Assembly: GCA_964036045.1 (NCBI GenBank)
Contig: CAXIWF010000588.1
Coordinates: 1 to 64,000, forward strand
Source of the DNA: Eutreptiella sp. 'Long Island Sound 2002'
Taxonomy: Eukaryota > Euglenozoa > Euglenophyceae > Eutreptiales > Eutreptiaceae
Length of the DNA stretch: 64,000 bases
Direction of reading: 5' to 3'
The notes below the pieces were generated by a model. It did no database searches. It was not told the origin of the DNA and saw nothing but the letters and a program-made list of their open reading frames with translations. A program made the translations under genes and the position numbers. Shown here in pieces: positions 1 to 64,000 of the stretch (within the stretch, counting starts at the first letter, position 1; each line of letters starts with the position of its first letter).

Positions 1-854
1 ACACCGGTGGGGAGTAACGGCGTGGGGGTCGAGTGCAGCGTGTACGCGTGCGAGACATCCGCATAGATTCGTCCATATTTAACGTGTAAAGAGCGTGTAA
101 AAAGCGAAGGCACGTGTGAGTCAACCAAATGTGGAAAAAATAGAAAGCTCGAAGCGACAAATTGATTAACGTGTCTTGGATGTGTTGCGGGTCATGTGGC
201 GCTTGGCGCCGCGGCAACGATCAAAGGAAGGGACAAGCGACTCGCGGTCTCGGGAGAGGTGAGGAGACTCGATGAAGAACGGCGCACCAGTGGGTTTACC
301 AGCAGTGAGGAGTTGCACCATGTATCCCGGCGTGCTGTCTTGTTCCCCGTAGGACACAATAGACACTTGCTGGAGCAGAGCGCTACCGCCGGCACCCCAT
401 GCACCCCATACATGTTCATTGGCATTGTAATTGACTCCAATGGGTGTTTCACCATTGTCCACAGTCATGCGTTCCGGGCCCATTTGTGGCGTAGGCGGCG
501 CGGATGTAGAGGCGGGGCCAATTGCGGCGCTAGATGAAGATGAATTAGAAGCGGGCGCAGGCTCGGGAGCGGGTTCACCGGAAGGCGGAGTTGGTCGTTT
601 TATCAAGCCGGACTCGAGCAAGCCATTGAAAAGGCCGTCCAACTTATTGTTCATGGATTCATGGCCGGAAGAGACCTTGGCATCAAGAGCGTGAACGGAA
701 GATCGGACCTCAGAAATTTCTGTTTTCATGGCGGATTGAGTCTCTTCAAGTGCACGTAATTTATTATCGGTGTATACTTCGAAAGCCGATTGTGCGATAG
801 GCGTTTGGGATGTGCCATTCATGGGCGCATTAGTAGATTGCTTGGAAGAAGACG
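1..854 (-). mobile_element. Left half of an inverted Penelope-like element, split by insertion
   Basis: This stretch is the reverse complement of 1602-2455 with only scattered substitutions. It is one half of a second, oppositely oriented copy of the element at 855-6789. The other half lies at 6790-7545 and resumes at the same internal point (equivalent to base 1602). The simplest reading is that the forward element inserted into this copy. The half may continue left of the window, because the match is still running at base 1. Confidence 0.85.
166..822 (-). pseudogene. C-terminal half of Penelope-like ORF1, severed copy
   Basis: The frame encodes about 218 residues nearly identical to the last 218 residues of the zinc-knuckle protein at 1028-2290. 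A few changes are visible, for example Leu for Met and Thr for Asn. It lacks the zinc knuckles, which sit in the other half of the split copy beyond 6790. It is therefore a fragment cut by the nested insertion and not a gene of its own. Confidence 0.85.
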
Positions 855-984
855 TGCACTCTGGCTTGACGAAAGACGCTCACACATTCGTGTTCCACAG
901 TCTATGGGCTAACGCCGTTTTGTTGCTTTGTCCTGCCCGCTGACGAGTCTTGCCAGTACTTTCGCACCCCAAGTGACATTGTGT
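855..984 (+). repeat. 5' terminal direct repeat of the Penelope-like element
   Basis: These 130 bases recur in the same orientation at 6660-6789 and inverted at 7408-7537. The inverted copy is the 5' end of the recipient element. They precede the ORF1 start codon at 1028, so they probably carry the promoter and 5' UTR. Confidence 0.85.
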
Positions 985-1027
985 ACCTCTCGTTTGACCA
1001 CCCAAGGGTCATACTAACTCGCTCCTC

Positions 1028-2290
1028 ATGCCTCCCAAGAGCCGTTCCGATGCCTCTCAACGTCCCGAAGCTACGGACAAAACATATTGCTCCATGTGCG
1101 ACAACTATGGCCATTACATGTTCCAATGCCCTCAACGCATCAAGAAGTGTGGTGACATTGCTTCCGATGGGAGCTACATTCGACAAGTTACATGTTTCAA
1201 TTGCCTCGAAAAGCACCTCCTCAAAAATTGTCCCTACCAATGGATGTGGTGGCGCATTTGCGTTAACAAACGCAAGTTCTTTGAGTGCAAGGAGAATGGG
1301 ACTACGTTCGAAGGTATCCGCCCTGAGTCCATGGGACCACCGGTCGCTACTACGCCCAAGGCTTCCGCCGCTAGCGTCTATTCACTTGATGTGGTTGGTG
1401 TTTCTCCATGGAATGACGAGCGCATGAAGCTATTTGCCGACGAGCTATCACTTGAGGTGTCCCATGTGTCTTTCGATGAGCACACTCTCACCATCGCCGG
1501 TGTGCCCGACGCCACGACTAGTGATCTCATTTCGCGCATTCGAAATTCTAAAGACCCCGATGGTGAGTGTTGGACATCCGTTACTCGCCGCGTTGGAAAT
1601 TCGTCTTCTTCCAAGCAATCTACTAATGCGCCCATGAATGGCACATCCCAAACGCCTATCGCACAATCGGCTTTCGAAGTATACACCGATAATAAATTGC
1701 GTGCACTTGAAGAGACTCAATCCGCCATGAAAACAGAAATTTCTGAGGTCCGATCTTCCGTTCACGCTCTTGATGCCAAGGTCTCTTCCGGCCATGAATC
1801 CATGAACAATAAATTGGACGGCCTTTTCAATGGCTTGCTCGAGTCCGGCTTGATTAAAAGGCCAACTCCGCCTTCCGGTGAACCCGCTCCCGAGCCTGCG
1901 CCCGCTTCTAATTCGTCTTCATCTAGCGCCGCAATTGGCCCCGCCTCTACATCCGCGCCGCCTACGCCACAAATGGGCCCGGAACGCATGACGGTGGACA
2001 ATGGTGAAACACCCATTGGAGTCAATTACAATGCCAATGAACACGTATGGGGTGCATGGGGTGCCGGCGGTAGCGCTATGCTCCAACAAGTGTCTATTGT
2101 GTCCTACGGGGAACAAGACAGCACGCCGGGATACATGGTGCAACTCCTCAATGCTGGTAAACCCACCGGTGCGCCGTTCTTCATCGAGTCTCCTCACCTC
2201 TCCCGAGACCGCGAGTCGCTTGTCCCTTCCTTTGATCGTTGCCGCGGCGCCAAGCGCCACATGACCCGCAACACATCCAAGACACGTTAA
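1028..2290 (+). CDS. ORF1, CCHC zinc-knuckle nucleic-acid-binding protein of Penelope-like element
   Basis: The 420-residue product has an N-terminal zinc knuckle Cys21-x2-Cys24-x4-His29-x4-Cys34. A second Cys/His cluster follows (Cys56, Cys59, His63, Cys68), then more Cys residues near 75-90. This is the spacing of retroelement Gag-like nucleocapsid knuckles and suggests binding of element RNA. A central region may form a coiled coil (about residues 205-260). It is followed by a Pro/Ser/Ala-rich linker and a C-terminal region rich in Gly and aromatic residues, with a basic end. It lies 90 bp upstream of ORF2. Penelope elements are not generally noted for such an ORF1, which makes it unusual. 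The nucleic-acid-binding role is inferred from the knuckle alone. Confidence 0.65.
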   Translation: MPPKSRSDASQRPEATDKTYCSMCDNYGHYMFQCPQRIKKCGDIASDGSYIRQVTCFNCLEKHLLKNCPYQWMWWRICVNKRKFFECKENGTTFEGIRPESMGPPVATTPKASAASVYSLDVVGVSPWNDERMKLFADELSLEVSHVSFDEHTLTIAGVPDATTSDLISRIRNSKDPDGECWTSVTRRVGNSSSSKQSTNAPMNGTSQTPIAQSAFEVYTDNKLRALEETQSAMKTEISEVRSSVHALDAKVSSGHESMNNKLDGLFNGLLESGLIKRPTPPSGEPAPEPAPASNSSSSSAAIGPASTSAPPTPQMGPERMTVDNGETPIGVNYNANEHVWGAWGAGGSAMLQQVSIVSYGEQDSTPGYMVQLLNAGKPTGAPFFIESPHLSRDRESLVPSFDRCRGAKRHMTRNTSKTR

Positions 2291-2379
2291 TCAATTTGTC
2301 GCTTCGAGCTTTCTATTTTTTCCACGTTTGGTTGACTCACACGTGCCTTCGCTTTTTACACGCTCTTTACACGTTAATT

Positions 2380-5300
2380 ATGGATGAATCTATGCGGATG
2401 TCTCGCACGCGTACACGCTGCACTCGACCCCCACGCCGTTATTCCCCACCGGTGTTTCAACGTCCAATTTCCGTCGTCCCCAAGGAAAATCCACAACCAT
2501 CGCCAACTGCGTCTGCCCGGCGACGGCGAAGCTCTATTTGCTTAGCCGTTAAACGCCGTCACTCACGTTGGTCCCATCCCCCACCCAAAACCGCGTCCTC
2601 TACACCACACTCACGCGCGCACCGTGCATGCAAGCGCATTCGCCGCTTTGGTAGTGTCTCCTCTCGACCGGAACCAATTGAAAAATCGGTTTTGCAACTG
2701 CTCCCCATTCATGGCCTTCCGTGGCTCGAGCAAGTCGCCACCGTGGCCAATGCCCTTCAAGCCCATGCCACCCACACCCCCGTCCATAACACCGCCTCGG
2801 TCATTTCCGACTTCCAGGATACGGTTATTGAATTTGGTGAATCCATGTCATCTATGGCTATCCGCCAGTTTGCATGCGATGCACTCTGCAATATGAATGT
2901 CCGTTTTCCTTCCCAACCCGAGTTCGTCTCAAATGCCGTAACGCAATGCATGCATCTAATTAATGATTCCATAGTTTGCCGCCGCTTTTGGTATCGCTTT
3001 CATCGCTCCTATAACAATCTTCATTGGAGTATGATATCTGACCACGAATGTTTCCAATTTTGTTTGCATGTGCTTGACTACACACAATCCGTTTCTTCAG
3101 AACCTGCCTTTTTACCCTGCTCCCAATTCTGGTCTCCGCTCGAAACATGGTGGGATACCTTATTTAATGTATTCAACATCGATGGGACGATAGGTACCAC
3201 CTCCTTCTCTCGTGGCTCACAACACACAGCGTTCACCGGGCCCATGGCCCCGTTTGAGCACCATTTCGGCGCGCTCCCTTCGCCACATGATGTGGCCTGC
3301 AGATCGCGTCGCATACTCCTGTTACCGCAGCCGGGTGACTCCCCTGGCTTGCTAACCGATACTTTACGCGCCAACCCCGACTTGGAACTGGCAGTGTTCG
3401 GTATCCCCCATTCCCACAAGGTTTGGATTGAGTATGCGAGAAAATTGTGCAAGAACGGTAATGCGTGGTGTGCCTTCGAAGAAAAATACTCCGTTTCGTG
3501 CCCCCTGTTCCATCCTTTCTATACCAAACACCAACGTAAAAAATTCGTGAATTCCCCCGTCTCCTGGTTTGTCACAACCCCAACCCTACTTGAGGATTGC
3601 TGTGCATCAGCAAATGGCGCGCCCCTCTTCAATATTTATACATACATTGCTGCTATGAGCGCTAGAGCCAAAAACGGCCGTGGCTTTTGGAACATGCCGC
3701 CTGCACGCTTCACCGCTTCCATGGGCAAGGGCCCTATGCGCGTCATCTTTCGGGCGTCTATGGAACGCAACACTGAATTTCGTGACAATCTGTATTCCAG
3801 CAACACTTTCAAACCACACTCTGAAACCCAGAAGCTCGCTTTGTCCACGCACCTTGAAGAAATGAGAACACTTCTGCATTTTGCTCCGCAAACCTGGATC
3901 CGGAAACTGTTCGGTCTCTCAAAAGCTCTCTCTCTCCCATACCTGAAACCTGGTCTCCACTCTGTTTATGTTGTCTTCTCTCTGTTGGACTCCAGAGTGT
4001 ATGTAGGCCGCACGGACCGACCCCTTGTCGTGCGTTTCCTGGAACACATCGCGGGGGCTATGCGCGCACTCTTTCACATTCACCGCGGGGAACACGAGTT
4101 TCTTGAAGGCCTTGATTTTTATAGTGCTATGGCGCGAAAAGGCTTGCACCATTTTCTAATTTTGCCCCTGGAAGTGTGCCACCAGTCTCAGCATGCGTCA
4201 GTGGAAAAGAAATGGATTCGGTACTTCGGTGCCAATGTATACAATCAGCGCGATACCGCCCACTACTGCCACCTCAAATGGAAACTGCTGAAACGCATCC
4301 AGGCATCCACAGAAATCTGCAGCCGCCAGCGTGTCAAAACGATTGTCGGCTACATCCAGAAGAACCGCCGCATCGCCCTCTCTCTACCCACCCTGTTGGA
4401 TACTCTAACTGTATCCAAATCCATTATACCACGTCAGGAGTGGAACGATTTATTCCGCAAGGTGTCTGCCCGTGTTCATCAACGCGTCGGTATCCACCTG
4501 CCCCAGCGTCTTCCCTTCCCATATCCTGCCTCCAACGACCCTGCCCCCCAGGATATCAAAAGCTGCATTCAAGACACCATCTCCCAATCCCCCCTCCCCC
4601 TGCCACTCCGTTCCTACCTGCGGTCCGCTGTCCAGCTCACCTCGAAGAGTGGCTGCACTGTTCGTGACCATCTGTGTACGCGGAAAATTCAGAAGTCCTG
4701 GGACTACATCTGCCGCCGGTCTTCCCACTGTGCGTGCTCCCATGTCTCCGGTGTTCACACGATACAGAACTGTGTATGCACGCGTGACCCCTCTGAATGG
4801 CAAACCCTCTTTGGGCCTGAATACTGCTTGCTTACTCAACACATGGGCAACAGAACGATCACCACGTGGGAATCTATGGAAGGGGACGTGGTCCGATGCG
4901 CGAAGCGCATTGCCACAGTGTCGCGCCTGCCTGATAACCTAGTCGGCACCTACTGTGCTGCGATGGTCCACAAGGCCAAGTCGCTTCACACGGACACGGC
5001 CCACAGCCTACCCTGGTATCTGCGGCCGGAGCGTATCAAGGAATTTAAACGCAAATGGGGTGATCGCTACGTTTTCCTTGTTGTTGATAAAAACCCCGGG
5101 CGCACCTGGGTTATGTGTAAGCGTTTATTTTTCAGCTACATCCGGATCCTGTACTCCGACCCCGAACAGTTTGAAGTTTTGGGCGATTTTCCGACTGTGG
5201 TTGATGCTAAAGTTTTTGCTCTGCAAAAGCTCATGGACGCTGCACGTCAGTTTGGATTGACCAAGTACTTCCGCTGCTCTGCCCGCACCTCTCCCCCAGT

Positions 5301-6618
5301 GTCCTTCCCCTTCTTGAAGCATAAAAGTGACGAGTTCACTGATACCCTGAAATGGCGTCTGTTGTTTTCCCACTTTAGCCATCCCATGAAACAGCATGGC
5401 CGCCTCATAAGTCGCTGTCTCACACTACTCATCAGTGCAGCGACCCAGATGCTGGATACATGGGCAATTCTGGATGTGCGCGACGTGCGTGCGTATGTCG
5501 AGAAGCTCAACTCAGCGATGGCTCGCCTGTACCCCTCAGGACCCCCCCCCCGCAAAAAACTGCGTCTGTTCGAGTTGGACGTCCGGGAGATGTTCCCTCG
5601 CCTCCCTAGGGATGGCGTTATTGAAGCAATATCCCAGATTGCCGATGCCCTTGCGGACGCGATCCGTGCAGCCCCACCATCCCCGAAACCTCACATACCC
5701 AGCAACCTCCGAGTGGGCTCTAACGGCCTCCTCTTCAGCATCCATCGTCGTAACCGCAAGCTGGACCGCTTGGGTCGTGGCTACACTAGTGACTTTCACA
5801 TACTCAGCATGTCAGATGTTTTAGCTTATATGAATTTTGATGTATATCACAATGATATTTTTGTCATTGGTAGCAGGGTGGCCAAACAAAAACGCGGCGT
5901 TGCGATAGGCGGTCTATGCTCGGCGCAAGCTGCGCAACTTTTTTGCATGATGCGTGAATTGTCGTTTAACACTTCCTCTGGCTCTCCGGCTCACAAGCTG
6001 TCACGACGCCTGCCCAAACATGCCCTTCCCATCCCCCCTTACAGGTACATGGACAACATTGTAGGCGCCATATGTGGGAATATTGGCCTGACTAGACTCC
6101 AGCGTATGTTCGAAAAACTGTATGGGCTGGAATTGCAACAGGAATCCGAGGGTCTGGTGATTCCCAGCCTGGAAGCGGTTCTGTGCGTGCTACCAGACAC
6201 CGCAGAGGTATCAATGCGCCTGAAAACTAAGGTAGATTGGAGCGTGCCCCCCCACAAACGATTCTCCCGATTCCCGGACCCCGAGGCTGTCCAAGCAAAA
6301 CGCTCCACCAAGAGCATTGCAGTCACCCTGGGGCTCAAATCCGCTGGGTATTCCACGCGCTGGTCCGATGTACAACACAATGCCCTTGCATGCGTGCACG
6401 AATTACACATGAAGCGGTACCCCACCTCATGGTGGAAACCTGGTCTTTATTCGGGACTCACCCGGTCTAATTTGTGTGACCGTGATCTGGTTCTAGGTCT
6501 GCTTTACCCGCCTGCTCCCTCCCTGCCCCCCGTATGTAATCCTGTGCTCCACAGCCTGGGGTTGCCTGGTACGGATGCCACAACTGCACTCTGCAGTGCC
6601 AATATACTTGGCCTTTGA
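2380..6618 (+). CDS. ORF2, GIY-YIG endonuclease plus reverse transcriptase (Penelope-like)
   Basis: The product is about 1,412 residues when started at the ATG at 2380; the frame is open further upstream, overlapping ORF1. A GIY-YIG nuclease core is visible at residues 528-545 (S-V-Y-V-V ... R-V-Y-V-G-R-T), with the rest of the domain to about residue 620. The reverse transcriptase follows. The motif V-V-D-K-N-P-G (Asp903) resembles the D-K-G motif ahead of Penelope RT domains. Catalytic Asp1067 lies in F-E-L-D-V and Asp1225 in R-Y-M-D-N. The second Asp of the usual Y-x-D-D box is Asn here, which is odd. A G-V-A-I-G-G-L segment precedes the Y-M-D-N box. The protein would nick target DNA and copy element RNA in the nucleus. 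The N-terminal 500 residues are basic and unrecognised. Confidence 0.75.
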   Translation: MDESMRMSRTRTRCTRPPRRYSPPVFQRPISVVPKENPQPSPTASARRRRSSICLAVKRRHSRWSHPPPKTASSTPHSRAHRACKRIRRFGSVSSRPEPIEKSVLQLLPIHGLPWLEQVATVANALQAHATHTPVHNTASVISDFQDTVIEFGESMSSMAIRQFACDALCNMNVRFPSQPEFVSNAVTQCMHLINDSIVCRRFWYRFHRSYNNLHWSMISDHECFQFCLHVLDYTQSVSSEPAFLPCSQFWSPLETWWDTLFNVFNIDGTIGTTSFSRGSQHTAFTGPMAPFEHHFGALPSPHDVACRSRRILLLPQPGDSPGLLTDTLRANPDLELAVFGIPHSHKVWIEYARKLCKNGNAWCAFEEKYSVSCPLFHPFYTKHQRKKFVNSPVSWFVTTPTLLEDCCASANGAPLFNIYTYIAAMSARAKNGRGFWNMPPARFTASMGKGPMRVIFRASMERNTEFRDNLYSSNTFKPHSETQKLALSTHLEEMRTLLHFAPQTWIRKLFGLSKALSLPYLKPGLHSVYVVFSLLDSRVYVGRTDRPLVVRFLEHIAGAMRALFHIHRGEHEFLEGLDFYSAMARKGLHHFLILPLEVCHQSQHASVEKKWIRYFGANVYNQRDTAHYCHLKWKLLKRIQASTEICSRQRVKTIVGYIQKNRRIALSLPTLLDTLTVSKSIIPRQEWNDLFRKVSARVHQRVGIHLPQRLPFPYPASNDPAPQDIKSCIQDTISQSPLPLPLRSYLRSAVQLTSKSGCTVRDHLCTRKIQKSWDYICRRSSHCACSHVSGVHTIQNCVCTRDPSEWQTLFGPEYCLLTQHMGNRTITTWESMEGDVVRCAKRIATVSRLPDNLVGTYCAAMVHKAKSLHTDTAHSLPWYLRPERIKEFKRKWGDRYVFLVVDKNPGRTWVMCKRLFFSYIRILYSDPEQFEVLGDFPTVVDAKVFALQKLMDAARQFGLTKYFRCSARTSPPVSFPFLKHKSDEFTDTLKWRLLFSHFSHPMKQHGRLISRCLTLLISAATQMLDTWAILDVRDVRAYVEKLNSAMARLYPSGPPPRKKLRLFELDVREMFPRLPRDGVIEAISQIADALADAIRAAPPSPKPHIPSNLRVGSNGLLFSIHRRNRKLDRLGRGYTSDFHILSMSDVLAYMNFDVYHNDIFVIGSRVAKQKRGVAIGGLCSAQAAQLFCMMRELSFNTSSGSPAHKLSRRLPKHALPIPPYRYMDNIVGAICGNIGLTRLQRMFEKLYGLELQQESEGLVIPSLEAVLCVLPDTAEVSMRLKTKVDWSVPPHKRFSRFPDPEAVQAKRSTKSIAVTLGLKSAGYSTRWSDVQHNALACVHELHMKRYPTSWWKPGLYSGLTRSNLCDRDLVLGLLYPPAPSLPPVCNPVLHSLGLPGTDATTALCSANILGL

Positions 6619-6659
6619 TGACTTGGTGATTCCAGGGGGCTCCGGCCCCCTGTTTTATG

Positions 6660-6789
6660 TGCACTCTGGCTTGACGAAAGACGCTCACACATTCGTGTTC
6701 CACAGTCTATGGGCTAACGCCGTTTTGTTGCTTTGTCCTGCCCGCTGACGAGTCTTGCCAGTACTTTCGCACCCCAAGTGACATTGTGT
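6660..6789 (+). repeat. 3' terminal direct repeat of the Penelope-like element
   Basis: This is a second copy of 855-984 in the same orientation, starting about 40 bp after the ORF2 stop. It ends exactly where the inverted recipient copy resumes at 6790. Eight extra bases before it (6652-6659) also occur, inverted, beyond the recipient's 5' end at 7538-7545. Confidence 0.85.
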
Positions 6790-7364
6790 GAATTTCCAAT
6801 GCGGCGAGTAACGGATGTCCAACACTCACCATCGGGGTCTTTAGAATTTCGAATGCGCGAAATGAGATCACTAGTCGTGGCGTCGGGCACACCGGCGATG
6901 GTGAGAGTGTGCTCATCAAAAGACACATGGGACACCTCAAGTGATAGCTCGTCGGCAAATAGCTTCATGCGTTCGTCATTCCATGGAGAAACACCAACCA
7001 CATCAAGTGAATAGACGCTAGCGGCGGAAGCCTTGGGTGTAGTAGCGACCGGTGGTCCCATGGACTCAGGGCGGATACCTTCGAACGTAGTCCCATTCTC
7101 CTTGCACTCAAAGAATTTGCGTTTGTTAACGCAAATGCGCCACCACATCCATTGGTAGGGACAATTTTTGAGGAGGTGCTTTTCGAGGCAATTGAAACAC
7201 GTAACTTGTCGAATGTAGCTCCCATCGGAAGCAACGTCACCACACTTCTTGATGCGTTGAGGGCATTGGAACATGTAATGACCATAGTTGTCGCACATGG
7301 AGCAATATGTTTTGTCCGTAGCTTCGGGACGTTGAGAGGCATCGGAACGGCTCTTGGGAGGCAT
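6790..7364 (-). pseudogene. N-terminal half of Penelope-like ORF1, severed copy
   Basis: The - strand frame from 7364 encodes the first ~190 residues of ORF1, including both zinc-knuckle clusters. It then runs into the forward element's terminal repeat at 6789 and ends out of context. The differences from 1028-2290 are few, so the split copy was probably intact before the insertion. Confidence 0.8.
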
Positions 7365-7545
7365 GAGGAGCGAGTTAGTATGACCCTTGGGTGGTCAAAC
7401 GAGAGGTACACAATGTCACTTGGGGTGCTAAAGTACTGGCAAGACTCGTCAGCGGGCAGGACAAAGCAACAAAACGGCGTTAGCCCATAGACTGTGGAAC
7501 ACGAATGTGTGAGCGTCTTTCGTCAAGCCAGAGTGCACATAAAAC
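6790..7545 (-). mobile_element. Right half (5' end) of the inverted Penelope-like element
   Basis: The reverse complement of 855-1602 runs from 6790 to 7537. A further 8 bases match the sequence that precedes the 130-bp terminal repeat at 6652-6659. It contains the 5' terminal repeat and the ORF1 start in inverted orientation. It abuts the truncated end of the repeat copy starting at 7547. Confidence 0.85.
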
Positions 7546-7546
7546 T

Positions 7547-8043
7547 GTGTAACCCATCAGTTTCCATTGATCTGATAAGGCCCCAAAGAAACTTTCCTCA
7601 AATACTGAAGTGCATGGCGTTGCTTTTAAAGCAGATAAGTGGGTAGAAGAGGTAGGATCCAATGCACCACCATTTCTATAAGCAATAGTATACTTCTCCC
7701 ACCGCTCTGACATGACACGGAAGATGATGCGTAGGCGCCTCAACAAGATCGGCAACAAAGGGTGAGTTTGTACGATTGCCATTCCCTTGCCCTCAAATTG
7801 CAAAGCAAGCTTGGGATCCAAGGCCCATGAACGCAATGCCTCTTGGAATTGCAAAACATAAGGGTGGGCAGCGCCAACGGAAACAATACCACCTGCATGA
7901 AACTCTTGGAAGAAAGGCTTCGCCCAACATGCATGCAAAACCGTACCCATCATGAGAAACAAGCACGTGGAGGGTGCTTGTGCCCAACGGAGAAGAGAAG
8001 ACCACCAAGGCAAAGAGTCACCATTGCGAACCTTATCTTGCAA
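7547..8043 (-). pseudogene. Second ORF of the unrecognised element, truncated at its 3' end (copy A)
   Basis: From the Met at 8043 the frame runs through about 165 residues rich in Trp, Leu and Arg. It then passes into Penelope sequence below 7547, so the native C-terminus is missing. The native continuation is preserved at 10507-10951. No family is recognised. The same frame occurs in copy B up to the insertion at 12081. It probably joins the upstream - strand ORF by splicing: a G-T-A-A-G-T site lies just beyond that ORF near 8085-8090. The phases I tried did not fit cleanly, so the exon structure is uncertain. Confidence 0.4.
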
Positions 8044-8084
8044 AAAAGCAATAATGCGGTTAAGTAAGAGAAGAATGATGCAAC

Positions 8085-8873
8085 TTACATAGAATGTGCT
8101 AAAGAATCGCTATCCAATGGTCCGCCCCAAAGTGGGGGTGGTTGTGTGATGGCGGTTTTGTTGTGAGTAAGGGGGCATTGCAAAATCGCATGGATCCATC
8201 GTCCCCCACCCGACTCATCAATTGCACGACCGGAGTTGCATTGGAAATGCCAACCTTCCTTTGATGTCCCGTCGCGACCCATACACATGGCAAAGTCCTT
8301 TGAACTTTTCTTGGCTTGTGCAAAAGCAAGGGCCGCGCACTCTTTCGCCCACTCACCTCCCTCAACACCCCAACGATCAAAGGTGCATCTACAAGGAACA
8401 CGTGTGACATGAATCCCAAATGCATTAGCCCCATGGACAATGTGTTGACCAACCTTGTTTGCAGAAGTACGATCTCTCATCATACGGTAGGCACATTGAC
8501 GCACACTTGCCTTGTATCTACCACCATGAAAAAGGGAAGGATTTTGCGAGCGAAGCAATTGTCTTTTGAGACAAGAAGAAACGACATTGCGCGCCAAAGC
8601 CTTTGCCCTCCATCTTGCCCTACTATTGACTACTTGCAAAACACGTGAGTGGGACATCCTTAACCTAAGGTTTTTTTCCTTAAGTTCCTTCTTCCTCTTA
8701 TAATCAACGGCCCGAAGTGCAACCATTCGGCGCCTTGTCTTCTCCATCTCAATCTTCACATCGGTCAACCTCTTTTCATACATCTCCAACTCAAGGTTTT
8801 TGATCGTTGCTTCTTTCAACATCATGTTGCAACGATCCTCCACTACCTTCAAGTCTCCCAAAGTCCTTTGCAA
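8085..8873 (-). CDS. Element-encoded protein with coiled coil, possible transposase-like (copy A)
   Basis: The 262-residue frame begins with a charged, probably coiled-coil segment (about residues 5-70). A basic region rich in Arg and Lys follows (75-115), then a Cys/His-containing part. The motif R-D-G-T-S-K-E-G-W-H-F lies near residue 208. D-G-T-S followed by an aromatic beta-strand resembles the first catalytic Asp of RNase H-fold transposases, but this is only a resemblance. An identical frame is at 12542-13330. Identity between copies, and insertion of other elements into one of them, point to a mobile element. I do not recognise the family. Confidence 0.45.
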   Translation of the reverse strand: MQRTLGDLKVVEDRCNMMLKEATIKNLELEMYEKRLTDVKIEMEKTRRRMVALRAVDYKRKKELKEKNLRLRMSHSRVLQVVNSRARWRAKALARNVVSSCLKRQLLRSQNPSLFHGGRYKASVRQCAYRMMRDRTSANKVGQHIVHGANAFGIHVTRVPCRCTFDRWGVEGGEWAKECAALAFAQAKKSSKDFAMCMGRDGTSKEGWHFQCNSGRAIDESGGGRWIHAILQCPLTHNKTAITQPPPLWGGPLDSDSLAHSM

Positions 8874-9150
8874 CCTAAAGCAGGTTGAAAAGCAAGTGTC
8901 GGCACCTCAAAAGTGGAGCCGTACTTGGATCGGTAATACTTGCCGGTGTCATTTTTGGGTCGCCGGCAACCCAAAACACCAACGGGTGCACCGTACTTGA
9001 CGAAACTAGCCAAATCCTAAATGCCTTTTGATCCCTCAACTTGTGGTGCCTTTAGCTTGGAAATCCATGAGGATCCACTTTTTCGCAATATTAGTACCCA
9101 AAGGTGAATAGCATGGTCAAACCTTGAAAACAAAGCGGCACAAGGTAACA

Positions 9151-9627
9151 CTACAACCTAGCAAACACGCACAAGCAGTTTTTGGAGGCAACCAACACGG
9201 ACATGTACCACGATTGCAACATGGTGACAATTGTTGGCCTAAATTGTAAATCAAGGTTGTAATGACCACAATGCAAGGAGTCACACCTTGAAAGTTTGGG
9301 TGTAGACCTCACTCGTAGTTGCCTTTTTAACCTTGAGCGCGTCCTAGTTGCCACTTGTTGACAATGACCTTCAAAAGTCTTCTTCTCAAACTTCTCTTCC
9401 TTGATTGTCCCCAACAATGCCTTGCCCCTAGCCTTGCAATCACCAATGTAGCACCATTGTGGTGTCCTACCACACTTCAGGTGAGGAGGGGGTGGCTGCA
9501 ATGGTAGCTCGGTCGGCGGCGAACGCCATTGCGTCGAGACTACCAAGTCGCCATGAACCCAACACCACTTTCTTGGCATTAGTAGTGCGGCAGCAGGATC
9601 CAAAGATCTGAAACATAGAATCGTCAT
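9151..9627 (-). CDS. Possible upstream ORF or exon of the unrecognised element (copy A)
   Basis: The 158-residue frame lies upstream, on the - strand, of the coiled-coil ORF. It contains a Cys/Trp/His-rich part (W-C-W-V-H-G-D, then C-G-R-T, W-C-Y-I-G-D-C and G-H-C) that could bind zinc. A basic C-terminal half follows. The same frame occurs at 13608-14084. It may be the first exon of the element gene. No homologue is recognised, and a chance frame cannot be excluded. Confidence 0.3.
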   Translation of the reverse strand: MTILCFRSLDPAAALLMPRKWCWVHGDLVVSTQWRSPPTELPLQPPPPHLKCGRTPQWCYIGDCKARGKALLGTIKEEKFEKKTFEGHCQQVATRTRSRLKRQLRVRSTPKLSRCDSLHCGHYNLDLQFRPTIVTMLQSWYMSVLVASKNCLCVFARL

Positions 9628-10506
9628 AGAATTAATAGTTCTAACATCCTATCAAAAAAAATTCTTGGATCCTGTTGCCGCACTATGATTTTACATTCGA
9701 TTTTGCACTAAAACTGCCCCTTCCGCAGCAGCCGGCGGCCATCGCCAGCTGTCCCGTACCCGTCCAGGGCTAGGACTCCACCCCTAATCCCCATTCCTAC
9801 CTGTAAAAAACCCTCCAAAAAGGGGGTTTCACCAAGGTGGGAGGCGGCCCCGGGCCGAAGCGCACCGGCGCAATCTGCCGCAAGGTCCTCACAGCCCTTG
9901 TCCACCCCTACCTGCACTTTGCACGCGATGCACAGAAACTGGGCGATTCTTGAACTCAAGTGCAGTGTTCTGCAGCTTGTCCTTTGATGTATATTCATTG
10001 GGAATGTGTGCATGGTGTAGATTTTGCCCCGCTTGCCCCGTTTTTGCTGCCCCATTTCTTTTCAAGTCCTTTTTTTATTTAAGCACACCACATGAGAAGA
10101 AATTAGGCCCAAAGTGTATGTACCAAATAAAGGCCACTCGTGGAAGCGAATAACGACTCACTTGGTGTTGCTTCTGGCCGTGCGCTTTTTGTATGCTTGC
10201 CTCATCTGCAACTTCATGATAGTTTTCGGTGATTTAAATTGCAAGTGATGAATGAATTAGTGCATTTTGCACGTGGTACCTTCAATTGTATGCCCATGGT
10301 CTTGCGGACGTGTCGTTTCTAGCCTACACCCGGTTGGTAGTTCTCAGCCAGCCCTGTCTGCCACTGCTAGGGTTAGGGTAGGGGCAAGGCCACACGATAG
10401 CACTAAACAAAGGCAAGCAATAAGTCATTGGAGCAGCTTCACCATTCAAAATGTTAAGCAACACAATGTTGGATTTACTTAAGCTGGTCCGTATGGGCAC
10501 AAAGCA

Positions 10507-11032
10507 TCAATCAAGGAGCCGGCGCGGGATGGCGCGGGCCCGACCTGAGCGACTGGGCTGAGCAGACATGTTCACGATAGCCTGTGCTTCAGGAGCAACC
10601 ACCCTACGCTTAGCCTGGTGAGCTGTGTGCGTGTCCGGTGCCCTCTCCCTTTTCTTGGGTGGTGGCCGTGGTGGCTTTGCTTTGGCTCTCTCTTCCCTTG
10701 CCTGTGCCGCCTGTGCTTGTGCTTGCTGTCTGGCCCGTTTGGCTTCCTCTTTCTGCCTCTGAGCCTGCAGGATGTCATCGTGCTTACATTTCGCGAGCTG
10801 AATGCGGAAATTCTTTACACACTTCCCATGCATTTCCTCTACACGGGCAGCCCGGTGAATAAGTTGGGAGACATCCTCCTCTAACAGGGGCATGTCGACA
10901 CTTGCATTTGCACGGCTGATAGCCGTAGCAGTGACACGCCAGGGAGCAGCAGTGTAACCCATCAGTTTCCATTGATCTGATAAGGCCCCAAAGAAACTTT
11001 CCTCAAATACTGAAGTGCATGGCGTTGCTTTT
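10507..11032 (-). CDS. C-terminal part of the unrecognised element's second ORF (copy B), cut from its 5' part
   Basis: Read from 11032 downward, this frame continues the second ORF through the sequence shared with copy A. It then runs on for about 150 residues: a mixed segment, a long Arg/Lys/Gln/Ala helix (about Q-R-Q-K-E-E-A-K-R-A-R), a Pro/Lys-rich linker and a basic end. Its upstream part lies at 12081-12500, displaced by the insertion at 11033-12080. It preserves the native end that copy A has lost. Confidence 0.45.
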
Positions 11033-12080
11033 TATTATGAAAACGGGCTATTAACCCGTTTTCCTCAATGAAAACGGGCTGTAAAAGGTGCGTAAGCACC
11101 TTAGCCCGTTAACCTGTCCACAGTTTTGGCAGGGGTTAACCCGTGTTGCTCAATGAAAACGGGCTATTAACCCGTTTTTCTAGAAAGAAACGGGTTAACC
11201 CCAAATTTTATGGGCTTATGGGTGGAGGCTCCTCCTCACCCTGCTCCCGTGGCCGATTTGGACCGTGAACCGGTGGAGGCTCCTCCCCACCCTGCTCCCG
11301 TGGCCGATTCGAGCCCTGCAAAGCTTAGTGTGACATCCTCCCAATCAGGTGGCTCTGTTGACTTGCTTGCTGGTGGTAGAAGTGAGTCTAGTGAGTCGAT
11401 GTGTGACTATGACGAGCGACCCTTGACACAGGTGTCCCTGAAGCGCTCTTTGGAGGATAGTCGCCAAGAGTATAGGGATGCACCTCCCACCGCAGCTAAT
11501 GCTCCCATTTCCCAAGATCTCTCGGATATGCCAATGCCTTTCCAAAAGATGCGGCGACCAAAGTGTCCGCCTGCGGTTAGGCAAGTGGCATCCGAGTTCA
11601 TTTGTCATAAGTGCTCCCGAGAGATCAATGTGTGGTGTCCTTTACGACGGTAGCATGATGTCTTTTGTGTGATGTGTAATGCTCCGTACCATGAAGCTTG
11701 CATGGGCGAGGGTGCCAAAGATGGCTCCATGCATAATTATTGTGCACTATTATTAATAATGTACACTCGGATTCGAAGGACAAATCAAAACAAACTAACA
11801 TTATACTATATTATTATAAACGCTAATGAAAGGTGACCACTCGAAACTATCCTGTCTCGTGTATGTACAGTGGAGGCGTTTTTCCCCATGCCAGTGGTAG
11901 GGTTTTTTATCACGTCATCCAACATTTCACATGCGGTACTTTCTTTTTTTCCTTGCCTCTCCTCCATGTGTCAACTGGAACCTGCACCGGTCGCCGGGAG
12001 GTTTGCACAAGTGTCCCAAGAACCTAACGTCGGTCTGGTTAACCCGTTTTTCAGCCAAATAAAACGGGCTATTAACCCGT
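11033..12080 (+). mobile_element. 1.05-kb insertion with palindromic AACGGG...CCCGTT termini
   Basis: The insertion interrupts copy B at a T-run that is intact in copy A (7624-7627), leaving T-runs on both sides as a possible target-site duplication. Both ends carry the motif AACGGGCTATTAACCCGTT, itself a palindrome. It is at 11041-11064, again near 11155-11180 and at 12062-12084. Inside is a PHD-like ORF remnant (11210-11653) and an AT-rich stretch near 11740-11830. No transposase is visible, so it is probably non-autonomous. Confidence 0.65.
11210..11653 (+). pseudogene. PHD/RING-like zinc-finger ORF interrupted by a stop codon
   Basis: The frame begins with a tandem pair of a 14-15-residue Pro-rich unit ending P-A-P-V-A-D. 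An acidic Ser-rich section follows, then F-I-C-H-K-C at the end. A TAG at 11651-11653 stops it. Directly after, in the same frame, come F-C-V-M-C, Y-H-E-A-C and H-N-Y-C, which would complete a PHD-like Cys4-His-Cys3 cluster. A single nonsense change, or stop-codon readthrough, separates the two halves. It sits inside the insertion in copy B. Confidence 0.5.
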
Positions 12081-12500
12081 TTTTAAAGCAGATAAGTGGG
12101 TAGAAGAGGTAGGATCCAATGCACCACCATTTCTATAAGCAATAGTATACTTCTCCCACCGCTCTGACATGACACGGAAGATGATGCGTAGGCGCCTCAA
12201 CAAGATCGGCAACAAAGGGTGAGTTTGTACGATTGCCATTCCCTTGCCCTCAAATTGCAAAGCAAGCTTGGGATCCAAGGCCCATGAACGCAATGCCTCT
12301 TGGAATTGCAAAACATAAGGGTGGGCAGCGCCAACGGAAACAATACCACCTGCATGAAACTCTTGGAAGAAAGGCTTCGCCCAACATGCATGCAAAACCG
12401 TACCCATCATGAGAAACAAGCACGTGGAGGGTGCTTGTGCCCAACGGAGAAGAGAAGACCACCAAGGCAAAGAGTCACCATTGCGAACCTTATCTTGCAA
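12081..12500 (-). pseudogene. 5' part of the unrecognised element's second ORF (copy B), cut by insertion
   Basis: It has the same residues as 7624-8043 until the insertion at 12080, where the frame ends after two foreign codons. The remainder of the ORF lies beyond the insertion at 10507-11032 in compatible frame. Confidence 0.5.
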
Positions 12501-12541
12501 AAAAGCAATAATGCGGTTAAGTAAGAGAAGAATGATGCAAC

Positions 12542-13330
12542 TTACATAGAATGTGCTAAAGAATCGCTATCCAATGGTCCGCCCCAAAGTGGGGGTGGTT
12601 GTGTGATGGCGGTTTTGTTGTGAGTAAGGGGGCATTGCAAAATCGCATGGATCCATCGTCCCCCACCCGACTCATCAATTGCACGACCGGAGTTGCATTG
12701 GAAATGCCAACCTTCCTTTGATGTCCCGTCGCGACCCATACACATGGCAAAGTCCTTTGAACTTTTCTTGGCTTGTGCAAAAGCAAGGGCCGCGCACTCT
12801 TTCGCCCACTCACCTCCCTCAACACCCCAACGATCAAAGGTGCATCTACAAGGAACACGTGTGACATGAATCCCAAATGCATTAGCCCCATGGACAATGT
12901 GTTGACCAACCTTGTTTGCAGAAGTACGATCTCTCATCATACGGTAGGCACATTGACGCACACTTGCCTTGTATCTACCACCATGAAAAAGGGAAGGATT
13001 TTGCGAGCGAAGCAATTGTCTTTTGAGACAAGAAGAAACGACATTGCGCGCCAAAGCCTTTGCCCTCCATCTTGCCCTACTATTGACTACTTGCAAAACA
13101 CGTGAGTGGGACATCCTTAACCTAAGGTTTTTTTCCTTAAGTTCCTTCTTCCTCTTATAATCAACGGCCCGAAGTGCAACCATTCGGCGCCTTGTCTTCT
13201 CCATCTCAATCTTCACATCGGTCAACCTCTTTTCATACATCTCCAACTCAAGGTTTTTGATCGTTGCTTCTTTCAACATCATGTTGCAACGATCCTCCAC
13301 TACCTTCAAGTCTCCCAAAGTCCTTTGCAA
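12542..13330 (-). CDS. Element-encoded protein with coiled coil, possible transposase-like (copy B)
   Basis: This is the identical second copy of the 262-residue frame at 8085-8873: N-terminal coiled coil, basic middle and the D-G-T-S motif near residue 208. Conservation of the frame in both copies shows little beyond recent duplication. Confidence 0.45.
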   Translation of the reverse strand: MQRTLGDLKVVEDRCNMMLKEATIKNLELEMYEKRLTDVKIEMEKTRRRMVALRAVDYKRKKELKEKNLRLRMSHSRVLQVVNSRARWRAKALARNVVSSCLKRQLLRSQNPSLFHGGRYKASVRQCAYRMMRDRTSANKVGQHIVHGANAFGIHVTRVPCRCTFDRWGVEGGEWAKECAALAFAQAKKSSKDFAMCMGRDGTSKEGWHFQCNSGRAIDESGGGRWIHAILQCPLTHNKTAITQPPPLWGGPLDSDSLAHSM

Positions 13331-13607
13331 CCTAAAGCAGGTTGAAAAGCAAGTGTCGGCACCTCAAAAGTGGAGCCGTACTTGGATCGGTAATACTTGC
13401 CGGTGTCATTTTTGGGTCGCCGGCAACCCAAAACACCAACGGGTGCACCGTACTTGACGAAACTAGCCAAATCCTAAATGCCTTTTGATCCCTCAACTTG
13501 TGGTGCCTTTAGCTTGGAAATCCATGAGGATCCACTTTTTCGCAATATTAGTACCCAAAGGTGAATAGCATGGTCAAACCTTGAAAACAAAGCGGCACAA
13601 GGTAACA

Positions 13608-14084
13608 CTACAACCTAGCAAACACGCACAAGCAGTTTTTGGAGGCAACCAACACGGACATGTACCACGATTGCAACATGGTGACAATTGTTGGCCTAAA
13701 TTGTAAATCAAGGTTGTAATGACCACAATGCAAGGAGTCACACCTTGAAAGTTTGGGTGTAGACCTCACTCGTAGTTGCCTTTTTAACCTTGAGCGCGTC
13801 CTAGTTGCCACTTGTTGACAATGACCTTCAAAAGTCTTCTTCTCAAACTTCTCTTCCTTGATTGTCCCCAACAATGCCTTGCCCCTAGCCTTGCAATCAC
13901 CAATGTAGCACCATTGTGGTGTCCTACCACACTTCAGGTGAGGAGGGGGTGGTTGCAATGGTAGCTCGGTCGGCGGCGAACGCCATTGCGTCGAGACTAC
14001 CAAGTCGCCATGAACCCAACACCACTTTCTTGGCATTAGTAGTGCGGCAGCAGGATCCAAAGATCTGAAACATAGAATCGTCAT
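13608..14084 (-). CDS. Possible upstream ORF or exon of the unrecognised element (copy B)
   Basis: This is the second copy of the 158-residue Cys/Trp-rich frame at 9151-9627. The single base difference between copies falls in this frame. It is the same uncertain candidate exon. Confidence 0.3.
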   Translation of the reverse strand: MTILCFRSLDPAAALLMPRKWCWVHGDLVVSTQWRSPPTELPLQPPPPHLKCGRTPQWCYIGDCKARGKALLGTIKEEKFEKKTFEGHCQQVATRTRSRLKRQLRVRSTPKLSRCDSLHCGHYNLDLQFRPTIVTMLQSWYMSVLVASKNCLCVFARL

Positions 14085-14879
14085 AGAATTAATAGTTCTA
14101 ACATCCTATCAAAAAAAATTCTTGGATCCTGTTGCCGCACTATGATTTTACATTCGATTTTGCACTAAAACTGCCCCTTCCGCAGCAGCCGGCGGCCATC
14201 GCCAGCTGTCCCGTACCCGTCCAGGGCTAGGACTCCACCCCTAATCCCCATTCCTACCTGTAAAAAACCCTCCAAAAAGGGGGTTTCACCAAGGTGGGAG
14301 GCGGCCCCGGGCCGAAGCGCACCGGCGCAATCTGCCGCAAGGTCCTCACAGCCCTTGTCCACCCCTACCTGCACTTTGCACGCGATGCACAGAAACTGGG
14401 CGATTCTTGAACTCAAGTGCAGTGTTCTGCAGCTTGTCCTTTGATGTATATTCATTGGGAATGTGTGCATGGTGTAGATTTTGCCCCGCTTGCCCCGTTT
14501 TTGCTGCCCCATTTCTTTTCAAGTCCTTTTTTTATTTAAGCACACCACATGAGAAGAAATTAGGCCCAAAGTGTATGTACCAAATAAAGGCCACTCGTGG
14601 AAGCGAATAACGACTCACTTGGTGTTGCTTCTGGCCGTGCGCTTTTTGTATGCTTGCCTCATCTGCAACTTCATGATAGTTTTCGGTGATTTAAATTGCA
14701 AGTGATGAATGAATTAGTGCATTTTGCACGTGGTACCTTCAATTGTATGCCCATGGTCTTGCGGACTTGTGGATCAATTTCGTGTGACTTGCCTCAACTT
14801 TGAACGATTTTCTTCATACATTTTTTTGCAAGATGGATTGTGTGCATAATCTTGTGTGCCTTTGTGTGCCTTTCTATTT

Positions 14880-15125
14880 TCTTTTTAAATTTTTTGGATC
14901 ATTTTTGTCGACATGGATTAGTGGATCATTTCTTTTTTTTTGGAACTTACATTTATTGATCCACCAATATGTGTGAAAAAAAAAAGACCCAAAAATGTAA
15001 GTTCCAAAAAAGAAATGATCCAACAATTTGCCTGGAAAAAATATGATCCAAAATGTTAGTTCCAAAACCGAAATGATCCACCAATTTGTGTGGAAAAAAT
15101 ATGATCCAAAATATGGTGCTTTGTA
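14880..15125. repeat. GGATCATTT-rich direct and inverted repeats
   Basis: AT-rich DNA in which the word GGATCATTT and its complement recur. A segment near 14929-14975 is nearly the reverse complement of 14985-15030, so it could form a hairpin. The segments starting near 15008 and 15062 are direct copies of about 54 bp. No gene is seen. Confidence 0.7.
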
Positions 15126-15262
15126 CTTGCACTATGTGTTACTGTTACTACCCGTTGGATCATTTTTCTTGCTGCCGAATTGGTGGATCACGTGTTTGCA
15201 TGGATGTTCCGGGAAATCGTGGATCATTTTGCTAGGCAGTTGGGGGGGTTTTATGGGATAGG

Positions 15263-15345
15263 TGATCCGTGATCCGCGGATCATTTTTTGGGGGGGGGAG
15301 AGCGGGGGTTTTGGACCCCCGCGGATCAGTGATCCGCGGACTACC
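15263..15345. repeat. Palindromic GATCCGCGGATC cluster
   Basis: GTGATCCGCGGATCA-like palindromes flank a G-rich tract in an overall inverted arrangement. It lies between the GATC-rich repeats and the minisatellite. It could extrude a cruciform; no function is evident. Confidence 0.55.
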
Positions 15346-15349
15346 TACC

Positions 15350-16058
15350 ACACAGGGCGCATAGAGGGCGCATAGTGGGTGCACAGTGGGTGCATAGTGG
15401 GTGCATAGAGGGCGCATAGTGGGCGCCTACAGGGCGCAGAGAGGGCACATAGTGGGCGCATACAGGGCACACAGTGGGCGCATAGAGGGTGCATAGAGGG
15501 CGCACAGAGGGCACATAGTGGGCGCATAAAGGTCACATAGAGGGCACATAGAGGACACATAGAGGGTGCATAGAGGCCGCATAGAGGGCACATAGTGGGC
15601 GCACGGTGGGTGCATAGAGCGCGCATAGATAGAGGGCATATAGAGGGCACATTGAGGGCGTACAGAGGGCGCATAGTGGGCACATAGAGGGCGCACGGAG
15701 GGCACATAGAGGGCACATAGTGGGCGCACAGAGGGCGCACAGAGGGCACAAAGAGGGCGCATAGTGGGCACATAGAGGGCGCATAGAGGGCTCATGGAGG
15801 GCGCATAGTGGGCGCATGGTGGGCGCATAGTGGGCGCATGGTGGGCGCATAGTGGGCGCATACAGGGCGCAGGGAGGTAGCATAGTGGGCGCATAGAGGG
15901 TGCATGGAGTGGCATAGAGGGCGCATAGAGGGCACACAGAGGGCGCACAGTGGGCGCATAGAGGGCGCATAGATGGCGCATAGAGGGCGCATACAGGGCG
16001 CATAGAGGGCGCAGAGAGGGCACATAGAGGGCGCATAGTGGGCGCATGGTGCGCGCAT
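15350..16058. repeat. 11-bp minisatellite, about 64 units
   Basis: The unit is close to GGGCGCATAGT/A and is repeated with small variations across about 710 bp. Because 33 bp is three units, every - strand frame stays open and spells an 11-residue repeat (such as R-P-L-C-A-L-Y-A-P-S-M). These long frames are a by-product of the repeat period. A short degraded relative lies near 26484-26650. Confidence 0.95.
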
Positions 16059-16664
16059 AGTCTCGCTAGTGCTCTCTTGGGGAGCATGCCCGCAAGACTT
16101 GTTTCACGACCCTGAAATGATGTGTGCGGATGACGTGTGCTGACCTGTGCAGGGGAAAGGCACAGCACGGCATTAACCAACATGGCATTCGGAGTGAGGA
16201 GAATATGTTAAAATGGTCTCATCACTGTGGACATTTGGTGTGTTCATGAACAAGTTCCAATGAATATTGCAGACCTGAGTATGACTTCGCTACATGTGTG
16301 CCCACATGTGTGGCTGCATCCCGGCTAATTTCAGATATGTCATATGTATAAGGGCAAATGACACGCCGTGTTACATCCAAGGCACCTTTCCTATTGATGG
16401 TAACCCGGGCAGTAGTGTGAAGGCCCATCAAACTCCATCTCTGCATCTTCCTGTTGAGTTGGTATTGGTATGATAATACACCCCAAGCGCACTCCCCCCT
16501 CCTGCCCACCTGCTCTTTCACCAGCCCCAGAACTCCGTCCCGCCCACCCGCCCGACACCCGCGTGACCATGTTCCGCCCATCTGCCCACCCACCTGCAGC
16601 CTCGCCGTGTCTTTTCCCCTCTTCTGCCGGGTATGCCCATTGCAAATCCTGAACAACATTTGTG
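16059..16664. other. Leader region of murE-murF, no gene seen
   Basis: Unique-looking sequence follows the minisatellite. From about 16490 it becomes strongly pyrimidine-rich, mostly C and T, up to about 16625. An in-frame TGA at 16650-16652 lies just upstream of the murE start. No plastid-targeting exon could be recognised. Confidence 0.5.
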
Positions 16665-19400
16665 ATGCGGCTGGTGGCGGTATCCACAAGTTTGCCGGAT
16701 GTTGAAATCACAGGCATAGAAATCGACTCCCGCCGTGTGGCGCCGGGCAACTTGTTCGCGGCCCTGCATGGTGCCGCCACGGACGGCCGATCCTTCATCC
16801 CGCAGGCGCTTGAGAAGGGCGCCACCGCGATATTAGGCTCTGGCTTGACGGCGTACGATTGTGGATCCGCAGCGGTGATCGACACCGACGATCCGCGGGG
16901 CTTACTGGCGAAGATTGCCGCCGCGTTCCACCAACCCACCGTGCCCACGGTGTTGGCTGTCACGGGGACGAACGGCAAAACCAGCGTCACTCAGTTCGTC
17001 CGCCAAATGCTCACGCACCTGGGCCACAAATGCGCGAGCTTCGGGACGTTGGGCGCCGTTCCCGAGGGCGTCGTCGAGCTGCCGAGCATGACCACGCCCG
17101 ACGTCGTGTCCCTCCATCGCGCGCTCCAAGCGTTCGCCGAACGGGGCTTCACGCACGTGGTCCTGGAGGCCAGTTCCCACGCGTTGGATACCCGTCAGAA
17201 ACGGTTGGACGGCGTGCGCTTTGCTGCGGCGGCGGCCACGAACCTCACGCAGGACCACTTGGATTTCCACGGGACGCTCGAGCAGTACGCGGCCGCCAAG
17301 CAGCGGCTGTTCGATGACCTGTTGGACGGCCCCGCCGTTCTGCACGAGGACGCCCTCGGGCACTTCCGGGTCGACAAGGCGGTGGTGGTCGGGCGCGGCG
17401 GGGCCGCGGATCTCGTTGTGGGGCACGAGCGGGCCCCCGCCGGCGCGCGGGTGTCCCTCCGCTTCAACGGGGAGGTCGCCCGCGCCGACGTGCCCGTGTG
17501 CGGGGCGTTCCAGGCCGACAACATCGGCGTGGCGGTGGCCCTGGTGATGAGCTGCGGCCACACGTTCCCCGACGCGTGCGCGGCGGTGCGCGCGATCACC
17601 GTCGTGCCCAGCCGATGCGAGGTCGTGGCCGCCGACCCCGGCACGGATCGTCGCGTGATCGTGGACTTCGCGCACACCCCCGACGCGCTCAACGCCGTCA
17701 TCGACACGCTCGGCCGGGGCCCCGCGCTGACGGTGGTGTTCGGCGCCGGGGGGGACCGGGACGCGACCAAGCGCGCGCCCATGGGGCGGGCCACGCGGGG
17801 CACCCACGCGATACTGACCGACGACAACCCGCGCACCGAAGCCCCCGAACTGATCCGGGCGGACGTGTTGGCCGGGAACCGGGACGCCGTTGAGATCGGA
17901 GACCGCGGCCTGGCCATCCAGCGGGCCGTTCAGTCCGCGCGCGCGGGCCAGACCGTCGTCATCGCGGGCAAGGGCCACGAGACGGGGCAGATCATCAACG
18001 GTCACCAGCTCCCGTTCAGCGATGCGGCGGTGGCTCGCGCCGCTGTGGACCGGTTCTGGTTCCACAAGGACCCGCTGTGGTCCAGCGCGGAGGTGGAGGC
18101 CGCGACTCAGGGCGTCGCGTGCGCTCCGTTCACGGTCACGGGCACCGTCCACATCGACAGCCGATTGGTCCACCGCGGCGACCTGTTCGTGGCGATCATC
18201 GGCCCGAACAACGACGGCCACGATTTTGTTGGGGAGGTGTTCCGGAGAGGCGGTGTCGCGGTCGTGTCACGCCCGGTCGAGGGGCCCCACGTGCTGGTGC
18301 AGGACACGCTGCAGGCGCTGAAGGGCCTTGCCGTTGCGGCGCGGGGGCGGCTGCGCGCAACCGCTCGGGTCATCGGTGTGACCGGGTCCGTGGGCAAGAC
18401 CACCACAAAGGCCATGCTGGCGCACGGCCTGGCAGTGGTGGGCAAGACGCATGCCACCGAGGGCAACCTGAACAGCCAAATCGGGGTGCCCCTCACTCTG
18501 GCGCGCATGCCCCGCGATACGGAGCATGCGGTCATTGAAATGGGGATGGACAGGGCCGGGCAGATTCGCGTGCTGACGGGACTGGCACGCCCGACCGTTG
18601 CGGTTGTCACGGCCGTATGCGCTGTACACTCGGAGAGCTTTGACAGTGTCGAAGCCATTGCTCGGGCGAAGGCGGAGATTTTTGAAGGCCTGGTCGAGGG
18701 AGGGCTGGCTATCATTCCTCAGGATAGCCCCTACCGAGACATCTTACGCCCTCCCACTGAGACCCTCACGGTTGGGCACGGCGACGGGGCTGATGTCCGC
18801 ATTACCGACAGAGTCTGGGATGGCACGTTTCAGTCGGTTACCCTCAGCAATGGATGTGCTTTGAGGCTCTCTAGCATGAAACGCGTCAGCGCGTATGGTG
18901 CGGCGCTAGTGGTCGCGGCGTTACGTCACCTTGGTCCGGAGGAGCTTAACCGGGCCCTTGCCTCGCTTCAAGCGTTTAGAACTCCTGCGGGCCGTGGTGC
19001 TGTACTGAAACGACGTGATGGATTGGTTGTCATCGATGAAAGCTACAACGCATCGCCAGCTGCCACGAAGGCCGCTCTCGCTGACTTTAAGGATGTGCCT
19101 CTCACAGTCGTGCTGGGCGACATGCTCGAGCTGGCCGATCCTACTGAGCAGCACGCCGCGCTCGTCCATGACATTACCGACCAAATGACCGTGCACACGG
19201 TGGGCACACTCTCCCGGTCCCTCCACGACGCTCTGCCCGCTGAACGGCGCGGGCAGCACTTCGACAGTGTCGAGGCGGCGATCGAGGCGCTGCCCGAGAG
19301 AATTCCGCTGTCGCAGCCCATTTTGATCAAAGGGTCCAATGGGATCGGGCTCTCGAAACTGGTGGACACCCTGACACGCCGCAGGACCCCAGCGCCCTGA
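16665..19400 (+). CDS. murEF: MurE-MurF fusion: UDP-MurNAc-tripeptide ligase / D-Ala-D-Ala-adding enzyme
   Basis: One intronless frame of about 911 residues encodes two complete Mur ligases. The MurE half (about 1-465) has P-loop T-G-T-N-G-K-T at 100-106 and the carbamylated Lys in Y-A-A-A-K (Lys212). It has D-D-N-P-R at 386-390; D-N-P-R is the known signature for meso-diaminopimelate rather than lysine. The MurF half (about 471-911) has P-loop T-G-S-V-G-K-T-T at 573-580 and the ATP-linked Lys motif A-R-A-K-A-E. It ends in G-S-N-G-I-G-L. Together they would add diaminopimelate and then D-Ala-D-Ala to UDP-MurNAc-L-Ala-D-Glu. A GTG precedes the ATG at 16665 and a TGA lies just upstream. The gene is far richer in GC than its surroundings. 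No transit peptide is visible. Confidence 0.95.
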   Translation: MRLVAVSTSLPDVEITGIEIDSRRVAPGNLFAALHGAATDGRSFIPQALEKGATAILGSGLTAYDCGSAAVIDTDDPRGLLAKIAAAFHQPTVPTVLAVTGTNGKTSVTQFVRQMLTHLGHKCASFGTLGAVPEGVVELPSMTTPDVVSLHRALQAFAERGFTHVVLEASSHALDTRQKRLDGVRFAAAAATNLTQDHLDFHGTLEQYAAAKQRLFDDLLDGPAVLHEDALGHFRVDKAVVVGRGGAADLVVGHERAPAGARVSLRFNGEVARADVPVCGAFQADNIGVAVALVMSCGHTFPDACAAVRAITVVPSRCEVVAADPGTDRRVIVDFAHTPDALNAVIDTLGRGPALTVVFGAGGDRDATKRAPMGRATRGTHAILTDDNPRTEAPELIRADVLAGNRDAVEIGDRGLAIQRAVQSARAGQTVVIAGKGHETGQIINGHQLPFSDAAVARAAVDRFWFHKDPLWSSAEVEAATQGVACAPFTVTGTVHIDSRLVHRGDLFVAIIGPNNDGHDFVGEVFRRGGVAVVSRPVEGPHVLVQDTLQALKGLAVAARGRLRATARVIGVTGSVGKTTTKAMLAHGLAVVGKTHATEGNLNSQIGVPLTLARMPRDTEHAVIEMGMDRAGQIRVLTGLARPTVAVVTAVCAVHSESFDSVEAIARAKAEIFEGLVEGGLAIIPQDSPYRDILRPPTETLTVGHGDGADVRITDRVWDGTFQSVTLSNGCALRLSSMKRVSAYGAALVVAALRHLGPEELNRALASLQAFRTPAGRGAVLKRRDGLVVIDESYNASPAATKAALADFKDVPLTVVLGDMLELADPTEQHAALVHDITDQMTVHTVGTLSRSLHDALPAERRGQHFDSVEAAIEALPERIPLSQPILIKGSNGIGLSKLVDTLTRRRTPAP

Positions 19401-20480
19401 GCCCGGTTGTACGTGGTCTGATGTGCGGCAGATGGCCGATCCTTCTGCACTGAATCCCGCCGGGTTTCCTGGTGAGATTGTTTCGCTGCGCTCGGGATTC
19501 CAAACTCAGGTGGTGCTCTGAAGCCGGCTCTGCTTGCATCCCGCATCCTCGCTTTGAGTCATGGCAGCTGTTACTAGCCCGGCGGTGGTCGATGACGATT
19601 TCCTGGGTTGGGTTTTGTTTTCTCCATGCACGCCGCTGTTGTTCTCAGCCTTCAGTCTTTCTTGCGATCTACGCGCACACTGGCGTGCCCCAACGGCCGG
19701 TAGGGCTCCTCCCTGCCGGGCTTTCTTACCACTTTCGCAGATATGGATCCCCGTCTAGAGGTGAAATACGGAGAAAGGCTGGATTTATGCCTCCTCGTCC
19801 TACCGCCCGCCGGATACCCAGACTGCGTTCCGGGATACGTAATTTAGCTCTGGTTGAGTAATGTGGCTCGGTAAAGGTCCTCCGCGATGGATCATTTCTC
19901 CCTCAGTTGCTGAGCGGCCATATCTGTCAGTACCTGCATCGATCGATGTCTCACGGCTCGTGGGATTGAACCCAAAAGTTTGTTTTCTTTGTGTTTCCCG
20001 TTTCCATCAGTGTATTGTAGGCCGATGATCATCATGCACCAAAGTACCAGCAACACCACAGACACTGTTTCCATTTGGGAGGTTAGGCTGGGGAAGTGAC
20101 CAGTGGCACAAGCTAATGTGCATGCAATATCGTGGACAATGTGCCAACAGAGTTCGAAACGGAGGCGTGCAACTTGGGATTTGGGATTGAGGGGCAGTGC
20201 AATGCATTCCTTGTGTGCTCGTGGGCCTCTGAGGTTTGTGCATGGCATGCCTGGCACATCCCGAATCTGGACCTTGTTGGTGACCATGCCACAGGAACAA
20301 ATGATAGATAGGGTGCACTGCATATGGGTAGCTGTGGTGTGTTGGGTGTAGGGGCAAGTAGGCCTGGATGTGGGGTTTGCCGCATCCTCACAAGCCATGT
20401 TTTTGGTGGCATGGGTATGATTTATTTTAGGCAGCTGATGTGATGATCCGTGCGTGATACCACATCCACAATCTCAGTTG
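19401..20480. other. Region downstream of murE-murF, no intact gene
   Basis: Moderate-GC sequence with only short frames. The one recognisable piece is a - strand retrotransposon fragment near 19890-19970. Confidence 0.5.
19892..19966 (-). pseudogene. Short LINE fragment
   Basis: The - strand translation ends in a stretch close to H-R-S-M-Q-V-L-T-D-M-A. It matches residues near the end of the LINE ORF at 30164-31111 (H-R-S-M-Q-T-L-T-H-V-A and following L-R-E). The match is about 25 residues with no further extension, so this is a relic. Confidence 0.5.
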
Positions 20481-20758
20481 CATATTTAAAGGAGGCGTTT
20501 TCGCACAGCGCGGGCACAGCGCGGGCACAGCGCCAATTATTACGGTGATTATCCAGGTAACAACCCTGAAAACCACCCCCCTACGGAATCATGCACAATC
20601 AATTCAAAACTCAAAAATTCAAACATCTGATGCTTGCCATGGGTCCCAGGGACCTAAATTCTGCCCCCTATAGACCCGTCCACTGCAGCAGCCATTCAAT
20701 GACGTCCTTTCAATCTTCTGAACTTACCGAACTCCCGGTGGTGGAGAACAGCCAACTT

Positions 20759-20806
20759 TTCGCACAGTGCGCGCACAGCGCGTGCACAGCGCGCGCACAG
20801 TGCACG
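20759..20806. repeat. Recurring GCGCACAGTGCGCGCACAG-type motif
   Basis: Short alternating GC-rich words (GCACAGTGCGCGCACAGCGCG-like) occur here and at 20507-20535. Related forms appear at 45650-45683, 46337-46350, 51618-51641, 51952-51972, 53377-53396 and 53528-53551. They occur in gene-poor DNA in different flanks. The role is unknown. Confidence 0.6.
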
Positions 20807-20869
20807 GTACGCCCCCAAAATCTCCACGACATTCCTGGTTTTTTTGTGATCAAATACCCTGTTTGGTGA

Positions 20870-23440
20870 GTGCAAGACAAACCTGCACTGAATGCGTGCA
20901 CCGTGTGGTGGCTGATCCGAAGGAGAGCGGTGTGGGCACCCCCTCCGCAGGTTCTACGGACTGCGAGGTAAAGGGGGAGCGTTGGTGCGCTGGGCATCTT
21001 TTTGGGCCACTTTTGACACAGAGCCCCAATCTACGGTTTTTGCATGGCGCCTCAGGTTGAACCCTTTCAACCATTGTCCCATTTTCTTTATGACACATTT
21101 CACGGGCTCCATGCCCAGGGGAGGCTCGGCGCCATATCCATTTTCACATGCATTTAAATTTACCTTGATCCGTTTCGCGCCTCTGGCTCCACTTGGTTTG
21201 GCGCACTAGCCGCCTACATCTCCTACTCTTTCGGCATAATTTTATCCACTTCTCTGAACGCTCGTCCACTGCAGTCCCTAGCAACCGCGTTCGCCCGGAG
21301 AACTCGTACATTGCCGTTGTTGGCTGCAAAAATATTTTCTTTGTGCTCCTTGACTAGGCCTATCTGCTACTGGTGTGCATGGAAAACCGTAGGGACCAGC
21401 TCCTTCGGGCCATTGTCTGACTTGGACGATGCTCGTGGCACGTCTGTCCCGCTCTCACGGGCTCGAAGTGGAGGAAGAGCTGGATTTGCCAACGTGGGCC
21501 GAGCCCGCTACCCCAGCATCAAAAATAAGCTGCTGCACCCCATCGCCCAAACAAAAGGGCACACAAAAGTGCTGTGGCACCCAGCCCCCGTGCAAGTGTG
21601 CGGGGAAGCCTAGAACAAGCTCTGCATGTTGATGAAAAGCTACCTTTCCAAGAGCGTCTTGCTTAACGACGAAGCTCTCAAGCTTGAGCCCATTCGGTAC
21701 ATTTGGCCCCAAAAGTAGTCGATTGGCAAGTTCTTGACACGGACCCATCATACACCAACTGCTCGCAAATTGGCTTGCAACTGCCCGCAGAATCCAAGTC
21801 TAAGGTATTGAGCGTGAAGCAAAAAAATTTCCACGTAAAGGTTCATTCCGGACTAGAACCCTTCGCAGAACTCGTAAACACCCGTGTGGACCTCCCGAAT
21901 TCATTTGTAGGTGAATTTCGTGCAAGGCAATGCCTGGCTCCACCGGGGCTGTTGGGATGTTGTAGATGCGGAGTGTCAATATTTGCCCCCCCCCCCCCCC
22001 AAAACGGGCCGCTAGCGGCAATTACACATGCACAAACATACAGTGTGCAGGCGTGAAGTGTTGCTGACTGGGGTGCCAAAGGCGCAGACATGAGTTCTGG
22101 ACCCGGGGGGGGGGGGGGGCTAGAGTTCGCATAAGCCGCAAGGGGCTGTAGGCGGCCGAAGCGTCAGGGTTGCTATCTTTGAAGGTTATTGAAGGTCTTA
22201 TGCCTTGAAAGGGATTTTGGAAACACCTGATTAGTCAGTAGCATTTACGGAAACAGGAAGCCTAACTGCTTGTTGGCCACGCTCACCTTGTCCGCTAGCA
22301 GCTCGTCCTCCCAGATCACTTGCAAGCACCTTTGGTCTGTTAGACCGTCGCCTAGCAAGTTGTTTTAGCACAACAGCGGAGGCTGCAGGTGCACAACGCC
22401 GCTGAGGAGTTCAAGAAGTAGTTGAGGTGTGCTAGGCACCGGTGTTACGCATGTGGAACAACATGGTGGGGACGCGGCTATGGTGGGCTTGAACAGGCGC
22501 TGTGGGTACAACGCACCGAAGAGGAGATGAATCAAAGGTTTCACTGAATGCTTGAAGAGGAGAGTGTGCCGCCGCAGACAGGCCTTGGACCGAACCAGTC
22601 GAAGGTGCATCGGTTGATAGGGGATCAATGGATGAACGATGAGAAGTCCTGGAACAATTTTTGCAGCAGCTGTAGGAAGTGGAGCGAGCATGCGAGGAAA
22701 AGGCAGCAAATGTGCCTTTCGCTGCGGAGCTTGAAGAGTCCCAAAGGCGCCAGCACAGGTGGCGCCGGCACGGAGGTTGATAGAATCAATGGAAGGAGCA
22801 GGTGTGCCTCACTTATCGCGAATGCGGGTACTGTTGGTTTGCAGCGTACGAGCGGTCCCTTGAGTGAATGTGGGTTTTTGCTGCCGTCGCTTTTGCGGTG
22901 ACACATACGCGCATACACAAACTCAAACACACACACACGGACACCGAATGAGGAAGAGGACGAGGAGGAGGAGGAGATGTGGTCCTCCGGTAGGGCGCAC
23001 CCGCTCGGCAACTCCATAGTGCCTGCCGGCCTCCCACCAATTGGGTGAGCGATGACGGGGGCCCTGACCGGGGGTCCGGTTCAGCACCATGGCCGCGGCT
23101 CTCCTCTTCATCTCCTCCTCATGGACTCATGGCCCACTCATCCCCCCAACCGTGTGCAGCAGGTACCCACTTAGGAGCCTTGGTGGGGGGGCGAGGCAGG
23201 GAATCCGGCTCCACTTGCAGTCCGGCTGCCCCCCCCCCCCCCCTGAGGGTGGGACGTGCTCGGTGGTTCAAATCCCGAAAAGGAGGGGGTTGGGATGTAC
23301 CGAACGCCCCGAAGAAACCGTTTTACATGCACTATGAGTATGAGCACCGCACACAGACCACGCTTGCATAACCAGGTTCCGAATTTTTTGATTAATGAGG
23401 ATGGTGTGGACGATTCAGGTGTGTGTGGTCCCAAATTCTT
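20870..23440. other. Gene-poor interval
   Basis: No frame here shows a recognisable protein. It contains C- and G-runs (about 21984-21999, 22106-22120 and 23229-23243), a CA-repeat near 22923-22940 and a GAG-repeat near 22953-22975. The short C-run to G-run interval at 21984-22120 has the look of the C-tract/G-tract elements, but I find no target-site duplication. Confidence 0.4.
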
Positions 23441-23445
23441 TGAGG

Positions 23446-23515
23446 TGTAGTGGCTATGCACGCGGCCTAGATGCTCGTGGGGGCTAAGTTCAAACCCCGG
23501 TGGGTCGTAATGGGC
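23446..23515 (+). repeat. tRNA-derived SINE-like sequence
   Basis: A box-A-like word is followed about 35 bp later by a box-B-like GTTCAAACCCC. This is the internal polymerase III promoter layout of tRNA genes. Flanking acceptor-stem pairing is not convincing, so I take it as a tRNA-derived SINE or relic. Confidence 0.35.
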
Positions 23516-23559
23516 TATCTTTGTGACGTGGTCCATGAATATCTAAAAGCCGTCTAGCA

Positions 23560-24800
23560 CTTAATACTCCCACTCGAAGGGGGTCGTGATACGGAAATGT
23601 CCAATCAAGGGCGTTTTGTGCTGACCCTCTGAACCCCTAAGTGCAAGGTTTGTGTCTAACCGGTGCCTAACACGGCGGCTTGATCCGTTGCCTAATCCAC
23701 ACCCCAATACACAGCCCTCGTGCCCGAGGTGCCCGTATGTGGTAAGGCAAACCCTACTCGGTCTGCATGTGTAGCGTGCCGTGCTCCAGGTCTTGCGTGG
23801 TCGACAATGCACCGTTGCAAATTGGAAGCGGTTGCTCACTTATTTGGACTTGAGTTCCTCTCGCTGAGCTCATGCAAAGGGTATGTAATCACACCAAATC
23901 CCTTTGTTCGTATATGGGTCTACCTGCGGACATTGCATCCGTGCCTGAGGAACCCATGGCCGAGGACCCCGAAGGCGAAGATGAAGACATTGTTGGTGTT
24001 CATTGCCTTAGTGCTGATGCATTGGAGGGCAATCATATCCTCATTGTGAGGGTGCACTATCTGCTACAGTTGGATGGCACTAGCTGTGCTTGCCTCCACC
24101 CCTGCACGAGGTTCATGCTAGTTGCTGGTTGTGTCCAAAGTGTGTCTTTGCACAGAGTGGCCCAGGTAGCCGTTTCGCTAGCCGTGACCTTGACTATGCA
24201 CCTTCCAGGGCAGCAACAGAGACATATGCTACCTCCAGTTCTACCTCCAACTCTAACTCCGACTCAAGCTCTGACTCATACTCTAGCTCTTCCTCCGATT
24301 GTACCTCTAACCGTGACTCTACCTCTGACATGGACATCGACTCTGACTTTGACTCTAAATCTGCCTCTAACTGTGACTCTGACTGTGACTCTTCACAGGT
24401 CATGTGGTTCTCATGGAAGGCCTTGATGGGGTGCTACAGGCGGAGTATTAGTGCGCCGAGCGCGCGCCGGGCATCTTTTTTTTTCTACCATTCCTCACCC
24501 GTGCTCCCCCTCACCAAACACACGCCCCACACACATGTGCAGCCAAAATTGACTGGGGAAGGTGTCTTTTAGCACAGATACCACCGCCATTCCAGCCATG
24601 AAGATCCCAAGTCTGGTTTTGGGGGTTCTTGTCAATTGAGCCCTTTTTTGGGGTGGGGTTTAGCCTGGGGGCTCTATCAACCAATTGAAAGCCCGGTTGC
24701 CCCAGCAACATTACAGTTGGGCCCCACAACACCGTTTCAGTCCCGGTAAAGCACCAGAAAATCCCAAACCGCATTAAGTGGGCTGGGCTCTTAGCCAAGG
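23560..24800. other. Gene-poor interval with Ser/Asp-coding simple repeat
   Basis: Between about 24240 and 24395 a degenerate 6-bp repeat near CTCTAA/CTCTGA occurs. It translates as Ser/Asp- or Thr/Leu-rich strings in several frames. The long frames here follow from the repeat. No gene is recognised. Confidence 0.5.
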
Positions 24801-24809
24801 CAATGCATC

Positions 24810-24873
24810 AAATCCAAGAGAAATGGGAACAGGGCTGGGATGTGGGCTACGCTGATGGCTCCAGAGAGGAGAC

Positions 24874-24880
<7 letters not shown>
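24810..24880 (+). pseudogene. RNase H N-terminal fragment
   Basis: The translation G-W-D-V-G-Y-A-D-G-S-R-E matches the first catalytic strand of the LINE RNase H ORFs in this window (compare G-W-Q-I-I-Y-P-D-G-S-S-E at about 60120). It breaks off in a TG microsatellite. Downstream sequence to 25279 is open but does not resemble the rest of the domain. Confidence 0.5.

Positions 24881-24918
<38 letters not shown>
24879..24918. repeat. (TG)n microsatellite
   Basis: About 20 TG dinucleotides in an uninterrupted run. A second run lies at 26360-26383. Confidence 0.95.
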
Positions 24919-24919
<1 letters not shown>

Positions 24920-25457
24920 GTGTGCGTCTCGTGGGACCTGAAGTTAGGTCCCTCCCTCTTGAGCCCGGGGAGAGCGTACCGAGGGTACTTGGGGTCCATT
25001 TTTACAGGAGTGCTTAAAAATGCGTTGCCATTCACTGACTCCTGGGCTGCACAGATTTTCAGTGCTGCAGCATGGTTGCAGGTTGCCATGCTTTCGGGCT
25101 ACGGCAAAGGGGAGGCGATGAGAGCGATGCATAAGGGCGTGTACAGGGCGTATGCCACTGCTCCACATGATGTTCAGGCTACAGTAAAGGCCGTATACTC
25201 CATTTCTTATATTTTGCCTGCGGGACGGCACACAGTTGCACTGCACATCAGCCAGTGGCTTCGGGAACACGCATACTAGGAGGGGGGGCAGTACAGCAGC
25301 TGGTATGCACCAGGTCAGCTGGGACTGTACAGGGTGACGGGGTGCTGGTGCTCCGATTTCCCTTGCCTGACGCTCCTGGCTGAGGAGCCTTGATAGGTCA
25401 ATAGGCGTCAATGCATGTGCATGTTTGTGCCGTCAACACGCAGTGTAGGGTAAGAGG

Positions 25458-25532
25458 CCTGGACTGGTCCAGAGGTCAGACACATAGACTCGTGACACCA
25501 TAGCGCAGGTTCGATCCCTCCTGTCGTCATAA
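25458..25532 (+). repeat. tRNA-derived SINE-like sequence
   Basis: A box-A-like TGGTCCAGAGG is followed by box B GGTTCGATCCC about 40 bp on. The arms do not fold into a full cloverleaf, so this reads as a tRNA-derived repeat and not a tRNA gene. Confidence 0.45.
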
Positions 25533-25769
25533 ACACACCACCGCCCCCTACAGCAGCACGCGCGGCACCGGCTCTGCCGGCAGCGGTAGGTGCGCCTCGC
25601 TACTTTTGCTTCTTTTTCGAGCAACCCCCGGCCCCCAACACAGTACGGAAATAAAACACACCACCGCCTCCTCCGGCAGCACGCGCCGCTTGCGGGTCTT
25701 GAAGCCCGGCAGCGGGGGGGGCGCATTCACTGCAGCCGGACGCCTGCAGTCTTCTCTTCGGCAGTGGGG

Positions 25770-25850
25770 CCACGCGCGCAGCGGGAATCGAACCGGCGCC
25801 ATCACGGCACGAGCCCGGTGATTCAACCGCTGGGGTAGCACCCACCACAA
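25770..25850 (-). repeat. tRNA-derived SINE-like sequence
   Basis: On the - strand a box-A-like TACCCCAGCGG is followed by box B GGTTCGATTCC. A 5-bp ATCAC/GTGAT stem sits in the anticodon-arm position, but its loop is too long (about 12 nt) for a functional tRNA. Hence a SINE or relic. Confidence 0.5.
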
Positions 25851-26483
25851 CTACATGTAGGAGCACGCACGCATACGATAACAGCACAGAAAATCGGACA
25901 CCTCAGGAACTGTTGCGAGTCACCACCCTGTATGCGTGTGTGTGTGGAGCCCCGGTTACGGGACTCTCTGATTTTCTTGGTCTGCCTTCCCATCCTCCTG
26001 CTCTGTTTCAAGGCTACAAATGGTGAAGAGGAATGCAGACACCTGGTGGTATTGCAACAGGGTAGCTAACCAGAAGCAAACGCTGTTGGTCTATCGTCCG
26101 GGTTCCTGGTGAGGAGGGGCAGTGGGCAGGGATAGGGGTGAACCCACCCTGACGTAATTTTGCAGAGCCTTACGCTCGGCTTGCTGTGCAGGCGTGACCG
26201 CGGGCTTGCCCAAGGCTGCCGTTGAGCTGCTGGCCCTGTTTCTCCTCACACAGAAAGGCGCCTAGTGCAGGCGGGACATGCTACTGTTTTTGTTCTGCTT
26301 TGCACCTGACGAGATCTAGTACATCCAGACCAGTCTTTTCTGTGCTCTGTTTGTCGCCGAAGTGTGTGTGTGTGTGTGTGTGTGGCTGGAGTACACCAAA
26401 TGCCAAACATGCCTAGAATTAGGCTGTAGGTAGGCAAACAGGGGGACCTCCAGCTGGAGGGTAGATGGAGGGGACATGATGCA

Positions 26484-26650
26484 TGATGAATAGAGGCTGC
26501 ATAGTGGCTGCATGGAATGTGCATCATTGATGGCTTGTGGGTGCTCTGTGGGAGCATACAGCACACATAGAGGGCAGATAATCGGTTGATAGTGGGTGGC
26601 TTGAGCGCGTTGCGGGTGCATAGACGGCGCATCGTGCGTGCACAAAGGGC
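26484..26650. repeat. Degenerate relative of the 11-bp minisatellite
   Basis: Words like GAGGCTGCATAGTGGCTGCATGG and AGACGGCGCATCG recur imperfectly. They resemble the GGGCGCATAGT unit of 15350-16058. The surrounding 25860-26740 shows no gene. Confidence 0.5.
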
Positions 26651-26743
26651 ACATCTGGATGAGCCCAGCGGCGCACACACTTGTGTCCTCTGCACCCGTC
26701 TGCCCAGGAAGACATGAAAAGTCACAGGTCCAGCTAGTGCATT

Positions 26744-28504
26744 ATGCACCACCACTGGAACTGCACCCCAGAACAAGGCGTTGTCTCAACAAGGAGGAAA
26801 GAGGCAGGGGGTTTCGTGGGTTTATGCCTCGAACAATCACGAATGTTCACAAACGAGATGGGTCATCCATCACCACAAACCCATGAAACCCCTGAAGGAG
26901 GGCGCACCAGGGGCTGTCACCCCATATTATGCACCTTCTGCAGAGACGGCCGGTGTCCATGCTCTTCTTCGGACCCCGGGAAACGCCCCTGCCACTTGTC
27001 TGATCGCCTTGTTCAAGCTCCAGGCCCCGCGGTGCCAGAGCAAACTGTCACACTGTGGCCATTCAGCAACGGCCATGGGGCCATCCCATGGCAGGACATC
27101 CCATGGGTGGAGGTCGCCGGGCTCGGTGTCGGGCGATGCTTCACCAGGGCCTCCCTCATGCTCATGAACGCCTCGGCGTTCGAGCTGTACCTCCAGCGCG
27201 TGCACCACGGCAACGTGCTGGCGGCCGGGGTCATGATGGCGTGGATCGAGGCGATCGACACCTTCCTCTCCTTCTGGGTCAACCCGATGAAGACGGCGTT
27301 GGTGGACCGGTACGGGCGGAAGACGTTCATGGTGGGCCCCTTCCTTGGCCTGGCCGGCATCCGGGTCCTGTACACTGCGAAGCCGTCGCACGCCACGTAC
27401 GCCCTGTACCGGACGGCGGTGGTGTTCCTGGGGCACTTCATGGCCAGCTCCGAGATCCTGCTGTGCGACCTGGTGGACCCCACCAGCGACGCCTACACGG
27501 CCATCAGCCAGCCGCTGCAGCAGTGCGCCACGGTCACGGGGCTATCGACGCTGTTCCTCACGCGACTCATCAGCTCGCCGGAGTTTGCGATGTACTTTGC
27601 CTCTGTCTGCACCGTGGCCGCCGCGTTGACAGTGCACTTCACGGTGGCGGAGACCCTGAAGGAGTCGGACCGGCGCCCCGTGCCGTGGGCGCGCATCTTG
27701 ACCAACCCTCTGCACTCGCTTGGGTACTTCGTCAAGTCTCCGGAGCTGCTGCGCTTGCACGTGCTGGCGGCCCTGTGGCACATCGCCCAGACCGCGCTCA
27801 TGGCGCCGCTCCAGCTGTTCCGGCGGCAGGTCTACGGGTGGGGCATGCAACAAGTCGCGGCTCAGAATTTTTACGACCAAATGTGTGACGTGGTGGGCAG
27901 GTTTGGCACGCTCCCTGCGCGGCAGACCCTGGGCATCCGCGGCATGTACTTCTTCGGCAAGGGTTTCTCGGTTCTGTCCGCCGTGCTCAATCTCGTCGCT
28001 CCCGCGGGGTGGATCTGGGTGACGGCCATCCCCTGGGCCTTCCGGTATGATGTTGAAGGCAAGGGCCGCGAGGATGCATACTGGCGCCAGCAGGTGGGGG
28101 TGCCCATGTCCGAGGGGCAGACGGCCCACACCACCAAGATTGCCATCATGCAGTTGTTCGTGCCCTCTGCCTGGGTTAACTTCTATGCAGTGACCTCTCG
28201 GGTGTATCCTCGCACCTTCATCTTGGTGTCGTTGGTGGCCCAGACCGGACTGCTCATCGTGACCCCATTCGTCTGGCCGGACAGTGCAGCCCACAAGCGG
28301 AACAAAGTGACGCTTGCGGTGGAGGCATCGGTCATTGGACTGTATTTCAGTGTAGTGTATTGTGTTGTATTGTACAGTGTTATATTGAGGTACATTGTTC
28401 AGTGCATCGTCGGCTGCTGCAGTGCATTACCATGCACTGGAGCCATGGGAGTAAAAGCAGACAGGGAATATGTCATGAGCATGCAGCAACATCGATGCAA
28501 CTAA
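26744..28504 (+). CDS. MFS-like multispanning membrane transporter
   Basis: The frame contains about eight or more hydrophobic segments separated by short charged loops. After the second comes D-R-Y-G-R-K, the loop signature of major facilitator superfamily carriers (D/R-x-G-R-R/K). The recognisable protein starts near the Met codons at 27158-27164; the first ~130 codons of the open frame look non-coding, so an upstream intron or later start is likely. The frame runs into a satellite unit at 28350 and stops at 28504, so the native end may be near 28345, where TTTCAG could be a splice acceptor. The substrate is unknown. A partial copy of its 3' part lies at 43002-43470. It is not a Mur enzyme, but sits between murE-F and murB. 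Confidence 0.6.
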   Translation: MHHHWNCTPEQGVVSTRRKEAGGFVGLCLEQSRMFTNEMGHPSPQTHETPEGGRTRGCHPILCTFCRDGRCPCSSSDPGKRPCHLSDRLVQAPGPAVPEQTVTLWPFSNGHGAIPWQDIPWVEVAGLGVGRCFTRASLMLMNASAFELYLQRVHHGNVLAAGVMMAWIEAIDTFLSFWVNPMKTALVDRYGRKTFMVGPFLGLAGIRVLYTAKPSHATYALYRTAVVFLGHFMASSEILLCDLVDPTSDAYTAISQPLQQCATVTGLSTLFLTRLISSPEFAMYFASVCTVAAALTVHFTVAETLKESDRRPVPWARILTNPLHSLGYFVKSPELLRLHVLAALWHIAQTALMAPLQLFRRQVYGWGMQQVAAQNFYDQMCDVVGRFGTLPARQTLGIRGMYFFGKGFSVLSAVLNLVAPAGWIWVTAIPWAFRYDVEGKGREDAYWRQQVGVPMSEGQTAHTTKIAIMQLFVPSAWVNFYAVTSRVYPRTFILVSLVAQTGLLIVTPFVWPDSAAHKRNKVTLAVEASVIGLYFSVVYCVVLYSVILRYIVQCIVGCCSALPCTGAMGVKADREYVMSMQQHRCN

Positions 28505-29328
28505 ACTTTTTTTATATATATTCAATATCCAGTGAAGGTATATGAATGAGTGTAGTGTATTGTGTTGTATTGTACAGTGTTATCTTGGGGTACATTGATC
28601 AGTGCATCAAAGCCTGCTGCAGTGCATTACCATGCACTGGAGCCATGGGAGTAAAAGCAGACAGGGAATATGTCATGAGCATGCAGCAACATCGACGCAA
28701 CTAACCTTTTTTTATATGTTTTCAATATCCGGTGAAGGCATCGGTCATCGGACTATATATGAGTGTAGTGTATTGTGTTGTATTGTACAGTGTTATCTTG
28801 AGGTACATTGGTCAGTGCATCGTCGGCTGCTGCAGTGCATTGCCATGCAGTGGAGCCATGGGAGTAAAAGCAGACAGGGAATATGTCACGAGCATGCAGC
28901 AACATCGACGCAACTAACCTTTTTTTATATGTTTTCAATATCCGGTGAAGGCATCGGTCATCGGACTATATATGAGTGTAGTGTATTGTGTTGTATTGTA
29001 CAGTGTTACCTTGAGGTACATTGTTCAGTGCATCGTCGTCTGCTGCAGTGCATTACCATGCACTGGAGCCATGGGAGTAAAAGCAGACCGGGAATATGTC
29101 ATGAGCATGCAGCAACATCGATGCAACTAACCTTTTTATATATATTTTCAATATCCAGTGAAGGCATTGGTCATCGACGATTTATGAGTGTAGTGTATTG
29201 TGTTGTATTGTACAGTGTTATCTTGAGGTACATTGATCAGTGCATCAAAGCCTGCTGCAGTGCATTACCATGCACTGGAGCCATGGGAATAAAAGCAAAC
29301 AGGGAACATGTCATGAGCATGCAGCAAC
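28350..29328 (+). repeat. Tandem satellite, 200-213-bp unit, five copies
   Basis: Units begin with GTGTAGTGTATTGTG at 28350, 28550, 28763, 28975 and 29188, giving periods of 200-213 bp. The first overlaps the 3' end of the MFS gene and the last is cut by the LINE at 29328. The first unit may be the original 3' UTR, later amplified. More units are at 43331-44640. Confidence 0.9.
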
Positions 29329-30101
29329 CACTTATTATCATTGCCCGTGTAACTGGGCCACAGACCTCATATAGAGGTGAGCTGCAGGGTGCAGCACTCG
29401 TCACTGCACCTGCCCTCGCAGAGCCTGGTGACACACTGACCATGGACAACCAAGCAGTTGTTCGCTGGGCTCCCAGACCTCCTCACCGGGAGTGTGCTGA
29501 CATGGACCTACGGCAGCAGGTCGCGGAACATCTGGCTACCCGACGAATACCCTTTTCCTGGGTCCCCAGCCACCGCAACCTGTCTGACGCCACAAGTCCA
29601 GACGACCGCGAGACAATACTACGCAATGATGAGGTTGACAGGTGGGCAAAGACAGCAACTGCCCTCCCCCTACCTCCATGTGAGCCTACGGACCCGTCCG
29701 CAATTGTCATTTGCGGTGGTATCGCACCCACCCCAGCAAAGAAATGGGTACTCCAACGCCGCCGAACATTTGGGTTTCCTGGTGTTCATTGGGTCTCCTG
29801 GCTGCCCTTGAAGGGCACCAGGCGTATGCTGTGGCTTCGCTGGCTCTGGGGAAATGTACGGTGGGAAGGATGTGCCCCCCCCTGGGAAAAGACAACCAGT
29901 CTGTGCCCCCTGTGTAACACGTACCATGGCAGTACAGCCCAACTGCGGCTCATCCAATGTCCCACCTGGAAACTTGCCTTCCGGAAAGCCTGGCTCGGTA
30001 ACTGGGGGGACTGGACTGAATATGCCACGTCCTGGTATGATCAGGCGACGCACAACGACCTTGTGCATATCTCTCGCTTGCGGATCCCCAATCTTTTGTA
30101 G
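29328..30101 (+). CDS. LINE ORF: RNase H (partial) and zinc-finger RT-associated domain
   Basis: About 257 residues belong to the element; upstream codons of the same frame are satellite. RNase H features are S-Y-R-G-E-L-Q-G (catalytic Glu), T-M-D-N-Q-A (Asp), W-V-P-S-H (His region) and N-D-E-V-D-R-W-A (final Asp). The N-terminal strand with the first Asp is missing. About 90 residues later C-P-L-C-N ... C-P-T-W resembles the zinc-binding domain found after LINE reverse transcriptases. The RT itself was lost by 5' truncation. Confidence 0.7.
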   Translation, partial: PLIIIARVTGPQTSYRGELQGAALVTAPALAEPGDTLTMDNQAVVRWAPRPPHRECADMDLRQQVAEHLATRRIPFSWVPSHRNLSDATSPDDRETILRNDEVDRWAKTATALPLPPCEPTDPSAIVICGGIAPTPAKKWVLQRRRTFGFPGVHWVSWLPLKGTRRMLWLRWLWGNVRWEGCAPPWEKTTSLCPLCNTYHGSTAQLRLIQCPTWKLAFRKAWLGNWGDWTEYATSWYDQATHNDLVHISRLRIPNLL

Positions 30102-30163
30102 ACGGCCTGCCTCGAACACTGCGGCCTGCTCTGCGAGAGCGAGTAGCGTACCATCAGTACCAC

Positions 30164-31111
30164 TTGCTTCTGTCGGTAACGTCCCTACGTGGTGAATTAC
30201 CCATGCCGCCCCGATGCACTGATTCTTCTGTCCCCACTGCGTCCATTTCTGCCTGGTTTGGTTCGCTACGCTGTAGGAAACCCCAACCAAACCCGACACC
30301 AAAAAACCTGTGGGAACAGGTACACTTCTCTCCTGCGACAAGTGGCTCCGACCCAGACACACCCACCCCAAAACCGGCGCCCACCCTTCTGGTTACACGC
30401 CGGATAAAAAAGCTGCTGACCCAAACCCCTACCTCCCAGAATCGGTCCAAGGCCGTCCGCTACCTCACCCAGCACCCTGGTACACCCCACACGGCTGATC
30501 TGAAAGCTTTTGCATCCTTGCACTACGTGCATTCCCAGGCGCGTTTCACCCCGACCTGCCCCCCCCACCATGCACGAAAGTTTCCGGCTACTGCAATCGC
30601 GGATTACAAGCAGTTTGCCCACACCCTCATGCGGCACCGACGGTGGGACATGGAGTTAGGCAGCCGTTTCCTACAGTATGCCCAATACACAGAAGCCAAC
30701 CTCCTGCAGCAATTTTACAATCGCATGTGGCGATGTTACAGCAATTCACGCACCTCCATTGCCACCTCGCGTCGCCGTATCATCGCCTGGAGGCGCCAAG
30801 GGACTCTTCTCCTTGACCACTATGACACACTGATGCAAACATGCCACACCAGGAAAGAAAAATTTTGGCTTCAATCCCTACGCACCTTGAGACATCGGTC
30901 AATGCAGACACTCACACACGTTGCCACTCAACTACTAAGGGAAAACTGGTCAGCTGCGGAGGACCTGTTCCGAGCTGCCGTTGCCACCGTACATCACCTC
31001 AAAAAGCGCTCCCGGCCCTATGACACTGCAAACCCCAACCCAAAACGGATCTACACGCCCCGCACTACCCCTCAACCCTCCGAGTCCGAGCCGCTGTGGC
31101 CTAATCCCTGA
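30164..31111 (+). CDS. LINE C-terminal ORF of unknown function
   Basis: The 315-residue frame directly follows the RNase H/zinc-finger ORF. It has a Pro/Thr-rich first third. Then comes a basic, probably helical region rich in Arg, His and Gln (about residues 130-285), ending in Arg/Lys/Pro. A related piece is at 19892-19966, so this ORF belongs to a repeated element. No domain is recognised; nucleic-acid binding would fit its charge. Confidence 0.5.
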   Translation: MLLSVTSLRGELPMPPRCTDSSVPTASISAWFGSLRCRKPQPNPTPKNLWEQVHFSPATSGSDPDTPTPKPAPTLLVTRRIKKLLTQTPTSQNRSKAVRYLTQHPGTPHTADLKAFASLHYVHSQARFTPTCPPHHARKFPATAIADYKQFAHTLMRHRRWDMELGSRFLQYAQYTEANLLQQFYNRMWRCYSNSRTSIATSRRRIIAWRRQGTLLLDHYDTLMQTCHTRKEKFWLQSLRTLRHRSMQTLTHVATQLLRENWSAAEDLFRAAVATVHHLKKRSRPYDTANPNPKRIYTPRTTPQPSESEPLWPNP

Positions 31112-31653
31112 AGACAGGGACCAACCCCTCTACAGACTTGACATCTGACACTGGATTCTTGCACTTGGCGGTGGTGTCGGCTGCGCGCCAGTTCCTATTT
31201 TTTCACCAACCCATGGCAGGTTAGCCCCCCTGTGGCGTCCTCCCCTTGTCTATTTTTTCCCCCACAGGTGTGGAATGCCACTCCCCAGCGCGCCGTAACC
31301 CTGCCTGTGTTCTACTTCCTATTTTCGCCCCCCTCTGTGTGTCACCAATCACTCAACAGCAGTGCGCTCTGCCCCTGGCGAATAGTGACCCTTTGTGCCT
31401 GATTGACCAATCGTGCCTGAATGTCATCCCCCTCCCACTCTCATAGTGTATGACATGCAACCTGCTGATTCACCTCGGCCTTCAATCTTCACTCCGCTGT
31501 CTTTTTCAGCCCACAGTCATTGTGCCTCTCGCACACTGGGAAGCCTACGGGCGTGGCAGTCTCCCACTGCATAACCTGGTTTCAGACTCAGCTCATCCTC
31601 ACTACGTGTCAGATCCGCTACCACAGTCATTTGTGGGATCATCGTAGCACTGG

Positions 31654-31750
31654 ACAGCTCTGAACCTTGATCCCGAGGGGTCACCTCGAGTACTGTGAAG
31701 TGAGCAGGCTACACCAGCTCATCTTGGTCTGAGCCAAAAAAAAAAAAAAC
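31654..31750 (+). repeat. SINE-like unit with poly(A) tail
   Basis: A ~95-bp sequence beginning ACAGCTCTGA and ending GAGCC plus an A-run also occurs at 53802-53900. There it is flanked by a target-site duplication. Here it forms the 3' end of the LINE region. It is either a SINE or the shared LINE 3' end that a SINE borrows. Confidence 0.65.
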
Positions 31751-31753
31751 AAG

Positions 31754-32377
31754 TGTCTTCAAGGAAGTGCTGGGGCAGGGGCAGGCGACGGGACAAGGTC
31801 AGCCAATGATCATTACACGCGTTCGGTACCCCCCGCACAAAGACTCGCGCCGAGTGAACACCTGCTATGGAGCCATTCAGAAGGTATTGGCTGAGAAAGA
31901 AATGGAGGCAAGCCCACAGGGCATCAGCAAGGCAGTCATTGCCATCCGTAAGCCGCGGCTACCTGATCCTGCAGAGATGGGCAGCTGTGGTTCATTCTTT
32001 AGGACCCCTCTGGTAAACGCAGGTCTCCGTGCAGCGATTCAGGCACGTGGCCTGGTGCTCTCTTTTACCGTGCCGACAGCGACGCCGTGACAAAAATTCC
32101 AGCCGGTTGGCTGATAGAGCAGTGTGGGTGGAGAGGGAAGGTTGTGGGGCGCACTAGGCGTTACGACCGAAATGCTGCAGTCATCGTGAACTTCGGTGGG
32201 GCCGCAGGGGCCGAGATTTGGGCCCACGCCCAAGCGGTGGCAAATTCAGTTGCGCAGCGTTTTGGCGTTTTGTTGAGTCCCGAGGTCAACATCAGTGAGG
32301 GTCCGCGGCTCTGCCCCAGGCGAGTGGTCGCTGTACAGACGTTGTGGGGGCTTATTGATTTGCAAACCACAGCTTGA
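31754..32377 (+). CDS. murB: UDP-N-acetylenolpyruvoylglucosamine reductase, C-terminal half, frame break
   Basis: The translation begins S-V-F-K-E and M-I-I-T-R-V, as in the MurB sequence after the FAD domain. It continues A-I-R-K-P-R-L-P-D-P and G-S-C-G-S-F-F with the catalytic Ser (near 31992). It then shifts by one base near 32055-32070 to A-G-W-L-I-E-Q-C-G-W and ends S-P-E-V-N-I with the catalytic Glu at 32282-32284. MurB reduces the enolpyruvyl group to lactyl, giving UDP-MurNAc. The FAD-binding N-terminal ~190 residues were not found upstream, where the LINE ends. A G-T-G-A-G-G after V-N-I could be a donor site; otherwise the frame ends at 32377 with a non-homologous tail. The gene is spliced from distant exons or broken. 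Confidence 0.85.
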
Positions 32378-32379
32378 CC

Positions 32380-33687
32380 CCTCTTATTGTAGTTGGGACG
32401 CCCTTCCCCCGCTTCAGTTGCCTGTGGCACCCCTTCTGCGTGGACTCGGACTCGACCCTCAGGCCCACCCAGGGCAATGCTGCATTGCTGACGTGTGCTC
32501 CCCCAGGCAGAACAGATGTTGACTGGCAGCGATGTCTTACGGTCAATCGTGTACTTGATGGTTGCTTGTCCCTCCGTGTGATTGAATGTTGACTGCTCTG
32601 GATAGTGCCACGTAAAGGAGTCGCCATCCATTTCGGTACACATTTTTAAGTCAGGAATGATCAATAAATTCAATAAAGAACATGCACAAGGGGTCCCGGC
32701 ACAAGGGGTCAATGATGGACACCAGAAGCAGAATAGCATTTTCCGCCCCGTGTTGCTGCGTGTCCTGTGGGGAATTGCACAGAATGAATGCTTTTCTACC
32801 GGACCCCTTTCATGCACATTGATTGGTGCTTTGGTTGTGTTGTGTGCTGCTTATCAACCAGTTTCCCACATGAACTCCACAGGCTGTAATGATGCTACTC
32901 TGCCCAATATCTCTTCCCTCGCGACTACTGCTATTTCCCCATGAATCGACCAGTACCCTTCATCTTCGGTCCCATGTCTGTACCATGGAATGCAATCCCA
33001 GATACCAACTGATCCACACTTCCTCACCTCCTTGCCTGTGCAGGTATGGACTGCAATGCCAGGATCTACGCAATACCGGGTTTCTCTCGAAGGCAACTAC
33101 ATGCCAAGCCACAGCGTTGAAACAGAACTAAAAAATGCGTTGACACACAACCAAAAAACAGCCAGGGCAAATGCACCAAAACAAAACCACACGCCATAAA
33201 GAAACGCCCCTCAGACATCCAAACACAGCTACACAAAATGGAATTTTCGAAGCAAGAAAGCGAACGCAAAAATGATTGCTTGTTTGAGGTGCCTGAATGA
33301 AAAGAAAATTTGGCACAGATATACTTCAAACGGCCCACCACAGAAATTGCGCAAAACGTGAGCACTGCTGCATTCTGACCGGTTTTATCGTCCAAAACAC
33401 TGATTTCTATTCCATTTTTTGGTCTATCAGACATCCAGCGTAGACCATGGCTGTTGCACCATATGAACGCCATGCTGTAGGAGCAGGTCCTCGCAACCCG
33501 GCTTATTCCACCTGTGGCAGCGGACTCCTCACGACGCCCGTGGTGAGCCAGGCATCTACCTTCTGCCGGGGGTGACGGCTGCGGGCGTCCCGTGACGCTG
33601 AGCCCTCGGGTCGGGGGAGAATCGTGCAAGACTCCTAAAGCTGCTGGTCATGCGCCTGACACCTGAATGAGGGGGATGCGGACCAGG
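32380..33687. other. Interval between murB and the miniature elements, no recognised gene
   Basis: A - strand frame of 187 codons (33066-33629) has no recognisable features and an irregular composition. I do not call it a gene. The rest has only short frames. Confidence 0.45.
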
Positions 33688-33693
33688 CTTCGT

Positions 33694-33794
33694 TTATAAG
33701 AATTAAGTTGCAATGCGGGGGGGGGGGGGTCTGGGTGGGTGGGTCTTCAGCCGGGTGGGTGGGTCTAAAGTTCTGGACCCCCCCCCTCTTATAA
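33694..33794. mobile_element. 100-bp G-rich miniature element bounded by TTATAA (left)
   Basis: TTATAA occurs at both edges. Inside, a G-run opens and a C-run closes the element around repeats of GGGTGGGTGGGTC. The twin element at 34144-34243 has the same edges and interior. TTATAA may be a target-site duplication or part of the terminal repeat. Confidence 0.65.
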
Positions 33795-33984
33795 TTCTGA
33801 GGGTTTCCTGGGTTGGGCTCCTGCCACACCTTCTTTCTTTGGTCACAGGAGCCTTGTCTGGCTGTTTGCTGGTGCCCCTTTCTGTTGGGTCGTTGTGCAG
33901 GTGGCAATTTTTCACATAGCGGACTGTTTTTTTGATAACATGTTAAACCTGTGGACCCTTTGTTGCACAACGTTGTCAGAGCTG

Positions 33985-34060
33985 GTTGGTGGCCCAGTTG
34001 TCAAGGAGCTTAACTGCAATTCCAAAGATCCCTGGATCAAACCCTGGTGTTGTGAAGTTT
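33985..34060 (+). repeat. tRNA-derived SINE-like sequence
   Basis: A box-A-like TGGCCCAGTTG is followed by box-B-like GGATCAAACCC. It lies between the two miniature elements. It is probably a SINE relic. Confidence 0.4.
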
Positions 34061-34143
34061 TTGGTGTGTCACCCTTTGGGGATGCCTAACCTGGGAGAGC
34101 GCCTTGGCTTCAATTTGGTTCACAAAAAAGGCTCCCCACAGAA

Positions 34144-34243
34144 TTATAAGAGGAGGGGGGGTCTGGGTGGGTCAAAAGTTGGGTGGGTGGGTCCAAAGTT
34201 GGGTGGGTGGGTCTTGTCCAAAATACCCCCCCCCCTCTTATAA
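34144..34243. mobile_element. 100-bp G-rich miniature element bounded by TTATAA (right)
   Basis: It has the same structure as 33694-33794: TTATAAGAG, then a G-run, GGGTGGGTC repeats, and a C-run ending CTCTTATAA. The outer sequence CTTCGTTTATAAG at 33688-33700 is the exact complement of CTTATAAACGAAG at 34237-34249, so the pair sits in a larger inverted arrangement. It directly precedes the RNase H coding sequence. Confidence 0.65.
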
Positions 34244-35089
34244 ACGAAGGAACGCAAACAAGAACGAGCATCAGAGCTGGAGCAGTTGCTTCCCACACTT
34301 TCAAATGAAGGCTACACGCTAGTCTTCACCGATGGCTCGTCCGAGTTAGTCTCTGGCATTGGTAGAGTAGCACGCTATGGAATTTTCTCTTCTGATTTAC
34401 TGTCCGTCTCCGCTTACGTTCCAGTTCACTTACGTCAAACCAATAACACAGCAGAGCTCTTTGCAGTGCTCCGCGCTATTCAATTATTGCCGCCTGGGCG
34501 GTATGCCTTTTGTTCTGATTCTTCCTACGTAATTCTAGGTGCGAGCGGTGCGGCCAAGCGCTGGAAACTGCGCAGTTGGACAGGCTCCTCCGGCCCTGTG
34601 TCCAATGTCGAAATCTGGGAGCAACTCCTCCACGAACTAAGCCAGCCAGACAAAACCATTACATGGGTCAAAGCCCCGTCCCATGTCACAGTGGAGGGCA
34701 ACAACGAAGCAGACCGGCTGGCGGACCTTGGCCGCCTCTCCAGCCCATTACACCCCATACTGCACACACCAAGCACCTTTTCTGATTTTTCAGCACCACT
34801 GGTCACCCCTCTCAAGAAAGCACGTTTTGCAGCTACATCAACTCATGGTCTGTCTGAAGTTTCACGACAAATTACCTTTCAGTCTCCGGCAGCAGTACGT
34901 TTTTCCTCCGTCACCGCAAATGACATCCTCAGATCACTAGACCTGGAGCCTTTATCTGACTCTGACGAGTCAGGTACCATATCAGATTATAGCGACTCTG
35001 ACACCGTCACCGCCGACGACGACAGTGACAATGACAGTGCCTACAGCACTGACGTTAGCGATACGAAAAAACGACGTCGCAGCCTGTAG
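34244..35089 (+). CDS. RNase HI domain protein with acidic STDVS tail (LINE-derived)
   Basis: The reading frame continues upstream of the TTG at 34286 to the miniature element, giving a basic K-E-R-K-Q-E-R-A start. This matches the start of the domain at 38908-39825. RNase H catalytic residues are present: T-D-G-S-S, N-T-A-E-L, C-S-D-S-S and P-S-H-V ... E-A-D-R-L-A. After the domain come a ~50-residue linker, L-R-S-L-D-L-E-P-L, an acidic Ser/Asp-rich stretch, Y-S-T-D-V-S-D and a basic end. RNase H removes RNA from RNA-DNA hybrids during retrotransposition. The same tail recurs in two other ORFs here. The upstream LINE part is not seen. Confidence 0.75.
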   Translation, partial: TKERKQERASELEQLLPTLSNEGYTLVFTDGSSELVSGIGRVARYGIFSSDLLSVSAYVPVHLRQTNNTAELFAVLRAIQLLPPGRYAFCSDSSYVILGASGAAKRWKLRSWTGSSGPVSNVEIWEQLLHELSQPDKTITWVKAPSHVTVEGNNEADRLADLGRLSSPLHPILHTPSTFSDFSAPLVTPLKKARFAATSTHGLSEVSRQITFQSPAAVRFSSVTANDILRSLDLEPLSDSDESGTISDYSDSDTVTADDDSDNDSAYSTDVSDTKKRRRSL

Positions 35090-35373
35090 ACTACTCACTA
35101 TTCCTCCCCCCTTTTTTCTCCCCTTTTCCAGCAGGAGAGCAGAAGGTCGTATAGTTAGGCCGAAGGAGTGCATCAGGCTATACGTCCCTATGAATCACTG
35201 CGGCACATCAACACAAACGCAGCTTCAGGGCATGGCTGTTTTTCATGCACCATCTAGCTCAGCAACACACAGGTATTGATCATTAATGGCTCGCCGTCCA
35301 CAGGTTATATATCAAATGCAGCTGCCACTGGCACCGCTGATTGAAATATTGTACCTGCTTGTTGTACATCGAA

Positions 35374-35490
35374 TAGTGGAGCACCCCAACCAAGAAGGGG
35401 ACACATGCATATGTGAGAGAACCTATGGACTAATGGCTGAAAGTGTCTATGGCGGGGACATTCAGTCGATCAGCACCGACCATTGATCCC
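35374..35490 (+). repeat. Dispersed ~115-bp repeat (copy 1)
   Basis: It begins with TAGTGGAGCACCCCAACCAA and ends with GGCGGGGACATTCAGTC, ACCGACCATTGA and a short C-run. Copies are at 36241-36361, 55346-55458 and 55962-56075, with partial ones at 40150-40216 and 41990-42030. The - strand stays open through the unit in several copies. It is probably a SINE or MITE; no target-site duplication is clear. Confidence 0.75.
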
Positions 35491-35512
35491 CTTATAAACG
35501 AAGCCTAACGCA

Positions 35513-35585
35513 GACTGGCCTGGCACGGCACGAGCGCAACAGCCGGGCATCCAAGGTTTGAATCCCACGGCTGTTATCATAGTAA
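35513..35585 (+). repeat. tRNA-derived SINE-like sequence
   Basis: A box-A-like GGCACGAGCGC and a box-B-like GGTTTGAATCCC are spaced about 30 bp apart. The remainder of 35090-36240 shows no gene, only C-runs and short frames. Confidence 0.4.
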
Positions 35586-36240
35586 TCACGGGCCCCTGGA
35601 CCTGGAGGACCCCCAGCACGTCACCTCACCTCACAACACAGATCGGGAGGGTACCACCCCCCCCCCCCGCAGCGTCACACGACATGAGGGACACAACCAA
35701 AACTCTTGTGAGGATGGCGGGTAGGCGACAAGGTACAGTAATGTACAGTCTCAGACAATGAGTCTGAAGGGCCGGATCACCCAAACACAAGTGTCGAACA
35801 GTTGTCGATGGCACCGGACAGTTTAAAAAAAAAACACGTTCAAAACATGTTTGGACGCACAGGGGGTTGGAATGTACAGTGGCGAGAGGCCAATAGGCGC
35901 CGCCAAAGGCAGACAATCAGATACCGAGGCCTTGTGCCAACCCCCCCCCCCCTCCCGCGTTGTGTCCACGCCAGTTTATTACCCTCACACCCTCCTCTCC
36001 TCCTATTGTATGTTTCTCCCTGCTCTGTTTGAAACTAAACAGCAACTGAAGGGGACAGGCCGAATGAGTGCCATGCTATGCAGCCCAGTCAGTTTGCAAG
36101 TAGTACAATGAATGCAGTCCACACCTTATGGACGACTGCTATTTTATTGATCCTGGTTGTTCTTTAGAGTCGGCAGAGAGGACAAGCACTCAAGTGACCC
36201 GCAGAGCTAACCGCAAAAAAACGCCTCACTGTACTTTACA

Positions 36241-36361
36241 TAGTGGAGCACCCCAACCAAGAAGGGGACACGTGCATTGATTGGACTTCGCAGTACTGCT
36301 GGACTAATGGCTGGAATTGTTTATGGCGGGGACATTCAGTCTATCGGAACCGACCATTGAT
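36241..36361 (+). repeat. Dispersed ~115-bp repeat (copy 2), upstream of murA
   Basis: This second copy of the 35374-35490 family ends in a C-run at 36361-36372, about 260 bp before the murA start. The interval to murA contains two short palindromes built on CGAAC...GTTCG (about 36408-36425 and 36491-36510). Confidence 0.7.
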
Positions 36362-36622
36362 CCCCCCCCCCCCGCGTCCAGCGACCAATACCGTCCCCAA
36401 GGAATGCGGTCCGAACAGGCGTGTTCGGTGGACATGCCGTTCGATACCCAAACCCGGGACCCGATTAACTCGGACCCAAAACAATTACGGTCCGAACGGA
36501 AGCGTTCGTTGGACAAGGCATTCGCTGGACGCGCGGGGGGGGGTGGGGGGCACGAGGGTAGTGGCGTTCCAGTCCAGCCCGAAGTGCCACATTCACCCGC
36601 GTCATGTCTGGCAGATCGCTGC

Positions 36623-38077
36623 ATGTTGCGGGTCACGGGAGGCGGCCCTCTACGCGGCGAGGTCGCCATCTCCGGCGCCAAGAACGCGGCCCTCCCCATC
36701 CTCTACGCGGCCATCCTGACGCCCCGGCCCGTGCACCTCTCCAACGTCCCCCGCATCGTCGATGTCCTGACGACCATCCACATCCTGGAGGCCCTCGGCG
36801 CCCGGGTGGACCTCACGGGGGCCACATCGTTGCGGGTCGACGGCCGCGCGATCGGACGGTACTGCGTCCCGGCGCACCTCGGCAAGCGGCTTCGGGCCTC
36901 CATTTGGGCGCTGGGGCCGTTGGTGGCGCGCTTCGGCGAGGGGAAGGTCGCGTTCCCGGGCGGGTGTCCCCTCGGGGCCCGGCCCGTCGACCTCCACATC
37001 GCCGGCCTGCGGCAGCTCGGCGCCCACGTCGCGGTCACCGACAACGCCATCCAGGCGACGTGCGCCGGGAGGCTCAAAGGCGCGCGCGTCGTGCTGGACC
37101 TCGTCAGCGTGGGCGCGACCATCACGATCATGTGCGCCGCGGTCCTGGCGGAGGGCACGACGACGGTGGACAACGCGGCCCGGGAGCCGGAGGTGGCGGA
37201 CACCGCCGCGTTCCTCAACCGACTCGGGGCCCGCGTCAGCGGGGCCGGCACCGGGCGCCTCGTCATTGAAGGCGTCCGCGAGCTCCGCGGCGGGGCGCAC
37301 TCCGTGATCCCGGACCGCATCGAAACGGGCACGTACCTCATGGCCGCGGCGGTGTCCGGCGGCTGCGTGGCGTGCCGGGGCACCAGCGCGGCGCTGCTTG
37401 GCTCCGTGCTCGCGACGTTCCGGGAGGCGGGCGCGCTCATCACGACCACCGAGGACTCCATCACGCTGGATATGGCGGGGCGGCGGCTCCGTGCGGTGGA
37501 TCTGACCACCGCGCCCTATCCGGGCTTTCCCACGGACTTGCAGCCGCTTTTCGTGCTGCTGAACGCCGTGGCAAACGGCGCGGGCGCGATCACCGACACC
37601 ATTTTCAAGGACCGCTTCCAGGTCGTGCCGGAGCTCCAGAAGATGGGGGCCGATGCCGTCTTCGACGGTGCGGCAACGGTGCGGGTGACGGGCGGGACGC
37701 TCTCGGCGGCTTGTGTGAGCGCGCGCGACCTGCGTGGGGCAGCCAGCCTGGTGATCGCCGCCTGCGTCGCCACGGGGGTAACCACCGTGACCGGCTTGGA
37801 GCACCTGCATCGAGGGTATGGGAATTTCTTCGAATGCCTGAGTGCATTGGGGGCTCAGTTCGCGTGGGTCACGCATCTGGAGACGCTGGGCCCGCCCGCA
37901 GCCAAGTGCCGGGGCCTACCGCTGCAGGCCCTGCTTGGGAAGGCAGAGCAGTGCAACGGATGTGCGGGGCGGTGCAGGGAGTGCGGTCCAGGCAAATGGT
38001 GTGACGTCAGAAGTGGGTCGGTCTGCGGTGTGACGTCAATGGGTAGAAGCCCCATGGACTATTGCTCCTTAATATGA
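36623..38077 (+). CDS. murA: UDP-N-acetylglucosamine 1-carboxyvinyltransferase
   Basis: The ATG at 36623 gives the standard MurA N-terminus, and a GC-rich coding signature begins there. Lys20-Asn21 (S-G-A-K-N), the fosfomycin-target Cys115 in P-G-G-C-P (same number as in E. coli MurA), the Asp of P-T-D-L-Q and Arg of L-R-G-A-A-S are all present. MurA transfers enolpyruvate from PEP to UDP-GlcNAc, the committed step of the pathway. The wording R-A-S-I-W-A-L-G-P-L-V-A-R-F-G is close to proteobacterial MurA. The family normally ends near 37870; here about 65 extra residues follow (rich in Cys/Gly), so a missed intron or readthrough is likely at the 3' end. The frame is also open from 36317, but that part looks non-coding. 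Confidence 0.95.
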   Translation: MLRVTGGGPLRGEVAISGAKNAALPILYAAILTPRPVHLSNVPRIVDVLTTIHILEALGARVDLTGATSLRVDGRAIGRYCVPAHLGKRLRASIWALGPLVARFGEGKVAFPGGCPLGARPVDLHIAGLRQLGAHVAVTDNAIQATCAGRLKGARVVLDLVSVGATITIMCAAVLAEGTTTVDNAAREPEVADTAAFLNRLGARVSGAGTGRLVIEGVRELRGGAHSVIPDRIETGTYLMAAAVSGGCVACRGTSAALLGSVLATFREAGALITTTEDSITLDMAGRRLRAVDLTTAPYPGFPTDLQPLFVLLNAVANGAGAITDTIFKDRFQVVPELQKMGADAVFDGAATVRVTGGTLSAACVSARDLRGAASLVIAACVATGVTTVTGLEHLHRGYGNFFECLSALGAQFAWVTHLETLGPPAAKCRGLPLQALLGKAEQCNGCAGRCRECGPGKWCDVRSGSVCGVTSMGRSPMDYCSLI

Positions 38078-38139
38078 TTTCCTTCCTTCACCGCCACCCA
38101 AACAATGGCGCACTCGCCATGCCCCCCCCTCCCCCTCAC

Positions 38140-38700
38140 GCAATGAGAACAAATTAAATTCTGCCCAGCACTCATTCACAAACAAGTACTGACAGTGGGC
38201 CAGCTACTGGAAGATGATTCACTTTTGTCACACTTGGCTTTAACCTGGAGACCCATCTATCACACGGCTATACAACAGCTAGCATCGTCCAGTTTACCGC
38301 CGCCACCGGAACACCCGGAGCGCTATCCAAAGTTTCCCACCCCAGAACACTGGACCACTTGGATCTGCCCACAGATGACCGAATATCTATCATACCCCTA
38401 CGATTTTCATCCGCGGCAAGACCCATCGGTATGGCAAGCATACAATCGCTGTAGACTGCCAGCGCCTCTCAAAGATTTTGTGCACCAGGCACTGTGGGCA
38501 AAGCTTCCAGTGGGGGAACGCCTCGCTTCGTGGAAGCTACTGGAGGTGACCTGTCCGCTCGACGGGCAACTTGGAACTATTCAGCATGCTCTATTTCACT
38601 GCAAATTTGTAGACACTGCTCTCACACATATCTCAGCCTGCTTTCATGAGTGGACAGACAGGGCCCGCATGGCATTAAACTAATGCTGGACACGAAAACG
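38140..38700 (+). pseudogene. LINE remnant: zinc-binding RT-associated domain
   Basis: The frame up to the stop at 38683 contains C-P-L-D-G ... I-Q-H-A-L-F-H-C-K. This resembles the Cys/His domain that follows LINE reverse transcriptases. The reading then shifts frame at least twice (around 38690 and 38900) before the RNase H ORF. It is therefore the decayed middle of a LINE whose RT is absent. Confidence 0.6.
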
Positions 38701-38907
38701 GCTGACTCGTTGCTCACGCCGATCGGAGTTCTGGCATGGACAGCTGGAAAGTCAGGAACGCAGCCAAAGCTTCTCCTGAAGGCCGCTTTACTGATGCCTA
38801 TTTTTTCCGAGTCTGGACTAACATCCTTTCCCCGTTCTTGCGATCCAACTATTACATGATTCTATCTGAAGACAGTGTCTCCAGAGTCATTGAATCCTTC
38901 ACACTGA

Positions 38908-39825
38908 ATGCTGCACCTCCCAGCCTCCCTCTACAGCCACCCACCCCGCCCACCGAGCAAACAAGCTCAGAAGGCAGCTCAAAGGAAAAAACGAAAGGAA
39001 GCTCGAGCCTTGGAGCTGGAGACCATACTGCTTGAGACCACTGCCAAAGGTTTCGTTTTGGTTTTCAGAGACGGATCATCAGAGAAATTCGAAGGGGTTT
39101 GCAGACTGGGAGGGTATGGAGTGTACAGCGACCAAGGGGTCGCCCTCTCATCGCATATGCCACTGGAAATGAAGCAAACCAACAATGCAGCGGAGCTGAT
39201 GGCGGCGCTCTGCGCCCTCCAAATGCACCCGGTGGGGAAAATCGCCATATGCTCAGACTCCGAGTATGTCCTGCTCGGTGTCAAAGGAGCGGCAAAACGA
39301 TGGAAAATCAAGGGATGGGTTGGCTCATGTGGACCCGTCAGCAACGTCCCTATCTGGGAGATGATTCTCACAGAGCTAGAGAGGGAGGGGCGTGAATTGG
39401 TATGGATCAAAGTGCCGTCACATGTCACAGTCGAAGGAAACAATGAAGCAGACCGTTTGGCATCCGTCGGTCTTCATATGCACCCACTCTACCCCTTCAG
39501 CAACACACCACACAAAGAAGCTTTTGTACCATGCACACCCCAGCCCCCTGTCAAACGCGCCAGGACTGCTCACCATACACCTGTACCACCGCATGTCTCA
39601 CAAAGAATCGATTTTTCTGTGGCGTCGCCTGGTTACGTCTCACTGAGCTCTGACAAAGCACAAGCCATCCTACAGTCTTTTCAACTTGAGGCAATGTCTG
39701 ACCCTGGTACCGACACTGCTGTGGAGGCAGACGAATCGGGAGGCTCGGACACAGCCTCCACGGTCTCATGGGCTGTCAGCTCTGACGGCTTCAGCACTGA
39801 CGTAAGCGAGTCCCGCCTACTCTAG
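38908..39825 (+). CDS. RNase HI domain protein with acidic STDVS tail (LINE-derived)
   Basis: The 305-residue frame opens with a basic segment. The RNase H domain follows: F-R-D-G-S-S-E, N-N-A-A-E-L, C-S-D-S-E and P-S-H-V-T-V-E-G-N-N-E-A-D-R-L-A. The core is very similar to 34244-35089. The tail has L-Q-S-F-Q-L-E-A-M-S-D, an acidic Ser-rich stretch and F-S-T-D-V-S-E near the end. It follows the LINE zinc-domain remnant, so it is the C-terminal part of the same polyprotein, now out of frame. The catalytic residues are intact. Confidence 0.75.
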   Translation: MLHLPASLYSHPPRPPSKQAQKAAQRKKRKEARALELETILLETTAKGFVLVFRDGSSEKFEGVCRLGGYGVYSDQGVALSSHMPLEMKQTNNAAELMAALCALQMHPVGKIAICSDSEYVLLGVKGAAKRWKIKGWVGSCGPVSNVPIWEMILTELEREGRELVWIKVPSHVTVEGNNEADRLASVGLHMHPLYPFSNTPHKEAFVPCTPQPPVKRARTAHHTPVPPHVSQRIDFSVASPGYVSLSSDKAQAILQSFQLEAMSDPGTDTAVEADESGGSDTASTVSWAVSSDGFSTDVSESRLL

Positions 39826-40149
39826 AAATGAATGTATGTTGTCACGGTGTGCCTCTCAATCAGTCAGCACGTCGCTGTTTTTGGCGTGCGTCTTTGCTGC
39901 TGGGATTCGTCACACCACACTACACAGTTTTTACACTTGCAATTTTCTAACACACAAGTGGCCGTACAGTCAACCTCCAAGGCCGAAGGAGTGCCGAGGA
40001 CGACATGCAAAGCCGCCTGTGTTTCAGGTTCAGATGACACTGTCCTATAAGATGCATGTATGGCCTTGGTCTGTAGCTACGAGTGACACTTCTAATTTTG
40101 GTGCGAGGCACACTGTACATAGTGTTTTGCAGCTTTATTGTGAAGAACA

Positions 40150-40216
40150 CACATTGGACTAAAGGCTGGAAGTGCCTATGGCGGGGGCATTCAGTCAATC
40201 AGAACCGACCATTGCT
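40150..40216 (+). repeat. Partial copy of the ~115-bp dispersed repeat
   Basis: GGACTAAAGGCTGGAAGTG, GGCGGGGGCATTCAGTC and ACCGACCATTG match the 3' half of 35374-35490. A CT-microsatellite follows at about 40212-40237. Confidence 0.6.
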
Positions 40217-40219
40217 CTC

Positions 40220-42880
40220 TCTCTCTCTCCCTCTCTCTTGTGTAAGCAACGCCATGCCGCGGCTTCGCCGCGTTGATACACGCTGAGAGGGCAGAGGTTT
40301 GTTGATGGGGACCTGTCGACGGTTCCATGTTCCACTGTTCTACGGGCAAGCAACGCCATGGCAGCGCCTCCGGTGCCGTATTGGTGACAGTGCACCGTGA
40401 GAGTTCCCGGAGTGACATGAAGTACTGTTGGTATGCCAGTGTGATTCTGAAGGGGTGAAGACCATCGTTGATCTGTGGCCAAGCAACGCTCGGCGTTGGT
40501 GCCGTCAAATTCTGGACCTTTACCGTCGCCTGGACAAAGGGGGGGGTGGGGGGCATCATTGCGCCCGACGCACCACGGCGCTCCACCCACGGCTACGCAG
40601 CTGCCTTGGCGGCCCCCAATCACTAAAGAATGATCTGCACAGAATGTTCAGTCGTCCCCCCCCCCTTCGTGCATCTCCCTGTCCACCACCCCCTCCGCGC
40701 CTCGCGTAATCGGCGCTCAAGTATGGCCGAATAAGTGCCTGCATCTTGCGTCCAGAGCCAGATTCGTGAGTGGAGTGCAGGCAGAGTACATGTTGCTGAG
40801 CTGCCGACACGACACACCCACTGGAGGGCAGGCCCCACCGTGACATGCTGCAAGGAACACACAGCACTCAGTTATACATACGTGTTGTGGCTTGTACAGC
40901 CCCCCCCCCCCCCCCGGAGACATTCGATAGCCCGTGGGCGAACTCAAGGCAACATTCAGTACCGGTTTGGAAGTGCTGCAGTGCACCAGAACATTGATGA
41001 GCTGTGACCGGTGACCTGTGACACGGGGGGCGTTCGGTAGCTGAGTATCCGTTGCTTCATCCCCCCCCCCCCCCCGGCCCCCGCGCACTGATCTGGTTTG
41101 CGCTGCAGTGCAGCGAGTCACAACAATGTACTGAGATCCGTGGCTATGACCATGTGCCTGTGTCACGGGGGTACATGCGAGAGCTCAGTATCCGTTGCTC
41201 ATGGCCCGCCCCCTTGAGTGAGTGCATACGTCTGACCGGGGCCGCAGGCGGGGGGGGGGTAGGCTGAGTTTGGTACGGTAAAGAGCAAAGACATGGACAT
41301 GAGCGGTGCCGCAGTGCAGCGGGACATTCGTGAGCCGTGAGCGGTCACCTGTGACACGGGGGGCGTTCGGTAGCTGGGTGTCCGTAGCTTTAGGGCCACC
41401 CCCGGGGGAGGGAGGGGGGCAGACGCTGTTGATGGGCCATCCGAGTGCATCACGTCGGCTCTGCATAGCCCCAGAGAACTGTTCACACCCGTGTGCCGGC
41501 GCTGACGCTTGCGGTGGATCCCGACGTGCGTGAGCAACCCCCACGTCATGCGTGCGGTGCAGCGAGCTTCGCGACCATGACCAGAGCTGCCGACCAGAAA
41601 CACGGCCCGTGGGGAGGCCAGGTCCACCGGAGGTCTGACCTGCCTCGTGCTGCATGACCAGCGAATACATTCACCCGGTGGCCCAGGCCTCGGAATGGGT
41701 CTGGTATGGACCGTGCGGCACACCAACGTGCGTTCGGTTCAGAATGGAAAGACCGAAAGAACTGCACTTGCTTGGCGCACCATCGATGGGTGTTGATGCA
41801 CAGTGTTTGGGGGTGGGGGGGGATGAGAGGTGGGTGCTGGAGGCGTTGGGGTGTGGTGCCAGACGGTGACCCCCCTGCCAGCCGTCGGGGCGTGCGGCTC
41901 CACTGTGGAGCCCATATCGTCGGGTCGCACCAAATCCAAATCCAAATCTGTGTGCCGGCGCATCGTAACGCTGAGAACTGACAAGTGAAATTGTCTGAAG
42001 ACGGGGGCATCCAGTCTATCAGTTCAGACCTCAATTGTGACCACCACTTCCCCCCACCTTCAAGCACAGGCCCGCCAGAAGTAGCCCCAGCCCAAGATTT
42101 GGCTGCATGTCAGGCTAGGGCATCCACCATTTTACTTTGGCAGGGGGGGGGGGGGGCTCTCGTCCCAAAAATCTTATTCGGGGGGGGGGTTCTCTCATGA
42201 AGGGGGGGGGGGTGTGGCATGGGATGGGAGGAGGGCCTATAGATGTTTTGAGACAAGGCAATGGCTGAATTGGGTAATGATGGTTGCGGTGGTTGTATAG
42301 CCAGCAATCTGGCATGCAAATTGAATGTTGATGTGTGTCAGGGACACTGAGGGTCATGGGGCAGTGGCAATTCTGGGTCTTGCAGGATCACATTTTTTTC
42401 TCGGTACATTTGTTTTGCAATTTCAGACAAGGACCCACTGCCTTTGGCGTGTTTTGCACACCGGTGAATTGTTGTTCCACATTTGGCTGATGATGGCAGG
42501 GCGGGATGTTGTGTTGTCTTTGCTTCTGCCATGAATTCTGAAACGTCCCAAAAATGACAACATCCGTTCACAGATGTCTGGGAAGTACCAATGTTATCAT
42601 AGAGGAATGGCATTGGTCGCAAAAAAATTTCTAGGTGTCCACCGAAGCCGTCTCGTCTCAAAACAGTTCACCAAGAGGGGGGATACTCTCTTGTGTGTGT
42701 GTGGGGTTGACCATGAGATGGGAGCCCCCCCCCCCCCCCCCCCTGGCCAAATTAAGCGGTGGATGGCCCTACACAGCTCATAAATACAATTCCGCTGCCG
42801 GGGCATGTCGCATCCACCATCCCCCGCTTTTTGATGTTACTAGCCCTGAGGGTAGCCCAAATGGACGCCTGGACCCCAGC
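40220..42880. other. Gene-poor interval rich in C- and G-runs and a GC-rich repeat family
   Basis: No protein is recognised. A repeat family with GTGACACGGGGGGCGTTCGG and GCTGTGCAGTGCAGCG-like words occurs near 40990-41060, 41100-41200 and 41300-41400, and related at 61630-61740. C- or G-runs of ten or more bases lie at about 40545, 40657, 40905, 41060, 42138, 42180, 42206 and 42725. Confidence 0.5.
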
Positions 42881-42888
42881 AGCAGTGC

Positions 42889-43422
42889 GTGCTGTGGATC
42901 TGGGTGACTGGGTTTTCATCGGCCAAGGCCTTACTCGTTGAAGTGGCTGCATCCAAATCACAGACCCAATCGGTGTGGCAGTGCACAGCAAACACATGGT
43001 CGACTGCCATCCCCTGGGCCTTCCGGTATGATGTTGAAGGCAAGGGCCGCGAGGATGCATACTGGCGCCCGCAGGTGGGGGTGCCCATGTCCGAGGGGCA
43101 GACGGCCCACACCACCAAGATTGCCATCATGCAGTTGTTCGTGCCCTCTGCCTGGGTTAACTTCTATGCAGTGACCTCTCGGGTGTATCCTCGCACCTTC
43201 ATCTTGGTGTCGTTGGTGGCCCAGACCGGGCTGCTCATTGTGACCCCATTCGTCTGGCCGGACAGTGCAGCCCACAAGCGGAACAAAGTGACGCTTGCGG
43301 TGGAGGCATCGGTCATTGGACTGTATTTCAGTGTAGTGTATTGTGTTGTATTGTACAGTGCCATATTGAGGTGCATTGTTCAGTGCATCGTCGTCTGCTG
43401 CAGTGCATTACCATGCACTTGA
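42889..43422 (+). pseudogene. Partial copy of the MFS transporter 3' part
   Basis: From 43003 onward the sequence repeats 28022-28480 almost exactly: about 100 codons of the transporter, then satellite. A 15-bp match (GTGGATCTGGGTGAC) lies before a ~95-bp insertion at 42909-43003. The first ~375 codons of the transporter are absent, so it is a non-functional duplicate. Confidence 0.8.
42909..43003 (+). repeat. ~95-bp insertion in the MFS copy, possible GACT duplication
   Basis: GACT lies at both edges of the inserted sequence. A close copy (TGGGTTTTCATCGGCC ... GCACAGCAAACAC) lies at 44703-44803. It is a short mobile sequence of unknown type. Confidence 0.5.
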
Positions 43423-43553
43423 GCCATGGGAGTAAAAGCAGACAGAGAATATGTCACAAGCATGCAGCAACATCAATGCAACGAACCTTTTTTTTATATA
43501 TTTTCAATATCCAGTGAAGGTATATGAATGAGTGTAGTGTATTGTGTTGTATT

Positions 43554-44304
43554 GTACCCCCCCCCCCTTGCGCAAGCACGGCCTTGTCTAAGCACGAAGA
43601 CCCCGTGTGACCGTTGTTTTGATGGGTTTTTCTGACCACGTTTTTTATGGTCAGAAATTCATTGTTTCGTGATTGTGCGCTGATTGTACAGGGAAAGAAG
43701 GGCTGGGTCATGTTTGTGATGGTTCCTCTTGCTCAACAACATTCTGATTGGTACTGCAACCCAATGGTAATTGTTTTGCTGGTTTTTAGCCATGAAAAAT
43801 GCTGCTTTTCATCGTCTTGCTCAGATTCTGGGGAGGATGATGAAGTGCAGCTGGTATGGGCTAAAGCATCCCGTGGGATTTGGGGCCTCGGCCATGTTTT
43901 TGAGGACAAGCTTTACTTCACCAAAGATATTGTTGATGACAGTTTTGTCCCCAAGAATAGGAAGCCTAAATCTATTTCCAAACCTGCAGCCAAGCCTGCC
44001 CCGAAGGGGAAACATGTGCAACTATTTAAGATGAAGCGCAAGGTTGGAAAGGGTTTCTATTCCGTACCCGTTGATGGGCAGTAAGGACACGAGGACCATG
44101 CTGAATTTTTGCCTGCACGTTGTGTTCCAGTGCCATGCTTGTGAGTGATGTGCTTGGTGTGGGGTATGGGCAGGTTTTCTGTGTGCAGTGTCTCTTTGTG
44201 TTGCGCGTCGCGCGCAAGCACGGGCTTGTCTAAGCACGGGGACCCCGTGTGACCGTTGTTTTTCTGACCTTGGCCGTCCTTGTGCAAGGGGGGGGGGGGG
44301 GTAC
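43554..44304 (+). mobile_element. C-tract/G-tract transposon with GTAC target-site duplication
   Basis: Inside a satellite unit the sequence GTAC is followed by a C-run and CTTGCGCAAGCACGG. The element ends CTTGTGCAAGG, a G-run and GTAC again, after which the unit continues exactly as in other copies. The element is 743 bp (43558-44300) with a 4-bp duplication. A ~55-bp motif (GCAAGCACGGCCTTGTC...GTGACCGTTG) is present in direct orientation near both ends. It has the same architecture as 56919-57961. Confidence 0.85.
43647..44084 (+). CDS. Small ORF inside the C-tract/G-tract transposon
   Basis: The frame has 145 codons. The part after about 43790 looks most protein-like: an acidic start, a W/G-containing middle and a Pro/Lys/Ala-rich basic end. 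TTTTTAG at 43785-43791 could be a splice acceptor ahead of it. No family is recognised. It does not resemble a transposase, so the element is probably non-autonomous or carries a captured exon. Confidence 0.35.
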   Translation: MVRNSLFRDCALIVQGKKGWVMFVMVPLAQQHSDWYCNPMVIVLLVFSHEKCCFSSSCSDSGEDDEVQLVWAKASRGIWGLGHVFEDKLYFTKDIVDDSFVPKNRKPKSISKPAAKPAPKGKHVQLFKMKRKVGKGFYSVPVDGQ

Positions 44305-44702
44305 AGTGTTATATTGAGGTACATTGGTCAGTGCATCAAAGGCTGCTGCAGTGCATTACCATGCACTTGAGCCATGGGAGTAAAAGCAGACAGGGAATAT
44401 GTCACAAGCATGCAGCAACATCGATGCAACTAACCTTTTTTTTTATATATTTTCAATATCCAGTGAAGGTATATGAATGAGTGTAGTGTATTGTGTTGTA
44501 TTGTACAGTGTTGTCTTGAGGTACATTGGTCAGTGCATCGTCGGCTGCTGCAGTGCATTGCCATGCACTGGAGCCATGGGAGTAAAAGCAGACAGGGAAT
44601 ATGTCACGAGTATGCAGCAACATCGATGCAACTAACCTTTCTATACATACATTATCTCTACCTAACCCTACATATATATCTCATGTTTTGTCCTTGCAAG
44701 CG

Positions 44703-44812
44703 AAACCTGGGTTTTCATCGGCCGAGGCATTATTAGTTGAAGCGGCTGCATCCAAATCAGAGACCCAATTGGTGTGGCAAGCAGTGCACAGCAAACACGT
44801 GCTCAGGCGGAG
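44703..44812 (+). repeat. Second copy of the ~95-bp sequence at 42909
   Basis: It shares TGGGTTTTCATCGGCC and the following ~80 bp with 42909-43003 at high identity. The region from 44813 to 45940 contains no recognised gene; a GTTT-repeat lies near 44908-44938 and a T-run at 45003-45016. Confidence 0.6.
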
Positions 44813-45952
44813 CAGGATCCACCAAAGCTGCTCTGTTGTTGTGGTTGGTTTAGGATGCGATGGCCAAAGTGGGAGTTTTGCAAAACTGAGTGCACTCAGT
44901 TTTACCATTTTTGTTTGTTTGTTGTTTGTTTGTTTGTTGACTCAGGGTTACAAGCTGGAAATTTTACCTGCATTGAGTTCCACAAGTTGGCCATCCTCAT
45001 TGCTTTTTTTTTTTATAGAAAAACAGCAATAACAAAATGTCTGCTTTCCTATGGTGTCTGGCTTCCACCGGTAGCTCTCCTTCCGTGAAGGACATTGCTG
45101 CAAGTGTTGCGTGCGCTTCACCATCCACAGCCCGCACACAATTTCCCTGACGTGTGCTTCTGCAATTAAATGAGGGGGGGTGGTTACTTCGAATTGATGC
45201 CTTGGAACGTGCATGCTTGTTGCATCTAAGGTCGCTTCAGTGGGTGCCTGAAATGGTGATGTTCACATGCGTTTGCAGCAACAGCAACCCCCCCCCCAAA
45301 AAATTACCAATTTGGTCTGCCGATTTGTTGGGTTTCTAGATTTCGCCTAATTGTTCGGCCGATTCATTGGGTTTCTGGGATTTTGCCGATTCGTTCTGCC
45401 GATTTGTTGGGGCTTCTGGGATTCTGGGACACCTGATGAGATGGAGAGATTGCGCTTTCGGGTGTTCGTGTGTGGTCTCCCTTCCTTGTTTGCTGTGCTC
45501 TGTTCTGGTCTTTTGTCTTTGTTGGGCCAGTTGTCGCCAGAGTTGGCCTGGTCATTGTTGTAGACAACCACTGTCCAACCCTGTCCAACCCTCTCCAACG
45601 CTCAACAACCCACAACCCTCTCAAAGAGCATCTATAAGGGGGCACCTTAAGCGCAGTGCGCGTGCAGTGCGCGCGCAGTGCAACTATCTGGGCGTCTGGC
45701 CGTAGTAGACATCCATACTTTGTGGTACTTTGGGCATCATTGTTGCTTGGTAGTAGGTTTTGGTGCATTGGATCTGGCATTTTTGGATGTTCACCCTGAT
45801 GTTTCACCCATTTCTACTTTTTTGCACACATTTTTTGCCCATTTCCACCACATCTACTCTTTTTCTCGGTTGATTGATATGGTGATACACTTTGAGGGTG
45901 CCTGCTACAGGACATCATACTTCCCTCCTCATTTCTTAGGCCCATTTTCTCC

Positions 45953-46273
45953 ATGGATCTCAGTATTGGAGATAGGGTGTTCTACACCTCCAATGGCCTG
46001 CAACCTCTTGCCACGGTGGTTGGGACGGGTGAAGACGGACTCCTCCACTTGGAATACTACCAAGATGGGTTGAGAGTCGTGAATCGGCAATGCAAGATGG
46101 AGTCCATCTCCTTTGCCATCCCAAGTTCACACTCGCCACCCAACTGCCCCCCATCTCCGCCGCCCAACACACTGTCAAGTTCCCCCCCGCAAAGGCCCCT
46201 GGTCCTTCACCATGCCACAAGAACCGGGAATGTCCCCCTCAAGGTCCCCTCTAGTCCAGTTTGGGTCGCCTAA
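45953..46273 (+). CDS. Small protein with a Tudor/Agenet-like N-terminal segment
   Basis: The 106-residue frame begins L-S-I-G-D-R-V-F-Y-T and continues V-V-G-T-G-E-D-G-L-L-H-L-E-Y-Y. This G-D-x-V opening with a strand ending in E-Y resembles Tudor/Agenet or SH3-like folds, often seen in chromatin or transposon proteins. A Pro/Ser-rich second half follows. It is probably a fragment of a mobile-element protein; the function is unknown. Confidence 0.35.
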   Translation: MDLSIGDRVFYTSNGLQPLATVVGTGEDGLLHLEYYQDGLRVVNRQCKMESISFAIPSSHSPPNCPPSPPPNTLSSSPPQRPLVLHHATRTGNVPLKVPSSPVWVA

Positions 46274-46538
46274 TTCTAAGGGTGTTTCCAAGGGGCGTGC
46301 CTAGGGGCTCTTCGGAGGGAACATAGTCTAAAAGTAGCGCGCAGTGCAAGGATTCCCCCTAAGTCTTGTTCCTCCCCTCTGACCCGACATAATCCGAACC
46401 CAGTAACCATTAGCAGTCCTGTCTAACCCTCTCTCAGCTTGGATTGAGCCAATGGAGCGCTGGAGTGATACCTGTGCTTGCAGTGCTCAGTTGCCGCCAC
46501 GCCCCAGGGGCACTTCAAAAATGCAGAATGGTAATCAA

Positions 46539-47123
46539 TCAACACTGAGTCTGCAGTGTCCTGGCCGACCTCTTGATGATATGAAAAGAGAATTTTGCCT
46601 TGGACAGCTGAGGTACATATGCATCTTGGGGACCACAGAACATAGGATTGAACGATAGGATAGCAGAAAGTTTCTCACCATGCACACCGCACCTTTCCAG
46701 CATCCGCAGCATTTTGAAGTCACCAACGGCCAGAACGTATTTCCTCAACGCCTCCTTCGATGTGGTGTCCATGTACGGCACTAGTTTCTTGAGGGCAGTA
46801 GGATGACCGAAACAGCAATCAGCTGCAGCACATACAAATCGCGCAAACGCTTCGGCGAGTTTTGTGCAAGCTTCATGCACATCATTTCCTTCACCCAGCC
46901 CCTTGAAATGGATGAGCACAGCCTGCTGCGCAATGCCAAACTGCCCGTTCTTGAGTGCGGCCTCACCATATGCACACACAGCCCTCTGGTCGATAGCCTT
47001 GTTGATGTCACCGTCGCGGAACACCTCAACCCACCAGCGCTGCACTTGCTCCATACTTCCAAGGAACACACCCAGCCAGTACTGTACAGATTGGAACAGG
47101 CAGTGTGACAAGGCAGGCAGCAA
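46539..47123 (-). CDS. Hypothetical protein
   Basis: The 194-residue frame has an even amino-acid mix, with likely helices (A-V-C-A-Y-G-E-A-A-L-K-N-G and A-C-T-K-L-A-E-A-F-A-R-F). It ends in a short basic tail. No family is recognised. Its upstream end lies in CAG-rich simple repeat. It may be an exon of a host gene or a mobile-element fragment. Confidence 0.35.
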   Translation of the reverse strand: MLPALSHCLFQSVQYWLGVFLGSMEQVQRWWVEVFRDGDINKAIDQRAVCAYGEAALKNGQFGIAQQAVLIHFKGLGEGNDVHEACTKLAEAFARFVCAAADCCFGHPTALKKLVPYMDTTSKEALRKYVLAVGDFKMLRMLERCGVHGEKLSAILSFNPMFCGPQDAYVPQLSKAKFSFHIIKRSARTLQTQC

Positions 47124-47300
47124 TCAGGAGGCAGCAACTAGCAGTCCAGCAGTCCAGTCAGCAGTCAGCAAGCAGCAATCGGCAAGCAGCAGTCAGCGAG
47201 CAGCAAGCAGCAATCGGCAAGCAGCAAGCAGCAAAAGAGGCAATCAGCAATCAGCCATTAGCAGACAGCAATCAGCTAGCAGCAACCAGCAACCAGCAGG
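47105..47300. repeat. Imperfect AGCAGCAA/AGCAGTC repeat
   Basis: Words such as AGCAGCAATCGGCA and AGCAGTCAGC recur across about 200 bp. The Gln/Ser-rich frames here come from the repeat. Confidence 0.85.
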
Positions 47301-48159
47301 CACGATTGCACAAACCAAACAGCAACAGACACGATCGTAAATGACACCTACAAACAGACACCATCACAAATGGCACAAACCAAACAGCAACAGACATGTT
47401 CGCAAATGAAAGACAACCCACACACCTGCAAACACCCACAATCGCAAAGGACACTTGAGAGAGGTGACATCAACTCACAGCCCAGCAGAAAATCAGAAAA
47501 TCTCCCGGCCAAGAGGTGGCAGGAAACCAGAGTCCAAATATACGTCCCACCGCTGCAGGCAGCATGTGAACTGTGGATCACACGGGACACATATGTTGTA
47601 CTCAGACTGTCAGCATGCTCCGGTCCGTCTGACCGAGCACCTACGAGGCACACGTGAGTGTGAGCTAAACAAAAATACAAAGGCAAAATCCTTGAACATG
47701 ATGTGCACCACTGGTGTGCATCACTTGGCGATCCTGAACCCCCTAGCCCTGTGTCACACTTCCCACATTAATGGTCTTGGCCACCGTCCAAACTTCGCTA
47801 TCATGGGAATCACTGAATGCTGTTGAATGAGAAGCATGTGAGGGCATGCATGGAAGGGACACTAAGGGCCAGAGGCGGCACCTCTGGGAAGATGGATCGG
47901 TGTCTGCTCTCACCAAAAGTGCGTTCCCCCACTTGTTTGGGGCAAGTAACAATTTCCTTCTCAAGACCCAAACTAACATGTACACCCAGAAGTGCCAATT
48001 GGCACACTTACTTGGCCTTTACAGCAACCCCTGTTTTTTGTACATGGCAAATGCATTCAACAAGGTTTCAGTGCTCAACACGGCATTGGGTGTGGCGGAG
48101 GGGGGGGCGAGGCGGTGGCACCAAGTTGGGCTCCCAGCAGGGTGTGTGTAGCAGTGTTT

Positions 48160-48490
48160 ATTTGTGCATGGGCAAATGGTGTTAGTGCCTATTTGGGGGG
48201 GAAGGGGGTCGAAGGCCCCCTTCCCACATATCATCATTTGGTGTCTACAGCATGCCTACAATTGGCAGACCGCGTCTACTTGTGGCAGACAGTGTCTACG
48301 TGTCTACAGACCAAGCCCGTGTGCACGAGTAAATGACATGAGCGGCCTGTTTCTGGGGGAGGGGCCTTCAGCTCCTTCCCTAAATATTCTCACCTGTGTC
48401 TACAACATGCTGAAAGTGTCTACAATTAGCAGACCACGTCTACTTCGGGCAGACACTGCCTACAGACTACATACTGCAATTTCTATGGAG
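48160..48490 (+). repeat. GTCTAC-rich dispersed repeat, two copies
   Basis: A G-rich hairpin is followed by several GTCTACA words. One copy is at about 48190-48310 and another at 48345-48475, with a third at 56312-56450. The rest of 47340-49086 holds no recognised gene. Confidence 0.65.
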
Positions 48491-49086
48491 CACGGGTAAA
48501 CGGAGTGGCATTTGGTGGTATCATATCATTCTGTCTCATATGTCTCATCGGTATCATATGCTGGAGTCACCCACTTTCCCAAGCACAGTCTTGAGTACTC
48601 TTTGAACTTCTGGAGTCAGTCAAAAAAAAAAAGTAAACGGAGTGGCATTTGGTGGTAAATGTGCACAGTCTTGCATACTAGGGACCTTCAGCCCCACATG
48701 GGGTGCTGAGCGCCCACCCCAGCAAAGGCCTTTGACCCCAGATCAGGGGGGGGGGGGGGGCAGAGCTTGCCCCCCCCTATTCCACATCAATGTCACTTTC
48801 TTTTTATTTTTTTAGGCTGACTCAATGTAGGGAATTGAGGACCGAAGAACATACAACAGTGCATTTATATACACTGCACCCTCCTCCAATGAATCTCGTG
48901 CGAGCAACGAGCAAGCACCTCACCAATCAGTATTGAATGTGAATGCCAACTCAGCGGACTATGGGGATGTGGCGATCTCAGCCACAGGTTCCAGACAACT
49001 CAGTGTATTGGGGCGTTTGGGGAGCCCCAACATTTTGCAAGTAAAAAGAGGCGTAAAGTAGAAAAGCACCTCTGCGTTCTCAGGGC

Positions 49087-50454
49087 ATGAGGAAGAATGC
49101 ACATGTCATGGGAATGGGCGTCTCTGGTAATGCAGCAGCCCGCTTGCTTCGACGCCATTCGTGGTGTGTCACGGTAAGCGATTCCAAGGACAACGACGCC
49201 CTGCGGCAGCAAAAGGAATCCCTCGCTGCACAGGGCATCACGGTCCTTCTGGGGACCGCCTTCACCCCCGACGCGGCCCTAGACCTCGTCGTCGTGAGCC
49301 CGGGCGTCCCGTGGGACGCCCCACCGTTGGTCCGGGCACGGGAGCTCGGGGTGCCCACCGTCGGGGAGCCGGAACTGGCCTGGCGCTTCCTCAAGGACGT
49401 GCCGTGGGTGGGCATCACCGGCACGAACGGCAAGACCACCACCACCGCCCTCATCGCGGCCATCTTCCAGGCGGCCGGGCTGCACGCCCCCGCCTGCGGC
49501 AACATAGGCCACCCCCTATCGGAGGTGGCGATTGCCGCGGCCGATGGCCGCCGCCCGGACTGGGTCGTCGCGGAGCTGTCCAGCTACCAGATCGAGGGCA
49601 CCGCCGAGCTCGCGCCCCGCGTCGGCGTGTTCACGACGTTCACCCCGGATCACCTGGAGCGGCACCGGACAATGGACAACTACTTCCGCGTCAAGGCCGC
49701 CCTGCTGCACCGGTGCGACGTGCGGGTGCTGAACGGCGACGATCCGGAGCTCCGGAGGCGGGCCGGCGCGGAGTGGCCCGCGGCGGTGTGGACCAGCGCG
49801 CAGGGCCCGGCCTCGGTCCCGCGGAACGCGGACCGGGGGGTCTATGTGGCAAGCGGTTGGGTGGTGGCCGCCGGGGCCCGGGTGGTGCGGGCCGACGCTT
49901 TGCGGGTGCCGGGGGGGCACAACCGGCAGAACTTGCTGATGGCGGTGGCGGCCGCGGTGGCGGCGGGCGTCCCCGCGGAGGCGATCGCGGAGGCGGTCGC
50001 GGGCTTCGAGGGCGTGCCCCACCGCCTGCAGACGGTGCGCCGCGGCGGCGGCCTCGCGTTCGTCAACGACAGCAAAGCGACGAACTACGACAGCGCCCAA
50101 GTGGGGCTGGACGCCTTCGAGGGCCCCGTCATCCTCATCGCCGGGGGGCAGGCGAAGGAGGGGACCGACAGCGCCGGGTGGCTCGGGGCCGTCCGGCGCA
50201 GGTGCGCGGGGGTCGTGCTGATCGGCCGGGACGGGCCGGCGCTCGCGGGGCTGCTCCGGGGCGCCGGGTTCGCGGACTGCGAGGTGGCGCAGGACATGGG
50301 GCAGGCGGTGCGCCGCGCCGCGGAGTGGGCGGGGCAGAAGGGGGTGGCGACGGTGCTGCTCAGCCCGGCCTGCGCGAGTTTCGATCAGTACCGCAGCTTT
50401 GAGCACCGGGGCGAGCATTTCCAGCAGCTCTGCCTCGAATTGCCGGGTGTCTGA
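49087..50454 (+). CDS. murD: UDP-N-acetylmuramoyl-L-alanine--D-glutamate ligase
   Basis: An intronless frame of 455 residues, the normal MurD length. It has the N-terminal glycine-rich G-M-G-V-S-G, P-loop T-G-T-N-G-K-T-T-T at 111-119, E-L-S-S-Y-Q-I-E, T-P-D-H-L-E-R-H and the carbamylated Lys203 in F-R-V-K. N-D-S-K-A-T-N and the C-terminal L-S-P-A-C-A-S-F-D-Q-Y complete the family signature. The end (F-E-H-R-G-E-H-F-Q-Q-L) reads like cyanobacterial MurD, which would fit plastid ancestry. It adds D-Glu to UDP-MurNAc-L-Ala. No transit peptide is evident. A C-tract element begins 9 bp after the stop. GC content is far above the surroundings. Confidence 0.96.
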   Translation: MRKNAHVMGMGVSGNAAARLLRRHSWCVTVSDSKDNDALRQQKESLAAQGITVLLGTAFTPDAALDLVVVSPGVPWDAPPLVRARELGVPTVGEPELAWRFLKDVPWVGITGTNGKTTTTALIAAIFQAAGLHAPACGNIGHPLSEVAIAAADGRRPDWVVAELSSYQIEGTAELAPRVGVFTTFTPDHLERHRTMDNYFRVKAALLHRCDVRVLNGDDPELRRRAGAEWPAAVWTSAQGPASVPRNADRGVYVASGWVVAAGARVVRADALRVPGGHNRQNLLMAVAAAVAAGVPAEAIAEAVAGFEGVPHRLQTVRRGGGLAFVNDSKATNYDSAQVGLDAFEGPVILIAGGQAKEGTDSAGWLGAVRRRCAGVVLIGRDGPALAGLLRGAGFADCEVAQDMGQAVRRAAEWAGQKGVATVLLSPACASFDQYRSFEHRGEHFQQLCLELPGV

Positions 50455-50462
50455 CGAGGATC

Positions 50463-50819
50463 GTACCCCCCCCTCCCCTTGTCCTAGCCACGCCCTTGTC
50501 CAAGCTACAGTAGGCGTGGGGACCGTATTAATTCGGTACCAAATGTAGTGCAGCCACATTAGACATGGGTTTGGTGACGAATTTGCCAGTTACATAGGGT
50601 CGTGGACACATTTGTTGTGAGTGTTTGCCCGCTTGAACTCACACAGCTCTGATTTTGGGGATATTTGTGCACCATATCCCCCTTTCTTGCACCAGCTGAC
50701 CATGCCGGTAGTTGTATGTGTCGCGCGCAAGCTACGCCCTTGTCCAAGCTACAGTCGGCGTGGGGACCGTATTAATTTGGGACTTTTGCGTAGCTTATAC
50801 AAACGGGGGGGGGGGGTCA
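50463..50819 (+). mobile_element. ~350-bp C-tract/G-tract element just after murD
   Basis: It starts GTAC plus a C-run and CCACGCCCTTGTCCAAGC, and ends with a G-run at about 50804-50816. It is a close relative of 54731-55106, sharing the same order of words over its whole length. The right flank (GTCA) does not match the left GTAC, so the duplication is not proven here. Confidence 0.65.
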
Positions 50820-51082
50820 TCACTCATCTGCATCCGCACCTGCACCGGCACATCGGGCCCTTGCTGAGGGGCATTCAATGGCCATGTCGGTGCAGTGACC
50901 TCAGGGCGGCATTCCGGGCTGGCCTGGTTTGCGCTGCGAGAGCGGCCCGGCCAAACACTTTGTGATTGCAGGGCGCTTGAGCTCAGGTGGACTGAGGGAG
51001 TCTGGCAGGAGGTCAGGATCGTGCGGGTGATTCCAAAACCCTGACGCCATCGCCCCGGGGGCATGGGCGGATGAGTCAGAGG

Positions 51083-51350
51083 CCAAACATCAGCCTCCAA
51101 TTTCGGGCCCCCTGATTCATGGGATGGGGCCTCCCGCCCGTCCATTGGAGTGAGATTTACACGTGTGCCGGCAGGGGACCAGGAGGAGGGAACATGCCAA
51201 ACATCAGCCTCCAATTTCGGGCCCCCTGATTCATGGGATGGGGCCTCCCGCCCGTCCATTGGAGTGAGATTTACACGTGGAACACAGGGGACCAGGAGGA
51301 GGGAACATGCCAAACATCGGCCTCCAATTTCGGGCCCCCTGATTCATTTG
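51083..51350 (+). repeat. ~113-bp tandem repeat, about 2.4 copies
   Basis: CCAAACATCAGCCTCC recurs at 51083, 51197 and (one change) 51310. The intervening sequence is nearly identical between the first two units. Confidence 0.9.
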
Positions 51351-53778
51351 CATTGTTTTCCCCGAGGGACATTTTTCTGATGGGGGTGGGGCGGTCTCGC
51401 ACTTGCGCCTGCTCTTGCCACTGCCCTCCCGCCTGCAATTGCACTCATCTTCGCCTGCGCCCGCACGGGACTCGGACCCGGACTCGGACCAACCCGGACC
51501 AAGGCCCAGTGCTGGCAGCGGAAGGAGGTCCGCAGCGCCGCATCGCGCTGCCTCCGCCACCGACGCCCGCAGTGGCACTGGCGTTCGTGCTGAGCTGCTT
51601 CACGAAGAGGGTACGTTTGCCCGGCGCGTGCCCGGCGCGCCCGACATCCAACTCAATGCTCCGGCCATCTATCACAGTGCTTTACCCCCAAACATCACCC
51701 CCTCCTCTAGCCCAGGAACCCTAAGCACAAGCACATTGTATGACTGTTGGCAATCAAATAAGTTCCCATTTTCTCGCCCAACAAATGGGAGTATCACATG
51801 CACCCTACCCTTGTAGGCCCCATCATGGCCACCCACCTCAAAATCAAAGAATCCCCCTCTTGTGCGTGACGGACCACTCAAGTGGCCACACCGAAGAGTG
51901 GGAGTCCTTAAACCCCAACTCGAGGGGCCACACCAAAGCGTGGGAAAACTTTGCCCGGCGCGCGCCCGGCGCGCTAACGCACTCTCTAAGACCGCGACGG
52001 CGCATCGCGAGCTCCAGCCACACACGATTCGATCCCCAGAAAAAAAAATCAAAAATCAAATTCTGGAGCCCCTGCACCAAAATGTTTTTTGAAGGCCTTG
52101 AGAGCCTGAAACCCGCGACGGTCTGCCAAACGTTCCCCCCGCCTTGAGCCCCTCCCCCCGCAAGCGCGGGAGAGGGTTTGCGTTGGGGGCGGTCGTTCGG
52201 GTCGGGGGGTCTGCCAAAGCGGCCCCCTTTTGAGCCGAGCCCTCGCACAAGGGCAGTCCGTGGACTGTCAATGGCTCGGAACATCTTTGAAACACAAGTG
52301 CCCCGATGACGTCCGACTCAACGTGATCCGTGCGTCCCGGAGAATCATTCATATTTGAGGCCCTCTCGATGAACATCTGTTTGCTGCGGAGTTTGAGCAG
52401 AGGCCCCTCCAGCCCTACCCCAAGATCCCTGGACATATCCCGTTGCACGCCACGATGGGGCGCGCTGCTTGCGAACGACGGGCGATGCGACTTTGGATCC
52501 AATGATTCGAGGCGAAGCTGACCACTCGCGGCGCTTGATCAGAGAGGGGGAGGGGCGGGGCGCCATTGAGTGATCCGGCGAAATTGTCTTCGGCGCCAAT
52601 GACGCCAACTCTCAGTGGCATTTTGCTGACCCTTGACCTGCTTCGTGTACACTCGGTAGACACTTGGTGGGACTACGGTCACAAGTAAAAATTTTTTTTT
52701 CAGTGGCAGCAGTCAGCTCTCACCCTCATGTTTTGTCAAATGCGAAACAGGCTCCTCAAAACCTCAGCACCCCCTCCCCCCCGCGGGACGGGGGGGGGAT
52801 GAATCTGCACCCAGCTCTGCAGCCGACCCTGCAGCCGGGGCGGGGGGAGGGTTGGATTGTTGCGCCCGGCACGGCCACCTTGGCCACCTGACGTCCTAGC
52901 TGCGGCAGGCGATGCGGCGTTGAGGCTTGCACGTGTCAGTGCATGCAGGATTCAGGGACGTCGATGCTAAAGAAGAGAGCGGTTTTGCATGACTGTCCTC
53001 TCTGGAGGTCAACCAAGTTCGCATCACCGAGTATTGGGTAACAACAGCACCAGAGCGCTTTAAGAGGCACCGTTTGTTGCACTACTGTCAGGGATCGGGT
53101 CATTGTTATGCCAGATCCAGCCTTGGTGGGTGAATGTGTGAAGGAAAGAAAGCCCTCGTGGAGGTGATGGGGCCATTCTTCTGATCTACCTCTCTGCGGA
53201 GCAGCCTACACAGGGGCTGGTTTTTGACGAAACATGGTTTCCCTGTTGGCCACTAGTGGCGTGTCTGCGGCAAAGTTCCCAGCCCCCCTACACGGAGGGT
53301 TGTGGGGGGTGCGCGTCAATGAAACCGGCGCAATACAAATCCTCATCAGTGGTACCATAGGGGGAGTACCTACCGCGGTGCGCGCGCGGTGCGGGTACTG
53401 GGGTTGTTCCGTGGGCCCTTTCATCCAGAGCCAATCAGGGGGAATGGTACCGCCTCACAGCCCACCAGGTACCATCTACAACTCCTCTCCCGGTAGACCA
53501 TCTGCTAGGGAAGTCGTTCAAATCCTTGGCACGGTGCGCGCGCGGTGCGGATACTCCCCCATCGGCACCTTTCGGCTCCATGCCCGGCAGCAGCACGCGG
53601 AGCCTGCGTGCACATCCAGAACGGAGTAGGAAACCGTTGTGCCCTGTGCATGGCTCAGAAAGACGCAGCCCAGCAGGTCACAAGATGGGGACTCTACACA
53701 GTCCCGTACCCGATGTCCATCCGCGCTCATGGCCCTTTTGGGGGCGGCTGCACATGCCTCGCGCCGGAACACCAAAAA

Positions 53779-53923
53779 ACAAAAGAAAGGCACAGCCCAT
53801 CTGAACAGCTCTGAGCCTCGATTCCAAGGGGTTACCTCGAGTACTGTGAAGTGCGCAGGCTGCGCCAGCTCATCTTGGGCTGAGCCAAAAAAAAAAAACA
53901 ACAAAAGAAAGGCGCAGCGCATC
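53779..53923 (+). mobile_element. SINE insertion with ~23-bp target-site duplication
   Basis: A ~99-bp body with a 3' A-run (53802-53900) is flanked by the sequence beginning ACAAAAGAAAGGC at 53779-53801 and again at 53901-53923, with two mismatches. The body matches 31654-31750. Poly(A) and a long duplication indicate retroposition by LINE machinery. Confidence 0.8.
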
Positions 53924-54184
53924 GGATTTTATTGGCGATGCCCAACGCGAGTGGCAGGTCTGGTTTGCAGTGCTGCCTCCCTCGGGCCCATCGAAAAGGC
54001 ATTGCTGACCCGCCCTGCTCGAGGTGGCTTTGATGGTGCGGTGGGCGTCACAGTCACGGTTTCGCGTGCCGTTGGTTTTCCCAGCCCATGGCCGACGTTG
54101 ATGTTGGCATTGCCGTGCACAACTGACGGACAGCGGCGGTTGATGTCTGGGGCAGTGTCTTGACCGACCCGCCGCTTCTGTGCC

Positions 54185-54713
54185 ATGAGTCATTCCGGCG
54201 TCGCGTCTGCTGCTGCGCCGGGCCGCACGCCCGCCGCGCAGGCGGCGCTCCGCCTCATCCAGTCGGGCCAACCCATCGCGGCCCACTTCATCGGCATTTG
54301 CGGCGCGGGCATGAGCGGGATCGCGAAGGTGTTCCTGCAGCAGGGGCACACCGTCACCGGCAGCGACTTGGCCCGCTCCGGCGCCGCCGCGGAGCTGGAG
54401 GCGCTGGGCGCGGTGGTCCACATCGGGCACGCGGCCAAGCACTTGGGGCGCCCGCACGTGGTGGTGTTCACCGGCGCCATCCCGTCCGGCAACCCCGAGT
54501 ACCTGCGGGCGCAGCAGGAGGGCCTCCCGGTCCTGCACCGCTCGCAGGCCCTGGCCCTGCTGCTCTGCAACCGCACGGCCGTTGCGGTGTCCGGCAGCCA
54601 CGGCAAGACCACGTCCACGGCGATGGTGGCGGTGGCCCTGCGGCATCTCGGGGCGGACCCCAGTTTCGTGAATGGCGGTGTGGTGATGGATGTGGGCTCG
54701 AGCGCGGCTTCGG
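54185..54713 (+). CDS. murC: UDP-N-acetylmuramate--L-alanine ligase, exon 1
   Basis: The first ~176 residues of MurC: a ~33-residue Ala-rich leader, H-F-I-G-I-C-G-A-G-M-S-G-I-A, T-G-S-D-L, and the P-loop S-G-S-H-G-K-T-T at 136-143. The exon ends at a G before GT at 54714. Joined to 58333 this restores S-A-A-S-G-S-G-R-M-F-V-I-E-A-D-E-S-D, which matches the family across the junction in phase. MurC attaches L-Ala to UDP-MurNAc, the first amino acid of the stem peptide. The leader might be part of a targeting signal, but it is short and lacks the usual Ser/basic bias. Confidence 0.92.
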
Positions 54714-54730
54714 GTTGCTGCTCCTCCCAT

Positions 54731-55106
54731 GTACCCCCCCCCCCCTTTGTATTAGCCACGCCCTTGCCCAAGCTACAGTAGGCGTAGGGACCTCATTCAT
54801 TTGGTACCTAATTTGATTCGGTCCCCAATGTAGTGCAGCCACATAAGACATGGGTTTGGTGACGAATTTGCCAATCAGATGGGGTCATGGACACATTTGT
54901 TGTGAGTATTTGCCCACTTGAACCCACAGAGCTCTGATTTTGGGGATATTTGTGCATCATATTCCCCTTTCCTGCACCAGCTCACCGTGCAATCTTGTCT
55001 TTCTGAACCAGCGCGCAAGCTACGGCCTTGTCCAAGCTACAGTAGGCATGGGGACCGTATTCATTTGGGACTTTTGCGTAGCTATTACAATGGGGGGGGG
55101 GGGCAC
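54731..55106 (+). mobile_element. ~370-bp C-tract/G-tract element in murC intron 1
   Basis: It starts GTAC, a C-run and GCCACGCCCTTGCCC, and ends TAGCTATTACAAT, a G-run and GCAC. The flanks GTAC and GCAC may be a 4-bp target duplication with one change. It is homologous over its length to 50463-50819. It begins 17 bp inside the intron. Confidence 0.7.
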
Positions 55107-55345
55107 CCTCTGCTTCGTCTCTGCCCCCCTCCACACACGCACTATCACCGTCGAGGGGAAGGCCGAAGGAGGGCTATGCTTAGCAGCCCCAACACGGTGG
55201 GAGCAGTAGAATGCAGCTCGCATACGCGGGCGCCAGCGATTATATTGATCAGGTAGGGCACGATGGACAGCGGGTTTCCGCACAGGCAACCATGCCACTG
55301 TACTCACCAGCCAACAACCCACGCATCGACCAGGGGTACATACGA

Positions 55346-55458
55346 TAGTGGAGCACCCCAACCAAGAAGGGAGCACGATGACTGTGCAAGAACCACTGCA
55401 CTAACGGCTGAGATTGTCTGTGGCGGGGACATTCAGTCAATTGATACCGACCATTGAA
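55346..55458 (+). repeat. Dispersed ~115-bp repeat (copy 3)
   Basis: TAGTGGAGCACCCCAACCAA through GGCGGGGACATTCAGTC and ACCGACCATTGA, as at 35374-35490. Confidence 0.75.
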
Positions 55459-55459
55459 C

Positions 55460-55800
55460 CCCTAGTAACCACCTAACCGCCACCGACCAACCACCTAACA
55501 ACCACCGAACAACCACCACCAACCATCTACCAACCACCAACCGCCTAACAACCACCTAACAACCACCACCAACCGCCTACAACCACCTAACAACCACCAC
55601 CAACCACCTACTGACCATCCAAAAACCACCCACCAACCACCGACCAACCACCTAACAACCACCGAACAACCACCACCAACCATCTACCAACCACCAACCA
55701 CCTGACCACCACCTAACAACCCCGTAACAATCACCTAACGGCCACCACCAACCACCGAATAACAAACGAAAAACCCCCTACCGACCACCTACCAACCACC
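55460..55800. repeat. ACCACCTAACAACC minisatellite
   Basis: About 340 bp of imperfect repeats of ACCACC, AACAACC and CTAACAACC words. A longer-period copy is visible (the text near 55477 recurs near 55645). Confidence 0.9.
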
Positions 55801-55961
55801 TGGTAGCCACCTAGTCGGATGCAGCCCGACAAACGGGCGCCGCAACATTATTGATCTGGTCCTCCACGGAAACATCAGGTTACAGCAGGTTACAGCACAG
55901 ACCACTAAAACCACTGTACTTACCAGCCAGTGCCAGGATCCCTCATCCGATGTACATATGA

Positions 55962-56075
55962 TAGTGGAGCACCCCAACCAAGAAGGGAGCACAATGACTG
56001 CGCAAGAACCACTGGACCAACGGCTGAAATTGTCTATAGCAGGGACATTCAGTCATTCGATACCGACCATTGAAC
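55962..56075 (+). repeat. Dispersed ~115-bp repeat (copy 4)
   Basis: Same family as 35374-35490. The flanking sequence before it (AACCACTG, TACTTACCAGCCA, GATCC) is also related to that before copy 3, so copies 3 and 4 may lie in a larger duplicated unit. Confidence 0.7.
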
Positions 56076-56139
56076 ACCCCCGCACACGCACACGCGCACA
56101 CACCCACACACACCCTGGGGGTGGGTGGGGGAGTGCTGT

Positions 56140-56290
56140 CGGAAATGCATTGTACGACGCGTCGGGGCGTCGTACAAGGCGTCGGGGCCCGACGCGTCGG
56201 GAGCGTACGACGCGTCGTACAGTGTCGTACAAGGTGTCGTACAGCACCAACACCGTACGACACAGTACGACATAGTACGACCGCCCTCCC
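56140..56290. repeat. Palindromic GTACGACGCGTCGTAC cluster (block 1)
   Basis: CGACGCGTCG, GTCGTAC and GTACGAC words recur densely in both orientations. A second block lies at 56576-56680. The two flank a tandem of CAGAGTGTTGCTTAA plus G-run units and a GTCTAC repeat. Confidence 0.8.
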
Positions 56291-56311
56291 CCTCTAGGCG
56301 GGTAAACGATG

Positions 56312-56450
56312 GCAGCGGACCGTCTTGGGGGAAGGGGGCCTTCGGCCCCCTTCCCAAATATTGGCACTTCGCGTCTACAACATGCCGACAGTGTCTACAA
56401 TTAGCAGGCCGCGTCTACCTGTGGTGCACAGTGTCTACAGACCCCAGACC
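56312..56450 (+). repeat. GTCTAC-rich dispersed repeat (copy 3)
   Basis: A hairpin of G-run and C-run around CTTCGG is followed by GTCTACAACATGCC, GTCTACAATTAGCA and GTCTACAGACC. It matches the copies at 48190-48475. Confidence 0.7.
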
Positions 56451-56459
56451 GCCCTCCCC

Positions 56460-56680
56460 CTGTGCAGAGTGTTGCTTAATAGAAGGGGGGGGGGCAGAGT
56501 GTTGCTTAAGAGAGGGGGGGGGGGGGGCAGAGTGTTGCTTAAGAGAGGGGGGGGGGCAGAGTGTTGCTTAAGACACTGTACGACGCGTCGTACAGTGTCG
56601 TACAAGGCGTCGGGGCCCGACGCGTCGGGGATGTACGACGCGTCGGGAGGTGTCGGGGCCCGACGCGTCGTAAAATCCCT
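56460..56680. repeat. GCAGAGTGTTGCTTAA + G-run tandem, then palindromic block 2
   Basis: Four units of about 31-38 bp, each GCAGAGTGTTGCTTAA followed by AGAGG and a G-run, span 56463-56575. They lead into the second CGACGCGTCG palindrome block. Confidence 0.8.
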
Positions 56681-57155
56681 ATTTCGACAGTAGTGGGGTG
56701 GGGGGGGGCGACGTACACAAACACACACCCAGAGGGACGACGTCCAAGGGTGAGAGATTGCACACAAGCGGGAGGGCAACCGGTGTGCAGGGCTGGAGGG
56801 GTGTGTGTGTGGGGGGGGGGGGGGGGTTGGCGCATCGGGGTGTGGCGTTGCAGGAGGATGCAGCAAATGCCTCGGAGGTGGCGGGGATCCCTGCCTGAAA
56901 AAGTGGTGCAGTGAACAGGTAACCCCCCCCCGCCTTGCGGAAGCACCGCCTTGTCCAAGCACCGGGACCCGGTCTGACCGTCGTTTTTCTAACCGCAGTT
57001 TTTATGGTCAGAAACTTAACAGAACGTGATTGTGTGCCGATTGTAGAGGGAAACAGGGGCTGTGTCATGTTTGGGATGAGTCCCCCTGCTCATAACAACA
57101 TTAATTTACGCTTGCTACTGCACCCCGCTGCTGTTTGTTTTGATGGGATTTTCAG

Positions 57156-57509
57156 TCATGACTCATGCCGTTCCTCATGGCTTGGCTGGTACCGCGCGTC
57201 GCACCGCCTTGTCCAAGCACCGGGACCGGATAGTGGCTCGGTTTCTACCATTGGTTCCAACCCCAGCTCGTCCCACTCCGCGACCCTGCGCCGCTTGGAT
57301 AGCGGCAACAGATTGTTTGGGTGTAGTTCTCTCCCCCTCTCCGCGAGCGCATCTGCCGCCTCGTTCCCCGGCACCGCCAAATGTGAGGGTACCCATCGCA
57401 GTCGTACGCCCCCACCCGCGGACTCCCGCAGCCACAGGATTGCCTCCCACAGGTCCCGAGGATTCGGGGGCGGGGACGTCGGAAGACGAAGAGGTGTTGT
57501 CCGTGTCAT
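57156..57509 (-). pseudogene. RNase H C-terminal fragment, - strand
   Basis: The - strand frame gives D-L-W-E-A-I-L, W-V-P-S-H-L-A-V-P-G-N-E-A-A-D-A-L-A, the last third of an RNase H domain with its His and final Asp. It then reaches L-G-L-E-P-M, which corresponds to the L-D-L-E-P-L of the intact ORFs. The first two thirds of the domain are missing. It lies within the GTAA-flanked transposon. Confidence 0.65.
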
Positions 57510-57670
57510 CAGCAGAGCTGTCCGGGGGCGGGTTCTCCACTGATGTCAGTGATCGGGCACGGGAGAGGGCGCAGGAGTTTGGCAACATGGGGGTGTGGGA
57601 CACAGATTACAGTACGGATGTCAGTGACAGCCGGAAGCGTAAGGGCAGGAGGGTAATCAAGACTTCCTGA
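57510..57670 (+). pseudogene. Detached STDVS tail, + strand
   Basis: The + strand frame gives F-S-T-D-V-S-D and again Y-S-T-D-V-S-D after an acidic stretch, then a basic end. This is the characteristic C-terminal tail of the RNase H ORFs in this window. Here it lies in the opposite orientation to, and just beside, the - strand RNase H fragment, so the two halves have been inverted relative to each other or come from two copies. Confidence 0.55.
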
Positions 57671-58332
57671 TACGTGGCCTAAAGGCACGTGCCTGACCAT
57701 AAACTAACCGGAGGTGGCGCCAGAGGCGCCTTTCTGGACCGATGGGACAATGTGTGGTGGCGCCTGACGGCGCCTTGCTGGACAGCACGAACAATGTGTG
57801 TCGCGGCTCCGCCGCGTGATACTTGCTGATTGAGGGCATAGGTCTGTCGGTGGGGACCTATTGCTGAACTTTCCACTGTTCTATGGCCAAGCACCGGGAC
57901 CCGGTCTGACCGTCGTTTTCCTGATTTTCCTGGTGCTTGCGCATGGGGGGGGGGGGGGTAATTGACAGCGCTGCGCGTTGTGTGGTGTGGGCATGCGGTG
58001 CACTGGGGCACCCTCTGGGGGGGGGAGGGATGCATTAGAAGGGAAAAGACCGCAGAGGCGGCCCCAGAGGCGGCACCAGAGGCGGTTAGGCAGGCGGTTG
58101 GAGGAGGTTGCCAAAGCGGTTTGGGGGGCGGTTACTGTCGGTTACAAATGCCGTTGAGGCTGGCACTTGGCGTCAGGGGGACAGTGGCTGGGCATAGGCA
58201 GGGCGCCGTGCCGGGGGGGGGGGGGGGCTCCCCCTTCCAATGCATCCCTGGGGGGGGGGGTCCCCACTACCTCTTTCCTCCCCTTGTTCAGCCCCTGGTG
58301 GCGAGGGCTTCGGTCAAACCTCCCGGTGTCAG

Positions 58333-58752
58333 GCTCCGGACGAATGTTCGTTATCGAGGCCGACGAGTCGGACAAATCGTTCCTAAATTACCCGGTGGAC
58401 GTCGCGTTCATTACCAACGTCGACTTTGATCACCCCGACTTCTTCTCCGGCCGCGACGCCTACGAGGACGCCTTCGTGGAGTTCGCGACCGCGGCCCGCG
58501 ATGCCGTCGTCATCTGTTTGGACGACCCCGGCGGGCGGCGGGTCCGCGCCCGCCTCACGCACCGCCGCGTCGTGGGCTACGGGTTCGCCGCGGACGCCGA
58601 CCTGCGGCTTCTGGCGGTGGACGCCAGTGGGCCCGCCGCGTCTGCGGCCGTTTGCTTTGCGGGCCAAGAGCACAAAGTGCGGCTGCGGGTGCCCGGGCGG
58701 CACAACGCCTACAATGCCGTGGGGGCCCTGGCGGTGCTGACGGCCCTGGCAT
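58333..58752 (+). CDS. murC: UDP-N-acetylmuramate--L-alanine ligase, exon 2 (C-terminal domain missing)
   Basis: After the AG at 58331-58332 the frame reads S-G-R-M-F-V-I-E-A-D-E-S-D-K-S-F-L, V-T/I-T-N-V-D-F-D-H-P-D and G-R-H-N-A-Y-N-A-V-G-A-L-A-V. This is the central ATPase domain of MurC up to the hinge before the C-terminal domain. The frame then meets a C-run and stops after P-I-P-Q-G-F-A. The family needs about 150 more residues (A-L-x-x-F-x-G-V-x-R-R-F onward). I find no such exon up to 64000, so it lies beyond the window or is lost. The exact donor is not determined. Confidence 0.9.
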
Positions 58753-59800
58753 GCCCCCCCATCCCCCAGGGCTTTGCTTGAAGGGGAGGGGGTGCGATCG
58801 CGGAAATTCCAGAGCGGTTGCGGAGCGGTCGCAGGGGGTGTGAAGCGGTTGGGGGGCGGTTACTGGCGGTTGGAAGTGCGGTTGGGGCCGGTGTTGGGGT
58901 ATGGGAATGCGTTTGGGGTAGAGTCAGGGCCGGAGTGTTTGGGGGGGAGGGGGGGTACCCCCCCCTCCCTGAAGCGATTCCCTGCCCATCCCCCCCCCCC
59001 CTGGCCTGCGCACTCCTTCACCCCCTTCCCCGCCCTCTCCATTCTCTGAGGGCCTCGCTCCACGCACCCTCTCCGCATCCCTCCCCCTCCCCCTCTTCGC
59101 TCCCCCAACACCCCCCCCCCCCGCCTTCTCTGTGGCCCTTTTGCCGGTTCCCATACCCGTGTGTGCCCTGCCCACGGGGAACGCCCCAGCGGCCCACACG
59201 CCCCGAATCCTCGCGTCCTCAGGGGCAAAGGGGGTATCAGAACGACAACCGGAGGACGACTGTAGGAGGGACCCCCTCTTCCCCCTGGACCCCCCCCCCC
59301 CCGCACCCGGACTTAGAATTCGGGAAACGATGAAATTTACAAAAGGAACACTCCCTTTGGGACCTTTTCGGTGCCCAAACGGTTGGACTCCGGCGTGGGG
59401 GGCGTTCAGACCCAGATCACGACACCACCCCCCCCCCCCCCCCACCAGCCCACCCTCCGCCGGGAGGTCCAAAGTGTTGAGGAGGTCTGGGCCTTGGCCT
59501 AAACCTGATGCCAAAGGCGCCGGAAATTGTTTGACATACGGTGGGGGGGTTAGAAATTGACTTCCCCCTCCGTGTTACGCACACAATGCTCAGACTTTTA
59601 TGGGGAACCCCAATGTGCAGCCAAAACAGGAGAAAGCCTTTCACCCCTGACCCCCCCCCCCTCCCCCCCCGGGACCGGACCCCCATCGGGTAAAGTGTTG
59701 TTTCAAGACCCCCGCATACGTGTGTTTAACATGATCAGTGCGACTGGGGGATCATTGTAAGGTATGTCTGTTGGGATGCCCGGGACCCCCCCCCCCCACC
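58753..59800. other. GC-rich interval with C- and G-runs after murC exon 2
   Basis: Possibly the start of a second murC intron. A G-run, GTAC and a C-run lie side by side at about 58936-58966, as if two C-tract/G-tract elements abut. Long C-runs are at about 58990, 59111, 59290, 59428 and 59650. No coding domain is seen. Confidence 0.45.
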
Positions 59801-59810
59801 GCAGCGATGC

Positions 59811-61193
59811 ATGCACAAGCTGAACCAGCACATGGGGCGGCCCACGTGGGACCAGTTCCAAGCGTTGTGGCTGAAAGTGTTGCGTGGGTGGGAAGAACAC
59901 CCGTCCCCCATCCTCCCCACGGATGAAATTACACTGCTGATAAAGGCCCTGGAGTCCATGAGGGACGGTACTGTTCTACAGCACCCACGAGTGGCGGTCT
60001 CATCCACCAGGTCCCCCCCCCAACTGCGCCTGCCAGCGCGCAAGCGGCCCAAAAAATTCCAACATGCAGAGGGGTTGGCAGCACGGTGCGAAGAAATCAT
60101 CCGCGGATACCAACAACAGGGATGGCAAATCATCTATCCAGACGGGTCGTCGGAAAAACATCCAGAAGTAGGATGGGTGGGGGGCTACGGTGTATTTTTT
60201 GGGGACGAACGGGACACTGCAGAGTTCATCCCGGTGGAAGAAGACCAAACAAACAACAGAGGGGAACTACGAGCCGCCCTCCGCAGCCTGCAGGGACACC
60301 GCGCAGGGCAACGGTCGCTGATATGTCCGGACTCACTACTGGTTGTTAACGGGGTGCTGGGCTGGGCACAGCGCTGGAGGCGACATAAGTGGCACAATTC
60401 AGCGGGTAAAGTGAAGCACGTGGACCTCTGGATCCAGATCCTGGAGCTCGTAGAGCGGTGGGGAGAGGAAGTCAAGTGGCTACACATACCGTCCCACATC
60501 GGCATCAAAGGAAATGGACGGGCGGACCACCTCGCCGATGTGGGACGCCGCCGGTCACCGCTCCTCTTCGGGCGCATTTCAAGGCGCCCACACCCGACAG
60601 AGAAGGAAGACGCCCCCCTGCCAGAGGAGACATCCATCTGGGGGTGGGAGGAAAACGAGTACTCGCAGTCGCTAACGCCACTCACAGCCCCGCACGAGGC
60701 GGCGATGCCCAGTACACCGCCGGTAACACAGTCGTACACCCCAGTTACAACGCCATCAGGGCGCCCAACCCCCCTTTCACCACTGTGGGATATCGAGGTG
60801 TGTACACCGGTGCAAATCAAAAAGAAACAACGCCAGGCCACACCAGGATCCACACTCCAGTGGTCGGCGGTACGCGGCCCGTTGCCTAATCACACGGAGG
60901 CCACGCCAGCCACAAGCCGGCGAACGAGCACGCCCTACCGTGTGGGACCAGCGAGAACCACGTTCCACACGCCACAATCCCTGTCACCCATGTCCCCCCG
61001 AGTGTCCCTGCAGCTGCTAGCATCGTTGGAGCTGGTGGCAATGGAGGGCGAAGAACCCCTGTCCCCCCGGAAGGAACTGAACTATGAGACTTCGTCACAG
61101 GAGCCCCACTCGGATGCATCCGCGCCGGGCTCCCCCTCCACGGCTTCAACGATGTCATGCAGCACTGAAGGGTCACGATGCCTTACCCCCTGA
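59811..61193 (+). CDS. RNase HI domain protein with long C-terminal extension (LINE-derived)
   Basis: The 460-residue frame has an N-terminal ~100-residue segment without a known domain. The RNase H core follows: Y-P-D-G-S-S-E, N-N-R-G-E-L, C-P-D-S-L and P-S-H-I-G-I-K-G-N-G-R-A-D-H-L-A, so catalytic Asp, Glu, Asp, His and Asp are in place. A ~210-residue Pro/Thr/Ser-rich extension follows, ending L-L-A-S-L-E-L-V-A-M-E and S-T-A-S-T-M-S-C-S-T-E. These line up with the tails of the ORFs at 34244 and 38908. No RT is present upstream. It is an intact relic or domesticated piece of a LINE polyprotein. Confidence 0.75.
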   Translation: MHKLNQHMGRPTWDQFQALWLKVLRGWEEHPSPILPTDEITLLIKALESMRDGTVLQHPRVAVSSTRSPPQLRLPARKRPKKFQHAEGLAARCEEIIRGYQQQGWQIIYPDGSSEKHPEVGWVGGYGVFFGDERDTAEFIPVEEDQTNNRGELRAALRSLQGHRAGQRSLICPDSLLVVNGVLGWAQRWRRHKWHNSAGKVKHVDLWIQILELVERWGEEVKWLHIPSHIGIKGNGRADHLADVGRRRSPLLFGRISRRPHPTEKEDAPLPEETSIWGWEENEYSQSLTPLTAPHEAAMPSTPPVTQSYTPVTTPSGRPTPLSPLWDIEVCTPVQIKKKQRQATPGSTLQWSAVRGPLPNHTEATPATSRRTSTPYRVGPARTTFHTPQSLSPMSPRVSLQLLASLELVAMEGEEPLSPRKELNYETSSQEPHSDASAPGSPSTASTMSCSTEGSRCLTP

Positions 61194-64000
61194 GTGTTGA
61201 ATGTTGAATGTCTTTGACCTTAACCGATCCTGTACCCACTGGGTTTTTCAACCTAAGGCCCCAGCAAAGCCCGACCTAGTGTGGCCGAATGGGGCCAGCT
61301 ACAGCAGCACCACGGGAAGGGAGTGACCATTGACCCGGATGCACGCATAACCCTGTAGAGCCCAGGAAGCGAATGCAGCGAGCGGACACAGGGACGAGGA
61401 ATGAACTGCTGAACAGACCTCGAGCTGAGGCTCCGCCGAACATTGGCAGATTGGACAGATGGCGATGACAGCTGTGGGGCAGGCGCAGCCAGAGCCAAAT
61501 GCGGACACTGCAACCTGACCATTTGAGGCCCACCGTGCGCTACCAGCCCCACCCAGGCCAGCCCCAAGCCCCCCCCCCCCACAGGGCCGCTGACTGCAGT
61601 GAGCTCAAGGCAACCTTCCCCCCTCGTTTGAGGTGTGCTGCAGTGCAGCAGGTCAAACAATGAACGGAGGTTTGTGGCGATGACCATATGCCTGTGACGC
61701 GGGGGTATATGTGAGCTTTGTATCTGTTCCTTTATGGCCCACCCATGGGGCCCAAAAAGTGAAGGGGGGGGGGGTTTGGTGTCAGGATTTGAGTCTGAAC
61801 GCCCCCTGTGGCCCTAATGTAAAGGCCATGAGGACCCCACATGATACCGCAAGCGTTGTGCAGCCACCGGGTGTGTGTGGCCCTTGGAGTGCTCCTGGTT
61901 GACAGGGTGGCAGGTACTCTGCTTTGGGGCTTCCATAGGGGAGGGTGGATTTGGATTTCAGGCCCAGGGCACTTCCCCAAAAGGGCCGCACCGGGCGTTT
62001 GGTGGGCAGATGTGCCCCGATGCCACTATGAACGGGTGAAGTGTCACGTCAGAAAAAGAAATATATAAAAAATTATAAAAAAAATTTTCGAGTGCCACGC
62101 GAGTACACTCGCTTGACACTTCTTTACACTCGTGTGACACTTCCCCTCACTGTGAACTGTGACCTGCAAGAATGCAAAGTTCATTCTGACACCCGCACGG
62201 TAGACAGCCGCCACTGCCGCTGCTTGCCTGATCTTGCTCCCGCCAGAGTGCCACTGGGAGCTGCGTTCTTGCAGTATTTCGTTGGTTGCCAAACTGGTCC
62301 ACAACAACGAGGGGTATGGGGAGGGTATTGGGAAGGCTGCAGACCTCCTCGGGCGGCCAACGATATCCCATCTCGCCTCCTGTGAACAGTTGACAACATG
62401 GCGCGAGTAGGCAATGCCACCAAGGCCCACGGGGGAGCCGACTCCGGGGGTTCTAGGACGCCAACTACCCCCCCCCCCCCCCCAAAGGGGTCTCTGGCCA
62501 ACAGTTAGTTGCCAAACGTGTCGCCCTCAGGAGTCAATGGGCGCCAAAGGCGCCCGACGCTCCATGGGCACCAAAGGTGCCCGAAGGAAAAATTTGTCCA
62601 TTGCACATTATACTTAAACCCAACCCAAGGCCTCACATTACGAATGCCGTGATGTGACTCTGGCACACCTTTGTGCACTGTAATTTGAGCCTACACTTTT
62701 ATGCCGCATCGCTAGACACCAGATAGTGCGATCACACCACTCGCTGCAGACTTGTGTCCACAGCACCCCTACAACACTGCCGATGGCCTCACAAAGGAAA
62801 GGCAGTCACCGGATGCTGTGTTTCTTGGGGGACGTATGCGATGGGATGGCTGCAGTGCCTCGCCTCAAATTCCCAAATGCAGTACCCAGCACCGCACAAC
62901 TGCCCACAAGCACCTGCACCACTGGAAAGCTCAGAGTCCCAAACTCTGGCCCTTGGCTTGGCACCGAGGTCCCTTGGAGGTGCATGGCTGGATATACCTA
63001 GACAAAGCAATTGAAGAGGACCAGCACCACGTGACATGCTTTTGCGCCCTCCTCTCATCAACAAGCTGCTTTCATCACTCCGCCCCCCCAAAACCAGAGA
63101 GAGGTCCACCACTAATACATGATAGCACACCACCGAGGCAAGGTCTCTATGCCACCCAAAGGCAGCGAAGGACTGCTGTGATGATATCAATCCGGAATGG
63201 CCTTTCCGTCGCATTAAAAGTCGTCCCAGACCCCATCTGCCGGCAACATTAGAAGGCAAGTCAGAGCAGCGAGATGAGTGTCCAGGGGGCAGCATGGTCT
63301 AGAGGAGGCTAACAGCTTGGGTTCTGGCAAGACGGTTAGGCTTCTTGAAGAGGAGGTGCCATCGTTTTGGTGCAACTGACTCTATTTTTGGCCAACTTTG
63401 ATTTCTTGGTTTTCTCAGTTTGTCGTTTCTCCTTGCGGTTTACCCTCCATTTTCATTGTGTTTGGTTGGTGTGTATGTTTGCTGTCTGATCGGCTTGGCA
63501 GATTTTGCCACATCAGCACGAACGGTGGTCTTTGCGTTCTACGGGGAGACAGGGGAGGGGCAAGGCGTAGGACTCATTCCTCCTGCCACCCCGCCGTGCC
63601 CGGACAGGGAAGAGGATAGGGCACCTAGGGCCTTACCTCAAACCCGGGCCTGTCGCTGACCTGCTTTGTGAACGATCGGCGGACAATTGGGGGAACTTCG
63701 GTCATGAGTTAAAAAGGGCGGGGGGCGTCTTTGCGTCATTGTTTTCGACCCACATTCGTTCCCCATGTTATGGAGGGCGTTGCAACAACGGGTTCGTGTC
63801 GCTTCTTAACTCCTCACCACATGACACCGCCCCTACACATGCGACTGCCGTGGGCAGACATCTGGGCATTCCCAGTCACTGTCAATCGCTCCCAAGAGAA
63901 ACTCGATACCGTGGGCTGCAGGGCTCTGGTCACATGCATCAGGCAATGGGTCACTCGCCGGAAGTGCAGTCACAGTTTGGCGTTGGGCCGGCCCCTCCGT
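61194..64000. other. Gene-poor right end of the window
   Basis: No recognisable protein, including no MurC C-terminal exon. A repeat related to 41100-41200 lies near 61630-61740. AT-rich DNA with GAGTACACTCG and CACTCGTGTGACACTTC words is at 62041-62150, and a C-run at 62470. A frame of 166 codons at 62752-63252 has no recognisable features. Confidence 0.45.

What the first reader, a model, noticed from the sequence alone, without database searches (positions are those of the whole stretch)
16665..58752. All six soluble peptidoglycan precursor enzymes in one 42-kb nuclear region
MurE and MurF (fused), MurB, MurA, MurD and MurC are each identified from catalytic motifs, all on the + strand, in DNA that is otherwise plainly eukaryotic (LINEs, SINEs, satellites, an intron). 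In plants and algae with plastid peptidoglycan, the mur genes I know of are scattered. A physical cluster of the whole UDP-MurNAc-pentapeptide pathway in a nuclear genome is, to my knowledge, not described. It could be a metabolic gene cluster or a transferred block being broken up by transposons.
Basis: partly seen in the sequence, partly recalled or inferred. Interest (0 to 1): 0.92.

Follow-up and report, generated by a model that had tools for sequence, protein, structure and literature searches.

The report
Amplified bacterial mur genes in eukaryote
A large, repeat-filled eukaryotic genome carries a repeated 85-kilobase DNA unit holding intact genes for five of the six enzyme steps that make the bacterial cell-wall building block, plus a broken remnant of the sixth.

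Summary
(1) MurE-MurF (fused), MurA, MurD and MurC are full-length by profile; MurB is only a frameshifted C-terminal remnant directly behind a poly(A)-tailed repeat, with neutral base composition. So five steps are intact in the unit, not six. (2) MurC is modelled with three exons (GT-AG and GC-AG introns); the third lies just past the window, at contig position 64,583-65,119. (3) The window is part of an 85.365-kb unit seen about 2.3 times over two contigs (103,000 and 97,007 bp; 99.98% identical) of a 2.28-Gb assembly with chromosome-size scaffolds. It is a tandem array or an 85-kb circle; I could not decide. Some of the unit's repeats also occur on sampled large scaffolds, so it belongs to that genome and is probably no chimeric join. 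MurE-F groups with alphaproteobacterial MurE-F fusions on a long branch. MurE-F and MurD have no targeting extension; MurA's start is less certain. Host identity, expression, and MurB, Ddl, MraY, MurG or PBPs elsewhere stay open: whole-genome search answered only once. New variant of a known kind (mur genes transferred to eukaryotes); six paper searches listed no such amplified cluster.

The parts
16665..19400 (+). MurE-MurF fusion gene, 911 aa from ATG, single open frame, DNPR motif (meso-DAP type)
   Evidence: GC3 0.81; 161 of 186 columns conserved in at least 95% of 84 homologues are kept; frame opens 4 codons upstream of the ATG
26744..28504 (+). open frame, MFS-transporter-like by eye (DRYGRK), no family match and no homologue; its 3' end runs into a 213-bp tandem repeat
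   Evidence: one hit only, the window's own protein; GC3 0.88 for 27050-28300; structure model useless (pLDDT 37); the MFS label is my reading
28349..29328 (.). 213-bp tandem repeat, 4.7 copies; related copies at 43002-43557 and 44301-44656
29330..31752 (+). LINE-like repeat (by eye; no Pfam match; 5' limit a guess), 3' end with poly(A) directly upstream of the MurB remnant; its last 103 bp recur at 53801-53904
   Evidence: (no family for frames 28602-30098 and 30041-31108); no target-site duplication found
31739..32374 (+). MurB remnant: C-terminal about 160 residues in two reading frames (31740-32050, then another frame from about 32075), N-terminal FAD part missing
   Evidence: GC3 0.56 and 0.62 against 0.81-0.92 in the intact genes; no difference between the two unit copies in this stretch
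36623..38077 (+). MurA, conserved region 36623-37880, in-frame tail to stop at 38077; Cys in FPGGCPLGARPVDLH. The frame is open upstream to 36308, with another in-frame ATG at 36323 (possible 100-residue extension)
   Evidence: 493 bits, cut-off 392.7; 62 of 68 conserved columns kept; 36323-36622 has GC3 0.63 against 0.90 in the gene and begins with a 40-46-bp repeat seen at four other places; role of the Cys is recalled
49087..50454 (+). MurD, single exon, 455 aa
   Evidence: 387.8 bits, cut-off 211.95; 40 of 42; frame opens 10 codons upstream
54185..54713 (+). MurC exon 1
54714..58332 (+). MurC intron 1, GT...AG, 3619 bp
   Evidence: inferred from homology
58333..58748 (+). MurC exon 2
58749..64000 (+). 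MurC intron 2 (GC...AG, 5834 bp, inferred from homology), runs out of the window; exon 3 is at contig C588:64583-65119; holds an RNase H frame at 59811-61193
1028..6618 (+). retroelement: ORF1 and an RT-like ORF with a weak GIY-YIG match, in a zone of inverted repeats that is arranged differently elsewhere in the unit
   Evidence: RT reading by eye

Best explanation
Shown: an 85.365-kb unit of a large repeat-rich eukaryotic genome, present in about 2.3 copies over two contigs, carries intact MurE-MurF, MurA, MurD and a MurC that splices to full length, all on one strand, plus a dead MurB. Inferred: a bacterial block of mur genes was taken up, has high GC3 and introns now, was spread out by transposons and was then amplified, as a nuclear tandem array or circle. 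MurA, MurC, MurD and MurE-F are still under purifying selection; MurB was lost here and is either replaced in trans or the pathway is interrupted. MurE-F and MurD start flush with bacterial counterparts and MurA probably does, so the enzymes most likely act in the cytosol on UDP-sugar precursors, most plausibly feeding an intracellular bacterium or an organelle wall. The last step is the weakest.
For: Family scores over curated cut-offs for MurE, MurF, MurA, MurD and spliced MurC. GC3 0.81-0.92 in intact genes against 0.50-0.67 in three RNase H frames and 0.56-0.62 in the MurB remnant. Unit structure: C588:17636-103000 equals C1607:1-85367 at 99.978%, and each contig overlaps itself. Unit repeats found in 3 of 4 sampled 8-kb pieces of the same genome: 1.1 and 0.84 kb at 86-88% (45-Mb scaffold), 0.28 kb at 81-84% (32-kb contig), and 82-84 bp only (201-Mb scaffold); none in the piece from C3. 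An RNase H frame of the unit has 45 relatives at E<=1e-6 among 8000 scored, up to 99% identity, 39 of the 45 on contigs over 200 kb (that these are the same species is inferred). MurEF groups with 45 fused homologues, SH-aLRT 100. Conserved columns kept: MurA 62/68, MurD 40/42, MurEF 161/186, MurC 67/86. Little or no room for N-terminal extension on MurEF and MurD without a further exon.
Against: No transcript evidence. MurB is dead here and the other pathway genes could not be sought. MurC departs at 19 of 86 conserved columns, some in the FQPHR-like region. The MurB remnant fits the PRK00046 model best, which does not obviously go with one alphaproteobacterial donor, so a single-block transfer is not shown. 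MurEF is a flagged long branch, so its place is unsure. MurA may start 100 residues earlier, and 5' exons with targeting signals cannot be ruled out for any of them. The Mur ligase search found no match that I can assign to folylpolyglutamate synthase, which I would expect in a eukaryote, so its sensitivity for split genes is limited.
Confidence: 0.6

Rival explanations
1. The unit is an 85.36-kb extrachromosomal circle (host-derived, perhaps multi-copy) rather than a chromosomal tandem array.
For: C588 and C1607 overlap themselves by 10.7 and 11.6 kb, the usual look of an assembled circle; a protein record lists the same MurEF on a contig of 85,358 bp, one unit to within 9 bp (only the length was seen); neither contig reaches DNA outside the unit.
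Against: C588 (exactly 103,000 bp) ends where C1607 begins, so they look like one 200,007-bp contig cut in two, with about 2.3 copies in line. The left 6.9 kb of C588 is a rearranged version of the place found at C1607 67.8-75.3 kb. A collapsed tandem array would also give a one-unit contig. No replication or read-depth data.
Confidence: 0.4
2. Dead transferred block: all genes are decaying relics like MurB.
For: MurB is a remnant with neutral composition; MurC has lost 19 of 86 conserved positions.
Against: Stop-free frames of 2.7, 1.3 and 1.4 kb, GC3 far over background, splice sites that restore a 493-aa MurC.
Confidence: 0.15
3. Plastid peptidoglycan pathway as in glaucophytes and moss, merely clustered.
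For: Same enzymes; moss MurE also bears a DNPR motif (PMC9434261, passages). MurA could carry a 100-residue N-terminal extension, and MurC has about 32 residues before its conserved part.
Against: Moss MurE has a predicted 62-residue transit peptide, whereas MurEF and MurD frames open only 4 and 10 codons before their ATGs. The MurE-F fusion groups with alphaproteobacteria, while moss MurE is reported nearest to Gemmatimonadetes.
Confidence: 0.15
4. Assembly chimera or bacterial contamination.
For: The assembly does hold a bacterial contig with murE-murF and a mraY-like frame (C1494).
Against: The same joins occur in both unit copies; introns in MurC; host repeats inside the unit; C1494 has compact bacterial gene order by eye and is unlike the unit.
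Confidence: 0.03

Closest known systems
Nuclear mur genes of plants and algae with plastid peptidoglycan (Physcomitrium patens, Cyanophora, Cymbomonas)
   Same: Eukaryote-encoded Mur enzymes, meso-DAP type MurE motif
   Different: Moss MurE bears a transit peptide (passages of PMC9434261); here a fused alphaproteobacterial-type MurE-F with no room for one in its exon, genes within 49 kb and amplified. That they are scattered in plants and algae is recalled.
Host-encoded bacterial wall genes of sap-feeding insects (mealybugs, aphids)
   Same: Bacterial wall genes taken up by a eukaryotic nucleus; idea of feeding a symbiont
   Different: There dispersed single genes in insects (recalled; start of the abstract of PMC9116674 seen); here a five-function cluster in a 2.28-Gb genome of unknown kind
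Bacterial dcw (division and cell wall) cluster
   Same: Same-strand murE-murF, murB beside murA, murD before murC
   Different: Block order EF-B-A-D-C here against EF-D-C-B-A in the clostridial locus L037; tblastn with frames of at least 120 aa from 80 bacterial loci showed no further wall gene in the unit; spaced over 49 kb with introns

Membership tests
MurE/MurF fusion (TIGR01085, TIGR01143, PRK11929) | Score over curated cut-off for both halves | tested here: met
   462 and 411.1 bits against 257.3 and 288.6; the fusion model PRK11929 is not reached, 718.9 against 1023
MurA (TIGR01072) | Score over cut-off and active-site Cys | tested here: met
   493 against 392.7; Cys in FPGGC (role recalled)
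MurD (TIGR01087) | Score over cut-off | tested here: met
   387.8 against 211.95
MurC (TIGR01082) | Score over cut-off for the spliced protein | tested here: met
   407.8 against 335.1; the splice is inferred from homology
MurB (PRK00046) | Full-length FAD and C-terminal domains in one frame | tested here: not met
   57.1 and 72.1 bits in two frames against a cut-off of 277
Complete UDP-MurNAc-pentapeptide cluster | All six soluble enzymes encoded | tested here: not met
   MurB only a remnant in the unit
Plastid peptidoglycan system | Targeting peptides on the enzymes | tested here: inconclusive
   No room in the MurEF and MurD exons; MurA start uncertain; 5' exons cannot be excluded
Full peptidoglycan pathway in the host | MurB, Ddl, MraY, MurG, PBPs elsewhere in the genome | not tested
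   The genome search did not answer for PF00905, PF02873 and PF07478 (for example); MraY and MurG were never asked

The most novel reading that the evidence does not exclude
A eukaryote makes bacterial wall precursors in its own cytosol from an alphaproteobacteria-related gene block that is carried and amplified as an 85-kb circle or tandem unit, to sustain or control an intracellular bacterium or organelle.
Probability: 0.23. Interest if true: 0.88.

Novelty: new variant of a known kind. Interest (0 to 1): 0.72.

Why it matters
Mur genes in eukaryotes are known (as far as I recall) mainly from plastid walls and insect symbioses. A clustered, intron-bearing, amplified set without clear plastid signals would show that a multi-step bacterial pathway can enter a eukaryote, perhaps as a block, and be kept and copied. 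It gives a direct test case: does the host make UDP-MurNAc-pentapeptide, where does it go, and does the lost MurB mean trans-supply or collapse?

Tried and rejected
Motif and profile searches for MurB N-terminal and MurC C-terminal parts in the window found neither; MurC exon 3 was then found outside the window. Spliced-leader probes (dinoflagellate type; diplonemid type; both recalled) had no match in the window with up to 3 mismatches. Viral contig scans with the RT, MurEF and RNase H proteins gave no confirmed relative. The homologue search with the 586-aa ORF returned only the window's own protein, and its structure model was too poor to use. A MurD tree of 35 rows placed it nowhere with support. 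No target-site duplication was found for the repeat before MurB. Rfam found nothing in the window or in 8 further loci. A diplonemid host was considered; the passages seen do not support it. The published Euglena gracilis assembly does not match: 46 chromosomes of 22.7 to 121.4 Mb (PMC11252322, passages) against scaffolds of 201, 190 and 45 Mb. A dinoflagellate host is a hunch from recall only (look of a Ty3-type RT frame in L108; GC-AG and AG|G splice sites). Six paper searches with peptidoglycan terms (82 rows listed, of 91, 71 and 30 papers only 20, 15 and 20 were shown) listed no description of such a cluster. Searches were about the host and about splice sites. Only listings and passages were read, no whole paper.
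Full report
Observation. Profile scans place MurE and MurF domains in one frame at 16662-19400, with its ATG at 16665. MurA lies at 36623-37880 within a longer frame and MurD at 49087-50454. MurC begins at 54185; its second exon lies at 58333-58748 and its third at contig position 64583-65119, 583 bases past the window end. The introns are 3619 bp (GT-AG) and 5834 bp (GC-AG), and the spliced protein of 493 aa scores 407.8 bits on the MurC model, over its cut-off of 335.1. The GC-AG choice rests on the fit in length and sequence to bacterial MurC, not on transcripts.

MurB. Two adjacent pieces in different frames match positions 175-253 and 258-335 of the 343-position PRK00046 model with 57.1 and 72.1 bits (cut-off 277). 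The first 175 positions were not found in the window or in the rest of the unit; the probes were 12 bacterial sequences, one E. coli sequence and motifs. A repeat whose last 103 bp recur at 53801-53904 ends in poly(A) directly before the remnant; I take it for a LINE, though its frames match no Pfam family. GC3 is 0.56 and 0.62, against 0.81-0.92 for the four intact genes. The two unit copies show no difference there. I read this as a dead gene. A split gene with unseen exons is less likely but not excluded.

Unit. The only answered genome search shows that the window is the start of contig C588 in an assembly of 2,280,300,865 bp in 2205 contigs. It lists 13 Mur ligase matches: 5 on C588, 5 on C1607 and 3 on C1494. 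C588 has 103,000 bp and C1607 97,007 bp. C588:17636-103000 equals C1607:1-85367 at 99.978% (17 mismatches, 2 gaps); the contigs overlap themselves by 10.7 and 11.6 kb; C588 ends where C1607 begins. Of the 17 mismatches 16 lie between 66.1 and 89.7 kb; the other changes codon 629 of MurEF from Met to Val in one of three copies. C588:1-6931 is a rearranged version of a retroelement zone found elsewhere in the unit. A protein record lists the same MurEF on a contig of 85,358 bp. A chromosomal array and a circle both remain open.

Host DNA. Four 8-kb pieces of the same genome were obtained of five asked. Three of the four share repeats with the unit at E<=1e-5: 1.1 kb at 88% and 0.84 kb at 86% on a 44.9-Mb scaffold, 0.28 kb at 81-84% on a 32.5-kb contig, and 82-84 bp only on the 201-Mb scaffold; the piece from C3 shares none. 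The RNase H frame at 59811-61193 has 45 relatives at E<=1e-6 among 8000 scored, 39 of them on contigs over 200 kb; that these are the same species is inferred. C1494 is a bacterial contig with murE, murF and a mraY-like frame and shows that some contamination exists, but it is unlike the unit. The host is not identified.

Origin and function. In a tree of 58 rows (57 of 112 homologues that passed a length filter, plus the window), MurEF groups with 45 fused proteins at SH-aLRT 100, on an end branch of 1.55 changes per site that the program flags as long and of unsure place; the four rows labelled with organism names in that group are Alphaproteobacteria by my own knowledge. The MurB remnant's best model differs from what I would expect of that group, so one donor is not shown. 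Of columns conserved in at least 95% of homologues, the window keeps 62 of 68 (MurA, 19 homologues), 40 of 42 (MurD, 34), 161 of 186 (MurEF, 84) and 67 of 86 (MurC, 22). The MurEF and MurD frames open 4 and 10 codons before their ATGs, and MurEF starts level with its homologues. MurA's frame is open for 105 codons before 36623 and has an ATG at 36323; that stretch has GC3 0.63 against 0.90 in the gene and begins with a repeat, so I prefer 36623. MurC has about 32 residues before its conserved part. Cytosolic action is the simplest reading. Supply of precursors to an intracellular bacterium or organelle is my preferred but weakly supported function.

Known work. Moss MurE carries a predicted transit peptide and uses DAP, and Cymbomonas is predicted to encode a full set of peptidoglycan enzymes (passages of PMC9434261 and PMC5741210). 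Six paper searches with peptidoglycan terms listed no amplified mur cluster in a eukaryote; three of these lists were cut.

Verdict. A real and unusual transferred cluster, with five of six steps intact in the unit, seen in about 2.3 copies.

Noticed in passing
window 26744-28504: A GC3-rich frame with hydrophobic segments between MurE-F and MurB returned no homologue except the window's own protein (8000 candidates scored of 5.8 billion); it may be a host transporter.
   Followed up: partly
window 28349-29328, 43002-43557, 44301-44656: A 213-bp tandem repeat that continues from the 3' end of that frame; 28021-28575 is also copied at 43002-43557 at 97%.
   Followed up: partly
window 1-7545 and C588:85444-92296: A zone of inverted repeats and an RT-like element with a weak GIY-YIG match; the element lies in opposite orientation in the two places.
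   Followed up: partly
window 7624-10313 and 12081-14770: A 2.69-kb duplication at 99.9% identity, 4.46 kb apart.
   Followed up: no
window 15354-16060: An 11-bp tandem repeat of 64 copies just upstream of MurE-F.
   Followed up: no
G000:C1494:75001-85000 (L103): Bacterial contig with murE, murF and mraY-like frames inside the eukaryotic assembly, a contaminant or cobiont.
   Followed up: partly
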